From Pisolithus tinctorius (Eukaryota; Basidiomycota; Agaricomycetes; Boletales; Pisolithaceae): a stretch of DNA of 64,000 nt. This document shows, piece after piece, positions 1-64,000 of the stretch (position 1 is the first letter of the stretch; the number at the start of each line of letters is the position of its first letter). The DNA lies in the NCBI GenBank assembly GCA_024663395.1, contig JANFAH010000013.1, forward strand, positions 434,001-498,000. The letters run 5' to 3'. The translations under genes and the position numbers were made by a program. Below the pieces are notes generated by a model. The model was not told where the DNA came from. It saw nothing but the letters and a program-made list of their open reading frames with translations, and ran no database searches.

Positions 1-112
1 TTAAGTACTTTAGAATTTTCTCTGCTTTCCCATTTCACCTCTCAGAATCACAAAGAAAATCACAAGTCTGTTTTGTAGTGGTACAAAAATATACAAACTA
101 AAAACAAAAGAC

Positions 113-127
113 AAAAAAAAAAAAAAA
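113..127 (+). repeat. A15 tract at the end of an antisense accessory gene
   Basis: A run of 15 A on the plus strand lies just beyond the stop of the minus-strand Zn2Cys6-like gene. A longer A22 run occupies the equivalent place in Gypsy B at 32,957. It may mark the join between pol and the accessory gene; the pol gene itself would lie left of the window. Confidence 0.8.
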
Positions 128-137
128 GAAAACTACC

Positions 138-1425
138 CTACTCTTCCATCGCTTGTTCACCACCTTCCTGCTCCCCTTTGACTTCTTCCTCATTATCCCC
201 CTCTGCACCTTCATCTGCTTCCTCTTGCTGGCCCTCTGCCACCTCCAACTGAGGTCTCTTCCAACCTCCTCCTGCATGCTCAAACTCAGCCATCTTGGCC
301 TTGTGCACATCCTCCCTCCTCCTCATCCCTGCCCATTCTGCCCACTTGTGGTACAGCCCCCACTCATTGGCTGTCCACTCCACTGCCTCTGCCATCCACT
401 CTGCTGCCTCTGCCATCCTCTCAAAGGCAGTTGCAGCCCTCTCATGCACCTCCATGTACCTCTCCACAGCCTGCAGCTGCCTTTCCCACTCCCACTCCAC
501 CCACCATGAGGAGGCCCCCACTCCTGGGGGTCCCTTGTGTGGTGTCTCTGGCTCCTCCTCGTCTTCTCTGCCTGCCTCCTGCTCATTGTCCACTTCCTCC
601 ATCTCTGTTGCTTTCTCCTTCCCCTTTCCTCATGACCTCTTCTTCTTCTCCCATCAGGAACTTCCTGTCCCTGCTCTCTTCTGCAAGGGTCCTGCCACAT
701 TGTCCTCCTTCATCCAACTGCATGTTTTCTTCTTGTTATGGCAGGGCATGCAGTCCCTGGTCTTACCTTGCCCTGGCTTGCACTTCCCTGCCATCCGACT
801 TGCTATGCAGCAAGTGCAGGGGGCTCTCTTGGTCACAGTGACCACCACAGAGGTCCCAGGGACCCTCTGGGCAGTGTTAACATCATACACCATGCTGCTT
901 AACCTGAAATAAAATAAGGTCAGAAAAAAATAAGTCAGCTCCACCTGACTTGCAATACTCTGTCACTCACCTCTGTGTGGCCTCATTCTGCCTGGCCTGG
1001 GCCCTCTGCCTCTGTCTCTTGGCCTCTTCCACCACCACTCTCTGCCTTTGCCTCTTGGCCTCTTCCTCTGCTGCCTTCTTCCTCTGCACTTCTTCCTCCT
1101 CTCTCTGTCTCTGCTCCACTTCCAGTCACACTTCCTCCACCTTTCATCATTTGGCCTCCTCTTGCTTGGCCTTGTGCTCCCTCTCTCTCTTCTCCACCTC
1201 CTCTCACTGACAGGCTCTCTCTGCAATCTTCTCACATTCAGTATCAGTTGAGTTGTCAGTAAGGATGACCAGTGCATCGTCCACAACTTGGGAGTAGTCA
1301 CAGGAGTGGCCTGGTGTTGGCTGGGGGGTTGTGTTCTCGCACTGGAAGGACATGGTGGTGAAGGAAGAAGGTATGAGGGCTCTGTGCCCTAAACACGTGT
1401 TTTTAAGCAGTTCTTCAAACTCCAA
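138..1425 (-). pseudogene. Antisense Zn2Cys6-like accessory gene of a Gypsy element (copy 1)
   Basis: Reading leftward, a start near 1425 (or the internal Met at 1353) leads through a Ser/Thr-rich N-terminus into a Glu/Lys/Arg-rich coiled coil (about 1200-963). An intron follows (donor near 967, acceptor ttatttcag near 906). Next is a cysteine cluster at 818-720 that starts PCTCC and has spacing CX2CX8CX9CX2CX6C, then an acidic and Trp/Ala-rich helical C-terminus ending at 138. One frame holds the coiled coil, and one frame holds the zinc cluster and C-terminus. Both are interrupted only by stops that look like CGA-to-TGA changes, for example before WEKKKRS and before GKGKEK. The spacing resembles the fungal Zn2Cys6 DNA-binding domain, with slightly longer loops. 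It lies between the lost pol and the 3' LTR at 1549, antisense to the element. Role unknown; DNA binding is an inference. A free-standing host gene is the alternative. Confidence 0.6.
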
Positions 1426-1548
1426 CAGAGCTCCACCATGGCTAGACTGTTGTCCTCAAGGTATCAAAATAATTTTGAATGTTCAACTCATGTTGATCTT
1501 GTCCTGTACATGCAGCCTTCAGGGGTTCAGGCCCTAAGGGGGGGGCAC
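1426..1548 (+). other. 3' end of a Gypsy internal region with polypurine tract
   Basis: Directly before LTR D the plus strand reads CTAAGGGGGGGG then CAC, a typical polypurine tract for plus-strand priming. This makes the LTR at 1549 a 3' LTR of an element whose pol lies left of the window. No coding sequence recognised in this short stretch. Confidence 0.6.
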
Positions 1549-1914
1549 TGTCATAACTGTGCATTCACTCTGAGTCCCTACTCACTCCACACCCTCTTCC
1601 ATCACTCATTTACTCTCTCTGCACCAACTCTGCCCAACTTCTGTCAGTTGTGAGCCATCTCCACTCCAACTACTGTTGGACTTGTGTTGCTCTCCTACTG
1701 GACTGAGCGGACCATTCTCTGAGGGGTCATGTGACCACCTTTGGACTTCTCCCTGACAGCACACAGTCAGGTGCTCTGCAGCGCACACACCACATGGTCC
1801 AGCACCTGGACTGTTTCCTTTCCTGGATGTTCTATGTTACCCATTCGTATGTCCTCCATCTACCCTTCATTCATCATCTAGGAAGTTTTATTTGAAATTT
1901 TATGAGTCTCCATA

Positions 1915-3483
1915 CAGTGAGGGACAAAAGCATTGCAATGTTTGTGAGGTGTGAGTTGTCACTGATGTAGCTCAGGCTATTCTGCACAGATACTTGTGAT
2001 ACCTATACCATTGGAAAGGGGTGGCTCTAAGCTTTCCAGAGCACTAAGGTCCAGTCAAAACAAAGCAATACAAGCTGAGATACACCCTATTCTTTCCAAA
2101 AAGTGCATTGCAACACTTTTGTCCCTGACTGGTGAAATCATGAAATGTGACCTTTTGATGGGATTAAGGGCATGGAGGATGGGAAAAAATGATTACATAA
2201 TAAACCACATGATCATCCAGATGATTTGTCAGCATGTAAACAATGACAAACATTGGACTTGTACCATTAATCCTCCCTCTTTTACCACAACTTGTGAAAT
2301 CATCTCTCTAGCTCACATGGTCATTTTATCAAGGAATTCTTATCAAATACTGGTGGCCACCACAGTTCCATCAGTATAACATGCTCTCAGAACCATCAGT
2401 CCCATAAAGAACCTGCTGTCAGTCATTTCCTGGACTGTTTCCCCCCATGCCTGATGTGTTCTGGGACTAATCAGTACTTGGAAGGCTGAAAATGTTATGG
2501 AGGTCAATCTGGCACTTCAGAACATGATGTACAAACCATTCCCCTCTCAACCAATGCATTTCTGGCACATGGACAGTGGTATGGAAGTTAGGGCAAGACA
2601 AAATCCTCTTTACCCCTGAGTGTCATCAGAAGGATATGCTACTGAACTGCCATGGAGCAGAATCCTGTGCTTCCATCTGGCCCTGAATATTGCCTTTGGT
2701 CACATATGACCAAATAATCCTTCCCCAGTCATCTACAGTTCAGATCAGAGCAAGATCTAGTGAACCCTCTTATGGTGCTCAGAGCACAAGGAGGTCTTGT
2801 CTCACTCCAACTTCCATATCAGTGTTCCTGTGCCAGAAATGCATTGGTTGAGAGGGGAATGGTTTGTACATCATGTTCTGAAGTGCCAGATTGACCTCCA
2901 TAACATTTTCAGCCTTCCAAGTACTGATTAGTCCCAGAACACATCAGGCATGGGGGGAAACAGTCCAGGAAATGACTGACAGCAGGTTCTTTATGGGACT
3001 GATGGTTCTGAGAGCATGTTATACTGATGGAACTGTGGTGGCCACCAGTATTTGATAAGAATTCCTTGATAAAATGACCATGTGAGCTAGAGAGATGATT
3101 TCACAAGTTGTGGTAAAAGAGGGAGGATTAATGGTACAAGTCCAATGTTTGTCATTGTTTACATGCTGACAAATCATCTGGATGATCATGTGGTTTATTA
3201 TGTAATCATTTTTTCCCATCCTCCATGCCCTTAATCCCATCAAAAGGTCACATTTCATGATTTCACCAGTCAGGGACAAAAGTGTTGCAATGCACTTTTT
3301 GGAAAGAATAGGGTGTATCTCAGCTTGTATTGCTTTGTTTTGACTGGACCTTAGTGCTCTGGAAAGCTTAGAGTCACCCCTTTCCAATGGTATAGGTATC
3401 ACAAGTATCTGTGCAGAATAGCCTGAGCTACATCAGTGACAACTCACACCTCACAAACATTGCAACACTTTTGTCCCTCACTG
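1915..3483. mobile_element. FB1: 1,569-bp near-perfect palindrome with TA duplication
   Basis: Both halves are inverted copies of each other, about 785 bp per arm meeting near 2,699. For instance the 127-codon frame at 1996-2379 (plus) recurs at 3019-3402 (minus) with a single residue change. Termini read CAGTGAGGGACAAAAG and end CAATG at base 26. The element is flanked by TA at 1913-1914 and 3484-3485. LTR D copy 2 has the empty site with a single TA. An inverted internal copy of the terminus lies at about 2108-2133, roughly 200 bp in. No transposase is encoded. It belongs with FB2 and FB3 and is presumably moved by a Tc1/mariner transposase in trans. Confidence 0.9.
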
Positions 3484-3523
3484 TATGTCAGTTCCAATTC
3501 CAGTTACTGTACCTCTGTAGCAG

Positions 3524-3530
3524 TATAAAA
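3524..3530 (+). promoter_or_regulatory. TATA box of LTR D
   Basis: TATAAAA within LTR D, downstream of the FB1 insertion. The same site in LTR D copy 2 is split by FB3, whose TA target is part of this box. Confidence 0.55.
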
Positions 3531-3855
3531 GCATGTATCATACTCCACTGTTCTGCAGTATGAATATCAACTTAGTTCCTACTCCTTCTGCCTCCATCTT
3601 CTGTCTGTCAGAGTTACCTCTGACTCTCTCTGTCTGTACTCTCCCTCTGAAATACAAGGGCTGAGATCGTGCAAGGGGGTAGTGCATGAGCTAAACCCAA
3701 TACCCTCACTCTGCCCCACCTTTGCCTTGGTGGACTTCATTCCTGCCACCACTCTGCCAGTCAAAGTTCTGTTTCTTTGTGTCAGACTTGCTTCCAAACC
3801 ACTCTCTAGACTTTGTTTAGCATTGGAGTTGGTTGGAGTAGGCCTGGACTTGACA

Positions 3856-4077
3856 GAGGCTACCATTACCATCTTAAACCAGACCAGCTATAATTTTGTA
3901 TATTTGACTCATTTCAATGAACATTATGTTGAATGGAATTGGAGAAGTGCACAAATTGGCCAGGATTGGATTGCAAAAGTGGGTTATGGTACATGGTAGC
4001 TATGGGGCTAGTAATTCACTTGCAATTCTTGCACTGTGCACTATATATGTTTGTTGCAAGTCTACAGGACAACATTA
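3856..4077. other. Spacer between LTR D and the Harbinger element
   Basis: No gene or repeat recognised. It ends with the TTA target duplication (4075-4077) of the Harbinger element. Confidence 0.5.
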
Positions 4078-4212
4078 GGTGCCATTCACCCTGTGAATGC
4101 AAAGTCCAAGTTTTTGACTTCAGCCTTGGTTAAGAGGGTCATGTGATGTGAACTATCATGTGCATCCACCTGAGGTATGCAACCCTTGTCACCCAGTTAC
4201 TGCAATCATCAA

Positions 4213-5469
4213 ATGTCTGGCTCATCTGCAGGATCAACCTGCTCATTGTGCTTGCATGGCCTTACAATCAATCCTCTAGACCCACTGAACCCCCTGCCTC
4301 CCCCCAGGACTTGCAAGAAAGCTGCAGTATGGACAACAGAGGAGGAAGGCATGTTACTGGATTTCTTGGCCTCTCATCTTTCACAGGCCAGCAATGGGAA
4401 CTTTAAGAAGGCTACATGGAATGCTGCAGCAGCCCACATGGCTCATAATTATCCACAGGGTCCAGATAATGGCAATAAGACAGCTGAATCATGTGAGCAG
4501 AAGTTCAAGGCAGTAAGTCATTGTATCATTCTTTTTTTTTGCCTTGCTAACAATTATCCAGCTTAAAAAATCCTACTATGCCATCACCAATCTTAAATCG
4601 GTGGCCTCTGGCTTTGCTTATGACAACAAGCACAGTGCAATGATCTTGCTGGACAATGCTGATCTTTGGGATCAGTATGTAAAGGTGATGTAGTTTTTTT
4701 CTTGTCAGATCATCCACTAACATCTAGTCAGGCACACAAAGATGCAAAGCCATTTTGCAATTCTGGGTTCCCCCACTTTGCCAGCATAGAGCTCCTTCTC
4801 CCCTTGCATGGCCAAGGTCAGTTTATCTACCAGCCACATGCCACTACTGCACCTTCTACAATCATGACCTCTGCCTTTGATACTCCTGCCTCTACTGCAC
4901 CCCCCACTGCTTCAACTATTCCTACCCCCCCTCCCTCCCTCTCCCTCCTTGACATGATGCATGCTCTCAATGCTCACTGTCATGAGGACACACAGTCCAT
5001 GGATCCAAACTTCATCCCCCCTTCTGCACCATCAAGTTTTTTGTCACATGTGTCAGCCAGGTCATTGTCATCATTGGCCATCACCAGCATCAATCATGGA
5101 AAAAGGAAAGCCAAGTCTGTTGTGATGTCTGAAGGTGGATTGAAGTGCTCTCAGCCCCCATCAGCCAAAGTGTGTGCTGAAGAAGATTGCAGTTCATTCA
5201 TCACCACCATCACCTCCAGGCTTGATAACTTCATGCACATGATTGCTGCCCCATTGCCCCCACCACCCATTACCAATCCCCTCGTTGACACTGCCATGGA
5301 CTACATCAACAACATGCTGCAGCTCTCAACAGATGATCAGATCAACATCAGTGACTACTTCCTCAGCATGACCCTGGATGAAGTGAATATTTTCCTCAAG
5401 CATCAGGAGCCAGTGGAGCAGATTTGGGTGCAGCATTGGCTGATGAAGTACTGGGATGGGCAGAGATAG
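4213..5469 (+). CDS. Myb/SANT-like DNA-binding protein of the Harbinger element
   Basis: Three exons (4213-4512, 4562-4684, 4732-5469) join in frame across introns of 49 and 47 bp with GTAAGT and GTGATG donors and CCAG and TCAG acceptors. The product is about 386 aa. The N-terminal half has the Myb/SANT-like pattern: WTTEEEGMLLDFL, NGNFKKATWN, ESCEQKFKA, then LKKSYYAI and LWDQYVK over the first exon junction. This is the domain that binds element ends or escorts the transposase to the nucleus in Harbinger systems. A Pro/Ser/Thr-rich linker and a short helical C-terminus follow. It is the only protein in the window I can read without a disabling change. The Met at 4213 was chosen because the Myb region follows at normal distance; the upstream Met at 4177 is possible. 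Confidence 0.85.
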
Positions 5470-5648
5470 GTATTTTTATTTATTTACAATATACAAATGT
5501 ACCCCCCCCCTTTATACAAATATGTACATAATAAAATGTACATGACTATGACTAGCTTCCTTTTGACAGCAGAAGTTATTTTTCTACATGAGTGCAAAAC
5601 AATTGTAAGAACATATATTTGTACACCATGAAATCTGAATGTTCAGGC

Positions 5649-6955
5649 TCAGAGAAGGCCCCTAATTGTAAGATGGTGCTGATAGTCAATCCACATCTCC
5701 TCTGCAATGTTGTCATGCCTATTATCAGCCCTTCTCCTCTCTGCAGCATCTGCTGGTCCATCACCAAGGCTTCCAATACCATCATCCTCTCCTATGTCCA
5801 TGGCAAGTTCAGGGTCAAAGAACTCTTCTGGATCATAGGGCCATATGAAATTATGGAGGGCACCAAGAGCAGCAGGTACTTGAGTTTGGGTGTGGATGCT
5901 ATATTCAGGGGGAATTTGAAGAATCCTCCACCTGCATTTTATAACATCAAATATCTGTTCAATGGCATTTCTAGGTCCAGCATGGCAAAGGTTGAATAAC
6001 TCCTCTTGGTTTTGAGGTCTATAAAATAGAAGTTACAGGTACCCTGAGCAGGATGGAATAGCAACTTACCTTAATCCAGCCTGGTGCCATTCTTTCAGAT
6101 GGTAATGAACACCTCAATAGGGAACCAGAAGTGCATCACAGGTCCCAAACCCTGCATCTGCAAGAAGGTACTTCCCAGGTGGCATGTGCAAGTCATTCCT
6201 GTGTGCATCATGCCACATGGTTGCATCTGCAGTTGACCCATCAAAGCCAGTGAGGGCATATGTGAAGAAGACATCAAAATCACAGATGAAGAGACAGTTT
6301 TGAGATAGGTAGCCCTTCCAGTTCCTCTTGTAAGGCTGGTCCTCAGCAGCAGTGAATGCACAAATATGAGTGCCATCAACTGCACCAATACAATCCTGGA
6401 AAAATCAGAAGTGTGGGTCACTAGTAATCATAGTTGATATGGGAGTGTTGTTGGTGGGGAATTGCACTTGGGATGCATAGAATTGTCCCCCAGAAAAGAA
6501 AGCCAGCATTGCTTTGGAATATCTAAAAAATTGTGAGAAAAATATCAGACAGTCCAATGAACTCCCTACCTAGTGATGGTCCCTGGTGAGTGTTGGAACC
6601 TCTCAGCAACATGCTGGGATGACAACCCAGTAACACAGGTGCAGAGGAATATCCCAAGTTGTTCCTCCACAGAAATTCCAGAAGGCACAAAACCATGGTG
6701 GGTGAGCACCTGCATCAGGTGATCAAAAACCCCATGACTGACACCAAGGCAAGTCCATATCCTGTCTGGATGACCATTCAGGAGCTCTAGCATCAACCCC
6801 TCACCAGTCAGGATTGAGGTATGGTAGGGGATTGGTTCTGAGTCAGAATGAAAAAGGAGGTCATAGAGGCATAGCACCTGGATCATCACTGCCACTATAA
6901 GTGCAGCAAGATGGCAATGATGATGGTGCTGGAGCTGCTGTGCATCAAGATCCAT
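5649..6955 (-). pseudogene. PIF/Harbinger DDE transposase, one premature stop
   Basis: Starts at the Met at 6955. Introns at 6569-6523 (47 bp) and 6069-6019 (51 bp) join three exons. DDE_Tnp_4-type motifs are in order: DCIGAVDGTHI (first Asp), RNWKGYLSQN, GKYLLADAGF (second Asp), LVPYRGVHYHL, then ELFNLCHAGPRNAIEQIF (catalytic Glu) and a C-terminus to the TGA at 5649. The second exon has an in-frame TGA at 6405-6407 just before QDCIGAVDG, where related proteins usually have an aromatic or basic residue; a CGA-to-TGA change is likely. No plausible intron removes it. The catalytic triad is otherwise present. It sits tail to tail with the Myb gene and within the same terminal repeats. Confidence 0.85.
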
Positions 6956-7178
6956 AGCAGAGTTGTTTGATCTGTTATCACAATGTTATCTATTGAACTA
7001 CAAGTTGTGTTGTTGTCTTATATAATCATCACATGACTACATTACTGAAGAAGAAGCCTGAAACTTGGACTTTGCATTCGTGCAGGTGTGCACAGCTTGT
7101 ATAATTATCATGTGACTACATTGCTGAAGTTGAAGTCAAAAACTTCAACTTCAACTTCAGAGGGTGAACAGTGCCTTA

Positions 7179-7389
7179 GGTACTGGCCTCAATTCTACCT
7201 TCACCTCCTCATGGTTGGGGTAGGATAATTATCATATGGCTGCCATGGGGCCTACAATTCTTCTCTGGGCAATGAGCCACACCATCCTCTTCTGCTTGAT
7301 CTGACAGTCTATCTTCCCTGCCCATTGCATGCCCTCTAGGCCTGGCATTCAAATTCCTACCCACTGGATCAACTCCTGACATAGATAAG
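7179..7389. other. Spacer right of the Harbinger element
   Basis: No gene recognised. The left flank of the element (around 4000) and this segment both contain ATGGGGCTAGTAATTC / ATGGGGCCTACAATTC-like stretches, so the flanks may be a short duplication. Confidence 0.3.
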
Positions 7390-8909
7390 CATGTGTAATT
7401 GTGTTATGGATGTATACCTACAATCATTAGGTGTTGGCCCTTCCCCACTGCCACCATTTTCATGGTGGGACTTGGATATGACTGTCTTATCATTCTGGGC
7501 TGCTGTAGAATGCTGTAATGAGAGGACCAACCAAGTGTGCATGGAAACTGACCATTGGATCTGATTCTTGGCTTGGGCTTGGGCTTCCTTGCAATTGAAT
7601 TGCCACCACATTGGCATGATTGTCTGATACAATTCTATCAGCAATATTCATTGTTGCTGGATACAACTTACCAGCTGGCTTGGGGTATGCAGTAGTTGTA
7701 TTGCACCAATCTGATGTGGACTGGTTCCATTGTCTGTTCTCCTCCTGTACATTGGATGTTCCAGTGGGATGATCTTCAGCACATGATTCCAAGGGGGTTA
7801 CCAGTAAAGAATCTGACTGGCTCCAACATACCATCTATCTGTTGCTGTTTGGTGGAAGGTTTTGTGGGAGGATCTGGTTCCTCCTCTGAGTGATGTCTGT
7901 AGTTGGAGCCATCAATGAAATTTACTTAATGTGTGATCAGTTATGTATATCCAAATTGATCATGACCTCACCTTCCATCTAGGGTCTCTTTGCATAGGCT
8001 GACCACTTTCCATGAAGGTCTTCCCAATCCAAATAGAGCTCTCCATTGCCCAGCTCATCATTGAAGTCATTCCTACACTGGTCAGATATGGTGAAGCCTG
8101 TCAGGAAAGTGCTCACACTCCAACCATCACTTTGCCATCTTTATCCTTCCATGCTGACATGATCACCACTCTCATCCCACACTGCTTCTACATGTTGTAT
8201 GCAAACTGTTTTGCATACTTTTGGCCCTTACTTGTTGCCACTCTGCATTTAAGTTAGTATTGCCCATGTGAGAACTTGGATGCTTACTCTGCCTGGGCTT
8301 CAGGTGGCAGCTTTCTCTCATTCCACTCTTTCACCAAATGGGCTGCCTGGTCCAATTCAGCCTTGGTCAGTGACTGGACTACCTTCTGAATGGCCAGCTG
8401 ATAGTGTTTGATCATAGCTGATGTCCCAGGTTGTATTCTGGCCTTCACAAGTACTTGCTGGATATCCTTCTTATGCTGCAGCTTGATCACCTTTAGGGTG
8501 GTCCATTTGGAGCCATACTTGACCAGGGCCTCCTGTGCCCAGGACTGACTGTTGTTATACATCCAGTTCTTGACAGCCTGTAAAATATACTTAACATCAA
8601 CTGCAAGCACATCAAAACTGTCAAGCTTACTGCCTGTTTTCTATTCCATTCATTTTGTTTGAGGCTCTTGTTGGCATCCAGCCACTTGATTTCATTCTGC
8701 ATGCCCTCCATCAGTGAGGCCCTTTTGTTTGCATCAGCTTCCTTCCAATCCTTTAGACCATCTTGGAGGATTTGAAGTTCATCTGGTCTCAGCTTTCACA
8801 GCACAGATTTTGCTGTCTCTGTGCTATCTGAGCTAGATTCCTCATTGGAGGAAAAGTCCTCCTCATCTGAGGTATTAACACAATTAGCACTGTGATCACT
8901 GCTGGCCAT
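7390..8909 (-). pseudogene. Decayed basidiomycete hypothetical gene
   Basis: The Met at 8909 opens an acidic Ser-rich start, then a helical region (LQDGLKDWKEADANKRAS) and, after an intron at about 8632-8580, KNWMYNN and KYGSKWTTLKVI, then WNERKLPPEAQAE. A further exon has KYAKQFAYNM and KQCGMRVVIMSAWKDKDGK. The order and motifs match a multi-copy family of Agaricomycetes of unknown function (from memory, not searched). In-frame stops at four places look like CGA-to-TGA or TGG-to-TAG changes, for example after AYNM and after KVMVGV. The C-terminal third (7390-7930, Pro/Ser/Gln-rich) is assigned only by frame and position. The gene is probably dead. Confidence 0.6.
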
Positions 8910-9222
8910 TCTGAATGTTGGAGAAGGTGTTAGGGTTGGTTAGTTGCAGGTAATGTTACCCTCTGTTGAAAGAAAATTTGGAGTCCATTCCTCATAGTTA
9001 CCATCACCCATTCTTGAATAAAGTTCCAGGGGCCAAGTAATGTTCTGGTCATGATACATACCCATTGTTAGTATGGTCTTGTTCCAGTCAATTGGTACCA
9101 TGGCCAAACATAGTAAGCCAATTCATCTATCATCTGATCTGCTACTATATATAGATAAAGTATAGTTTGATCCTGATTGGATCTTCTGACATTGATTCCA
9201 AGATCCAACTCAGATCATAGTC
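8910..9222. other. Intergenic, nothing recognised
   Basis: About 300 bp between the diverging hypothetical gene and the KDZ fragment. No recognisable coding or repeat. Confidence 0.4.
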
Positions 9223-10770
9223 ATGCCAGGCATCACAATGAGGCATGTATGGCTGAGGCCTGCAGACATCCTGCAAGGACTTGATACTAGACATGGGCAA
9301 GTCACAAATTGCCTGAGCTGCAGCAGCCACCCTGGTAACCCATGTCACCTGGAAAAAGGTAAGAACAACCAGGGGATCCAAAGAAAAGGTGGTCAAAAGT
9401 TTACTCTGAGAAAGAAGGCAAGATATGCAACTGGCCAAAGCAATGAATCTACTAGGGCAGGATCTTTGAGCATCCAGGAACCCAATTTAGTCCAGGGTAA
9501 TGATGCTGACCTATATTGCTACATGGATGATGCATCACCACCAAGGATGTCAAGAATTCCAAAAAGCCAGGTGTGCATTATCAAACATCCTGGTGCTGGC
9601 AATGTGTGCCTTACAGTATTACAAAACAGTTATCTGGAAGAGTGGCTGCCCTATAAGAGTAGATACCTGTCTGTGCTTCTGGACATGAAGGCCCCACCTG
9701 ATGTCATGGCTTGTTTTGTGTGTAAAGCAGAAGGGGCACCATATAGATGCATGGACTGTGTGCATCACCCATTGTCTTGTAAAACATGTTGCATCAAGCA
9801 ACACAAACTCAGACCATTCCATCAGGTACAAAAATGGAATGGAAGATTCTTTGAAGACTTCACTCTATGGCTAGTGAGTTCCAGTTTCAACCCATCATCT
9901 GTGATGACTGATATTGTAGGTTGGTTTGGTGCTACACTTGGGCCATGCCCAAGCACCATGCCCAGCAGGAGAAGGTTCTTGGGAGGATGCTGCCAGCCAT
10001 GTAGATGAAGAGTGGGAGGACATCAAGGAGAGTCAATGACCAGCACATCTCAACCCACCAAATGATACAAACTATCTGACAGTGGTGGACACTGGCAGCA
10101 TGCACTTTTGCAATGTGCAGTATCACAACTGCCCTGGGTCTGAGGATTCACATCTTCAGCTTACCATGGCTGGCCTATTACCAGCTATGACTAAGGCACC
10201 AAGGATGGCCTTCACTTTCCAGGTGCTGGATGACTTCATCAGGGACAATGTTGAATGTGGAACCTCTGCCATGAACTATTATAGCAAACTTCAGAGAGTC
10301 ACCTCAAGCACATTTCCTCACCTAGTGCTGGTGAGTGTGATCACTGCTGGCCTACCATATGCCACATCACTCATGCTGGTCGAAGAATATGTATAGGGAA
10401 TTGCTCAGGGTGTCAAGAATGTGGAGGCTCCTAAAGCTGTTGAAATGGCAGGGATTCCATCAACAGTCACCTGATCCCTGGGCCAGTGAGCTTGTCCTCT
10501 TCTGCCCTGCCTGTCCCCAGCCAGGGATCAATGTACCAGATCAGGATATTGATCTCTCTGAGTCTGTATTCTATTCATTATTGCAAAGGCATTGTTAGCC
10601 TGACTTGTGTAGCTGGTGGCTTGCTAGGACCTTTGTGATGGATGGCAACTTCAAGGCCAAGCATATGCTGCCCAAGAATGCTGCCAAAGAGGTCTGGCTC
10701 ATGGATGGAAATGGCTTCATCATCACATTGGCTCCATACAAGGAATATTTGACTGTGACTTTAAATTGAA
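9223..10770 (+). pseudogene. KDZ transposase, N-terminal CxC2 part, truncated
   Basis: The frame contains a CxC2 cysteine cluster: VMACFVC, YRCMDC, CKTCC, then PFHQVQKWNGRFFEDFTLW. It is followed by MVDTGSMHFCNVQYHNC, QLTMAGLLPAMTKAPRMAFTF and VLDDF. An intron at about 10,330-10,386 leads to MYRELLRVSRMWRLLKLLKW and FCPACPQPGINVP, and another leads to FVMDGNFKAKHM, KEVWLMDGNGF and LAPYKEYL. This is the known order of CxC2-KDZ proteins of basidiomycetes, cut before the catalytic core. Gypsy C's LTR begins at 10,809, so that insertion truncates it; no downstream half is seen in the window. The start upstream of 9223 is uncertain. Confidence 0.8.
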
Positions 10771-10808
10771 TAGAAGTCAGCACACCATGATCTCTCCAAA
10801 GGCCCCAG

Positions 10809-11152
10809 TGTAAGGAGAGAGATCTCCTTACTATGGGATTGGGTATTAATTTCTATTTTATTTGTTTTATTGTTTCTTTACTTACTGTTGTGGGTACTAT
10901 GCTTGAGTAGTATAGTTCGCTTTTTGTGTGCTTAGTCAGCACTTACTTACAGTTTGTTCATACTGTAAGCTTTTACCAATAGACAAGTTACCCCCAAAGA
11001 TGAGAACAGGTTTAAGACTGCCTGAGACTGCCCTTGACAGCTCTCTATCCATTCCTGCCCTTGCCCTGGCTGTAGAAGCCCCTCTGGTCATACTCTCTCC
11101 CTCTCAGTTTCTGGTGTTCAATCCTTAACCCTCTCAGTTATATTTCCTCACA
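10809..11152 (+). mobile_element. LTR C, 5' LTR of Gypsy C
   Basis: A 344-bp stretch begins TGTAAGGAGAG and ends ATTTCCTCACA, giving TG...CA ends with an inverted repeat. A primer-binding site starts two bases later. No second copy is found in the window, so the right border rests on the PBS and the left border on the TG. Confidence 0.6.
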
Positions 11153-11154
11153 TC

Positions 11155-11172
11155 TGGAGCCCACTGTGAGGG
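11155..11172 (+). other. Primer-binding site of Gypsy C
   Basis: TGGAGCCCACTGTGAGGG follows LTR C after a 2-nt spacer. The same motif with two changes follows LTR B at 22,453 with the same spacing, which supports both LTR ends. TGG matches the CCA end of a tRNA; which tRNA is not determined. Confidence 0.7.
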
Positions 11173-11374
11173 CTTCTGTCTTAGCCTGGCACCCCTCCTA
11201 CTATCCTCAGCTTCATTCTTGCAGTTTTCCTGCTTTGTTTTCGCAATTTTCAGGCTTGTTTTAGCAAGTTTCACCTCTCAGTCTTGTCTTTTCACAGTCC
11301 CATAGTCGCATTTTCATGTTTTCTTGCTTGCACACATTCACATATCAGGCATTCACACTCGTATTACCCCCTGA

Positions 11375-12110
11375 AGTCATGCTTGTCCTCAAAATCCCAT
11401 GTCGAGGCTCACCTGAAGCCCTGAGCTTCTCTGGGTGCCCTGAGGACCTTTGAGCTTATTTTGATGACATAATCAACTTCTGTGATGGAGTTGGGCTCTC
11501 AGACAGGCTTGCACACATCAAACCTGCACTCAAATATGCACCTTTCAAGTCAGCTGACCTCTGGTCACATTTTGTGGAGGAGAGTGGAGGAGACTGGACA
11601 TGTTTTACCTCAGAAGTGGTCTGACTGTACCTGGAGCTAGAGCAGTCTTGCAGGAACCAGTTTTTCAGGCTTGGAAGTGCACTTGCAGGCTCAGACACCA
11701 TCTCTGTATCTTCTCTTGGTGAGTATTTTCGCAGTTTTTGTTGTTATTGGCAGTCTCTTGAAAAGCAGAAAGGGTTGACATCTCATCTACCTGAGATGTT
11801 TTATTTCAGGTTCCCACCCAACTTCAGACACAAGCTGCTCAAGTGTCACAGTGACTTGCTAGATGAAGCACTTACTGTGGGTAGTATCATAGGTGCAGAA
11901 AAACAGATCCTCACACTTGGGAATGGCCTCTGGAAGTGTTCAAAGGTTGACAACTCATGTGCACAGCCACCATGCAGCTTGGACAATCACCCACCCCACT
12001 TTTCATACTCATTCTGCTTCTTCTGTGGACTTTTGGGTCACATATGGGCAAGCTGCCATTTGCATAAGTCATATCTAGCTATGGGAAAGTGCTGCTTGTA
12101 AGTGGCCACC
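11375..12110 (+). pseudogene. Gypsy C gag remnant with CCHC zinc knuckle
   Basis: Plus-strand frames show gag-like stretches: PEALSFSGCPEDL, YFDDIINFC and LKYAPFKSADLWSHF around 11,420-11,580, and FPPNFRHKLLKC at about 11,813. The segment ends with a zinc knuckle, CFFCGLLGHIWASC (CX2CX4HX4C), at about 12,019-12,060. Frameshifts and stops separate the pieces. After the knuckle the sequence passes directly toward RNase H: protease and reverse transcriptase are missing, so the element is internally deleted. Confidence 0.65.
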
Positions 12111-12236
12111 TCATACTACCTACTGGGCACAAAGTCCCACACAAGGTCACTGGAAGGACCAGCAAGACTGTCTAGACAACTGGGCCTCACTGACAAGCCA
12201 ACCCAAGTATTCCTTAGTATGTGAGCCTCCATCCAT

Positions 12237-15156
12237 CACATGCACACAGCTGTTGATACTTCAGTCATCACAGTTGGCTACATCCTCTATCAGCTTGGCA
12301 AAGATGGCAAATGGTACCCTAGTCACTTTGTGTCAAGGTCACACAACACCCCTGACTTCCTCTTAGGGTGGAGTAGGAGTGGGTTGGGCTGTGGAGTACA
12401 GTGGTCAAAGTCCAAAGTGAATCTGACCACTGGGTGGCAAGATATTCAATGAACAGTGAGTGGAGGGGTATGGAGGAAAGTTTTGGAGACAGAAGTTGGA
12501 GTTGGAGTCAGAGGTCAGAGGTCAGAGGTCAGATGAGAGGGCATTGGGTTCAGCTAGTGCGCTGCCCCCTTGCATGAGCTTGGCCCTCATATTTCAGAGG
12601 TGGAGCAGACTCAGAGGGAGTGGAGACAAAACTCCAGAGGGAACTGAGAGGGAGTTGAAGGTGGGGACTTTATTCAATATTCGTACTGATTACATTGGAG
12701 TACTACATGGCCTTATATATGATGTAGGTCAAGGGCAGTGCAGTGTGGAATGTAAACCAATAAGTGTATAACAGGTTAGCAGTCCCTCTGACACAGGGGA
12801 TAGAGGGTAGGGATGATGGGGACCTTAACTGAGACAAGGAAACTACTACAATGAGGAAGAGAGGGTAAATACCAAAGGAGCAGAAGAATGGAGAAAAACT
12901 GACACAAGGGCAGAACCCTATCTAGAATGCAGGGCCACAAGTCTGACAGCCCACTGAGCTGACCAAGCCTTGGAGGAGGCACAGATGAAGGTCTGGCCTC
13001 CATGTGACCAACCTGAGGGCAGAGTTGAGTGGAGTTGGTTGGAACATGGACAGAGGACCTCAGAGAGGTGTGGAGATGTGTCGGGAGGGTCGGAGGAGCA
13101 TTGGAATGCGTTGGAGGAGGGTGGAGAAGTGTGGGAATGTGTCAGAAGAGGGCAGAGAAGCATGGGAACATGTCAGAGGAGGGCAGAGTAGGTGTTAGGG
13201 GCTTATGTCAGTGTCATGGTCATGACACTTTGGATCCATCACCCTTAACAAAGTGGAAAGCCATTACTCCCAGGCTAAGCTTGAGTTGTATGGCCTCTCC
13301 TGTGCAGTATGTGTATACATCTTCAGTCTCACTAACTTCACTGTGGAGGTAGATGTGAAGTATATTAAGGGCATGATAAATAACCCAGATTTGCAGCCTA
13401 ACACAATGATCAATTGCTGGATTGCTGGTGTCCTCCTCTTCTCATTCAAACTCATGCACACCTCCACAGACAGGCATGCTGGCCCTGATGGCTTGTCCCA
13501 CCATCCATGGTCAGAGCTTGACCTGCCCAAGGATGATGACCATGAGGATTGGTTAGACCATTTTTACTCTTTCTCTACAGAGGCTGTCAATGACCACCCA
13601 CCTCCTACATCCCTTTGCAATCAAGATCCTCATTCCTTACCACCACCTGCTTACCACCAGGCGAGCCTCCCACTGCCTGCATCCTTTCATCCTGCATTCT
13701 CTGCAACCACCCATGCTGATAACCCTTCCAATACCCCTGACTACCATGTCATTCCACAGTCTGCAAAAGCTTGGGCACATGAGACAAAGATAGAAATGAT
13801 CTGTGCATTCCTTGCAACCTGCAAGTGACCTCCTGACCTTACTGATGTGCAGTACTCATCTTTCTTTAATTTGGCCAGCCACTTCTTCCTAGATGGTAAC
13901 TTATGGCATAGGGAACCACACAGATGGCACCAGCTAGTCATCAATGAGTCCAAGCAGTATCATCTCATCAAAGAAGTGCATGATGACCTTGGACACAAAG
14001 GTGTCTTCACAGTCTGCACCCACCTTCTCCTCCACTTTTGGTGGCCCCTTCTTGTCAAGGATATGAAGTGGTATGTTTGCACTTGTCACAAATGCCAGAT
14101 CTGCCAGACACAGAAGCTTCATATCCCTCCCACTGTGCCCATGATAGGGGGCCTGTTTCACAAAGCTCACATTGACATGATGCTAATGCCCAAAGCCAGT
14201 GGCTACTGCTACATAGTACAAGCTCATTGCATGCTCACCTCATATCCTGAATGGTGCATGTTGCATGTGGAAAATAGTACCACACTTGCATCCTTTATCT
14301 TTGAGGACATTCTATGCCACTGGGGTCTGCTTGCCAAGATTGTCACTGACAATGGTCCCACATTTGTCCAAGCCTTAGAAGCCCTAGCCATGCAATATCA
14401 TATCTGTCACATCCATATCTCTCCTTACAACTCTCAGGCTAACAGCATTGTAGAGTGTTGCCACTATGATGTGCATGAGGCTATCATGAAGAGCTGCAAG
14501 AGCAATGACCACTGCTGGCACACTTCATGCACTCTGTGTTCTGGGCCAAGTGAGTCACCATCTTGAATTCCACAGGTTTATCCCCTTACTTCATGGTGCA
14601 TGGTGTTGAGCTGCTGTTTCCATTTGACCTCGCTGAGGCTACCTTCCTCTTACCCCTATCCCACAATGATGTGACACTGCTGACTACCACAGAACTGATT
14701 GCTTGGCACATGCACCAGTTACAGAAGCATCAGGATGACCTAGACCAGGTCTGTGATAGTGTCCTCCATGCATGCTTCCAGTCTATCCAGCAGTTCAAAG
14801 CCACCTTTCAGCATCGCATTAAAGACCATAACTTTGCTCCCAGCACCCTCATGCTCATTTGCAACTCCCATGTAGAGAAAGAGCTGAACCAGAAGACAAA
14901 GTCACAGTACACTGGCCCCATGGTTGTCCTTCATCAGACCACTGGGGGCTCATATCTGCTGGCTGAGTTGGATGGCTCCATCTCCAAACTCTGCTTCACT
15001 GCATTCCACCTACTTCCCTACCACCTGCAGTCTCAAACCCGCACAACCATGACTCACATCACTGGGTTAGATGATGATGAACTAGACTGCCTTCTTGAGG
15101 AGGCTGAGGATGACCCCACTGATGATGAGGTAGAGGCTTTTGCCTCAGGCAGCTGA
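12237..15156 (+). pseudogene. Gypsy C pol: RNase H and integrase, interrupted by LTR E
   Basis: RNase H starts with AVDTSVITVGYILYQLGKDG (12,246) and resumes after LTR E with LNKVESHYSQAKLELYGL and VEVDVKYIKGM. Removing LTR E and one CTTTG copy puts YPSHF next to GSIT in frame. Integrase follows: the HHCC zinc region (HDDLGHKGVF...WYVCTCHKCQ, about 13,980-14,100), then the core with HIDMML, VTDNGPTF and SIVECCHYD, so all three acidic residues are present. A frameshift or stop near 14,566 precedes the C-terminal part (YFMVHGVELLFPFDLAEATF, TKSQYTGPMVV). It ends at 15,156 in an acidic tail. No chromodomain is seen. Confidence 0.85.
12331..13227 (-). mobile_element. Solo LTR E (897 bp) inside RNase H of Gypsy C
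   Basis: On the minus strand it begins TGTCATGACC and ends CCTTGACA, close to the ends of LTR D (TGTCATAAC, GACTTGACA), so E and D are related families. A 5-bp duplication CTTTG flanks it (12,326-12,330 and 13,228-13,232). Inner sequence around 12,540-12,600 resembles LTR D (AGCTTGGCCCTCATATTTCA). No internal region is present, so it is a solo LTR. Confidence 0.9.
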
Positions 15157-15300
15157 CTATCCACCCTTTCCAGTACCCACAGTCTGTCCATCACACCCTC
15201 CCTCTGTACCCTCTTCTCCCACAATACCCATACCTCCTTCTGTGGCTTTGCCTGCCTTGCTGCAGCTTCTTCTGCTACCCTTGTTCCTTCTCCTGTGCTG

Positions 15301-15335
15301 ACTGGGGACAGTCAGCACTCAAAGTCCCCCACAGG
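15301..15335 (+). other. Stem-forming motif after Gypsy C pol
   Basis: GGGGACAGTCAGCACTCAA then AGTCCCCCACAGG can pair GGGGAC with GTCCCC. A near copy stands directly before LTR A at 17,404 and a relative before LTR B at 36,057. It marks the normal 3' end of the internal region in this Gypsy lineage; here no LTR follows. Confidence 0.6.
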
Positions 15336-16028
15336 GGTGACCTGCCCACCACTTGCTCCATCTGATACCAAACATAGTCTGTTTCCATTTATCTGTTTTA
15401 CCCTGGGTTTTGTCTGGTGATCCTACTGATAGCTAGTCTTCACTCAAAAAACATAAAAACCACTAACAAAAGGTCAAAAACCATCCAGAAAAATAACAAA
15501 ACACCAAATAAGTATATAGCTAAAACGATGTTTCTCCTATCTCTCTTACTAGTATCACTGATGCCATCCTCAGCCACTCTGTACTGCAGATACTCACAAC
15601 TAAGCCATGCATTCCCTCTTTGAACACACAGTCAGCATGTGCCCCTTGATCTGTTTTCCTGTCAGTTCTTCTTTTGTCTCCTTACAATTAATACACAAAG
15701 ACCATCCCAATCACCTGATACACAGTCCCTTCATTCACTCTTCAAGAAATCACCACACCCTACTGTCAAAACCATACCATGAGGACTTACCACTGAGAGA
15801 AGTTGAAAGTCACATGAAGAAGACAAGTCAGGTGGTACCCCATGCAATTGACAAAACCACAGCCAATGCAGAGCCAGCTCCTTGCTGGGTGGACACAAGT
15901 CTCTCATGGTACCTTACTTCACAGCCACACAGAACAGGCTAGCATGATATATTTTTCCACATGTAATGCATGGAAAGATGACAGTACAAAGGATGATGTG
16001 GACACAAAGGTATATGCTGTGTGATGAC
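15336..16028. other. Segment between pol end and antisense gene, A-rich
   Basis: No gene recognised. An A-rich stretch at about 15,440-15,530 lies here, in the position where A15 and A22 tracts lie in the other two Gypsy elements. Confidence 0.4.
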
Positions 16029-17105
16029 CTACTCTATTCCATGCTCTGCCAGAGCCTCTGCAAGCTGCTTGATGCACACCAGCAAATGAAGGTTGGCTGC
16101 ATGCATGGCCACTGCCTCAGCCCTTACCATTCCAAGTGCCTGTGAGAGCTCTGTTGCAGCTTTGCTGCTCACCCCACCATGCACTGGTGCCTTTCCCTTG
16201 CCACACCCATGAGTTTTGACCACCTCCATGATGTCATCATTGTCATCATCATTGGTCTGCTTTGATGGACCAGCCTTTGTGGCCATTGTGGATCATGCTG
16301 TCATGTGTTAGCCTCAAATGGGTTGAGACACCTCCACTGCTTACTAACCAATGTGCTGGTCTGTGCTTTCCTGCCACCTGCTTTGCTCGACTTCTCACAG
16401 CCTTGCTTCATCTTTGCACAACCATTGCATGTCTTGCCACTTGGCCTGATGCAGGGCATTCCCTTGACAGTGCACCACGTGCAGGGCACTGCATGCAGTA
16501 CCAACCCTAGGGAGATGGAAGCCTTGGGCCATTCCTCATCATTGCTCTCAGTGACAGTCTGTCGAGATTGCTATGTTGCCAGGCCATCAGTAAAGCCACC
16601 TGACAAACTGCAGGTACTTACCCTGGGACTTCCACATGAGACATCTTCACTGCACCATCATCACTGAGCTCCACTGTGGCCTCCTCCCCCATCTGGATGT
16701 CCTGCTCAGCCTTTGTGCATGCTTCTGCCTCCTCCACAGTCCACTGTTCATAGAGATCATCAGCCTCAGCCAGTGCAGGAGCATCCTCTGTGTCAACCCA
16801 CACTGAAACCCCAAGCATCTTCCCTCACTTGACCAAGGGCATCAATACCACCTGCAGTGGTCTCATCAACCTGCATGACCACATCACTGAATGAACCTCT
16901 TACTGTCTTCTCCTCCAGTGCCTTAGTCATGTTGTCTTCTCTTCTCACATGTCCTCTCAATCATCAGGCACACATCTTGCCTCAGTGATGAGCCCTGCTG
17001 ATGCAGCCATGAGCTGCTCTCTCAAGGAAGCCTTCTCTGCTTCTGCAGGGTCTGGAGTCAATGTGCAGATGAGTTGGGACAGTTGAGGGGTGCGGTTTGC
17101 AGACA
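16029..17105 (-). pseudogene. Antisense Zn2Cys6-like accessory gene (copy 2)
   Basis: Reading leftward, the Met at 17,105 (MSANRTPQLSQLICTLTPD) opens a short helical region, then stops. An acidic stretch (LAEADDLYEQWTVEEAEA) ends at an intron donor near 16,620. The next exon carries the cluster at 16,483-16,397, PCTWC to KMKQGC, with spacing CX2CX6CX7CX2CX6C, which is the Gal4-type Zn2Cys6 spacing. The last exon (16,286-16,029) is acidic, then Gly/Lys-rich, then a helical C-terminus. The gene sits antisense between Gypsy C pol and LTR A, bracketed by two copies of the stem motif (15,301 and 17,369). In-frame stops near 16,950-16,850 suggest decay. A nuclear DNA-binding role is inferred from spacing only. 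Confidence 0.6.
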
Positions 17106-17368
17106 TGGTATGATCAAGAGAGAGGGTAGGTAAAGAGGGGGAAAGAATCAAATCAATGTGAAGGTTTAAGCCATGCACTAACAATTATATATTTAGTGGC
17201 CATCAGGTGCTTATGTCATCGGTCCAGACACCTATATGTGGCATCCAATGGTCTTCTTGCATTCCTCAGCTCCATACTTCCTTCACTTCTATGTGGAACT
17301 AATCCTTGGTACCACACCTTTGCCATCAGCATATGGCAAGCTATTTATGTCCTCTGTGCCACATGGCT

Positions 17369-17403
17369 GACTGGGGATGGCCAGCATCTAAGTCCCCCAC
17401 AGG
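17369..17403 (+). other. Stem-forming motif directly before LTR A
   Basis: GACTGGGGATGGCCAGCATC then TAAGTCCCCCACAGG, matching the motif at 15,301. It abuts the TG of LTR A, so it is the 3' edge of a Gypsy internal region. No plus-strand polypurine tract is present here. Confidence 0.6.
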
Positions 17404-17712
17404 TGTAGGGAATCCACACTCCCTGGATGCATAAGCCCCTATCATCAACTGTTCCATGACTACCATTACATCCCATCACCACTTGCATCCACCACTGTTC
17501 ATGCACTGCCTTCCTGCCTACCTTGCTACCTTCCCATGCCCTCACTTCCTCTCATGCAATGCTATACCTGCAGCCACTGTGCTCTGGTTGCTTCTTTTCC
17601 CTTGGACTCTTTCTTTTACCATAGTCTCTGTTCCTTTTGTGCTAGTAGTGTACCCACAGCCTCTGTTCTGGCCTGTCTTGTGTGTATGCACTGTCACATG
17701 CCTTTTTCCTTA
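17404..17712 (+). mobile_element. LTR A, 5' part, cut by a Tc1 element
   Basis: Begins TGTAGGGAATCCAC and follows the complete LTR A at 44,261-44,911 for about 309 bp, then is broken at a TA (17,711-17,712) by the left end of a Tc1 element. The missing 3' part is not directly downstream. CpG sites of the 44,261 copy are TpG/CpA here. Confidence 0.8.
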
Positions 17713-18281
17713 CAGTGGCTCAAAAAAGTGTCCCAATGTTGGGTGACTCTGGAAGGAGTTGAGATTTATGAGGGAGCCAATAGGAATTAGTTCAAACTCC
17801 TACAGGACAAAAGATAGTACTGGCCAGTACCTTGACAACAAGGGCTGGCTTATGTAATTTGGTTGACATGGCACCAATATATAACCATTTTAAAATGACA
17901 TATCATTGGGACACTTTTTTGAGCATGATGTTGTCAGTCATGATTTAGTAAATAACATAAAGATTTTACAGCTTCTGAGGGATTTTGTGCTTCAAACCTG
18001 ACTGATTATGTAATGTACATAATCCTGAGCCATAAAAATGGCTTGGGTCCCAGTCAGCTAACCCTACTTCACCATGAAATGCATTTTTGCCTCTGCTAGA
18101 GCAAATATCCATCTTCTTTCTGAATCTGGCCTTTCTGCTCACCAAATCTCCTTACAACTGGTCAGGGGAGCTCTACTGTGGCCAGGGTCATCCAAGAGTT
18201 CCAGCTGGATTAAGGAAAACCTCAAACTAGAACATCCTCACCAAACCTTCTTCTCCTGGCAGAGGAGAATATTCTCTAGTA
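17713..18281 (+). mobile_element. Tc1/mariner left half
   Basis: Starts CAGTGGCTCAAAAAAGTGTC with CAATG at base 26 after a TA. An inverted exact copy of most of this terminus lies at about 17,906-17,926. The transposase N-terminus follows. The half is cut at 18,281 by FB2. Its internal repeat matches its own left terminus, not the right terminus at 21,406, so the two halves probably come from different elements. Confidence 0.75.
18074..18281 (+). pseudogene. Tc1-like transposase, N-terminal helix-turn-helix fragment
   Basis: The Met at 18,074 opens a frame with ARANIHLLSESGLSAHQISL, which fits the first helix-turn-helix of Tc1-type transposases (a phrase of the GLSxxxI type). Then come WPGSSKSS and KENLKLEHPHQTFF. 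It is cut by FB2 at 18,282. The matching C-terminal part is at 20,835-21,176, but the catalytic first Asp region is not seen. Confidence 0.55.
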
Positions 18282-19854
18282 CAGTGACTCCAAAAACCCT
18301 TTCAATGTTTGCTCTAAATGGAGTGTGTGAAGTGTAGTGTGAAAAGGGGTGGGAATTTTGCTTTGCATCTCTGGGACCAAATTTAGTACTTGCTCTTGGC
18401 TACAGAATGGTACCTTTGTCACATCATTTGGCTGACAGGCAGTGGAGATATTGTTGATTTAAAACTGCAATACCATTGAAAGGGTTTTTTCACTTTTGAA
18501 TTGAAAAGGGTATTTGGAGAACCAGAAGCTGAGATCTCAGGAGGGATGGGAAAATATAATTACATAATAAACCACATGATCTTCCAGATGATTTGTCAGC
18601 ATGTAAACAATGGCAAACATTGAATTTGTACCATTAAACCTCCCTCTTTTACCACAACTCATGAAATCATCTCTCTGGCTCACATGGTCATTTCCTCAGG
18701 GAATTATTATCAAATACTGGTGCCTACCACTGTACCATCAGTATAAAATGCTCTCAGGACCATCAGTCCCTTAAAAAACCTGCTGCCAGTCAATCCCTGC
18801 ACTGTTTCCCCACCCATGCCTGATGTATTCTGGGACTAATCAATGCTTGGAAGGCTGAGAATGTTATGGAGGTCAATCTGGCACTTCAGAACATGATGGA
18901 CAAACCAATCCCCTCTTAACCAATGCATTTCTGCCACAGGGCCACTGATATGGAGGTTAGACCAAGACAAAATCCTCTTTACCCTTGGATGTCATAAGAA
19001 GGATATGCTACTGAGCAGCCATGGAGCAGAATCCTGTGCTTCCATCTGACCCTGATGATTGCCTTTGGTCACATGTGACCAAATAACCCTCCCCCAGTCA
19101 TCTGAAGTTCAGATTAGAGCAAGATTTAGTGAACCCTCTTAGGGTGCTTGGAGCACAAGGAGGTTTTGTCTCACCCTAATCTCCATATCAGTGGCCCTGT
19201 GGCAGAAATGCATTGGTTAAGAGGGGATTGGTTTGTCCATCATGTTCTGAAGTGCCAGATTGACCTCCATAACATTCTCAGCCTTCCAAGCATTGATTAG
19301 TCCCAGAATACATCAGGCATGGGTGGGGAAACAGTGCAGGGATTGACTGGCAGCAGGTTTTTTAAGGGACTGATGGTCCTGAGAGCATTTTATACTGATG
19401 GTACAGTGGTAGGCACCAGTATTTGATAATAATTCCCTGAGGAAATGACCATGTGAGCCAGAGAGATGATTTCATGAGTTGTGGTAAAAGAGGGAGGTTT
19501 AATGGTACAAATTCAATGTTTGCCATTGTTTACATGCTGACAAATCATCTGGAAGATCATGTGGTTTATTATGTAATTATATTTTCCCATCCCTCCTGAG
19601 ATCTCAGCTTCTGGTTCTCCAAATACCCTTTTCAATTCAAAAGTGAAAAAACCCTTTCAATGGTATTGCAGTTTTAAATCAACAATATCTCCACTGCCTG
19701 TCAGCCAAATGATGTGACAAAGGTACCATTCTGTAGCCAAGAGCAAGTACTAAATTTGGTCCCAGAGATGCAAAGCAAAATTCCCACCCCTTTTCACACT
19801 ACACTTCACACACTCCATTTAGAGCAAACATTGAAAGGGTTTTTGGAGTCACTG
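18282..19854. mobile_element. FB2: 1,573-bp palindrome with TA flanks
   Basis: Termini CAGTGACTCCAAAAACCC with CAATG at base 26 are identical at both ends. The arms are near-perfect inverted copies meeting near 19,068. TA flanks it at 18,280-18,281 and 19,855-19,856. An inverted internal terminus copy lies at about 18,475-18,500. The inner arm shares long stretches with FB1 (around 18,545-18,660 versus 2,175-2,290). The left flank is Tc1 transposase while the right flank is LTR A interior, so the two flanks do not form one empty site. Confidence 0.9.
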
Positions 19855-19856
19855 TA

Positions 19857-20098
19857 CATCACACATTTTGCATACTGCTGTGCACAAACTACACACACTG
19901 CTTGCACCACTTGTCATCACCAGTATTACTCTGCAGACCATGCTGCACACATCACGAATCACTACTGCTACAAAGCACTGGGTCTCACCTTCTAGTCTTG
20001 GCAGTCCAGAATCCCTTGGGATGAGCAATTCATTCCCTTCATTTTTATTGTTGCCATCTAAGCCATTTAGCTCATATTATACAGCTACTTGGACTTAT
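19857..20098 (+). mobile_element. LTR A, 3' part
   Basis: Matches the last ~240 bp of LTR A (from the CACACGTCTCGC region to the terminal CTACA). The TA just left of it corresponds to GTCTACACC in the intact LTR, so FB2, or its relative, had inserted in an LTR A copy here. Confidence 0.75.
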
Positions 20099-20663
20099 CC
20101 TACAACACACTACCTTCCCATGCCCTTGCTCCCTCTCACACAATGCTATACCCATGGTGGTGGTGCTCCAGTTGCTTCCCTTCCTTCAGACTCTTTCTTT
20201 TAACACAGTCTCTGTTCCCTTTTCATTAGTGGTATACCCTTGGTCTCTGTTGTGGCCTGTCTTGTGTGTATGTGCTGTCATGTGGCTTACCCTTACTGGT
20301 ACCCTGTCTTACTTAGGTTCCAGGTTTGCCCAGACTATAAAGCCCTGTACTTAGGTACAGAATGATACCTTTTGGCACTTGGAAGGTCACTATGAATTTC
20401 TTTTCACTTTGTCTACACCACATGTCTCACATACTGCCACACATGAACTACATATACTGCTCGCACTGCTCACATCACCAGTACTACTCTGCAGACCATG
20501 CCATGCATGCCATGAATCACTACCACTACAAAGTGCTAAGTCCTGCCTTCTAGTTTTGACAGTCCAGAATCCCTTGGGATTATTCTCTTCATTTTATTGT
20601 TGTGTCCTAAAGCCATCTAGCTTGTATCATACAGCTACTTGGACTTTTCCTACACTGTACCAT
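20099..20663 (+). mobile_element. LTR A, second copy lacking its first ~100 bp
   Basis: Follows LTR A from CTACCTTCCCATGCCC to the end TTTTCCTACA, including the promoter-like CAGACTATAAAGCCCTGTAC. It directly follows the preceding 3' fragment, showing rearrangement of LTR pieces within the Tc1 locus. Confidence 0.75.
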
Positions 20664-21406
20664 TTGTAAACTGAGTCCAAGCACCAAAAGGAAGGTGGTG
20701 ATCATGATCATTGACCTCAACATTGACTGGCCTTCTGATCTCATGGCCAATTTATTAGAAGTGTATTGGTGAGTCCAAACTTTGATAAGTGACTTTTTCA
20801 ACCTGATGCAGGCAAAGCACTCATGATGATGCATCAGCCCCCAACATCATGCACCTTGCAGGTGGTGAGATATGAAGATAATGACCCCAAACACACCTCC
20901 AGGAGAGCCCAAATTTGGTTGGAAGAACAGAAGATCAACCTTCTGTATTGGCCTGCACAATCTCCAGATCTTAATCCCATTGAACATACTTGGAATCACC
21001 TCAAGAGATGCCTCTCAGGTTATGAGAGTGCTCCTACAGGAGTTCACCATCTGTGGGAAAGAGTGGTGGAGGAGTGGGGGAAGATTGATGAGGAGCAATG
21101 TCAAACATGGATAGAAAGCATGCCCAGAAGGATTGAAGCAGTTATTAAGGCCAAAGGAGGTCATACCAAGTACTAGATACTTAGATTGATATAAAGTCAA
21201 AAAACTGACTGCATGAGTCATCATTTTGAAATGGCTGCCACTTGATCAAACCTTATCCAAAACCCTTGACCCCTGCACCAATAGAGAGCCAAGGGTAAGG
21301 GCTTTGTTTCATACACTTAGAGGGTAGGGCCTAGGTTAGGGGGTATGGGGGATTATTGACTTTACTGAAAAATGTCCAAACATGTGGTCAGTTTTTTGAG
21401 CCACTG
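20664..21406 (+). mobile_element. Tc1/mariner right half
   Basis: Carries the transposase C-terminus and ends, read inward, CAGTGGCTCAAAAAACTGAC with ACATG at base 26, then TA at 21,407-21,408. An inverted internal copy (TCAAAAAACTGACTGCATG) is at about 21,197-21,216, about 190-200 bp in. The variable middle of its terminus differs from the left half, which points to a chimera of two elements. Confidence 0.75.
20835..21176 (+). pseudogene. Tc1-like transposase, C-terminal catalytic fragment
   Basis: The frame reads YEDNDPKHTSRRAQIWL, NLLYWPAQSPDLNPIEHTW, NHLKRCL, ending at TKY. These are the second Asp (DNDPKHTS) and the third acidic residue (NPIEH) of Tc1-type DDE transposases. The region with the first Asp and the N-terminus is not contiguous. 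An intact transposase is therefore absent here. Confidence 0.85.
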
Positions 21407-21408
21407 TA

Positions 21409-21735
21409 AGTATTGGCAATAGGTGAGTCAAGCACAGTCAGAATGTCAAAGTATGAGTCAAGTAATGTCAAAGTGCACTGAAATCACATTAGGGGGAAGC
21501 TGTGGATGTCACATCTTGAAGAGATCACTTCTAGGCCAAGGTGGGATGACAGAGAGGCAGCACTGCTCTGATGCTGATATAGTACATCCAAAAGCAGACA
21601 GAGTGAGTCAGATGTCAACAGGGCTCAAGCTTTGGGGGTCTGTGAGGTGACAGGAGCATAGGGGATCACAACTTTCCCCCCCCCAAACCATCCTCTCAGT
21701 GAACCAAATAAAAACTTCATGAATGAGCCTATGTT
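21409..21735 (-). mobile_element. Fragment of LTR F
   Basis: Aligns with 57,480-57,810 of LTR F copy 2 (GTAAGTATTGGCAAT, CACATTAGGGGG, AAAAACTTCATGAATG). The Tc1 right end lies at a TA within this sequence (GGTAAGTATTGG in the intact LTR). Confidence 0.7.
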
Positions 21736-21988
21736 GGAAGAGAGTGTCATAGTCATGCCTCAACCCTGGCTGGACTTGGCCTCGCACTCATTCAGTCCAG
21801 CCTCAGCCTCACCTGTCCCCTATCCCCAGATGTCCTAGCACAGTAAACACTGCTTTGCAGTGCCTGTCACTTTGGTTGAATCCTGCCCAGTCTTGTCCCC
21901 AGTCTGCCCTGTCCTGGTCTCCATTACCTTAGTCATACATTACTAATCCTTGCCTTACCAATCATCTTAGCAATCCTTGTGAGACCAG
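21736..21988. other. Unassigned, possibly another LTR piece
   Basis: Starts near 21,746 with TGTCATAGTCATGCC, similar to the starts of LTR D and E, and is cut by LTR B. No coding sequence. Confidence 0.3.
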
Positions 21989-22450
21989 TGTAGGGAACAC
22001 AAACCTTTTCCCTATGAGAAGTTGCACTTCGGTTGGGTCAAAGGGAAGGTTTGAGGGTGAAGAGTGTAGGAGAGAGTTGAGGAGGATTCAGACTTAGGGG
22101 TTGTGGCTGAAAAAGACTTGGTGTTGAAAGATAGAGAGCTGACTAAGCATGTGGGTGGTCACAGTGCATTCCACATCACTTAAAAACTAGGGTACAGCAT
22201 GGACAAGAATACTGTACTAGCCATCTCTGTCTACTCTGTGCTCTTGCCTTTGGAGAGCAAACTCCAGCTCCTTTCCACCAAGGTTCTTCTTTAGAGACAA
22301 GAAATATTTTCTCAGGTGAGTTCCCTTTGCATTCATCTCAGGTACTTACCCTGCATCCAGAGCAAAGCCCCTTCAGGGTCAACCTGACTCAAGCAGAACC
22401 TACCTTGTCCAGAGTCAGAGTTCTCAGCCATCAGAAATCTCTTTCTTACA
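21989..22450 (+). repeat. LTR B, 5' copy
   Basis: Begins TGTAGGGAACACAAACC and ends CTCTTTCTTACA, 462 bp, the same length as the 3' copy at 36,057. Differences are few and mostly transitions (for example CACAAACC versus GCGAACC). Confidence 0.9.
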
Positions 22451-22452
22451 CT

Positions 22453-22472
22453 TGGAGCCCACCATGAGGGGC
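22453..22472 (+). other. Primer-binding site of Gypsy B
   Basis: TGGAGCCCACCATGAGGGGC, two bases after the 5' LTR, same placement as in Gypsy C. Confidence 0.75.
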
Positions 22473-22503
22473 TTCAACCAACAAACAGGAAGTAAAGTAC
22501 AAC

Positions 22504-25295
22504 CTCAGGCAAATGGCAGATAGGGTTGCCCACAAGGAGAGACATAAGAAAGTGAAAGAGGTGCTCAAAGCAAGAAAGAAAGCAACACCTCCCCATTTAG
22601 CTAAGTCATCTCTTGGGAAGCTCCCTACTGAAGTTCCTCTTCCAGAATCCCCAGAACCAGAAGAGCCAAAACAGAACCAAGAACCCAGCTTCACAGGATA
22701 CTGAACACCAGCACTGGTTATTGGATCAAACTCAGAAACATCCTTCAGTTCAACAGAAGAAGCTGTGAAACTCCTACAAGAACCACCTTCACTGCTCACA
22801 GAATTACCTAACACAGTATTTATAGAGGAGCCTGAAGACATCCCATTTTCCATTCCTATGTTTACAGGAGCAAAAGTTGACACTCCTGGCTTAGAGGACA
22901 TGTATGAAGAGATCTGGGACAACAGATGACTGGCAAGCTTGTCAAAGTTTGCAATGCCTAAGAAAGAAAAGGAAGAGGAATTACTGCTGTTTACAACCTA
23001 CTGGGATAAAGGAAAGGAAAGGGCAATGGAGCAGCCACCTGACAGAATCTACAACAATGACCCAAAAGCTGCAGTCCACCAAGGATGGACCAGAGAAAGG
23101 TCACCCTTGAGGTCAAGGATGAGGGTGAGGTCAAGACATAGGTTGGGACATAGGGAGAGGTTGTCCTCAAGGTCAAGGGTGAGGTCAAGACATAGGTTGG
23201 GACATAGGGAGAGGTTGGCCTCAAGGTCAAGGTCATGGTCAAGGTTAAGACATGAATACAAGTACAGATCAACTTCCAGGTCAAGTTATAGAACAAGGCA
23301 CAGGTCAAAGTCCTGTCACCACAGACATAGAAGATTGGACAAGTTGAGGAGTAGACACCATAGGAGGTCCTACTCCATGGACAGTTTGTTGAGTGACTTG
23401 AGCAAGGAAGAGGAAAGTGTGAAGTATGGGTTTACCCTCGGGTGACCAGGCTTCAAGACCAGGTGACAGGGGCTAAGTCCGAGTGGCCAAAGTCAAGGCT
23501 GGGAGACAGGGGCCAAGTCCGGTGGGACCAGAGTTAAGGCCAGAGGTCAGGGGCTAAGTCTGGAGGACCAGACTTAAGGCTGGGAGTGTGGGAACAAGAC
23601 CGGTAGTGTGGGAAACTGACCGGTGTTGGAGTGCGCACAAGGGGAAGCCAGTCCAGGATTGGATCTACCTCCCTTGGTCTAAGCTTATGTGCTGTACCCT
23701 TATGCAAGCCAGGGAGAGGTCTGGGACAGGGGTCGGGGATAGCTTAAGGCTTGGCCTTAGCTATAGAGTAGATCAAGGGGTAACACGGAGTTGAGGGTAA
23801 TACTAAGTTGATATTCTGACTCAGGGTGCTACAAAGTATGTACAGGGGTTAAATACATGAGGCCAGTCCAGAGTAAAGAACATAGAGCCAGACTTGTTAA
23901 TAAGCTATTAGCAAGAAGATTAGCAAGAGAGTGGATAGCCACAGTGGCTGTGCTGAGGCTAATAGCCAAAGTCTGGGTGACTGGCATACCGGGGTCAGAC
24001 ACAGGATTTGTACAGTAAGCAAAGTCAGATGAATGGGCGAGACTAAATATAGTATAAACAAAGGGAAACAGACTGGAGATATGTCCGGGTGACCCGGACA
24101 TAGACCTAGGAGGACCAGGGTGGAGCAGCGCAAGGCTGGGAGGCCGAAACAGACCGGAGATAGGCATATTAATTTATAGTTTTTCAGATTTAATTTTTAT
24201 ATTATTTTAAAACACCGGACTTGAGTTATGCAGGCTGGAGTTGAGCTATCTATGGCTGGGATTGGGTTTTCTAGGCCGGACTAGGACTGGACTTGACCGG
24301 AGATAGGGGCTAGGGGTCTGGACTGGACTGAGTCCGAGTCCGAGAGTCATGGATATGACAGAAAGAAGAAGATATCACAGGCACAAGAAGGAACATCACT
24401 CGAAGTATAGATCTCCATCTACAGAAGCACAGGAGCCAAGGAGGAGAACAGCCCAGCCAGAAGAACTGTCTGAAGGGCAGTGTATCCTTAGGCTTCTCAG
24501 ACAAGGTGCCCTGGCATCTGACAAACCCAAGCTGCTTGAGAAAATGCCCTCTAGGTCTTCGGAAGAAGCACCCAAGTTTTCAGGGAAAACAGCTGATCTG
24601 GTTCATTACCTGGAAGAAATTCATCACCTGTGTAAGAAGGCAGGGTGTATGGACGAGTATGAGTGGCCAAAGTGGGCTACATGGTACCTGGACAATGATA
24701 CAGTGAACTTGTGGTCACAACTTGTGGAAGAGATGACAGGTAGATGGGATGAGTTCATAGAAGTGCTGATGAATGTGTACCCAGGTGCAGGAGAATGAGA
24801 GAAGAGATATGTTAAAGCAGACCTGGTCAATCTTGTTCAAGCACAGTCCAGGAAGATTATAGCAACAGAAGAGGACCTTGGAGAGTACCTTTGGCAGTAT
24901 GAGACCATAGCAGGCTATCTTAACAGATGCTACAAGCTCACTCAGGAGGACTACAACAGTTACTTCTGGGAGGGCTTAGACCTGGAACTTCAGAAAGATA
25001 TGCTCAAGAACTTGAAGTTTAGAAACAGCTTGCACAATTTGGATGACCCCTGGCCTATGAATAAGGTCCTATGAGAAATAAATGAGTTGCTGAGGCACAG
25101 GTACCATATGATGAGAAGCCATGCTGCGAGAAGGGGTGTCATTCAGTTATCACCTGGAGAGGAAGCCAGGAGGATAGCATGCAAGTTGGTCCAGAGGCAG
25201 CCCAGGTTCAGGTGGAAGCACAGGCCCAGAGAAGGGCAGCACCTGTACTGGCCAGAAATGTCATTGAAGGAGCATGAGAACCACCTCGAGAAATA
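22504..25295 (+). pseudogene. Gypsy B gag with an RS-rich region
   Basis: Frames starting at 22,513 give a Lys/Glu-rich and then Pro/Glu-rich N-terminus. From 22,939 an RS/RH-rich region has two 57-bp repeats (RVRSRHRLGHRERL). A ~0.9-kb non-coding segment intervenes (23,430-24,340). From 24,349 the capsid-like part follows: APKFSGKTADLVHYLEEIHH, CMDEYEWPKWATWYLD, then LGEYLWQYETIAGYL and YFWEGLDLELQKDML. In-frame stops occur (for example after YPGAGE at 24,798). Gag would form the particle and bind RNA; the RS-rich part resembles spliceosomal RS domains only in composition. Confidence 0.65.
23430..24340. repeat. Non-coding segment with ~57-bp tandem repeats inside gag
   Basis: Starts with four imperfect repeats (AAGGCTGGGAGACAGGGGCC, AGTCCGGTGGGACCAG and so on, 23,450-23,590). 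It continues with CCGG- and GGACC-rich sequence unlike the flanking gag. It looks like an insertion, but its ends and target duplication could not be fixed. Confidence 0.45.
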
Positions 25296-25299
25296 ATTT

Positions 25300-26141
25300 G
25301 CTTTTTCTGTTTCCTTCAAGGACACCACACAAGGACTTGTTGTATGTTGGAAAGATATTGCACAGCTGGCAGGTGTATTGTCAAAGACAATAGGGTAAAG
25401 TTCAATGACAGCACATGCATTCCTAGAATGGATGAGCTGATGTACCAGTTGATAGACGAATGGATGGCAAGGGACAGGAGGAGGAGAGAGGAGCTGCAAG
25501 CACCCATTGTTCATATCGAGCATGAAGAGGATCCCCCAATGAATGCGAATATGTTTGTAGCAGCACACAATGCCTTCCAATATGTCAAGAGAGCTAGGAT
25601 TGAAGAGTATGTTTCAGAAGGAGAGGATATGGCTGAGGAGGTCATCTCGGAGACAGAGTATGAAGCATGACAGGCAGAAACAGAGCAGGCATTCGCAGCA
25701 GCCTGAAGGGAAGAGAATAAGCAGCAGTGAAAGACCCCAAGGTTTGATGGGGTAGCAGTACCTGGGAAAGAGAGACAAACAGTGACCATGACAGCAGAAC
25801 AGCCAGGACCTAGTCAGTCTGGCTTGATGGATGCTCCCAAAGCAAGTTTGAGGGACAAGGGAAAGCAACCAGACAGAAGTGCCAGTGGGTCACAAGGACC
25901 TACCTCTGTGCCAAAGACCCAGCTGCATGTCATGGAAGATCAAGATGCAGGAAGGAAAGGTTATAGGTATATGAGTCTGTTCAAAGACCCTACAGCAGTG
26001 ATGAGGGTTTTGAACCAGTACTTGGACCAGTCCATTATGATTCCAGGAAGGGATCTACACACTATAAGTCCAGATGTTCAGAGAGAGTTCAAGGACAGAG
26101 CAATGATGAAGTGAGTAGCACTCAGTGCAACCTTCTCGGGC
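25300..26141 (+). pseudogene. Gypsy B gag-pol junction, decayed
   Basis: Frames at 25,344-25,670 and 25,782-26,114 are hydrophilic, with EEDPPMNANMFVAAHNAF and a linker of Gln/Gly/Ser. They fit the region between gag and protease in position only. No zinc knuckle could be recognised. Confidence 0.4.
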
Positions 26142-27916
26142 ATGTCAGATATGCTGGAAGGGTCGCTGCAGTCGATTGATGTGAGGGCATTTGAGTGCAG
26201 TATAGGAGAAGAGAGGTATGTGCAGATGGATTTGATGCCACCTACAATGGTAGAGGTCGAGCTGGCTGGGAAGGTCATGCTCGAAGGGATTCTTGACAGT
26301 GGTTCACAAATAGTGGCTTTATCGAGAGAGATAGCTGAATCATTATGGGAGCTGTGAACCAGTCAAAGGACAAAATGCTGGGCCTGGTGTGAGAGGCTTC
26401 GCTCAGGATCAGTCCAGTGGAAGTGGAAGTGCCGATTCAAGTCATCAAGTCAGCTCCCTTCAATATCCTCCTGGGCAGGCCATTCCTATGTGTGATTCAG
26501 GCTAGGACACAAGACTTTAGGAACAGACAACAGATGCTCAAGTTTATGGATCCAGAGACAGACAAGAGGATCCAGATCTCACCATGACCGAGAAGGTCCC
26601 TCACACAGTTCCCTCAGTTTAGGGACATGGTCTTGCAGAAGGAGTATGTATATTTGGAGGATTGGGTGCAAACTCCATAGGATGCAATGTTGACCACATG
26701 ATGAGGGTTTTTAGACTTTGTCCAGGACTCAAATAGCCAGCAAGGAGACATTTCGATGGGATTGGCCACCCCTGTAAGGCTGGGGTGTCTTGCTCAGCCT
26801 ATAGCAGTATATAAGAATGAATCAAGTATATACATCTCGAGCTTCCACTTGCAGTTTCAAGATATAACAGAAAACAGAAAACAAGAATCAACATTAGACA
26901 TAGAGGCGACCAGCCATAGAGTTTCTTTTAGATTGAGCATGAATAATGCACTGACTTTTCCTGCAGGTATAGAAATCAAATCACAAGACATTTATCACAA
27001 AGACACAGGACAGTATTGAGGAGACAAACCTTTTTGTAAGGGAAGTGAAGAAGGAGGAATGGATAGAATCATCGAGGAAGAAGGTTGAAGTGAAGAAACA
27101 GAGATTGAATGCCCAGGGGCAAAACAAAAAAGTTACAAGATGATGTTTGCGATGACAGAGGAGGACTTTGAGTCCTCAGGTTTATGTTTCGAATCTTATT
27201 TGGTAGAGAGTCTGACCACTGAGATACAGGGCAAGGAAGAATGGATAACACAAGTGATGAAGTACAAACCCATGGCAAAGAAGGTTCAGCCAGTCATGAC
27301 AGAGACACTGGCAGAGTTTAGAGTTGAGAGGAGAGAAGGGGGGGACCCTTTAGCTAACCTCCCCCAGATACCAGTTAAACCCCCAGAGTTCACACCTGGG
27401 GAATGACTTACCCAGGAGTGAGCAGACAAGTTCGAATGGGACCCAGGCAGATTTTTGTGGCCTGAAGAACCCAAACTAGTCAAGTGGCTAGTATGAATCC
27501 ACAAGAAGGTTTTTGCTTGGGATGCAAAGGAAAGGGGGACATTCAGAGCGGATATGTTCCCACCTCTCAAGATTCTGATGGTCCCACATAAGCCATGGGT
27601 GTATCGGAATATTCCCATTCCACTGGCAATCTATGGGGACATTGTGCAAATAATCAAGGAAAAGATTGTGGCAGGAGTTTATGAACCATCGACTTCAGCT
27701 TATTGATTGAGATGGTTTTGCATATTGAAGAAGGATGGGAAATCACTGCAGCTGGTCCATGACTTACAGCCACTCAACATGGTCTCAATACAGGATTCAG
27801 GAGTTCCCCCACATGTGGACAGTATTGCAGAAGAGTTTGCAGGACACTCAGTGAATGGCATGTACAACCTTATGGTCGGTTACAGCCACTGAGTGATACA
27901 CAAAGACTATCGCAAC
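26142..27916 (+). pseudogene. Gypsy B protease and first half of reverse transcriptase
   Basis: The protease signature GILDSGSQIVALSREIAESL lies at about 26,290. A degenerate linker follows, then RT fingers: YRNIPIPLAIYGDIVQIIKE, KKDGKSLQLVHDLQPLN, and SIAEEFAGHSVNGMYNLMVG up to the LTR D insertion. Stops occur before LRWFCILKKDG (27,705) and after YSH (27,892). Removing LTR D and one CAAC copy joins DYRN to PMTFQMP in frame. Confidence 0.75.
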
Positions 27917-30209
27917 TGTCAAGTCCAGGCCTACTCCGACCAACTCCGACACTAAACAAGGTCTAGAGAAGGGTTCGGAAGCAAGTCTGACACAGAAGAA
28001 CAGAACTCCAACTAGCGGAGTGTCGGCAGAGATGAGGACTGCCAAAGCAAAGGTGGAATGGAGTGAGGGCATCGGGTTTAGCTCATGCACTACCCCCTTG
28101 CACAATCTCAGCCCTCGTATTTCAGAGGGAGAGTACAGATGGAGAGTCAGAGATAACTCCGACAGGCAGAAGACAGAATCAGAGGGAGTAGGAACTAAGT
28201 TGATATTCGTACTGAAGAGCAGTGGAGTACAGTACATGTTTTTACAGTGGCTCACAAAATTGTCCCAATGTTTGCATGTTTTTCATTAATCATGGTATAG
28301 CAAGTGAACTATCATTATTGAGTCCAAGGTGTTGGTGGATGGATCAAAGCAGCTGGTCATGGCTCTCTGATGAGCCATATTACATAATATTTGAGTAGAA
28401 ACTGATGACAGAATACCCAAATGAAAATGAGAGCTCATTGGGACAATTATGTAACTTTGTGATATACTGGGGATGTAGTCCTTGGGAACACATATAAAAC
28501 ATGGTGAGATACTCACCAATGCTTACATAATGTATCACATGGTCTACTGAATGATTTGTCAACAAATAAACAAAGCCAAATAGTGATTTTGCACCACCAA
28601 GCCTCCTCACTGTAACACAAGTCAAGAAGTCAGCATTCCAGCTCATCAGGGACATTCTCTCAGGGCAACCTCAGCAAATGCTGGTGTACACTATAGTATA
28701 ATCAATAGAATATGCTATCAGCATCATTGGTCTCTTCAGAAACCTGCTGGCAGTCACCTCCTGCACTGTTTCCCCACCAAAGCCCCATGTGTCCTGGGAC
28801 TAATCAGTACTGTGAGAGCTGAGAGTGATGTGGAGGTCCAATCTGGCATTCATCCTATCATGAACAAACCAATCACCCACTAACTACTACATCACAGTGG
28901 AAGAAAAGCCTGCCTGAAGGCTCAGGTGAAGCACCACCCTTCTGGGTAATCCCAGTATCATGGGAGCATTGGCCAGACTGTACTCTGAGCTGAACTGGGC
29001 ATCACTGGGAAGGAGTTATTTGGTCATATAAGACTAAAGGAATTATCCAGTGCCAGATAGAAGGCCAGGAATGTGCAACCTGGTAGCTCAGTAGCATATC
29101 CCTCCCATGGTACCTGGAGTGAGAGAGGGTTTAGCTTCACCCTGACCTCCATACCAGTTTCCCATTCACAGAAATGCACTAGTTAATGGGTGGTTGGTTT
29201 GTTCATGATAGGATGAATGCCAGATTGGACCTCCACATCACTCTCAGCTCTCACAGTACTGATTAGTCCTAGGACACATGAGGCTTTGGTGGGGAAACAA
29301 TGCAGGAGGTGACTGCCAGCAGGTTTCTGAAGAGACCAATGATGCTGATAGCATATTCTATTGATTATACTATAGTGTACACCAGCATTTGCTGAGGTTG
29401 CCCTGAGAGAATGTCCCTGATGAGCTGGAATGCTGACTTCTTGACTTGTGTTACAGTGAGGAGGCTTGGTGGTGCAAAATCACTATTTGGCTTTGTTTAT
29501 TTGTTGACAAATCATTCAGTAGACCATGTGATACATTATGTAAGCATTGGTGAGTATCTCACCATGTTTTATATGTGTTCCCAAGGACTACATCCCCAGT
29601 ATATCACAAAGTTACATAATTGTCCCAATGAGCTCTCATTTTCATTTGGGTATTCTGTCATCAGTTTCTACTCAAATATTATGTAATATGGCTCATCAGA
29701 GAGCCATGACCAGCTGCTTTGATCCATCCACCAACATCTTGGACTCAATAATGATAGTTCACTTGCTATACCATGATTAATGAAAAACATGCAAACATTG
29801 GGACAATTTTGTGAGCCACTGTATACTGCTATGGAGGTACAGTAATCAGAATCGGAACTGACATACGGAGACTCATAAATTTTCAAGTAAAATTTCCTGG
29901 ATGACGAATGAAGGGTAGACAGAGGACATACAAACAGGTAACACAGAACATCCAGAAAAGGAAATAGTCCAGGTGCTGGACCATGCGGTGAGTGTGCTGC
30001 GGAGTACCTGACTGCAAAGGTAGTCACATGACCCCTTAGAGAACGAACTGCTCAGTCCAGTAGGAGAGCAACACAAGTCCAACAGCAGTCGGAGCAGAGA
30101 TGGTTCACAACCAACAGAAGTTGGGCAGAGTTGGTGCGGAGTGAGCAAATGACCAGTGGAAGAGGGTGCGGAGTGAGTAAAGACCTAGAGTGAACGCATG
30201 GTTATGACA
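27917..30209 (-). mobile_element. Solo LTR D copy 2 in Gypsy B RT, interrupted by FB3
   Basis: Inverted relative to copy 1: in plus orientation it starts TGTCAAGTCCAGGCC and ends GGTTATGACA. A 4-bp duplication CAAC (27,913-27,916 and 30,210-30,213) flanks it. Without FB3 it is about 714 bp. It keeps CpG sites lost in copy 1 and supplies the empty site for FB1. Confidence 0.9.
28245..29821. mobile_element. FB3: 1,577-bp palindrome with TA flanks
   Basis: Termini CAGTGGCTCACAAAATTG with CAATG at base 26 are identical at both ends, and match 24 of 26 bases of the Tc1 left end at 17,713. TA flanks (28,243-28,244 and 29,822-29,823); LTR D copy 1 gives the empty site. The arms mirror each other: the frame at 28,380-28,655 recurs inverted at 29,411-29,686 without a residue change. 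An inverted internal terminus copy lies at about 28,434-28,452. The insertion splits the TATAAAA box of LTR D. Confidence 0.9.
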
Positions 30210-30213
30210 CAAC

Positions 30214-31247
30214 CCTATGACCTTTCAAATGCCAATCAGCATGTTCAGGGAGGAAACACTGGAAGTAACCATGCCATTTATTGACAACATACCAGTAAAA
30301 GGACCGCAATCGAGATACATGCATGAGGACAGGACATATGAAACAATCGAAGGGAATTTGGGAATCAGGAGGTTCATATGGGAGCACCTCATCAGTACTA
30401 ATCGAGTTCTACAGCACCTCAAGCATGTCAGAGCTACTGTCTCTGCAAAGAAATTTGCAGTGGCAGTCCTGTCTATCACCATAGTGGGACACAAGGTTTT
30501 ATACAAAGGCTGAATACCCAATGAATCCAAAGTACAGAAATTTGAGATTGGCCCTACTGCAAGAATGTCACAGAAGTGCAAGGCTTTTTAGGCCTCTGCA
30601 GCTACTGTCGCATCTTCATCTGAGACTATGCAAAAAGGGCAAAACTGTTGATTGAATTGACCAAGAAGGGAGTAGTCTTCAGATTTGACAAAGTACACAA
30701 AGCAGCAATGGACAACTTGAAGGAAGTGCTCGCCAACTTGCCAGTGTTAAAGCCAATAGACCACAAGTCAGGACAGCGAGTCATTCTGGCAGTTGACACC
30801 TCGCACATGGCAGTAGGCTACCTGCTTTTACAGGTCAGAGAAGATTTGAAATGTTATCTGTCAAGGTTTGGATCAATAGCATTCAATGAAAGGGAAAGTC
30901 ATTATAGCCAGGCAAAGCTAGAGTTGTTCGGCCTATTTCGCATGCTTTGGGACATATGCAACCACATATTTGGAGTTAAAGATTTAGCTGTGGAAGTTGA
31001 TGCTAAGTACATCAAGGGTATGATCAGTAATCCCAACCTGCAGCTGAATGCAACCATCAATCGATGGATTGCTGGTATACTCCTCTTCAAGTTTGCACTG
31101 ATACATGTACTGGCAGAAAAGCATAGAGGCCCAGATGGGTTATCAAGGAGACCTCAAGTGGATGAGGATCCAGAACTGGAGGATGATTATGAAGATTGGA
31201 TTGATGAGGTAGGATCATTCGCAGTCAAACTCCTCAACCCTCAGTGA
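30214..31247 (+). pseudogene. Gypsy B RT second half and RNase H
   Basis: RT resumes with PMTFQMPISMFREE, then MPFIDNIPVKGPQSRY, where related elements have FIDD: the second catalytic Asp is Asn here. NLGIRRFIWEHL and VSAKKFAVAVL follow. RNase H is at 30,780-31,120: LAVDTSHMAVGYLLLQV, ERESHYSQAKLELFGL, VEVDAKYIKGMISNPNLQ, GPDGLSRRPQ. A stop near 30,513 splits RT. The FIDN change alone should abolish polymerase activity. Confidence 0.8.
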
Positions 31248-31364
31248 GGTGAATGAGAAGAAGCCTTCTTTCAAAGTCAAAAGGTTGTCAAGCCCAAACA
31301 GGGATAGATCCCCTATGTTGGAGAGCAGAGATCAGAGAGGTCAAGAGAAGCGACCAAGACCCAG

Positions 31365-32850
31365 GTGGTTTTATCACAGACATCGGGGACAGATGCTACC
31401 ACTGATATAGAAATCCCCAGGACAGAGAAAGGGAAGTGGCAAGACAAATGGTTGGAGGTAGTTTGCAAGTTCCTCGAAGATCAACAGCAACTGCCTGGAA
31501 TGTCAGACTTAGATCTGAACTTGTTAATCAAATATGCGGCAAGATTCTTCTTGAAGAATGGAGAACTATGGCACCAGGAACCGAGGGGACAGCATCAAGT
31601 AGTACCCACATACAAGAAATGCCTGGAGTTGATGAAGCAAGTGCACGATGATTTGGGTCACAATGGAGTATTCCCCACTAAGTCAAGATTACTGATTCAC
31701 TTTTGGTGGCTGTCACTAGATCGAGACATTCAATGGTTCCTCTGTACCTGCCATGAGTGTCAAATTCGATGCATGGACAAGATCCATATCCCACCTGTCA
31801 TAGCCATGCCTGAGCCTCTGTTTTACAAGGCATACATGGATTTGATGGTGATGCTGAAGTTGAATGGGTTCTGGTACATAGTACAAGCTAGGTGTTCTCT
31901 GACTTCATATCCTGAGTGGCAGATGCTGTGTGCAGAGACAGGACAAACCCTAGGATGATTCATATTCAAACAGATCTTGCGTCAGTGGGGTGCCATGGGG
32001 GAGATTGTCATGGAAAATGGCTCCATGTTCAAACATGCCCTTGCCTACCTTGTGAAGAAGTATGATATCAGGCATATAAAGATTTCAGCATACAATTCTC
32101 AAGCCAATGGGGTTGTCGAGAGAAGACATGTGACAGTTCAAGAAGCTCTTGTCAAGACTTGTGAAGGTGAAATAGGCAAATGGTCATCATATGCACTGTT
32201 GGTGTTCTGGGCTGAAAGGGTGATGACACAAAAGTTGATGAAACTTTCACCATATCAGATGGTCCATGGGATCAAGCCAAGATTGCTGTTCAACTTTGCC
32301 AAAGCAACTTTTCTGTTGAATTGGGACAAGGATAAGTATTTGACCAAAGAACTGATATTGTATAGGTGCTACCAGCTGCAGCAAAGACAGGAAGACTTAC
32401 AGCAGGTTCGTCAACAAGTATACAAGGCATGGTGCCAGACAGCAAAGGAGTTCGAGCAGAGGGTGAAAGGGTTGATACAAAGCTACGAGTTTGAACCTGG
32501 AGTGCTAGTCTTAGCTTGCAATATGAGAATTGAGAAGGAACTCAACTGCAAGACAAAGCCAAGATACTTAGGCCCTATGGTAGTCATCAGGCAAACTGAA
32601 GGGGGTTCATACCTATTAGCTGAGCTTGACGGCTTGATTTCCTGACTTCGATATGCTGCTTTTCGCTTACACCCTTATTACTCTAGGAAACGAATCTTAA
32701 TAGTGGTAGAAGAACTCACAAACCAAAGTGAAGAAGAGCTGTGTAGGCTCGAAGAGGAATCAATAGAGGATGAATCGATCCCCAAAGCTGAAGGCATCTT
32801 ACAAGAAAAGGACATTGAAGAGAGTGAGTCAGGTGAGAGTATCTGAACCT
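31365..32850 (+). pseudogene. Gypsy B integrase
   Basis: HHCC region QVHDDLGHNGVFPTKSRLLI with FLCTCHECQIR (31,640-31,770). The core has YMDLMVML (first Asp), then a stop at about 31,957 and IVMENGSMF, where the second Asp of the usual TDNG motif is Glu. VVERRHVTVQEALVK keeps the last Glu. The C-terminal part (HGIKPRLLFNFAKATFLLNW, LNCKTKPRYLGPMVV) ends in an acidic tail at about 32,845. Inactive by stop and by the altered second catalytic residue. Confidence 0.8.
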
Positions 32851-32956
32851 CCAGTTGTAGATATTGGTGTGCTCATTCAACTGAGGCACTTCGACTATTG
32901 GCTCGAATTCGAGCATAATTTGGTGCGACTTGTACACCAACTTGTACATTCTGATC

Positions 32957-32978
32957 AAAAAAAAAAAAAAAAAAAAAA
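32957..32978 (+). repeat. A22 tract between pol and antisense gene
   Basis: A pure run of 22 A on the sense strand about 110 bp after the pol stop and before the end of the antisense accessory gene. It has the same position as the A15 tract at 113-127. Confidence 0.9.
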
Positions 32979-33092
32979 GTCACAGCTTTTGAATGATTCA
33001 ATAAGTGCTGATCAATTCTGTGTTGGACAGGGATATACATGAGGTACGATGATGGGGCTGTTGAAGCCCAGAAAAGAGATAGTGCAAGGTAC

Positions 33093-34496
33093 TTAATTGT
33101 GCAATTTCCTCTTGCCCAACACCTTCTCAGACATGACATGGCCCTTTGAGGCCTGGTCTAACACTTCAGTTGTGGCATGAAGGGCTTTGTGAAGCATGAC
33201 CAGCATCTCAGCATTGGAAAGCGAAGGCAGCGAAGGAGAGGAACTAGAAGTCAAGGGAGTTGGTGCCAAGTTAGAAGAGGATGCGCCAGAAGTCAAAGGA
33301 GGAGGAGGACTGGGAGATGGAGACTTGACATGAGTGCGTTTCGAAGTGCGAGCAGGCCTTTGAGTGATTTTGATGACAGGCTTGGCAGGGTACCAAGGAG
33401 GAGTGAGAACTGGAGGAGTAGAGCCCATGCAAAGTGCCTGGACCCAGGCTTGGGACTGCACCAAGTTGTTCTGGAGTGGTGTCAGCAAGATGCTTTAGGA
33501 TGAAAAGAGAGCAAGCAACACACATGTATAAAGGACAAGTATAGCAAAGTTGACAACAATGTGTGCATTTGAGCCCCAAGGCTCCAGAGCAGATGGCTTG
33601 AGCAACATGACAACAGTCACAGGGGATGGGTGGGTAGATGGGGAAACCGCCATCCTTTGAAGTACATTCAACAAGTTCAATGTGCCAGTTGGGACAGTAG
33701 ACATGCCATTGGAGACTGGACTCCCCAAGATGGTCTGCATTCTGGATCTTGAGAAGTCAGCTAGGGGATGAAGAAGAATGAAAGAAGCTAAAACTCACTG
33801 AAGGGTGGTCGAGGGACACATGGCCAGTCAATGGAGAGTTGGCAGGAAGATGATCAAGGCCAGGCTTGGAAGCATTGAGTGCCTGGTGGGTGGGTGTGGT
33901 AGGATCTGCAGGCGCAGCAGTGTCTGGGACAGAGACCAGATGATTGGGCGAGACAGTTGGTGTGAGAGGAGATGGAGGGTCCAAGGGACCTGGGAGCAAG
34001 GGAGAGGGCATATGAGAAGGTGCAATGGTGGATGTGGACATGGATGTGGATGATGGAGTGTCCAGGAGTGTGTTGAAGGTGGGAAGGTCAAGAGCAGGGC
34101 TAGGGTCTGGTTCCTGGATGACAATGGTCACAGGTGTGGGCTCTGCGGGGGTGTGGTTGACCAGGGCAGTGGTAGTAGCAGGAGCCAGTTTGTCTTGGAC
34201 AACGTCAACAGGAAGAGTGTTGACTGGTAGCACAGGAGAAGAGACAACTTGAGGTTCAGGGGCTGGAGGAGCCAGCAATGGGCCCTGTGATGATGGGTGG
34301 TGTCAACAGAATGACTGTCAAGGAAAGGAAAAAGACCATGCACCATCAGAGACCCCAGGCATGCTAACAGCACATTTCTTGACTCTGTATCTCCTTGCAA
34401 CAATCCCAGCAAGAGCTGGAGGACAGAGGCAGTGCAAGCGAGGTCATCAGCTGGGATGCCAATGTTGGGAGGCGAGTTGTTGGGGTTGGACAACAT
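33093..34496 (-). pseudogene. Antisense Zn2Cys6-like accessory gene (copy 3)
   Basis: Reading leftward, the Met at 34,496 (MLSNPNNSPPNIGIPADDL) opens a helical start. A long Pro/Ser/Thr-rich linker follows (34,278-33,757), then a frame with WHIELVECTSKDGGFPIYPP running into the cluster at 33,621-33,535: PCDCC ... LKCTHCC ... C, spacing CX2CX6CX7CX2CX6C, identical to copy 2. After a junction near 33,500 a Ser/Pro-rich C-terminus ends with a helix (MLVMLHKALHATTEVLDQ) and KRK. Frames change between exons and not all splice sites could be placed, so it may be decayed. It lies antisense between Gypsy B integrase and LTR B. The PCxCC start is shared with copy 1. Confidence 0.6.
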
Positions 34497-36011
34497 GGGA
34501 GTGAGGGCGAGAAAGAGGAAGATGAGGGAGGAAAAATGGAAGGAACATGTGGGGTAGCTTAGATAAGAAGAAGAGGAAAATGGTGGGAAGTTGATTGAAA
34601 CAGATTGATTATCACCAGAAATTGGAACCTTCACTTGATGCAGCAGCAGTCTTACAGTCACGATGCACTCAAAGAGCCATGGCGCTCTTGCCATATTCTA
34701 GTTTATTTTCCCTTTGTGTTATGACACTCACTAATGCTCTACACTAGGAAAGACAACAGTCTGGATTCACACAAGCAAACTAAGTACAAAGGATAACAGC
34801 TGGCTGTGAAGGAAACACTAGACCACACAACATTCTCAGAGCTGTTGCACATCTAGGAAGGGTCACTACAGGAGAGGTATGCAGAGCTGGAACAAGTGAG
34901 AAGAGACATGAACCAAGTAGAAGCGACACTGGAAGAGAAGCTTAACCAGGGAAGCTGTGCAAACAGGTGACCTTTTCCATTTTGATTCGAATGTGTTTTA
35001 CAGTGAGGGTCAGGTACCTCAGCACAAGAAAAAAGTGGATCAATGGGGGGTGAATGTCTGAGGTCAAGCAAGGGCCTGTATTTGCACCTGTTGAGGTCGA
35101 AGACCTATCTTCGAAGCAGAATCGAGAGGCTACAACTTCAAGGTGAGGTATTCTATTGTAGTTCGAATGTAAACTATGTTGAAGTGTTTTGTTTTCAGTG
35201 TTGGAAAAGGCAGAAAGCAGAAATGGAAAGCTCTCGGAGGTACATATGAAGAGACAGGATACTAGAAATGCGAGTTGAAGGCTGCTGGTATCATTATGCA
35301 CCACAAAATTCGTTCCTGTGCATGGAGCACAAGTCCAGGAGTCAAGAAGGCAGGGCCAGAGTACCATAGAAAGAATGCAGTATAGGGCAGAAGGAGTCTC
35401 CTGGGGGCTCAAGCTTTTGTTTTTCTTGGTTTCATTTCCACTAAGTCATCTTAAGGATGAAATGGAGTCGAGAGCACACAATGCACTCTTGTAGAATTGT
35501 GAATATGTCACTGATAGAGGGTTTACAAGTATAAAATAATCTTTGAGCTGGGTCGTATGTACAAAGGGTCTCTACCCCCAGCTGCTGCACTGTGTAAATG
35601 CTCCATCACAGCTCTACCACCAGCTGCATTTCAATGAGCCATCCCTACCTTGCTCTGCACTTGAGCTGTCACTCACTTGTCTGTGCATTTGAAGCACTCT
35701 GGTCATCGCTTGGGCAGGAAGGTTAGCTTCAGAGGTGTGGAGAATCGAAGGCACTAGGTGATGGAGAAGGTACAGGAGAGTTGGTTGCAAGGGGTCTTGG
35801 AGACATTGGTGAGACTAAGGGAGAGGTTCAAGGAGCACAGTGCAGGTTCAGGATCAAAGGGGTGCATTGATGGAGGAAGAGGTGGCTGAGTGTGGGGTAG
35901 AAGGTGGTGTGAGGTACAGCAAGCAAGGGGAAGGCTAGGGGAGTCAGAGGGCAAAGGTGCGAAGGAGAAGTTGGTGAAGATGGGTATGAAGCCAAGGACG
36001 TCTATGCGAGG
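34497..36011. other. Segment between accessory gene and LTR B
   Basis: Mostly unassigned. A plus-strand coiled-coil-like frame (RYAELEQVRRDMNQVEATLE) lies at about 34,875-34,935 and a possible small exon pair with a 56-bp intron at 35,143-35,198. Both are too short to call a gene. The antisense gene's promoter would lie in its left part. Confidence 0.35.
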
Positions 36012-36056
36012 AAGGGGGATGACCAAGGATGGTCAGCGTCTAAACCCCCCCTCGGA
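36012..36056 (+). other. Stem-forming motif before the 3' LTR of Gypsy B
   Basis: AGGGGGATGACCAAGG then ATGGTCAGCGTCTAAACCCCCC ahead of LTR B. It shares GGTCAGCGTCTAAA-CCCCC with the motifs at 15,301 and 17,369. The sense strand is C-rich where a polypurine tract is expected. Confidence 0.5.
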
Positions 36057-36518
36057 TGTAGGGAATGCGAACCTTTTCACTATGAGAAGTCATGCTTTGG
36101 TTGGGTCAAAGGGAAGGTTTGAGGGTGAAGAGTGTAGGAGAGAGTCAAGGAGGATTTGGACTTAGGGGTTGTGGCTGAAAAAGACTTGGTGTCGAAAGAT
36201 AGAGAGCTGACTAAGCACACAGGTGGTCATGGCATGTGCCATGTCACTTAAAAACTAGGGTACAGCATGGACAAGAATACTGTACTAGCCATCTCCATCT
36301 ACTCTGTGCTCTTGCCTTTGGAGAGCAAACTTCAGCTCCTTTCTGCCAAGGTTCTTCTTTAGAGACAAGAAATATTTTCTCAGGTGAGTTCCCTTTGCAT
36401 TCATCTCAGGTACTTACCCTGCATCCAGAGCAAAGCCCCTTCAGGGTCGACCTGACTTGAGTGGAACCTACCTCTTCTGGAGTTGGAGTTCTTGGCACCC
36501 AGAAATCTCTTTCTTACA
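36057..36518 (+). repeat. LTR B, 3' copy
   Basis: 462 bp, TGTAGGGAATGCGAACC to CTCTTTCTTACA; pairs with 21,989-22,450. Confidence 0.9.
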
Positions 36519-36804
36519 CTGGCATTACTGGTCTCTGTACTATAGTTACTTCTAGTATATAAACTCATAGATACTCAGCCTGTACTCCTCAGTCTGAAAT
36601 CAACAAAGTTTACTCTGATAACCTTGACTCAGCCTCAGACTCAGACTGAGACCCACACAAGGGAATAGTGCTGTACCCTCAGTCACTAAGTCCAATCAGT
36701 CCATCCATCTGTACCTTCATCTCCCCTCTTGATCCTGACCCCTTGGCCTCATGCCTGCTTCAGTCTCCAGTCTGGCCTCAACCTGGACAACCATGAACTT
36801 GACA
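36519..36804 (+). mobile_element. 3' part of another LTR (D/E-like end)
   Basis: Contains TATATAAAC at about 36,559 and ends ATGAACTTGACA, like the ends of LTR D and E. The 5' part is missing, cut at LTR B. A gag frame follows at the expected distance. Confidence 0.5.
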
Positions 36805-36842
36805 GTATTTCAGACTCGCCACTTGTGTGGGTCTAAACCATC

Positions 36843-37688
36843 ATGGCAACCAAGACTCATTTCCAACCTCCCTGTGGCCATTCTGCCACCAACCCTGACT
36901 CCACTTCAGCCAGTGGGGCTCACTGTGAAACAGCACTAGCTGTGTTGGGCACCACTAGGTGCTCTCCAGATCCTGTCAGTCCTTTCAGGGGCTTTTCAGC
37001 CTGCACATCCAATACCCCCACACCATGTTGTCCCACTGCTCCCATCCCTGAGGGTGACCCCAGTGATGATGGGCCAGGTGATGATGATGATAATAACCCA
37101 GACAATGATGACCCTGGCAATGATAATCTGGATGAGAATGATCTGGAGGACAAACCAAACTTCCCAGATCTGGACACTGAGCCCACCATTATGGTCCTAG
37201 ACAACCTTGCAGTGGCCATCAAACTGTTGGCTTGCAATGCCCACACTAGTCCTGAATCCTCAAGCAGGACCAAGTTGTGTGAGCCCAACACTTTTGATGG
37301 TACTGACCCCAAGAAGCTTTGTGCTTTCTTCATCCAGTGCAAGCTCAATTTCCAAGACCAACCCTGGGCTTTCAGGACTGACCATGCCAAGGTCATCTTT
37401 GCCCTGTCCTACCTCAAAGGCATGGCCTTAGAATGGTTTGAGCTGGACTTGCTCAGAGTCAACAACCCTGATGACCAGCCTCTCTGGATGGACTCCTGGA
37501 GGGTGTTCATCCTAGAGTTACAAACCACCTTTGGCCCCCACAACCCAGTCACTGATGCCAAGAGTCAACTCGACCACTTACACATGAAAGATAACCAGTG
37601 CATCAACAAATACATAGTTGACTTTAATTGGCTTGCTTCACAAGTCCAAGGCTACAGTGATGGTGCACTGTGCCATCACTTCAGGTAA
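36843..37688 (+). pseudogene. Gypsy gag fragment
   Basis: A 281-codon open frame. After a Cys/Pro/Thr-rich start and an Asp/Asn/Glu-rich linker, the retrotransposon gag domain is clear from about residue 145: EPNTFDGTDPKKLCAFFIQC, NFQDQPWAFRTDHAKVIFAL, SYLKGMALEWFELDLL, WRVFILELQTTFGP. The frame ends at 37,688 before any zinc knuckle or pol, so the element is truncated. Gag domain and LTR end suggest a third member of the same Gypsy group. Confidence 0.8.
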
Positions 37689-38352
37689 CCAATTTTCATA
37701 AGCATTTAGGCTGAAGTTTTTCTACAAATCATCCAAGCTAAAAGCCACTCAGACCAGGTCATCCCAGGGACATCTGGCCATGTCCCAGGGCTATTTACAG
37801 TGTGCAGGACCTGGGATGTCCCATAATCCCAGTGCTTTGGTGATATATTTTGGGCTGTCCCATGGCTGCCTTAGGTGTCAGGGGTCCTCAACTGCAAATG
37901 TGCAGCTTGCACCCAAATTGCAATGCCAGCTTTCATTCACAAACACATTGCTGTTATGATCATCATCCAGACAATGAGCATACCCATCAAACTGGGGGGA
38001 TGGATGAAAACATTACCCTCCCAAAAAACACTTACTATACATATTAAGTGATATTTGAAGACTACCAGGCAATGAGTGTGTTTGTGTGATGCCATCTGCA
38101 GAATTGTACAATGTGGATGAAGGTGAACCTGTCAATTACTAAAGGTTAATGGATTCAGAATTCCCCCAATAGTACTGTAAGTTCTTGTGTTTGTTACAAC
38201 AGTCACTCCTTACTAAGATCAATACTTTTGTTTCCAAATTACAGTTGAGGTACATACATACATAGTATCAAAATGATGCTATTGTGGGGGATGAGCATGT
38301 GAGTGCCCCACTGGCATAGGATGCTATATGATCTGACTGGCATGGGGCCCCA
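37689..38352. other. Unassigned sequence before the minisatellite
   Basis: No gene recognised. Short stretches such as GGGATGTCCCATAATCCC and CTGTCCCATGGC near 37,815-37,865 resemble the minisatellite unit and may be degenerate copies. Confidence 0.4.
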
Positions 38353-39320
38353 TGCCTAGGACAGTGGGATGCCCCTTGATAGCTTTGGAGGCTACTGTGG
38401 GACATCCCACCCCCCCCTTCCATAGGACAGTGGGATGTCCCATGATAGCTTCAGAGGCTACTGTGGGACATCACATCCCCCTTCCATGGGCCAATGGGAT
38501 GTCCCATGATAGCTTCAGAGGCTACTGTGGGACATCCCACCCCCCCTTCCATAGGCCAATGGGATGTCCCATGGTAGCTTTGGAAGCTACTGTGGGACAT
38601 CCCATCCCCCCTTCCAGAGGTCAATGGGATGTCCCATGATGGCTTCAGAGGCTACTGTGGGACACCCCAACCACCCTTCCATAGGCCAATGGGATGTCCC
38701 ATGGTAGCTTTGGAAGCTACTGTGGGACATCCTATCCCCCCTTCCAGAGGCCAGTGGGATGTCCCATGATAGCTTCAGAGGCTACTGTGGGACATCCCAT
38801 CCCCCCTTCCAGAGGCCAGTGGGATGTCCCATGATAGCTTCAGAGGCTACTGTGGGACATCCCATCCCCCCTTCCAGAGGTCAATGGGATGTCCCATGAT
38901 AGCTTCAGAGGCTACTGTGGGACATCCCAACCACCCTTCCATAGGCCAATGGGATGTCCCATGGTAGCTTTGGAAGCTACTGTGGGACATCCCACTGCCC
39001 CTTCCATAAGCTGGTGGGATGTCCCATGATAGCTTCAGAGGCTACTGTGGGATGTCCCACCCCCCTTCCAGATGCCAGTGGGATGTCCCATGATAACTTC
39101 AGAGGCTACTGTGGGACATCCCACCACCCCTTCCATAGGCCAATGGGATGTCCCATGGTAGCTTTGGAAGCTACTGTGGGACATCCCATCCCCCCTTCCA
39201 GAGGTCAATGGGATGTCCAATGATAGCTTCAGAGGCTACTGTGGGACATCCCACCCCCTTTCTTGAGGCCAGTAGCATGTTTCATCATAGCTTTGGAGGT
39301 TACTGGGGGCCATCCCCCCA
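38353..39320 (+). repeat. Minisatellite, about 15 copies of a 64-65-bp unit
   Basis: The unit reads GGGATGTCCCATGATAGC, TTCAGAGGCTACTGTGGG, ACATCCC, then a C-rich stretch and TTCCATAGG or TTCCAGAGG. Each unit can fold: GGGATGTCCC pairs with GGGACATCCC 23 bases on. Two subtypes alternate (GATAGCTTCAGAGGC and GGTAGCTTTGGAAGC); the latter keeps an internal GCTT/AAGC pairing. Open frames across it are repeats, not genes. Confidence 0.95.
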
Positions 39321-39409
39321 ATTTTGCATACTCCTGGTATATTAAAACACCTCAGATGCCATGGGCACTCATCTAATGAATTTTTCAGAGACATACAAGA
39401 CTAGCTTCA

Positions 39410-42400
39410 TTATCTATGTGGTCTTTTACTTGGAGATGATGGGGGATCCATATCCAATACATCTAATTCCCAGTCATCTGCCCATGAGAACTCTGTCAAT
39501 GACATCTCACTGAACTGTTGGTGATATTCATCTGCAAGAGCAAATTCCTCAGCAACACACAGCAAGTCATCATCAAGCATTTCATCATCCCCATCATCAT
39601 TCTCAGATTCCAAGTCCTCCCATCCCACCTCTTCATTTCTGTCCATGTCCATGATGAGTGGTGCATAATCCATATTCCTCCATTCTTCAACCCTTGCCTC
39701 CCAGCTCTCATCAGCACCTCCTGGAAAGTCCCTCAATTTTTCCTGCCACAAGAGACTCAGACTTGCTAGTGCTGAAGCCCTGCAGTCCAGTTCATATGCA
39801 AGATCTGCACCTGATTTTTATTCAATTATCTTAATACATGCAATGACACAACAGCTCTCTTACCTGCATCCACTCTGCATGTCTCCAGCCATCTCCATTC
39901 TTCTGAGTGCCATTCCATCAAGGTTTTTCTTTCATACAGGAGCCTCCTTTCCTCCTCCTCACACCTCTTCAGCTCAAGGAGTGACCTGATCCCCAAGCAC
40001 ACCCTTTCATCAGCTAACCAAGCTGGTGGCAATCCCACAAAATCATCCTCAAGACCAATATCCTGCCAGATATCATCATCCACATCTAGTTTGAACAAGC
40101 CATCCCTTTGGATCAGTATAGGTGCAATGGCCCCTTGAGGGGCTTTCCCCTGGCGGATGAGAGCTACCAACTGCAAACACAAATTATTGTAGGAGGTAGA
40201 AAGCTTGACAATTCCTGGTTCTCTTCGCCGGACAGATCCTTCCTCATGGATTTGAAGTTTTTGTTCCTCAAAGCAGTCAACCACAAGAGGCAAATGCTTG
40301 AGAGCACCACTTACCACTAACTGTCTGTCGGTAAGACCATTCTAGTCTCTCTAATTCAAACTTTCATTGACACAGACAGTCTCGGATATGCTTCTTGATT
40401 GCCAATGCATGCATACGCAGCTGAATGCTTTGAATTCAATCAACTTATAAATCTAGAAGAGGAAGAACCACCAGCCTGAAGAAAAGAACTATTCTGGAGC
40501 CTGGAAAGCTCTGCAAGCCCATCTATCCCAAGCCTTGCCCTCTGTCTCTGTGAAGCTTGCTTGAAACATGTAATCTTTTTGTGACACTCTGCTAACTGTA
40601 TATTTAAATTTGTCATATCAGCCCCTCCTTGGAGAAGACCCTTCTCCAGTTCATCTAGTCTAGCTTCATAAGTTTCCAGTGATTTCTGAGTTGCCATCAT
40701 TTGCATTATAAAATTTTCTGTGGCTTTTGCAGAGTGCCCTTAATTTATTTTCAGCTCACAGCAAGAGGAATGACTTATACAGGAAGCTTACGAGATGCTG
40801 GCTTGGTTTGTACTGAAACCTGAGCCTCCCATTCAGCTTGAAGTGTCTGAATATTGATTCCAGATTTTCTTAGACCCTTTTTTGCAGAAGTCTTTTTTTC
40901 TTGACAGTGGTTCCAGTGCCACAAAAGCCACTGGCCAAGACCAGTAAGACTCTTCATGTCAAGATAGTGCACCTGGGAGTCAATGACAAAGAGGCATTGA
41001 TGATACTGAATAAAATATTAGCCTGCATTTTGTGACACAACTAATTGCATACCCTAGAAACTCGCAGCGATGGTATTAGTGGCTTAATTGAACTCCAAAA
41101 TCACTCACAACCCTCTCCATCAGAAAGCCCAAATCCTTCTCATTTCCAAGGGTGATAGATGAGCTGGCAAGCCCATTGATGACCAAAGGCATGAAAGACT
41201 GATATAGCAAAAGAAATTCGGGGCAGAAATGGCCCAAGGTAGCCCCACTTTCTGCAGCTCTGTTCAAGCTGACAGCCTATGTCATATAACAGCCCAATGT
41301 GAAAATCATCAGGGAGGTAACTGAATAATGATTTGATGAGGGCAAGTGCATAGTGTTGCTTCTCCCCTGCTGAAGTCATGTTGGCAAGGTGAATAACACA
41401 ATCATGATGACAGAGTAGGGCCATAACTCCAGTATCTGAAAATAATTGGGTACTTGCCCATACCACCATCAGAATGTTGCAGACAGGTTAAATGACTAAG
41501 CTCACTTTCTGACGTCTCTCATCAGCTGCAGTGAAGGATTCATTACAACCCTTGAGGACTGATGGTGGTATCCTCATACCCTGCTCAAACCTATCCTCAT
41601 CTCCACAATTCTTCTTAGAAGACTGACCACTCCTCTTTTGCACTGATGCCTTTGTCCTTCTCAAGCCTTCAACCTCACATTCCATAGTATCAATGTCATC
41701 TTGTGACAGAAAAACTGAACCTGTAGGGTTTACTGGGTCATCCTGTTGACTTCTTCTACATTTCTGGGTAAAGCAAGCATCAATGCAAACAATTGCATCA
41801 GGATCAGAGGAGCTAGGATCCAAGACTATTTAGTAACATAGGATTATGTATATGCATCAAGAAACATACCTATTATTATTTTTCCAGTTGCAACTACCAA
41901 AGCATAATGGACAACATTTTTGTAGGTATTCTGAAGGCCATGTCCTTGAGCTTGAGACATCTGGAGGGTGGTGAGAGGATGATGGAACTGCAGTGAGGAT
42001 GTCTGCTGGTGGGGTTGCAGCACTTTCCAGGTGTTGTTGAACATATTCATTGACTGAGATGTCCAGGATGCAATATTAGTGGTATGCATTACTAAACCTT
42101 CGACGTATACCTTCCTGTAAGTATCATTAGCAAACATCATTAATTGATATGGATGGAAATAGTTAAAAGCATGCATTGACTTGATAAACACAACACAAGA
42201 TCAGATCTACAGACATGTGCACCTTCATACAACCACAGTGCAATCATTCATTAGACACAAACAATGAAGTCCCAATAGGTTAGACATACACAAAACTGTA
42301 GTCTCACAATCACAACATAAATGAAAACAGTGGATACAGATAATATAATCATTGGGACAGAATTCAGGCACAAACCTTTGTGTCTACCTTGTAGCCCATA

Positions 42401-43256
42401 CTAGCAAGATATGCTTCAAGGGACTCGCACCATGCAGAAATGTTTGGGGGCATGCGCATAAAGACCTGCCTGACCAGACTCAGAAGCTGTAAACTGACAG
42501 CAAGGGTTGGCCCCAGTGGCACAGATGGAAAGTACCCCATCTGCAGGAGCTGGAGTGCTGCCGGTGCACATGGACAGACAGCGAGATCAACCATTTGCAA
42601 ACCTGGCACAAGCCATATGTCTAAGTAGAGAGGAAAACATGCAATAAAGTCTTACCATTGAAACTAACACAAAGAACCTTCAATTGTCAAGAAACGCAAC
42701 TACACTCTGGTCGCTCATAGTCAATGTGGTGCTGGAAGTTTCTAGAGAGCTGTCGATATGCGAGAAAGGGCTTGATAAGTGAGGGGATGGTTTCGGACGA
42801 CCACTGTTGCCACTGTCTCATTTTCTTGTGAGCATTGTGGGACAGTGAGGATGGTGGGGCAAAAAAGTCATCGTGACTGACATGTAGCCCCTCCTTTAGA
42901 CAATCCAAATGGGCAGGGGCGAGCTCATCCTCAGATGGGAGGCAAGCTCCCATGATGGGAGGGGAATTCATAGCAGAAGCAGTGGAGAGGTCTGAAGTCC
43001 CCTGAGGCAGCTGCATGAAACTGCAATGCCCAGGCAAAGTGACCAGACATTCAATGGGAAGGTAAAAATTGGCTGTGCCCAGTGCGCAGTGCAGCAGCTC
43101 AACCTGGTCATGGTCAACAAGTACTGCTTGACCCCCAGAGGAATGCAAGTTGGAGACTGGTATGGGGGCAGGATGACTCCCAGAGGAACACGAGTCGGAG
43201 GTCACGGGAATCGAGGAATGGTGATTCAAAAACTTCCTTGGGTGACAAAATGACAT
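39410..43256 (-). pseudogene. KDZ transposase with CxC1-like N-terminus
   Basis: Read leftward from the Met at 43,256: KKMRQWQQWSSETIPSLIKP and a CSC motif (42,690-42,810), then VDLAVCPCAPAALQLLQMGY (CxC1-type, about 42,580). Next IVCIDACFTQK (first Asp, about 41,790), then MALLCHHDCVIHLANM, GEKQHYALALI, IGLLYDIGCQLE (second Asp) and SVFHAFGHQWACQ (41,430-41,170). EGFGLSDGEGCE (Glu, about 41,120) follows. A long helical tail ends with GLPPAWLADERVCLGIRSLL (about 40,030) and an acidic end at 39,410. TGA stops interrupt the core near 41,145 and 41,110. KDZ enzymes are DDE transposases; the triad is present but the gene is broken. The ends of the transposon could not be found. Confidence 0.85.
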
Positions 43257-43504
43257 CTGGAATGTTGATCAGTTCTCTAGCCAGGGAGGGACAACAATCC
43301 AGCAACACCAAGTTGGAGGACTGTGACCAGAACACCTAATTCTAGTCTGCTGGTCATCAACACCAAGCCACCACGAGCACGTCCTGTTAGCTGGCAGTGA
43401 TAGATCAAAGCTGACCTTTGATACACAATAGGCAAGAGCAATGACACAGATGAGGGGTGAAAAGGATGCAGATTTACAGTAACTACAAGTACATAGCCAC
43501 GTAA
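43257..43504. other. Intergenic, KDZ 5' side
   Basis: No gene recognised; likely holds the KDZ promoter and the 3' end of the next minus-strand gene. Confidence 0.4.
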
Positions 43505-46480
43505 TTATGCTTGTGGGGGACGGGGGGGAAGTGCGGACAATGATGTGGATGATGATGCAGATGATGATGGGATTAAGCAGTTATTGCCCAAGCCATAAAT
43601 GCTATGAGGATTTTTGGGAATAAGATGGAGGATGATAGGCAAATGACCGAAATTATTGAAGAATGACTGCACATAAAATAACACAAGCCATTTTTCCACT
43701 GCCCAAACACACACTGGTGAGGCTGACGATGGAAGTGAGGTTCCCAAATCTGGCAGAAACCCTGGCCATGAAGCAAGCAACGTCTGGAACCTCTTGACAT
43801 ATTCCAGCTTCGTTTGGGGTTCTAGTGAGGCCAGACCTTGATCCTTAACTGGGAAGGGTTCAGCGAACATGGTAAGCTCCGAATCTCCTGGGAAGATCTG
43901 CATAAAAATTTAGTAAATGGATTCTTTTGAGGTGCAAGGCGAAAACTTACCTGACGGACTTGGTCCAGCCACTCAGATTCCACATTCAACCAGAGGGCGG
44001 GCACCAGCAGACAGTCCAGGGCGACCAGCTCAAAGTGGAAATTGTGCTCATACAGGTCCCAGAGAATCTTGCCCTTAGTTGCTGAGTTGATTGTAGCGAG
44101 GTCTGCGAGACCAATTGTAATGTCACGGAACTGCACATGACTTGGTACATCATGCTGAATCTTCACAAACTCCAGACCAAAGATATCAGCAGCTTCGCAT
44201 ATTTGGTTCCCAGAAAAACTGATCAAAATGCAGTCAGGAATTGTATTAAGATAATCGCGCTGTGAGGAATCCACATTCCCTGGACGCATAAGCCCCTATC
44301 ATTAACTGTTCCATGACTACTGTTATGTCCACTCCCCTCCCACATTCACCATCGTTCATGCGCTACCTTCCCATGCCCTCGCTCCCTCTCACGCAATGCT
44401 ATACCTGTGGCTGCTGTGCTCTGGTTGTTGTTTTTCCTTGGACTCTTTCTCTTATCACGGTCTCTGTTCCCTTTTGTTAGTAGTATACCCTTGGTCTCTG
44501 TTCCAGCTTGTCCTGTCTTATGTGTATGCACTGTCACACGGCTTTTCCTTACTCATACTCTGTTTTACTTAGGTTCTGGGTTTGCCCGGACTATAAAGCC
44601 CTGTACTTAGGTACAGAATGATACCTTTTGGAACTCAGAAGGTCACCACAAGTTTCCTTTACACTTTGTCTACACCACACGTCTCGCATTCCGCTGCACA
44701 CGAACTACGAATACTGCTCACACTGCTCACATTGCCAGTACTATTCTGCATGCACATCACGAACCACTACCGCTACACAGCACTGGGTCTCACCTTCTAG
44801 TCTCGACAGTCCAGAATCCCTTGGGATGAGCAATTCGTTCCCTTCATTTTTTTATTGTTGTTATCTAAGCCATCTAGCTCATATTATACAGCTACTTGGA
44901 CTTTTCCTACAGCGCCACAAATGGGGAATGACAGGGGACGCATCCGAAGCAGTGAGTCACATGATCCAACCTGCTTGGGCCACCAACCAATTCCAGAGGT
45001 ACCTCTGCCTCCACTCCGAGGACTCGCCTCTCATAAATAGCACAGGGTGAGGGAAAAAATATGCGATTTTGGGCACACTGGCATGAATTCTCTTGGGGTC
45101 CTTGTTGACATCAGTAAGTGCAGCATGCCACGAGTAAAGGTGAGTGGGGAAGGCAGGATCATCAAAATCCTGCGGCAGGTCAATGTTCGGAGCGGTGGAA
45201 GTCTTGGCCTTCTTCGAACCTGCAGAATTATCTGAGCAGATGGTTGTAAACATAAAGATCTCAATCAGTAATGAAACACCCACAAGGACTGCTGTGATGT
45301 TTAGCCCTATCTGTTCTGACAACTCCCAAGGCAGAGCCAGGCATGCTGGAACTCACAGTATTCGAGGCCATTGAGCCAGAGGTTGTGGGAGTCAACACTG
45401 TGGGATTTGGTTCTGGCCAGGGCACTGCAAACTGCTCAAGATCCACTACTGGAGCCTCGCAGGTGTGAACATGCATAGGATCGCCAGGGTAATACCACCT
45501 AGCATTCCACTTGAGCATTTGACTGACCTCGAATTCATCTGGGGTAGTGATAATGCCTTCTGGGCATGTAATATCGACCTTGTGATGTATCTTCATATCC
45601 TTTGGCACTAACTCTGGCTTCCAGACTAGCCATATGGGGATGCGTGCTTCAAAAAGTTGCTCGCAGACATCAGGATCTGTGGTGAATGCACCCATCCAAT
45701 GCTGTTTTGCATTAAAAAATGGGCCAGAAGGGGGGGTAATTTTGATCTCAAGGGAGTCTACCATAGCGTAAATATCCAGACAAAGATGTTGAAAGAGCAT
45801 GACTAGGACCACTGTATCACAGAAGGTGAATGGGAGTTGCTACGGAATTGTCAACTGTTGAAATATCAGACAACGAGATATCATACCTTCAGATGCATGA
45901 GAGACCTTTGACATTGCCTAATCCAAATGTGCACCCAGAGAGGTCCCTCATCGTCAGGGTTCTTTGGTGGCCAGTTCTTCACCTGTTCTTCTAGTCGTTT
46001 ATACACGATCTCCAGATGCTTCCACTTGTCCGGGTGAACCCTACCAACCCTGAATGCCGATCCCCTCTCCAACGCGAAATCTTCTGGCACATTCCTGATG
46101 TTCCACCACATCCAAGACCATGTCAGGTCGTCCCAATAGACAGCATGTCAAGGGATACATCCAGCCCACATATAATGCTCGGCATATAGTTGAGGCCACT
46201 GGAAACAGTCGATGTGGCCAAACCAGCTGTTGTGGCAGAGCATGATTGTCTTCCCCTCAAAGAGAAATGGTTTGGGAACAAAGTTGGCATTAGGAGAGGT
46301 GATCCAGTGGTCATTATATTTCGTGAGAATGCGTGCATCAAAGGCACCATAATTCCCTGAAAGAGAATGCATTGGTTCTGAGCCACATTAGGTTAAATAA
46401 TAGAGCGCACCATCACCCAGTTGGGTTTCTGCTATGACCTGTTGAGGGCATTCTTGAGGCATATCGATCCTATAAATGAA
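43505..46480 (-). pseudogene. Multi-exon basidiomycete hypothetical gene, split by solo LTR A
   Basis: Exons read leftward: IDMPQECPQQVIAETQLG (46,460), GNYGAFDARILTKYNDHW and WFGHIDCFQWPQLYAEHYMW (46,350-46,150), a TGA, then YWDDLTWSWMWWNIRNVPED (46,130), VDSLEIKITPPSGPFFNAKQ and KWNARWYYPGDP (45,760-45,480). Then FDDPAFPTHLYSWHA, KIAYFFPHPVLFMRGESSEW and RYLWNWLVAQAGWI (45,190-44,960). After the LTR come DYLNTIPDCILISFSGNQ and further exons to 43,505. The middle matches a multi-copy Agaricomycete family of unknown function that I recognise but cannot name. Two TGA stops (after GCIP and after AGWIM) plus the LTR make this copy dead. The 5' end above 46,480 is unclear. Confidence 0.65.
44261..44911 (+). 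mobile_element. Solo LTR A (651 bp), complete
   Basis: Starts TGTGAGGAATCCAC and ends GGACTTTTCCTACA. A 4-bp duplication GCGC flanks it (44,257-44,260 and 44,912-44,915). Contains a promoter-like ACTATAAAGCC (about 44,590). Removing it with one GCGC joins PHLW(R) to DYLNTIP of the host frame. This is the least CpG-depleted LTR A in the window. Confidence 0.9.
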
Positions 46481-46908
46481 ATAAGAACTGAAATATGTAG
46501 CATCTTAGTATGGATTCCACCACAGGGTCAATAAAAACGTACCCAGGAGATAAGAGGCATTTGAAGGGGAGAGGAGTTAAATAAAGCAATATTGCTATAG
46601 TAGAACTGTTGAAGTGTGCCCTGGCACTGAGTCGGAGTGCCAGCCCACGAAATGGAGTCACATCATCCAACGTTCCTCCAACAACACTAGCGTTGCTGAT
46701 ATCTGTGAGACCATCAAGGGGGAGATAAATGAGAAAAAAAAATGGATCACACACCTACATGGTATATAGAACCTTGCACCCAGTGAATATTCCATGCACG
46801 GATGCCAGGAACACAGTCTTCAATGCCCTGAGTTGCACTATGCAAGGTAGCGCCTCCACGAAATGGAGTCTTGTCCGTGTGACTGGTACCACGAGCATGC
46901 CAAGTTTA
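46481..46908. other. Unassigned, upstream of the hypothetical gene
   Basis: Possibly holds 5' exons of the minus-strand gene; no motif recognised. Confidence 0.3.
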
Positions 46909-46993
46909 CTGAGATAGGCACCAAACCTATCTCAGCACTCAAAGGGCACCAAACCCTTCGAATCCTGGCAGAGGAACACGCCAAACGTTCCTC
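46909..46993 (-). repeat. Hairpin cluster 1 (three hairpins)
   Basis: Hairpin one pairs CTGAGATAGG with CCTATCTCAG (10 bp) around loop CACCAAA (46,919-46,925). Hairpin two pairs AAGGG with CCCTT around CACCAAA (46,947-46,953). Hairpin three pairs GAGGAAC with GTTCCTC around a loop with CGCCAAA (46,978-46,986). On the minus strand the loops read TTTGGTG, TTTGGTG, TTTGGCG, as in clusters 2-6. Confidence 0.8.
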
Positions 46994-47465
46994 TCCACAA
47001 CACGAATTGATAAAAAGAAAGAAAAATAAAGAAGTTACTCACTTAGATGATACTGTGAGGGCGGTTGTGGATTAAGACATGTGGATCGTTTGAAGGGCTT
47101 GCAAAAGAAGTGCGACAAGTGCAGTGAGCATGTGATCATTACTGCATTAAGTCAGAGCTGACTTAGCATGAGAAATTTGCTGGCAGTGCACACAGACTAT
47201 TTGTGGTGGCAGTGCCATGGCAATGTTGCAATGCTGCCAGTATGCAGTCAGGTTCATGCATGTGGGGTAGGCTAATTGGTGCCTTAACCTAATATATAAC
47301 ATATGTTGTAATGCCCCCTGTGTTCAATTCGAACCACAGTCCCGGAGGTAATACTGACAAATTAATTGTCATAGGTGTGTACTTAGTAACCAAACATACA
47401 CAACGTTGACATGTTCGCACACTTCTCTTCCTCACTCCACCTCTACTCTCTCCTCATTAATCCTA
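46994..47465. other. Unassigned
   Basis: No gene recognised. A small inverted repeat TGTGTTCAATTCGAACCACA lies near 47,320. Confidence 0.3.
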
Positions 47466-47554
47466 TGCCAGGGGAATGCTTGGTGTGTCCCCTACCAAGC
47501 ATCAGGGGCTTGGTGCCCTTGACAGCTCTCGAAGGCTTGGAGCCTTCAAGAGTT
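47466..47554 (+). repeat. Hairpin cluster 2
   Basis: GGGGA/TCCCC around CTTGGTG with flanks (47,471-47,492). TCAGGGG/CCCTTGA around CTTGGTG (about 47,502-47,522). GAAGG/CCTTC around CTTGGAG (47,531-47,547), with outer CTCT/AGAG pairing. TACCAAG and CTTGGTA form an outer inverted repeat. Confidence 0.8.
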
Positions 47555-47689
47555 GTCTTGGTATGGATTGGCTGTCGGTCACATGGATGAGACTCCATCT
47601 GATGGAGGTGCTACATCATATAGCACAACTCGGGGCATTGAAGACTGTCAGCTTTCCTTGGCTACCCTGGAGTCCATCTTTTACTTTCC

Positions 47690-48442
47690 AAAGGAGACTC
47701 AGCTGTTCACATTACCCGCTGGTGAGTTCAAGGCTTGTGTCTCCCCTAGACATTAATCAAGTTTCTCTTTGCTTTCTCAAACTTCCTGATCAACACTACA
47801 TTCTCTCCATCAACTGTTAAGGCCGACATTTCTCCTTGGCTGCCCCCATCTCTGCCATCTCCTTCTGAAACAAGACTGTTCACTTTGCCCATTGGTGAGT
47901 TCAAGGTTTGTGTCTCCCTTCCTTGGCTGATCTCCAATCGTCTTTGTATAGGGACACTAATTGGGATTCTCTTGCTCGCTTTCTTACTATCCTGGTTAAC
48001 GCAGCATTCTCTCCATCATCTATTAAGGCCAATGGTTTTCTGTGGCTACCCCCAGCTCCACCTTCTCCTTCTGAGACAAGACTCCATTCACTTTGCCCAC
48101 TGGTGAGTTCGAGGCTTGCATCTCCCCCTTCCTTCGCTGATCTCCAATCATCTTTGTATAGGGATGCTAATCGGGATTCTCTTGCTCACTTTCTTACTTT
48201 CCTGGTTAATGCAGCATTCTCTCCATTATCTATTAAGACTGATGGTTTGTTGTAGCTACCCCCAGTTCCATCTTCTCCTTCTGATACTAGAGTCTTTTCA
48301 ATTTGCCCTCTGGTGAGTTCAAGGCTAGCATCTCCCTTCCTTCACTGATCTCCAACCGTCTTTGTGTGGAGACACTAATCAGGTTCCTCATGTTCGCTTT
48401 CTTACTTTCATGGTCAACAGTACATTCTCTTCAACATCTATT
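47690..48442 (+). repeat. Tandem ~175-210-bp repeats with conserved splice-donor-like sites
   Basis: Units each contain CTGGTGAGTTC (47,720; 47,893; 48,101; 48,311), GCTGATCTCCAATC, GTATAGGGA-GCTAAT, TTTCTTACT and a GCAGCATTCTCTCC stretch. Frames across the units encode a repeated ~65-residue pattern (ADLQSSLYRD, FLTFLVNAAFSP). They may be duplicated exons of a plus-strand gene or plain repeats. No known domain. Confidence 0.55.
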
Positions 48443-48540
48443 ATGCCAGGGGAACGTTTGGTGCGTCCCCTACCAAGTGCCAGGGGCTTGGTGCCCTTGG
48501 CAGCTCTCAAACGCTTGGAGCCTTCGAAAGTCATCTTGGT
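48443..48540 (+). repeat. Hairpin cluster 3
   Basis: GGGGAACG/CGTCCCC-type stem around TTTGGTG (48,449-48,470). TGCCAGGGG pairs with CCCTTGGCA (one G-T wobble) around CTTGGTG (48,478-48,502). The third hairpin around CTTGGAG is degenerate (48,505-48,530). About 85% like cluster 2. Confidence 0.8.
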
Positions 48541-49715
48541 ATGGATATACCCTAAACTCTACCTTTTTGTTTCCCAAGGATATTCCATTCATTTTACAAG
48601 CTGGTGAGTTCGAGGCTCGCTTGTTTCCTCAGTTCCTGATCCCTGATTACTCCTGTGTAGGGATGCTAATTAAGTCTTCCCACCTTTCCCAGTGTTGTCT
48701 CTGCTTCCGTCATGGTGAGCTGCAAAGGAGTAAGTGTTTAGCCTTTGCATCTATTCTGTTAGTGATATTCTTTACCTGGGGCATACAATGATCCGTTTAA
48801 TGAGAGTGCAATTACGACATTCCTACAGACCATGCATGCAGGATTCACCGAGGCAGATCCTACGTGTTATTCCATGGCTGCTAACAAATGGGGAAGAAGA
48901 ACCTTCTGTTGGAGATCCGCCTATCGACTTACAATATTGTCTGTGTTTCTCTCCCTCTCCCTTCCATTCCTCGTCTCACTATGTGCCAGCCACCCTCACT
49001 CAATAATGGGCAAAGCATAAGTGCCATCAACCTAAGTGTGTGATTTTCTAACCACTGTCTGATAGCTAACATTCAAGGGTTATGCAGGTGCTTTAATCAC
49101 AATTGTTTCGCATCTTGAACTGAGCACAGTCGATGCTGCAACCCTTGCTGACATCTTACTTTCGAGATCCCAGTATGAAGGTGGGCAATTTTCCAAGACT
49201 TTTTTTCCTTGACAGTAATCATCTCCCATAGCACCATCATTTCCATTGAGTTCGGCTCCCTCAATGTCGTCATCCTGTCAGGAGGGTACCACTGTGGTCC
49301 CTTTCCTCCCCTTTTCCCCCATCAGTGTGGAGGTCCCCACTCCCCCTGTATCAATACATCTAATGTCAGCCGACACCCCTGACTCCACCACTGTTCTCGT
49401 CTGCGGACATCTGGACATGGAACCAAGGGATCCGTCCCTGGCGGATGAGTGTTGGCATACTTCAACCAGAGTATTTTTTATGGTGACCCTGTAAACATAC
49501 CTGCTTTGTATAAAGTTTTGCTTTTTGTATTTTATTTTTATTTTCGCTCAAGTGTAACCAATAACCTGACTACTAACAGATTTTCCACCTGGTGCAGGTA
49601 AGTGGAGATATCGCAAATACAAAGGTTTCAAGATCAGGATCTTTTTATCATGTACGTGTTATTACTGACCTGCATCCATTCTTGCCTCAACCATTTGGCA
49701 CAGTCGTCCACAAGA
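48541..49715. other. Unassigned, exon-like fragments
   Basis: Plus-strand frames such as FNESAITTFLQTMHAGFTEA (about 48,795) and a Pro/Ser/Thr-rich one at 49,246-49,494 look coding but could not be tied to a known family or a clear gene model. Confidence 0.3.
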
Positions 49716-49944
49716 GTTGAGGGCTTGGCACCCTTGGGGGTTTGGAGCCTTCGAAGGTTCTCGTTGATTGTGTCTATGAGACCCTTGGGAACAGAGTCAT
49801 GGCATTGTTCAAGCCTTTCCATTCACCGTTGTCGCACACGTATCATATTACTAAGTGGTATGTATTCTCTCTGTCTTGGTTATTGCATCTTCCTTACTGT
49901 TCTCTTGCTATTCCAGCATTTACTGATGTTTCATTGTTGATCGC
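49716..49944 (+). repeat. Hairpin cluster 4 and first exon-like repeat unit
   Basis: GAGGG/CCCTT around CTTGGCA and a second hairpin around TTTGGAG (49,716-49,762). An exon-like unit ends TACTAAGTGGTATGTATTC (about 49,850-49,868); two related units lie at 51,798-52,230, right of LTR F. Confidence 0.55.
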
Positions 49945-51797
49945 TGTCACACACCGAAGGTGTTGTGGACATGGTTACAGCTGACTCTGCCTAACTCATT
50001 GACGAGTTGCACACAATGCCCAGGCATGCAGATGAAGACTAAAGTCCTCATGCATAGAAAGACTGTCAGACATTAACAGTCATCCTTTGCACAAGAATGA
50101 GTTGTCAGTGCTAAAGAGAAAAGAAGAAGCAAGTTAAGCACATGTTAAAGGTTTTTAGTGCCCATGTACAGCATTCTGGTTTTCATCATATCTCCACCAT
50201 TTCCAAAGATATCGACTCCGTTCCCACACTCGCTTAAAGTGCTCAGCCCCATAATTCTTCCTTCCAAATTTGGAGAGGATCCTCACACCCTGCACGTTTC
50301 TACAGCACTCCATCCATCAGATGCTCATTTCACTAGGTCCATCAATCATGGCCATCTCTTCATCGATCATCTCACTTGTCTCATTTGCCAGAGACAGTGG
50401 CTACGTATATCTGCCAGGTGTTCCCACCAGCTTCTGTCCTGAAGCCCCCTGGTTCATCCCATTGTTGTCAGCCCCATCTCATCCCATGCAGCTTGGTCAG
50501 TGTATTCTCCTTGTCAGTATGACTTCCAGAAAGATGTTCTTTGGTCACCTCAGGTCTGTCACTTGGTCAGAAAGGTCTTATGTGGTCATTTCAGTCTCCC
50601 CAGTTGATGAAGCATATGGATCGTTCCTCCCTGCTCCCTGCACCATTTTTATTCCAGTCTCATCCATCATTCTTCCTGCATTGCAACAGCTGCAGTATGG
50701 TCTACTGTCCTCCAGCCTCCCTAATCGCATTCATGATGAGTATGACATGCATCTTGCCTTCTTACTGCAAGATCCAGCAAAAGATGTCCCCCCTTCTCCT
50801 CCTCCTCCATCAGAACCCCATCCATGAAGTTTTTGTTAACTTCGCTGAGAGGATGGAAGGGTGGGAGACACGATCACATATGCTCTCATTGCCCCACAGA
50901 CCCCCAATGCCCTAGCCCCCTTTGACACCTGACTCATGCCCTTCAATTCTGGAATTAATACTTCCCTATCTGGAAACACTGTCCATCTGTCATGCCGTCT
51001 TTGGATCTAGAGATGTCTCTGCCAAGATCTAACTTGCATTGCCACCCCCTAATGTGATATCAGTGCACTTACTCAGTTTCTGATTCTATTTGACTCATTT
51101 TGTGATGTTTTGACTATCCTTGACTCGTTCATTGCCAATACTTACCAATCTTCTTTGCTTGCTTACTTTTCATTTCTTGCTTACTCATCATGATTACTCA
51201 GTCCTTACTCATTACTTACCAAGTGTTTGTGCCTTGTTTGTCACAAGCTGTGCTCCCCCCTCAGTATATAAACCCCCATGTACTTAGCTACCAGGAAGCA
51301 ATCAGAAGCCATTCACTCAGCAGTCAGTCAGTTCTTCAGTGCATAACTCATTGTTGACAGTTGAGGCTCATTCAGAAGAGTCTATCTGTCTCCATTCATA
51401 TCATTGGTAGTTGAGGCTCCACGAAGGGGTCTATCTGCCTCCATCCTTCATCATCTGAAGCTTCCTCTTAGTCAGCAGTCTTAGTCATCCCCCCCACTCC
51501 TGCATAACTCGTCATCGACTTGTGCAAGGAGTATATTCTATCAAAGTCCATTACCCCCAAGTACTTTCGGCTGAACACCTTCACTCTGTTCAGCATCCCC
51601 TCCTCAGTCATCATCCATTCATCTACTCCTGCGTAACTCGTCAACAACTTGTGCCAGGAGCACCTCTACTTGAAGTCTCCCCCACATTTAGTTTCTCTGC
51701 ACTCCAGGTTCTGCAGAGGCAAACCACCACTTGCTCTTATTTGTCTTTTGTGTTGGATTTGTTTGGTTTTCACCAGCATTCCACACTTTGACTCACA
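49945..51797 (+). mobile_element. LTR F copy 1, 1,853-bp solo LTR
   Basis: Starts TGTCACACACC and ends TTTGACTCACA, flanked by TCGC (49,941-49,944 and 51,798-51,801). Copy 2 at 56,828-58,677 aligns end to end. A promoter-like CAGTATATAAACCC is at about 51,261. Unusually long for a solo LTR. It contains a 185-codon frame (50,270-50,827) partly conserved in copy 2, but two overlapping frames are equally conserved, so coding is not supported. Confidence 0.85.
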
Positions 51798-52230
51798 TCG
51801 CATGCATAAAACCCACATGAACAGAGCTCATCTTCCGAGGCTCTCCATTTACCACTGTTGCACATGTATCCCATTACCAAGTGGTACGTATTCCCTCCAT
51901 TTTGGGCATTCAGGGCTTCGAATCTCTGCTTATTAGCGATGTATTTCCTCTGTTTTTGTTATTACATGTTCCATTCAGCTCCTTCCCCTGTCTCGGCATT
52001 CACCACGGTTCATTCTTAGGGGTTTTGGCCCTTCAAGGGTTTGTTGTGCAGGTTCATTTTCGATCGCATGCATGAGGCCTGCATGAACAGAGTCCGAATT
52101 GTTCAAGTCTCTGCTCACTACTGTTGCATGCATGTGTTATTACGAAGTGGTACATACTCTCTGTATTGGTTGTTGCATATTCCTTATGGTCTGTTCCACC
52201 TGGTATTTATCACAATACAGCATGACACCG
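51798..52230 (+). repeat. Two exon-like ~250-bp tandem units with hairpin cluster 5
   Basis: Both units hold GATCGCATGCAT or ATCGCATGCAT, ATGAACAGAG, CACTGTTGCACATGT-type and AAGTGGTACGTA/AAGTGGTACATA, a donor-like end. AGGGGTTTTGGCCCTTCAAGG at about 52,018 is a further hairpin of the same loop type. The unit left of LTR F (49,760-49,944) makes three, so LTR F landed in this array. Confidence 0.5.
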
Positions 52231-52423
52231 ACCTTCTTTTCTGACATTTTCCTTTTGTTCCACTCGCTACTCATGTAATAACCGCAAGCATCATTATTCC
52301 ATTGCAACAAGCCACCATTTTACCGAATAACTCCATGGGTTTTTTTATGTCAGGTAAGGCATGGCTTTACTTAAATACCTCATCTGACTGCTTTTCCCCT
52401 CCTCCATTGTTATCGACATGCCT

Positions 52424-53440
52424 CGTGTGCCAAAAAGTGTTGACCAAGTCATGGACAACTCTACAGATTTGCACACCCAGGTTCTTCAAAACTGCAAAAT
52501 CCCCACCACCAAGATGGCCCCTCCACCAGAGGTAAGCTATCTTGTCACTGTCAATCCCATCTGACCTCCTGCTTTCACAGATCAAAACAGACAAGCCCAG
52601 GCCCTGGCACGCAGTGCAACCGCCTGAAGGATGGGAAGAACATATGTTTGGTCTCTGTGACAGGAGGAGATCACTCACGCCTAGTGTCTCTGTGTCCTCC
52701 CAAAATTCTACTGCCCCAATCTTGCAGGAAGTCCAGGTTGAGGGCACTCTGATGGACAAGGATGCTGGTGAGGCTGAGGCTGAGGAGGTTGAGGTCAATG
52801 TTCTGGCTGACAAGGGCAGTCAATGTCCTGATGATGGGGCTAGTCAACTTCTGGACAATGAAGGTTCGTTTCTTTTTGAATATTTTTCTCATTCTCTCAC
52901 AGTTCTGTAGATGTTACGTTGTTATATCCTTGACTTGGGGGTTTGGTGCCCCCCTTCTCTCATATGACTGTGGGTTTGGTGCCCAATGGTCTAAAGCTAG
53001 GCGCTTTGGATCCTCATGAAAGTCACCAAGTATCCTGTGTCATTTTCACTTTTTTTTCTAGACACTTTGTTATCATTTGATGTGTTTCATGTCGCACTGC
53101 AATCCATTCTCTTCCGATATTGACATGTTCATAGTAGATGATGACAGTTCTGAATCTTCACTTCCTCCATCTTCGCCACCAGCTGAAGACTCCAGTTCCG
53201 ACACCAAGGATGAGTTTCCCCCATGTTGTCCTGGTCACCATGTGGAACACAAACCTAAAAGCAAGGGCAAAAGTAGGGCTATGGATGTTGACAACAGTGA
53301 TATAGTGAGTCAGGATGATTGTGAACACACCTGGAATGCGAAATTTAAGAAGACTGGGAACTTGTCCCATGCTGCTCTCGATGGGATACGTGACTTCACG
53401 ACCAAAGTCAAGGCAAAAGCAGAAGAACTTGGACATTGAC
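52424..53440 (+). pseudogene. Hypothetical gene, 5' part, cut by a chromovirus
   Basis: MPRVPKSVDQVMDNSTDLHT opens exon 1; an intron at about 52,536-52,583 (GTAAGC...CACAG) leads to KTDKPRPWHAVQPPEGWEEH. Acidic sequence follows, then another intron and MFIVDDDSSESSLPPSSPP to DFTTKVKAKAEELGH. A TGA stands directly at the insertion. The 3' part is at 61,610-63,114 on the same strand and in the same frame. Hairpin cluster 6 lies in the second intron. The family is known to me from Agaricomycetes as a multi-copy protein of unknown function. Confidence 0.65.
52937..53003 (+). repeat. Hairpin cluster 6
   Basis: GGGGG/CCCCC around TTTGGTG (52,937-52,953). TGGG/CCCA around TTTGGTG (52,971-52,985). 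A weak third motif GCGCTTTGGATCC near 53,001. Confidence 0.7.
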
Positions 53441-53444
53441 ATGG

Positions 53445-53900
53445 TGTTATGCTCAACCAAAGTCAAGATGTAGGGAGAGCTCAAATGCAGACTAAGGGTT
53501 TCTACTGAGCAATGGCTGCAGTAACCTTCATAAACGATGAAGGATTTGGACAATGCTGGTAAGAGTGGTCTGGGTTAGGGACACTGAGGGCGAAGTTCTG
53601 AGTGAGAACGCTGCATATGATTGAGCAGCTCAAGTCTGGGTTTCCAGGACTTGAGCTGGCAGTCTAAATACTACAAGGAAACGGACCATGAGGTGTCTGC
53701 ATGTAAATGAGCTAACTATGCCATTGGTTGAACAACAACAGCACATGTCCCAAGCATGTAACGAGCGAGTAACACTAATGGTGGAAATAGGGAGCCGTTG
53801 GATCAGAGAGAAGACAGCTCGAAAAGGAAACACTGTCCAATGGATCAAGCACATGGTAAACATACAGTGAAAAGAGAAAAGATAGGGGTGAAATGTAACA
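53445..53900 (-). repeat. 3' LTR of the chromovirus
   Basis: 456 bp; pairs with 61,149-61,604. Preceded on the element's sense strand by the polypurine tract at 53,901-53,913. Confidence 0.95.
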
Positions 53901-53913
53901 TTACCCCCCTTCT
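53901..53913 (-). other. Polypurine tract of the chromovirus
   Basis: On the minus strand AGAAGGGGGGTAA directly before the 3' LTR TGTTA. Confidence 0.8.
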
Positions 53914-53937
53914 AAGCATTGAAGTCCCCAACTTCAA

Positions 53938-54315
53938 CTACTCTCCATAAGGTTCTCCAGTCATATTACTGATGGTGGAATCGTCGAAGTCGAAATCATT
54001 GTCATACAAGTCATTATCCTCACTCCCAATGAGGGTACGGTCATCCACCAAGGCAGGGGTGGCAATTCTGTCCTGTAAAGGACAATGAGGGCATAAAGAA
54101 GGACATTGGGCTTGGGTATGCCCAGGACAAGTGGCATGGCAAAGGGGACACTTGTAGAGTCCACAATTGACATGAACGTGGCTGAGATGGCAACAGACAT
54201 AGCAAGTCTGGCAGTAATGGGGGTCAGACAGAGTAAGTGGCCTATCAAACTCTGTCATGGTGTTCAGCACAGGGGAAGGAGGCAACTGTGCAAGGGTTTT
54301 GATGATGTTTAACAT
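53938..54315 (-). CDS. Accessory ORF with two zinc knuckles, sense strand of the chromovirus
   Basis: A 125-codon frame (Met at 54,315) between the chromodomain and the 3' LTR. Residues about 38-80 hold CYVCCHLSHVHVNC (CX2CX4HX4C) and CPLCHATCPGHTQAQC (CX2CX6HX4C), with further CxxC pairs (YCQTC, CPHC). An acidic Asp-rich C-terminus follows. Zinc knuckles of this kind bind nucleic acid in gag; here the ORF is separate from gag and follows pol. I recall similar cysteine-rich ORFs in other basidiomycete elements, but a search is required. Upstream frame 54,545-54,360 may be its N-terminal part. Confidence 0.55.
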   Translation of the reverse strand: MLNIIKTLAQLPPSPVLNTMTEFDRPLTLSDPHYCQTCYVCCHLSHVHVNCGLYKCPLCHATCPGHTQAQCPSLCPHCPLQDRIATPALVDDRTLIGSEDNDLYDNDFDFDDSTISNMTGEPYGE

Positions 54316-54471
54316 GTAGTTGAGTTCTGCACAAGAGACACCAAAGGCAGTCTCAGGGTCTACTTCAGACGGGGAGTCGTGAGACTTGCAAGGTTGGGGG
54401 TTTGGGCCTGACAGACAGCAGGCATGGGGTCTATCGGCTCTTCAGAGAGAGCGAGACGAGTGGGAGGAACA

Positions 54472-54861
54472 TCAAGTGGGTTGTTTCTGAGGGGGGAAGT
54501 CCTTGGGGAAGCGTTTCTTATAAGCAGAGAGTGTGTCATCTGCATGTTCTAGGTGTGTTTGCTTTTGCCATGAGTTTTCAGATGAAGGATAACCCTTCCA
54601 TTTGATTAAAAAGGTGTGGCTGACTATCGCCTCAACCTTGTATTCCTCCTCTTCATTGACAAGGTCAGGTGGTGGAGCCGGGAAGTTCAGTCCATGAACA
54701 TCATTTTCATGATAGGGTGACAGGAGGGAGGTGTGGAAGACATTATGAATCTTCCATTGTGTGGGAATCATTAGGCGGTATGTGATCGGAGATAGTGAAG
54801 GGTCCTTCTTGTGTTGGGGCAAGCTTCCTATTTTCATAGGAGCATTTCAAATTTCGTGCTT
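54472..54861 (-). pseudogene. Chromovirus pol C-terminus with chromodomain
   Basis: LSPITYRLMIPTQWKIHNVFH and HTSLLSPYHEN are the usual integrase tail, then EEEYKVEAIVSHTFLIKWKG and YPSSENSWQ form a chromodomain (54,650-54,550). A TAG at about 54,859 and a TGA separate it from the integrase frame. Chromodomains guide integration to heterochromatin marks in this lineage. Confidence 0.85.
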
Positions 54862-56827
54862 CTACCAAACCTTATCACCTTTTTGGAATGGGGTGAAGGG
54901 TCGTGACAAGTAGTCTTTCATAGTTCTTCTGGCTAGGTCGTGGGCTGCGAGGGCTTCTTCTCTAGCCCTTTGGAGTTCCTCGAGTCTAGACTTGGTGGTG
55001 GGAAGGTGGGTGTCTGTGATAAGGGACAGAAGAGGTTTCAGTTCATAGCTGTACATGAGGTATAATGGCAATTGGTGGGTGATGGAATGAGGGCAATGGT
55101 TGTGTGTGAATTTGGCCATAGGGAGGTTGTCCACCCATGAAGCAGGGTCATTCTGGCAAAAGATGCGAAGATAAGTTTCTACCTCTTGATTCATGTGTTC
55201 TGTTTCTCCATTGGTCTGAGGGTGGTATGCTGTGGACAAGGCAAGGGAGTATCCCAAAAGGGAAGCGAGTTCTTTTGTGAAGGTGGAGGTGAACTGAGGG
55301 CCTCGATCTGATATTATTTTGTCGTACAACCCAAAGCGGGAGTAGACCTTTTTGAAAAAGAGTGCCACAATGTTGGCAGCAGACACGGTCTTCTTCATTG
55401 GTGTTAAAACTACCCCCTTTGTAAGCCCATGGTCTACCACGACCAAGAGGGAATCAAATCCATTAGAGACAGGGAGATCGGTGACCAGGTCACAAGAGAT
55501 CTGTTGGAAGGGGTGAGTCAAGGTTGAGGGGATGGGTGTTAGGGGTGGTGTCATTGGGTGGGTGTTAACCTTGTTCTGCTGGCATGTAGCACAGCCTTCA
55601 ACATATTTTCGGACAAAGGATGCAAGTCCAGGCCACCAAAACTTGGATGAAACATGTTGTCGGGTTTTCAAGACACCAGGGTGTCCAGCAGAGGAGTGAT
55701 CGTGATGGTTGGACATGACAGTTCATCAGAGGGCAGGGTCATCGGGGATGTACACCTGGTCTTTATAGAGTAGGACTCCACTTTCAAACCTCCAATTGGA
55801 GAGATGAGATTTGAATGGAAGTGGCATGTCAACATTTTCTATGGCATGTAGTGCCATTTGGACAATTGGGTCTTTTTCAGACAAGGACACAACCTTTTGA
55901 GTGAGGTTGGTATCGATGAGGTTAACAAACAAGGTCTGAGGGAGGAGGGTAACTCCTTTATTGTCTTCATCATCATCAGGGATATGGTCAGGTCGTCGGG
56001 AGAGGGTGTCTGGTGCAGCCAGGTCCTTGCCTGGAACGTGTTCAAGCTGCAGATCAAAGTCTGTGAGATCAAGAAGCCAACAAGCTTGGTGATGGTTCAG
56101 ATTCTGGGGTGATTTGAAGTATGTCAAGTTCTTGTGATCGATGAAGACCTTGACTGGGAAGGGGGATCCATGGAGATAGTGTCTCCAGGATTTCAGGGCT
56201 CGAATAACACCTAGGAGTTCTCTATCATAGATGTCATAGTTTTGTTCGGTGGGGTTAAACGACTGGGACAGATAGGCACAAGGTTGCCATTGTCCATTTG
56301 AGTCTTCTTGTAGGAGGATACCTCCCATTGCATACTTAGATGCATCTGTTGTGATTGTGAATGGCCAAGAGATATTGGGCATTCGTAGGGTCAGTTGTGC
56401 CATGAATATTCTTTTCAGGAGTTCAAAGGCACTCTGACATTTCTTCGACCAGTCCCAATTGGTAGTTTTCTTTGTTAGGTCGATGAGAGGTTGGGCAATG
56501 TCAGAGTAGTAGGGGATGAATCTCCTGTAGAAATTTGCAAATCCTAAAAAGGATCGCACATCCTTGACTTTCTTTGGGAGAGGCCAATTGGCAATTCCTT
56601 GAACTTTGATGGGGTCCATGGCAACAGTGTTTTCTTTGATGATCATTCCAAGGTATTCCACCTCGGTAAGATCAAAATGACATTTTTCTAGTTTCAGAGG
56701 GAGTGAAAGTTCCCTCATTCGTTTGAGAACACAGCGAGTTCTTTTTTTGTGTTCTTCAGGGTCATCAGAGAAGATGAGGAGGTCATCCATATAGATGACT
56801 AGCCAGCCTTCTGCGATCATGTCTCGG
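54862..56827 (-). pseudogene. Chromovirus RT end, RNase H and integrase
   Basis: From LTR F leftward: MIAEGWLVIYMDDLLIFSDD (RT YMDD intact), then VEYLGMIIKENTVAMDPIKV, FLGFANFYRRFIPYYSDIAQ, RNase H TTDASKYAMGGILLQ, YDRELLGVIRALKSWRHYL. A pair of TGA codons lies at about 55,720-55,725. Integrase zinc region NHHDHSSAGHPGVLKT with CATCQQNK, core CDLVTDLP, ISDRGPQFTS and YHPQTNGETEHMNQ (all three acidic residues). Otherwise well conserved. Confidence 0.9.
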
Positions 56828-58677
56828 TGTGAGTCAAAGTGTGGAAAGGCAGTATAAACCAACCAAACCAACACCAAAGACAAATGTGAGCGAGTGGTGG
56901 TTTACCTCCACGGAACCTGGAGGGCAGAGAAACCTAAAGTGGGGGGAGGTTCAATGGCAGGTACTCCTAGCACAAGTTGTCGACGAGTTATGCAGGAGAG
57001 GATGAATGAATGCTGATTGAGAAGGGGATGCTGAACAGAGCAGGGGTGTTCAGCTGAAAGGACTTGGGAGTAATGGATTTCAATAGAATATGCTCCTGGC
57101 GCAAGTTGATGACAAGTTACGCAGGAGTGGAAGAATGATTAAACAAGAGGTTGCTGACTAAGCACTGATGATACTGCTGATGATGAATGAAGGTAGATAG
57201 ACCCTTGATGGAGCCTCAACTACCAAGGATGATGGATGGTGACAGATAGACTCTTCCGAATGAGCCTCAACTGTCAATGACGAGATATGCACTGAACTGG
57301 CTGCTGAGTGACTTCTGATTGCTTCTTTTTTAGCTAAGTACATGGGGGTTTATATACTGTGGGGGGGAGCACAGCTTGTGACAAACAAGGCACAAACACT
57401 TGGTAAGTAATGAGTAAGGACTGAGTAATCATGATGAGTAAGCAAGAAATGAAAAGTAAGCAAGCACAGAGGATTGGTAAGTATTGGCAATGAACGAGTC
57501 AGGGATAGTCAAAATATCACAAAACAAGTCAAATAGAATCAGAAACTGAGTAAGTGCACTGATATCACATTAGGGGGTGGCAATGCAAGTTAGATCTTGG
57601 CAGAGACATCTCTAGATCCAAAGATGGCATGACAGATGGACAGTGTTTCCAGATAGGGAAGTATTAATTCCAGAATTGAAGGGCATGAGTCAGGTGTCAA
57701 AGGGGGCTAGGGCGTTGGGGGTCTATGGGGCAATGAGAGCATACACAATCACATCTCCCACCCTTTCGTCCTCTCAGCAAAGTTAACAAAAACTTCATGA
57801 ATGGGGCTCTGATGGAGGAGGAGGAGAAGGGGGGATGTCTTCTGCTGGATCTTGCAGTAAGAAGGCAAGATGCATGTCATACTCATCATGAATGCGATCA
57901 GGGAGGCTGGAGGACAGTAGATTATACTGCAGCTGTCACAATGCAGGAAGAATGATGGACAAGACTGGAATAAAGATGGTGCAGGGAGCAGGGAGGAACG
58001 ATCCATATGCTTCATCAACTGGGGAGACTGAAACGACCACATAAGACCTTTCTAACCGAGTGACAGACCTGAGGCGACCAAAGAACATCCTTCTGGAAGT
58101 CATACTGACAAGGAGAGCACGCTGACCAAGCTGCATGGGATGAGATGGGGCTGACAACGATGGGATGAACCAGGGGGCTTCAGGATGGAAGCTGGTGGGA
58201 ATGCCTGGCAGATATACATAGCCACTGTCTCTGGCAAATGAGACAAGTGAGATGATCGATGAAGAGGTGGCCATGATTGATGGACTTAGCGAAATGAGCG
58301 TCTGATGGATGGAGTGCTGTAGAAATGCACAGGGTGCGAGGATCCTCTCCAAATTTGGAAGGAAGAATCGTGGGGCTGAGCACTTTAAGCGAGTGTGGGA
58401 ACGGAGTCGATATCTTCAGAAATGGTGGAGATACAATGAAAACTGGAATGCTGTACATGGGTGCTAAAAACCTTTAATGCACGCTTAACTCACTTCCTCT
58501 TTTCTCTTTAGCACTGATGACTCGTTCTTGTGCAAAGGATGACTGTTAATGTCTGACAGTCTTTCTACGCATGAGGCCTTTAGTCTTCATCTGCATGCTT
58601 GGGCATTGTGCACAACTCGTTGACGAGTTAGGCAGAGTCAGCTGTAACCATGTCCACAACACCTTTGGTGTGTGACA
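56828..58677 (-). mobile_element. LTR F copy 2 (1,850 bp) in chromovirus RT
   Basis: Inverted copy of 49,945-51,797, flanked by TCGG (56,824-56,827 and 58,678-58,681). Removing it and one TCGG rejoins MNNSFR to DMIAEGW of RT. Its promoter-like TTTATATACTG is at about 57,348. Differences from copy 1 are mainly transitions. Confidence 0.9.
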
Positions 58678-59955
58678 TCGGAAGGAATTGTTCATGAATT
58701 GTTGGAAGGTGGCAGGCAAGTTGCACAACCCAAAGAACATGACTGTTGGTTCGAAGAGTCCTTTGTGCATGATAAATGCAGCTTTCCACTGGTCTCCTTC
58801 TTTGATATGGACATTATTGTAGCCCGATCTTACATCCATTTTTGTGAAGATAGATGCTCCTTTTAGTTTGTTGACGAGATCTGAGATGAGGGGAAGGGGA
58901 TATGCATCCTTCACAGTGTTCTTATTCAGATATCAGTAATCCTGACAAGGGCAGAGGGAGCCATCTTTCTTTCCAACAAAGAAGAAGGGTGTGGCTTGAG
59001 GAGACTTTGAGGGGTGGATCTTTCCCTCTCGAAGGTTTTCTTCAACAAATTTCTCCGTGGACTCTCGTTCGGAGGGAGAGAGCAGGTACGCTTTTGCCAC
59101 CTTGGGGACAAAGTCCTCTACAAGGTTGATGGCATGGTCGTATGGCTGTGACAGAGGTAAAACTCCATCAGAGGGTTTCTCGAAGACAGAAGCAAAGTCC
59201 TTGTAGTCTTCTGGGAGGACAGGTTTCAGCTTCTTCTTGTGTTCTTCTTGGGCCAACTCAGTGGCCATAGTGATCTTTCGAAGAAGGGTATTGTTGGGAT
59301 TGACCTTCTTTGCTTCTTCAACAAGTTTTCCAACCAACATCATGAAGTGTGTGCGGATGGTTTTGTCTTCAGGTTCTCCATAGTCCATAAACTTGTTTAT
59401 CCCCTTCTTTTCAGCAGGGGCTACAAGGTTTACAGTGGGTTCTTCGATGGCAACCATTGAGATGTTGCGTTTCAGTTCCTTAGACCTGTTGGTCTTTTCA
59501 TTGATGGACAAAGTGCCCATTCTCCAGTCTACGATGGGGTTGTTTTCCTGGAGCCAAGGAAGTCCAAGAATGACGTTTTCTGATCCACAGTTAATGACAT
59601 GGAAAAAGGACTGATGAACAAGTCCTTTAACTTTGAAATAGAGGGTGGTGGAAAAGAGGATTTTTCCTTTCGAGTTTGGTGACCCATCTGCATTTTTGGC
59701 AAGAATGGGTTCAGCAAGTCGCTGAGTGGGGATTTGGTGTTTTTGGACAAAAGCCCAATCAATGCAGGAGATTTCTGCTCCAGAGTCCACTAGAGCAGTG
59801 GTGTTGATGACTTTTGAGGTTGTTTCTGATGCATAAAGGGAAATGGGGATCTGCATAGTATGTTCTGGTGTAGAAGATACAAGTACAGGTGCAACAGAAA
59901 CAAGACTGTCCTTGGTTTGGGGAACTTCTGGCATCAACTCAGAGTTCCCATTCAA
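58678..59955 (-). pseudogene. Chromovirus protease and N-terminal RT
   Basis: The frame starts at 59,955, overlapping the gag stop and in the -1 frame relative to gag. Protease: TTALVDSGAEISCIDWAFVQ (59,800). A linker, then RT: YDHAINLVEDFVPKVAKAYL, FFVGKKDGSLCPCQDY (a stop near 58,930), [59 protein letters not shown], where LTR F is inserted. Confidence 0.85.
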
Positions 59956-60950
59956 AAATCCTTTCCAAGGGCCCTAGTGATGTTTACCAAGGCGATGGAT
60001 GGACCAGCGACTTTTTCTTCATTGTCGCTTTCTTCTACCTCCACAATTTTGCAGATTTTCTTTATTTTCTTTTGGGGAGTTTTTCCCTTGTCAGGGCATT
60101 CTTGTGAGAGATGACCCTTGTTTCCACAACCAAAACATCTTCCTTCTTTGATGTGATGGTCTCTTTCTTCTTTTGAAAGTCTAACCCCATCCACGTCCAT
60201 GGTGTTGGGGTCTTTTTCCTCGTTAAAGCTATTCCTGGGGTGGAATGCTTTCTTTTCCTTCTTTCCAGAGAATTCGTTGACCTTTCTGCATTTGGCATCG
60301 AATTTCTGTGCCTGTGTATACCACTTGGTTATTTTGGTAGGAGTGGTTTCCATCATGTGGATTCTGTTCGTGATGAATGGTTTAAGTCCTTGGGAGAAGA
60401 ACTCAATGAATGTGACATCTTCCGTGATGGTGGAGTTGGCAGCAGCAGTTCAGAAGTCAGTGATATATTGTTCAACTGACTCCTTTTGTTTCATGGTACG
60501 CAATTTGGCGATTGCAGTACAGGCAGTGTCAGCGGATGTGAAAGAGTTTTTAAAGTCTTTCACAAAATCGGCAAAGGTGCCGAAGCTTGGGGGGTTCTTT
60601 TCCAGAGAAGTTTTCTGGAAGGTGGCGGCCCAGGAATGGGCGACACCTTTCTTCATGTATGACAGGGTGTAGACTACCTTCTTGGTGTTGGTGTCGTATA
60701 GTTCCTCATTTACTAGGAGATAGGTCTGTATGGAGTACAGCCAACTCATAGCGTTCTTCTGGTCTCCATCAAAATCAGACAGAGCACCAATCTTCAGTTC
60801 AGTGGCTTTGGTGGCATTGCCGACCAGTGCCTTTGACGATGAACTGGACATCGTATTCTGGGGTGGGGGTGGGTATGCAGGGAAGACGGAAGGGGGTATC
60901 AGTTGGATGGGGGTACCAAGCGAGGCGAGAGACTGGGTGAAGAGGTTCAA
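59952..60950 (-). pseudogene. Chromovirus gag
   Basis: Met at 60,950 (or 60,851). Capsid-like sequence DFDGDQKNAMSWLYSIQTYL, KKVVYTLSYMKKGVAHSWAA and FGTFADFVKDFKNSF. A TGA at 60,450 interrupts it. Then FIEFFSQGLKPFITNRI and a zinc knuckle CFGCGNKGHLSQEC (CX2CX4HX4C, about 60,140-60,100). An acidic Lys-rich end follows and stops at 59,952. Confidence 0.85.
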
Positions 60951-61046
60951 GAGGATACCAGAGGTAAAGCCTCTATCCGGTTGTTCAGGTTCAGAGGAGT
61001 TGTTGGTGACAGTGCTCTCTTGTTCTTCGTCAGATGACGATTCTTC

Positions 61047-61067
61047 GTGAGTGGGTCACAACGGCGC
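61047..61067 (-). other. Possible primer-binding site of the chromovirus
   Basis: On the minus strand GGGCGCCGTTGTGACCCACT resembles the GGCGCCGTTG-type PBS of many Gypsy elements, but it lies about 80 bp inside the 5' LTR edge rather than next to it. The sequence directly at the LTR edge shows no TGG start. The assignment is uncertain. Confidence 0.35.
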
Positions 61068-61148
61068 CCAACATTGATTGTTTCAGGGGTTCATGGTGGT
61101 GCACTAAACAGTGACCAAATCAGCCAAAGGCTGGTAGACTTGAGCTTT

Positions 61149-61604
61149 TGTTACACTTGACCGAAGTCAAGACATAGGGAGAGCTCAAATGCAGACTAAG
61201 GGTTTCTACTGAGCAACGGCTGCAGTAACCTTCATAAATGATGAAGGATTTGGACAATGCCAGTAAGAGTGGTCTGGGTTAGGGACACTGAGGGCGAAGT
61301 TCTGAGTGAGAACACTGCATATGATTGAGCAGCTCAAGTCTTGGTTTCCAGGACTTGAGCCAGCAGTCTAAATACTACAAGGAAACAGACCATGAGGTGT
61401 CTGCATGTAAATGAGCTAACTACACCATTGGTTGAACAATGACGGCACATGTCCCAAGCATGTAATGAGCAAGTAATGCTAGTGGTGGAAATAGGGAGCT
61501 GTTGGATCAGAGAGAAGACAGCTCGAAAAGGAAACACTGTCCAACGGATCAAGCACACAGTAAACGTACAGTGAAAAGAGAAAAGATAGGGGTGAAACAT
61601 AACA
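61149..61604 (-). repeat. 5' LTR of the chromovirus
   Basis: 456 bp, pairs with 53,445-53,900; CATGG follows at 61,605. Confidence 0.95.
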
Positions 61605-61609
61605 CATGG

Positions 61610-63114
61610 CAAGTCTCCTTGTGACATCCTTGTTGCTGCTGGGCTCAGTGTCAAACCATCTCACACAAAGCTCAATGAGGCCAATCTCTTCCGCTTGTGG
61701 TATTGGGCCACCCAACCAAAACCTGATGGCAGTATGCATGCCCTTGTCACAGAACTTCTTTTATAACATTCTTCCCAGCTGACCAAAATGCAGTCAACAA
61801 TATCATTATGGCGGAGTACAACCAGCTCATGAAAGATATCCCCAAAGACAACACCACAGCAAGAAAGGAGAAGTTGAAGGCTGTTTATGAGTGGAACAAG
61901 AGCTCCTCAGCAGTGCCCACTAACAAATCAGTCAAGTCCATCGCAGTCAGAGTCCACAATGCGAAGACGCAGTTCTCTGGATTGGTGAGTGGTTGTAAGT
62001 GGGTGGGTGGGTGGCAGATCTTACCATTGAGCAGGCTGAAGCATGGTCGACTCTTGAAGATATTGAAATTGCTGGAGTTGTGATGTATGTTGGACAAGAC
62101 CCTGCAGGACGCCAGACCTCTGGCATATTTGGTGGTTCCAATATCATACAAAAGTACATCAATGAGCATGCCATTGATGTTCGGGGACTTATGGACAAGT
62201 ACACTGCAATATTTAAGTAAGTGATGTTACACATATCTTACTCAGACTCATTGCAATTAGGTGCTCAGGGATGGTAATGGTACTGAGGCTGGATTATTAG
62301 GGATGAGTGCTTCTGCCAGTTCAGCTGCGGCATTGGAGTTGCATTGTCAAATGAAGGAGATACCAAGAGATCGCAACCACCAGGTATTTGGATCTATGAT
62401 GAAGGAGAAGTTGATAACGGTGCTCAAAGATCTTCGCATTAGGTATTTCTGGTATTCCATACATTCTCTTCTAATTGTCTTTCCATAAGTGACACATGGG
62501 GTCGAAGTTGGTGATCCCCAGAAAATCATTTGGCAGCGGCTTCTTGAGTTCATTAGGAGGAACTCTCTTGTCATAATCAACTGGCCACTTGGGGTGCCTC
62601 CACCGGGCCCTGGTTTTGAGTACAAGAAACTCAAAGCTGATGCTCTCCACCAACTTGAGGTACCTTATCTGTGGAGAAAACTAGGCTCGATGTATGACGG
62701 AAAATCTGATGACAATGACAACAAGAAAAATGATCATCTGGATGGTGTGCCAGAGGTCGAAATCAAACCCTGGAATGAAGGTATTGTGTACTCTTTTTGT
62801 CTGACTGATTGCTGACTGTTTTTGCAGATGTCATGAGCATAAGGGATGCACACCCATTAAAGGGAGAGATCGCACTGGTCAAGGCTCCTGATGGCATGGT
62901 TTTGTGCAAGGTGTCTGACGATCCTGAGTGGCAGAAGTCTCGCAAAGAAGAGGATCCAGGTATGGCGGCACCTCATGCACAGAGTGGAATCCCATTTCCA
63001 TCATGCAAGCGGGCTCATGTGGAGGTGACAGATAATGATACAGTTCCTCGTGAGGTGAGTCAATCCACTCAACCTCTGGTGTCCACTAATGTTCCCCAAG
63101 GCTTCACACTCTGA
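61610..63114 (+). pseudogene. Hypothetical gene, 3' part
   Basis: Continues the frame of the 5' part: KSPCDILVAAGLSVKPSHTK, NLFRLWYWATQPKPDG (61,610-61,730). Then NNIIMAEYNQLMKDIPKDNT and NAKTQFSGL, an intron near 61,987, EAWSTLEDIEIAGVVMYVGQ, GIFGGSNIIQKYINEHAIDV, an intron at about 62,218-62,260. GNGTEAGLLGMSASASSAAA, IIWQRLLEFIRRNSLVIINW, PLGVPPPGPGFEYKKL, VPYLWRKLGSMYDG, and after an intron at about 62,780-62,827 NPLKG-like AHPLKGEIALVKAPDGMVLC. Ends at 63,114. Apart from the stop at the insertion point this part reads open, with normal introns. Function unknown. Confidence 0.65.
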
Positions 63115-64000
63115 CCACCAAATGCCCCTGCATGATGAAGGCAGGGATGCATGCTCCATCGCTGGCGACTGCAATGTAGTGATTTATCCCACTGAATTTT
63201 GGTTGAAACTAACAGGCGACATACACAGGATGCACTTCATGACCCACCAGCACGCTGTGTGACACAACTTCTGGGAAGCATGCAACTAGAGGAAGGGCAA
63301 AGGGAGAATTCCCTAGGATCATCCCAAGGGGTGCTGTGTGAAAGGAGAAGTTGAGAAAGGGCTTAGAAGCAGTGGGGAAGTTCGAGTGAGAGCCATGGAA
63401 TTTAATTCTGGGCAGATGTAGACATGTGAGGAACAGCGAGATGGGTATACAAAATTCTGAGAGGTTGCTACATGTCAAGAGGAGCAAATTCGAAGCGAAA
63501 GGGATATGGGATTAGGTGTGCAGAGCTGGAGGATGCAGGAGACACGAAGACCTCTGGGGACACTGAAGATGCTGTAGACTCTATATACGCACTTAGACTT
63601 TAGAAACTCTCGAACTCACAGAACACACACAGATAGTGACTCCAAAGGTGGGTGGTATATTTCCAACATCATGGCAGAATTATATAGTACAGGGAAAGTA
63701 GGTATGAGTCAGAGTAAGGTGGGGCAGGAAAACTAAAAGACTGGAAAATAAAGGAGGGGACGTCAGATGTCAGCGAAATACAGATGCATGTGAAATAGAC
63801 CAGTGGGTAGTAGATGAGAGTAAGAGTGGGACAACAGTAAGGGGAATCTTCCAACAGAACGAGAGTATGCATACAAGTGGGAGATGGAACTGAGCGACAC
63901 AGGAGGGCAGAGCATAGCGTACTGGCACAAAGTCCAGCTTGCAGAATTTGGGGCGACAGGGGAAAGCGGAGTTTTTCAGAGGAAAGCAGCATGGATGACT
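63115..64000. other. Unassigned right edge
   Basis: No gene recognised. Rich in G and A on the plus strand, with a CTATATACGC stretch near 63,580; it may be part of another LTR that continues outside the window. Confidence 0.3.

What the first reader, a model, noticed from the sequence alone, without database searches (positions are those of the whole stretch)
138..36056. Three Gypsy elements carry an antisense gene with a Zn2Cys6-type cluster next to the 3' LTR
Seen: minus-strand genes at 138-1425, 16,029-17,105 and 33,093-34,496 each lie between a plus-strand Gypsy pol (or its expected place) and a 3' LTR (D, A and B). Each has one six-cysteine cluster: CX2CX6CX7CX2CX6C in copies 2 and 3, CX2CX8CX9CX2CX6C in copy 1, starting PCxCC or PCTWC. 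Each ends in a helical C-terminus. Known: Gal4-type zinc clusters of fungi use CX2CX6CX5-12CX2CX6-8C. Inference: these elements carry an antisense, possibly self-regulating or targeting, DNA-binding protein. Plant Gypsy elements with antisense ORFs near the 3' LTR are known; I do not know of a described fungal Zn2Cys6 case. This is my best candidate for an undescribed system.
Basis: partly seen in the sequence, partly recalled or inferred. Interest (0 to 1): 0.85.

Follow-up and report, generated by a model that had tools for sequence, protein, structure and literature searches.

The report
Antisense zinc-cluster gene in fungal retrotransposons
Three families of virus-like jumping genes in a root-symbiont fungus each carry, backwards near their right end, an extra intron-bearing gene that natural selection has preserved and that looks like a yeast-type DNA-binding protein, much as some human retroviruses hide a regulator on their opposite strand.

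Summary
The window lies in a Pisolithus tinctorius assembly. All three minus-strand genes belong to Gypsy elements, between pol and 3' LTR: family 1 beside a chromodomain-like integrase end, families 2 and 3 in another lineage. I examined 30, 28 and 9 copies. Start codons and splice sites are kept in most copies of families 1 and 2. Antisense-frame dN/dS is 0.13-0.29 (0.23-0.47 in the small family 3); most wrong frames give 0.75-1.27, pol 0.21. Eight of eight loci chosen by pol alone carry the gene, one only its first exon. Each family encodes a six-cysteine cluster and a helix. A blind fold search with the family-1 model returned only GAL4 (E 4.9), weakly; family 2 matched only helical bundles. 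None of 11 proteins scanned passes Pfam's Zn2Cys6 cut-off, so I call it Zn2Cys6-like. The likeliest role is a dimeric DNA-binding regulator of its own element; expression and binding are not shown. Antisense pol-3'LTR genes are known in plants (Retand, Grande), fungal Boty (brtn) and HTLV (HBZ). A conserved, spliced zinc-cluster version in several basidiomycete Gypsy families is a new variant.

The parts
138..1353 (-). Antisense gene, family 1 (copy 1): exon 1 about 1353-970, intron about 969-906, exon 2 about 905-138 with the cluster CX2CX8CX9CX2CX6C; broken by in-frame stops
   Evidence: translation; tblastn with P0001
1481..1498 (.). Conserved dyad upstream of the family-1 gene (GATCAAC-N4-GTTGATC, one mismatch between the arms here)
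1549..3855 (+). 3' LTR (D) of the copy-1 element, interrupted by a palindromic MITE-like insert at 1911-3487
   Evidence: 5' LTR partner at L069 1265-2001, 91-92% identical
13847..15156 (+). pol 3' part of the copy-2 element: integrase H2C2 (over cut-off), rve (26.7 bits, under its cut-off of 32.6) and C-terminus
   Evidence: ORFs; Pfam
15298..15315 (.). Downstream copy of the family-2 dyad, beyond the pol stop
   Evidence: position converted from L009; the 44-bp repeat around it was shown in six other loci
16029..17106 (-). Antisense gene, family 2 (copy 2): four exons by homology, cluster CX2CX6CX7CX2CX6C near 16,486-16,397, helical C-terminus; exon 1 has stops
17367..17384 (.). LTR-side copy of the family-2 dyad, upstream of the antisense gene, imperfect here
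17404..18278 (+). Start of 3' LTR (A) of the copy-2 element; right end not resolved because of the MITE-like insert 18279-19857
21989..22452 (+). 5' LTR of the copy-3 element (B)
   Evidence: 90% identical to 36057-36520
30648..32645 (+). pol 3' part (RNase H, integrase H2C2, C-terminus) of the copy-3 element
   Evidence: Pfam
33093..34496 (-). Antisense gene, family 3 (copy 3): N-terminal exon, Pro-rich exon, cluster exon (PCDCC... at 33,624), last helical-looking exon; exact introns not determined
35097..35114 (.). Family-3 dyad TCGAAGA-N4-TCTTCGA, about 600 bp upstream of the start codon
36057..36520 (+). 3' LTR of the copy-3 element (B)

Best explanation
At least two Gypsy lineages of Pisolithus carry an accessory gene on the antisense strand between pol and the 3' LTR (shown). 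The gene starts about 0.2-1.6 kb inside the 3' LTR and runs towards pol. It keeps its short introns because the sense RNA that is reverse-transcribed does not splice them (the reason is inferred from established retrotransposon biology). In families 1 and 2 it encodes a protein of about 320-370 aa with a six-cysteine cluster, a basic linker and helices (sequence shown; structure predicted); the full family-3 protein was not determined. Most likely it dimerises through a helix, binds DNA through the cluster and regulates transcription of its own element family, perhaps through the conserved dyads between its start codon and the 3' LTR. That would be a functional parallel of HTLV HBZ and of the suggested role of plant TRP28 proteins. 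The regulatory role, zinc binding, the dyads as targets and antisense transcription are inferred.
Against: No expression or binding data. None of 11 antisense proteins scanned passes the Pfam PF00172 cut-off; the best is family 3 with 16.4 bits against 21. None of the genome's 32 PF00172 hits lies within 2 kb of 265 of the 345 antisense-cluster places listed. The GAL4 match is weak. The family-2 model matched only helical bundles. Against a profile of six classical clusters of this genome, family 3 scored 47%, family 1 20% and family 2 7% probability. Families 1 and 2 lack the basic stretch that classical members carry after Cys2 (recalled feature). The dyads were found after the fact, have no shared half-site, other dyads of similar quality occur in the same stretches, and in family 2 only 7 of 22 gap-free copies are perfect. 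The family-2 dyad is part of a repeat with the likely polypurine tract, so it could serve reverse transcription. Intron positions of family 2 read as codons gave 0.495, so part of the frame contrast comes from base composition.
Confidence: 0.6

Rival explanations
1. The protein acts on host chromatin or on host silencing of the element, or guides integration, and not on its own promoter; the cluster is a DNA- or chromatin-binding anchor.
For: The element-borne position, selection and predicted DNA-binding-like fold fit equally well. Family 1 also has a chromodomain-like end of integrase, an independent chromatin tether.
Against: Conserved sequence between gene start and LTR suggests local cis sites, but this is weak.
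Confidence: 0.25
2. The antisense RNA matters, not the protein: it forms double-stranded RNA with the pol transcript and feeds RNA silencing.
For: Convergent arrangement: in locus L060 the family-1 gene stops about 225 bp from the end of the pol frame.
Against: dN/dS of 0.13-0.29 in families 1 and 2, near 1 in most wrong frames, and conserved ATG, splice sites and stop show selection on the protein.
Confidence: 0.07
3. A passenger host zinc-cluster gene that was captured by chance and only copied along.
For: Zn2Cys6 genes are common in fungal genomes; 32 PF00172 hits here.
Against: Found in three element families of at least two Gypsy lineages, with a constraint like that of pol, and with relatives named from P. 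orientalis, microcarpus, albus, croceorrhizus and thermaeus (whether those lie in elements was not tested).
Confidence: 0.03
4. A nucleic-acid chaperone or nuclear-import factor for the element's own RNA or cDNA, with the cluster binding nucleic acid without sequence preference.
For: Basic stretches beside the cluster (GEKKKR... in family 1); the plant Grande antisense protein is nuclear (PMC7264820, passages).
Against: Antisense expression would make it under separate control from gag-pol; the weak fold matches are to specific DNA binders.
Confidence: 0.05

Closest known systems
[quoted passage not shown]
   Same: Same place and orientation; present in most copies; suggested DNA-binding or nuclear regulator; function unknown (PMC7264820, PMC11963269, passages read)
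   Different: TRP28 (PF04195) did not appear in the Pfam scans of these proteins; here a six-cysteine cluster, conserved introns, a fungal host, and a chromodomain-type lineage as one carrier (the abstract of PMC11963269 calls Retand non-chromovirus)
Boty-like elements of Botrytis and Sclerotinia with antisense gene brtn (Zhao et al. 2011; paper not held, seen only as cited in PMC7264820, PMC8365987, PMC4227169)
   Same: Fungal Gypsy element with chromodomain and an additional antisense gene
HTLV-1 HBZ and relatives
   Same: Antisense gene at the 3' LTR encoding a spliced, nuclear, transcription-factor-type regulator (PMC10186651, passages)
   Different: HBZ is a bZIP protein of a retrovirus; no sequence relation is claimed; function here unproven
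Fungal Zn2Cys6 regulators (GAL4, PPR1)
   Same: Six-cysteine spacing (families 2 and 3), cluster-linker-helix order, weak fold match for family 1
   Different: Below the Pfam cut-off; family 1 has longer loops; the basic residues sit mainly in the second half in families 1 and 2; no cluster match for the family-2 model

Membership tests
Zn2Cys6 binuclear cluster (PF00172) | The same spacing: family 1 | tested here: not met
   CX8 in place of CX6 between Cys2 and Cys3
Zn2Cys6 binuclear cluster (PF00172) | Score above Pfam's gathering cut-off (21 bits) | tested here: not met
   0 of 11 proteins scanned: family 3 16.4 bits; family-1 relatives P0198 and P0207 9.7 and 8.1; the rest no match. UniRef nevertheless names 26 of the 112 proteins Zn(2)-C6 fungal-type (my count from the listing)
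Zn2Cys6 binuclear cluster (PF00172) | Binuclear cluster fold | tested here: inconclusive
Antisense accessory gene of LTR retrotransposons (aORF-3R) | Antisense ORF between pol and 3' LTR | tested here: met
Antisense accessory gene of LTR retrotransposons (aORF-3R) | Present in most copies with conservation like that of other element proteins | tested here: met
   8 of 8 pol-selected family-1 loci; family-1 dN/dS 0.13-0.25 against pol 0.21
Antisense accessory gene of LTR retrotransposons (aORF-3R) | Antisense transcription | not testable with these tools
   no RNA data
Retand TRP28 antisense protein | TRP28 domain PF04195 | tested here: not met
   no such match among the 11 antisense proteins scanned
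Boty brtn | Sequence homology to BRTN | not tested
   paper and sequence not held
Chromovirus (family-1 element) | Integrase followed by chromodomain | tested here: inconclusive
   L086: rve 42.5 and SH3_Tf2-1 48.7 bits above cut-off; Chromo 23.4 bits, just under its cut-off of 25.1
HBZ-like regulator | bZIP domain | tested here: not met
   no bZIP match in the Pfam scans; parallel of position and kind only

The most novel reading that the evidence does not exclude
Several Gypsy families of one basidiomycete genus rely on antisense-encoded Zn2Cys6-like dimeric regulators. Each family's protein binds its own conserved dyad with a 4-base spacer between gene start and 3' LTR; in family 2 this is CTGACCG-TCCC-CGGTCAG, which contains an everted CCG-N4-CGG. 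Together they form an element-encoded feedback switch, the fungal counterpart of HBZ. In family 2 the 44-bp repeat at the pol end is the scar of the event that added the gene.
Probability: 0.3. Interest if true: 0.8.

Novelty: new variant of a known kind. Interest (0 to 1): 0.63.

Why it matters
Why LTR retrotransposons in distant hosts keep an antisense gene at the 3' LTR is an open question; the two plant papers seen state that the function is unknown. Here there is a clear protein-level signal: introns, purifying selection and a DNA-binding-like cluster, in a fungus whose genome has been swollen by Gypsy elements (8,434 Gypsy copies, 19% of the assembly, in a table row of PMC5689174, passages read). 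A zinc-cluster regulator with candidate short sites is directly testable by DAP-seq or a one-hybrid assay, so the general question becomes testable. It also warns annotators: the searches listed 74 and 112 related proteins, named hypothetical or Zn(2)-C6, of which many are probably parts of transposons.

Tried and rejected
Free host genes: rejected, because most copies examined lie in the expected antiparallel place beside pol and LTR. Chance ORFs: rejected by dN/dS and splice-site conservation. Homology by database: three protein searches listed relatives named only from the genus Pisolithus, apart from one entry without a name; the method needs shared 5-residue words and one search scored a capped 7,997 candidates, so wider spread is not excluded. 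PDB sequence search with family 2 gave nothing relevant (one match, E 0.38). The family-2 model gave only helix-bundle matches in the rows shown. Profile comparison: families 2 and 3 match on the cluster (93%) and whole proteins of families 1 and 2 weakly (E 3e-4, probability 38%); cluster profiles of family 1 against 2 or 3 give nothing (1.5% and 0.9%); against six classical clusters of this genome families 3, 1 and 2 give 47%, 20% and 7%. These cluster sets were picked by their cysteine pattern, which favours alignment. The 44-bp repeat found in 6 of 6 family-2 loci tested was not found in 4 family-1 loci or in the family-3 window copy. In one search two family-2 rows ('exon3' and 'last exon') were read out of phase and are superseded; the pol control failed to print and was redone on 24 of 30 family-1 loci (six dropped). 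In one search the family-2 introns read as codons gave 0.495. Literature: searches returned no listing that described a fungal zinc-cluster antisense gene in an LTR element; I judged by titles, abstracts and the passages read, not whole texts, and the library lacks most subscription journals.
Full report
What is there. The window (G000:C13:434,001-498,000 of a 92.5-Mb assembly) comes from Pisolithus tinctorius: the antisense proteins match that species' records at up to 96%, and one such record lies on a contig of 6,752,466 bases, the length of contig C1. The three minus-strand genes are real and placed as described. Copy 1 belongs to an element whose pol lies just left of the window. Its 5' LTR (C13:427,265-428,001) is 91-92% identical to the 3' LTR that starts at window 1,549. 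Copy 3 lies in an element with 90% identical LTRs at 21,989-22,452 and 36,057-36,520. The left end of the copy-2 element was not resolved.

Genome-wide families. Searches with the cluster exons gave 150 scored matches for family 1 (of 357 candidates), 150 for family 2 (of 203) and 45 for family 3 (of 49; some are pieces of one place). Of 30 family-1 loci fetched (window copy included), 28 have the LTR and 29 the chromodomain end of pol, antiparallel and at similar distance; L043 lacks the LTR, L040 has only its inner side, L050 lacks the pol end. Of 30 family-2 loci, two had no intact cluster and were dropped; of the other 28, 23 have the LTR (in L022 displaced) and 22 the integrase. Family 3: 8 of 8 fetched loci have the integrase, and 3 of 4 upstream stretches hold the LTR. 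A few pairs are probably the two haplotypes of one place (for example L046 and L047). These loci were the best matches to the antisense gene, so I also sampled by pol alone: the 8 best chromodomain hits (one is the window's own, out of 1,516 candidates) all carry the gene, L084 only its first exon. By coordinates, 68 of 150 family-1 pol hits have a listed partner 0.6-1.4 kb downstream on the other strand, and one more lies in the same order at 2.9 kb. For family 2 it is 97 of 150 at 1.0-2.5 kb, two more in the same order further out, and four in other arrangements within 6 kb. All lists were truncated, so these are lower bounds.

Gene structure and selection. Family 1 has two exons: ATG, donor and acceptor in 30 of 30 copies, stop in 28 of 30. 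Family 2 has four exons with 47-52-bp introns: ATG 25 of 28, splice sites 24-28 of 28. The resulting 322-aa model equals the length of the public model P0075 at 94% identity. Antisense introns can survive retrotransposition because the sense RNA does not splice them (inference from established biology). Pairwise dN/dS (Nei-Gojobori; pairs are not independent) for family 1, 30 copies: cluster 0.127, exon 1 0.203, exon 2 0.234; wrong frames 0.79-1.26, except 0.37 for one sense-strand frame, the one whose third positions mirror those of the antisense frame. Family 2, 25 of 28 copies (three twins dropped): 0.242 overall, 0.164 for the cluster, exons 1 and 2 0.205 and 0.288, wrong frames 0.80 and 1.14; exons 3 and 4 0.211 and 0.252 in phase, exon 4 out of phase 0.77 and 1.27. 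Family 3, nine close copies: 0.23-0.47; wrong frames, tested for the cluster exon only, 0.75 and 0.89. The pol chromodomain of 24 of the family-1 loci gives 0.213, out of phase 0.86 and 1.03. The family-2 introns read as codons give 0.495, so base composition explains part of the contrast, but not the drop to 0.13-0.29. The loci were chosen by the cluster, but exon 1 and the C-terminus, outside the family-1 query, show the same signal. So the antisense protein has been constrained about as much as pol.

Cis sites. Between the family-1 start codon and the polypurine tract lies GATCAAC-N4-GTTGATC, perfect in 26 of 29 gap-free copies. In family 2 there is GCTGACCG-TCCC-CGGTCAGC, perfect in 7 of 22 gap-free copies (of 25 aligned), with most differences at its CpG positions. 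In family 3 there is TCGAAGA-N4-TCTTCGA, perfect in 7 of 9 copies, which are too similar to say much. The family-2 core was found with up to two mismatches near the LTR in 20 of 25 loci and again about 150 bp beyond the pol end in 18 of 25. There it is part of a 44-bp repeat that includes the likely polypurine tract and the LTR edge (6 of 6 loci tested). I read the repeat as a likely scar of the event that added the antisense cassette (inference). It may instead be a second priming site. That all three dyads have a 4-base spacer is striking, but it was noticed afterwards, and other dyads exist in the same stretches. The resemblance to CCG-N4-CGG sites of Leu3 is recalled, not tested.

Comparison with what is known. 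[quoted passage not shown] In fungi, Boty-like elements carry the antisense gene brtn (Zhao et al. 2011, known to me only through citing papers). HTLV HBZ is the best understood case (PMC10186651). Of these I read passages, the abstract of PMC11963269 and two sections of PMC7264820. The genome paper on Boletales reports the Gypsy expansion of P. tinctorius; a word search of its text found no 'antisense' (PMC5689174). So the kind is known, and the zinc-cluster version in several basidiomycete Gypsy families is a new variant. The RNase H regions of the copy-1 and copy-3 elements are only 22% identical over 98 residues, while the Gypsy element at 53-61 kb, closer to copy 1 (37%), shows no match to the eight antisense proteins searched. 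The gene therefore does not simply follow pol phylogeny: loss, exchange or repeated acquisition is possible.

Mechanism. Shown: location, gene structure, selection, cluster sequence. Predicted: fold and helices. Inferred: expression from a promoter inside the leader (a conserved CTTAAAAACA...TGTTA stretch ends about 35 bp before the family-1 ATG), dimerisation, zinc and DNA binding, and feedback control. I put 0.6 on a DNA-binding regulator of the element itself and 0.25 on action on host chromatin or silencing.

Noticed in passing
window 1911-3487, 18279-19857, 28243-29823: Three 1.58-kb palindromes (arms of about 700 bp, 96-99% complementary), the one at 1911 with TA-flanked CAGTGAGGGACAAAAG ends; they look like Tc1/mariner-type foldback MITEs (recalled type), and at least two sit inside LTRs of the same family.
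   Followed up: partly
window 53938-54441 (-): The Gypsy element at 53.4-61.6 kb has, after its chromodomain-like end (by eye), an extra sense-strand ORF with a run of Cys/His (CYVCC...CPLC...) where the other elements have the antisense gene.
   Followed up: partly
L002, L003, L005 (C7, C25, C13): A 275-aa classical Zn2Cys6 gene (PF00172 over cut-off) is repeated with 3.1 kb of 98-99% identical surroundings, so it probably rides on another recent mobile element or duplication.
   Followed up: partly
window 38347-39320: Array of about 15 copies of a 65-bp tandem repeat.
   Followed up: no
family-2 loci, e.g. L035 603-645 and 2827-2870 (gene strand): 44-bp direct repeat of likely polypurine tract, LTR edge and dyad flanking the antisense gene; possible acquisition scar or second plus-strand priming site.
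   Followed up: partly
L060 LTR, about 678-695 in the sense stretch: Imperfect dyad near GTTGGAGTTATCTCCGAC downstream of a TATAAAA box in the family-1 LTR (a perfect form in 5 of 28 loci); would fold as a hairpin in the sense transcript.
   Followed up: no
window 49942-51800 and 56825-58680: Inverted 1.86-kb copies, 90% identical; the second lies within the 53-61 kb Gypsy element.
   Followed up: no
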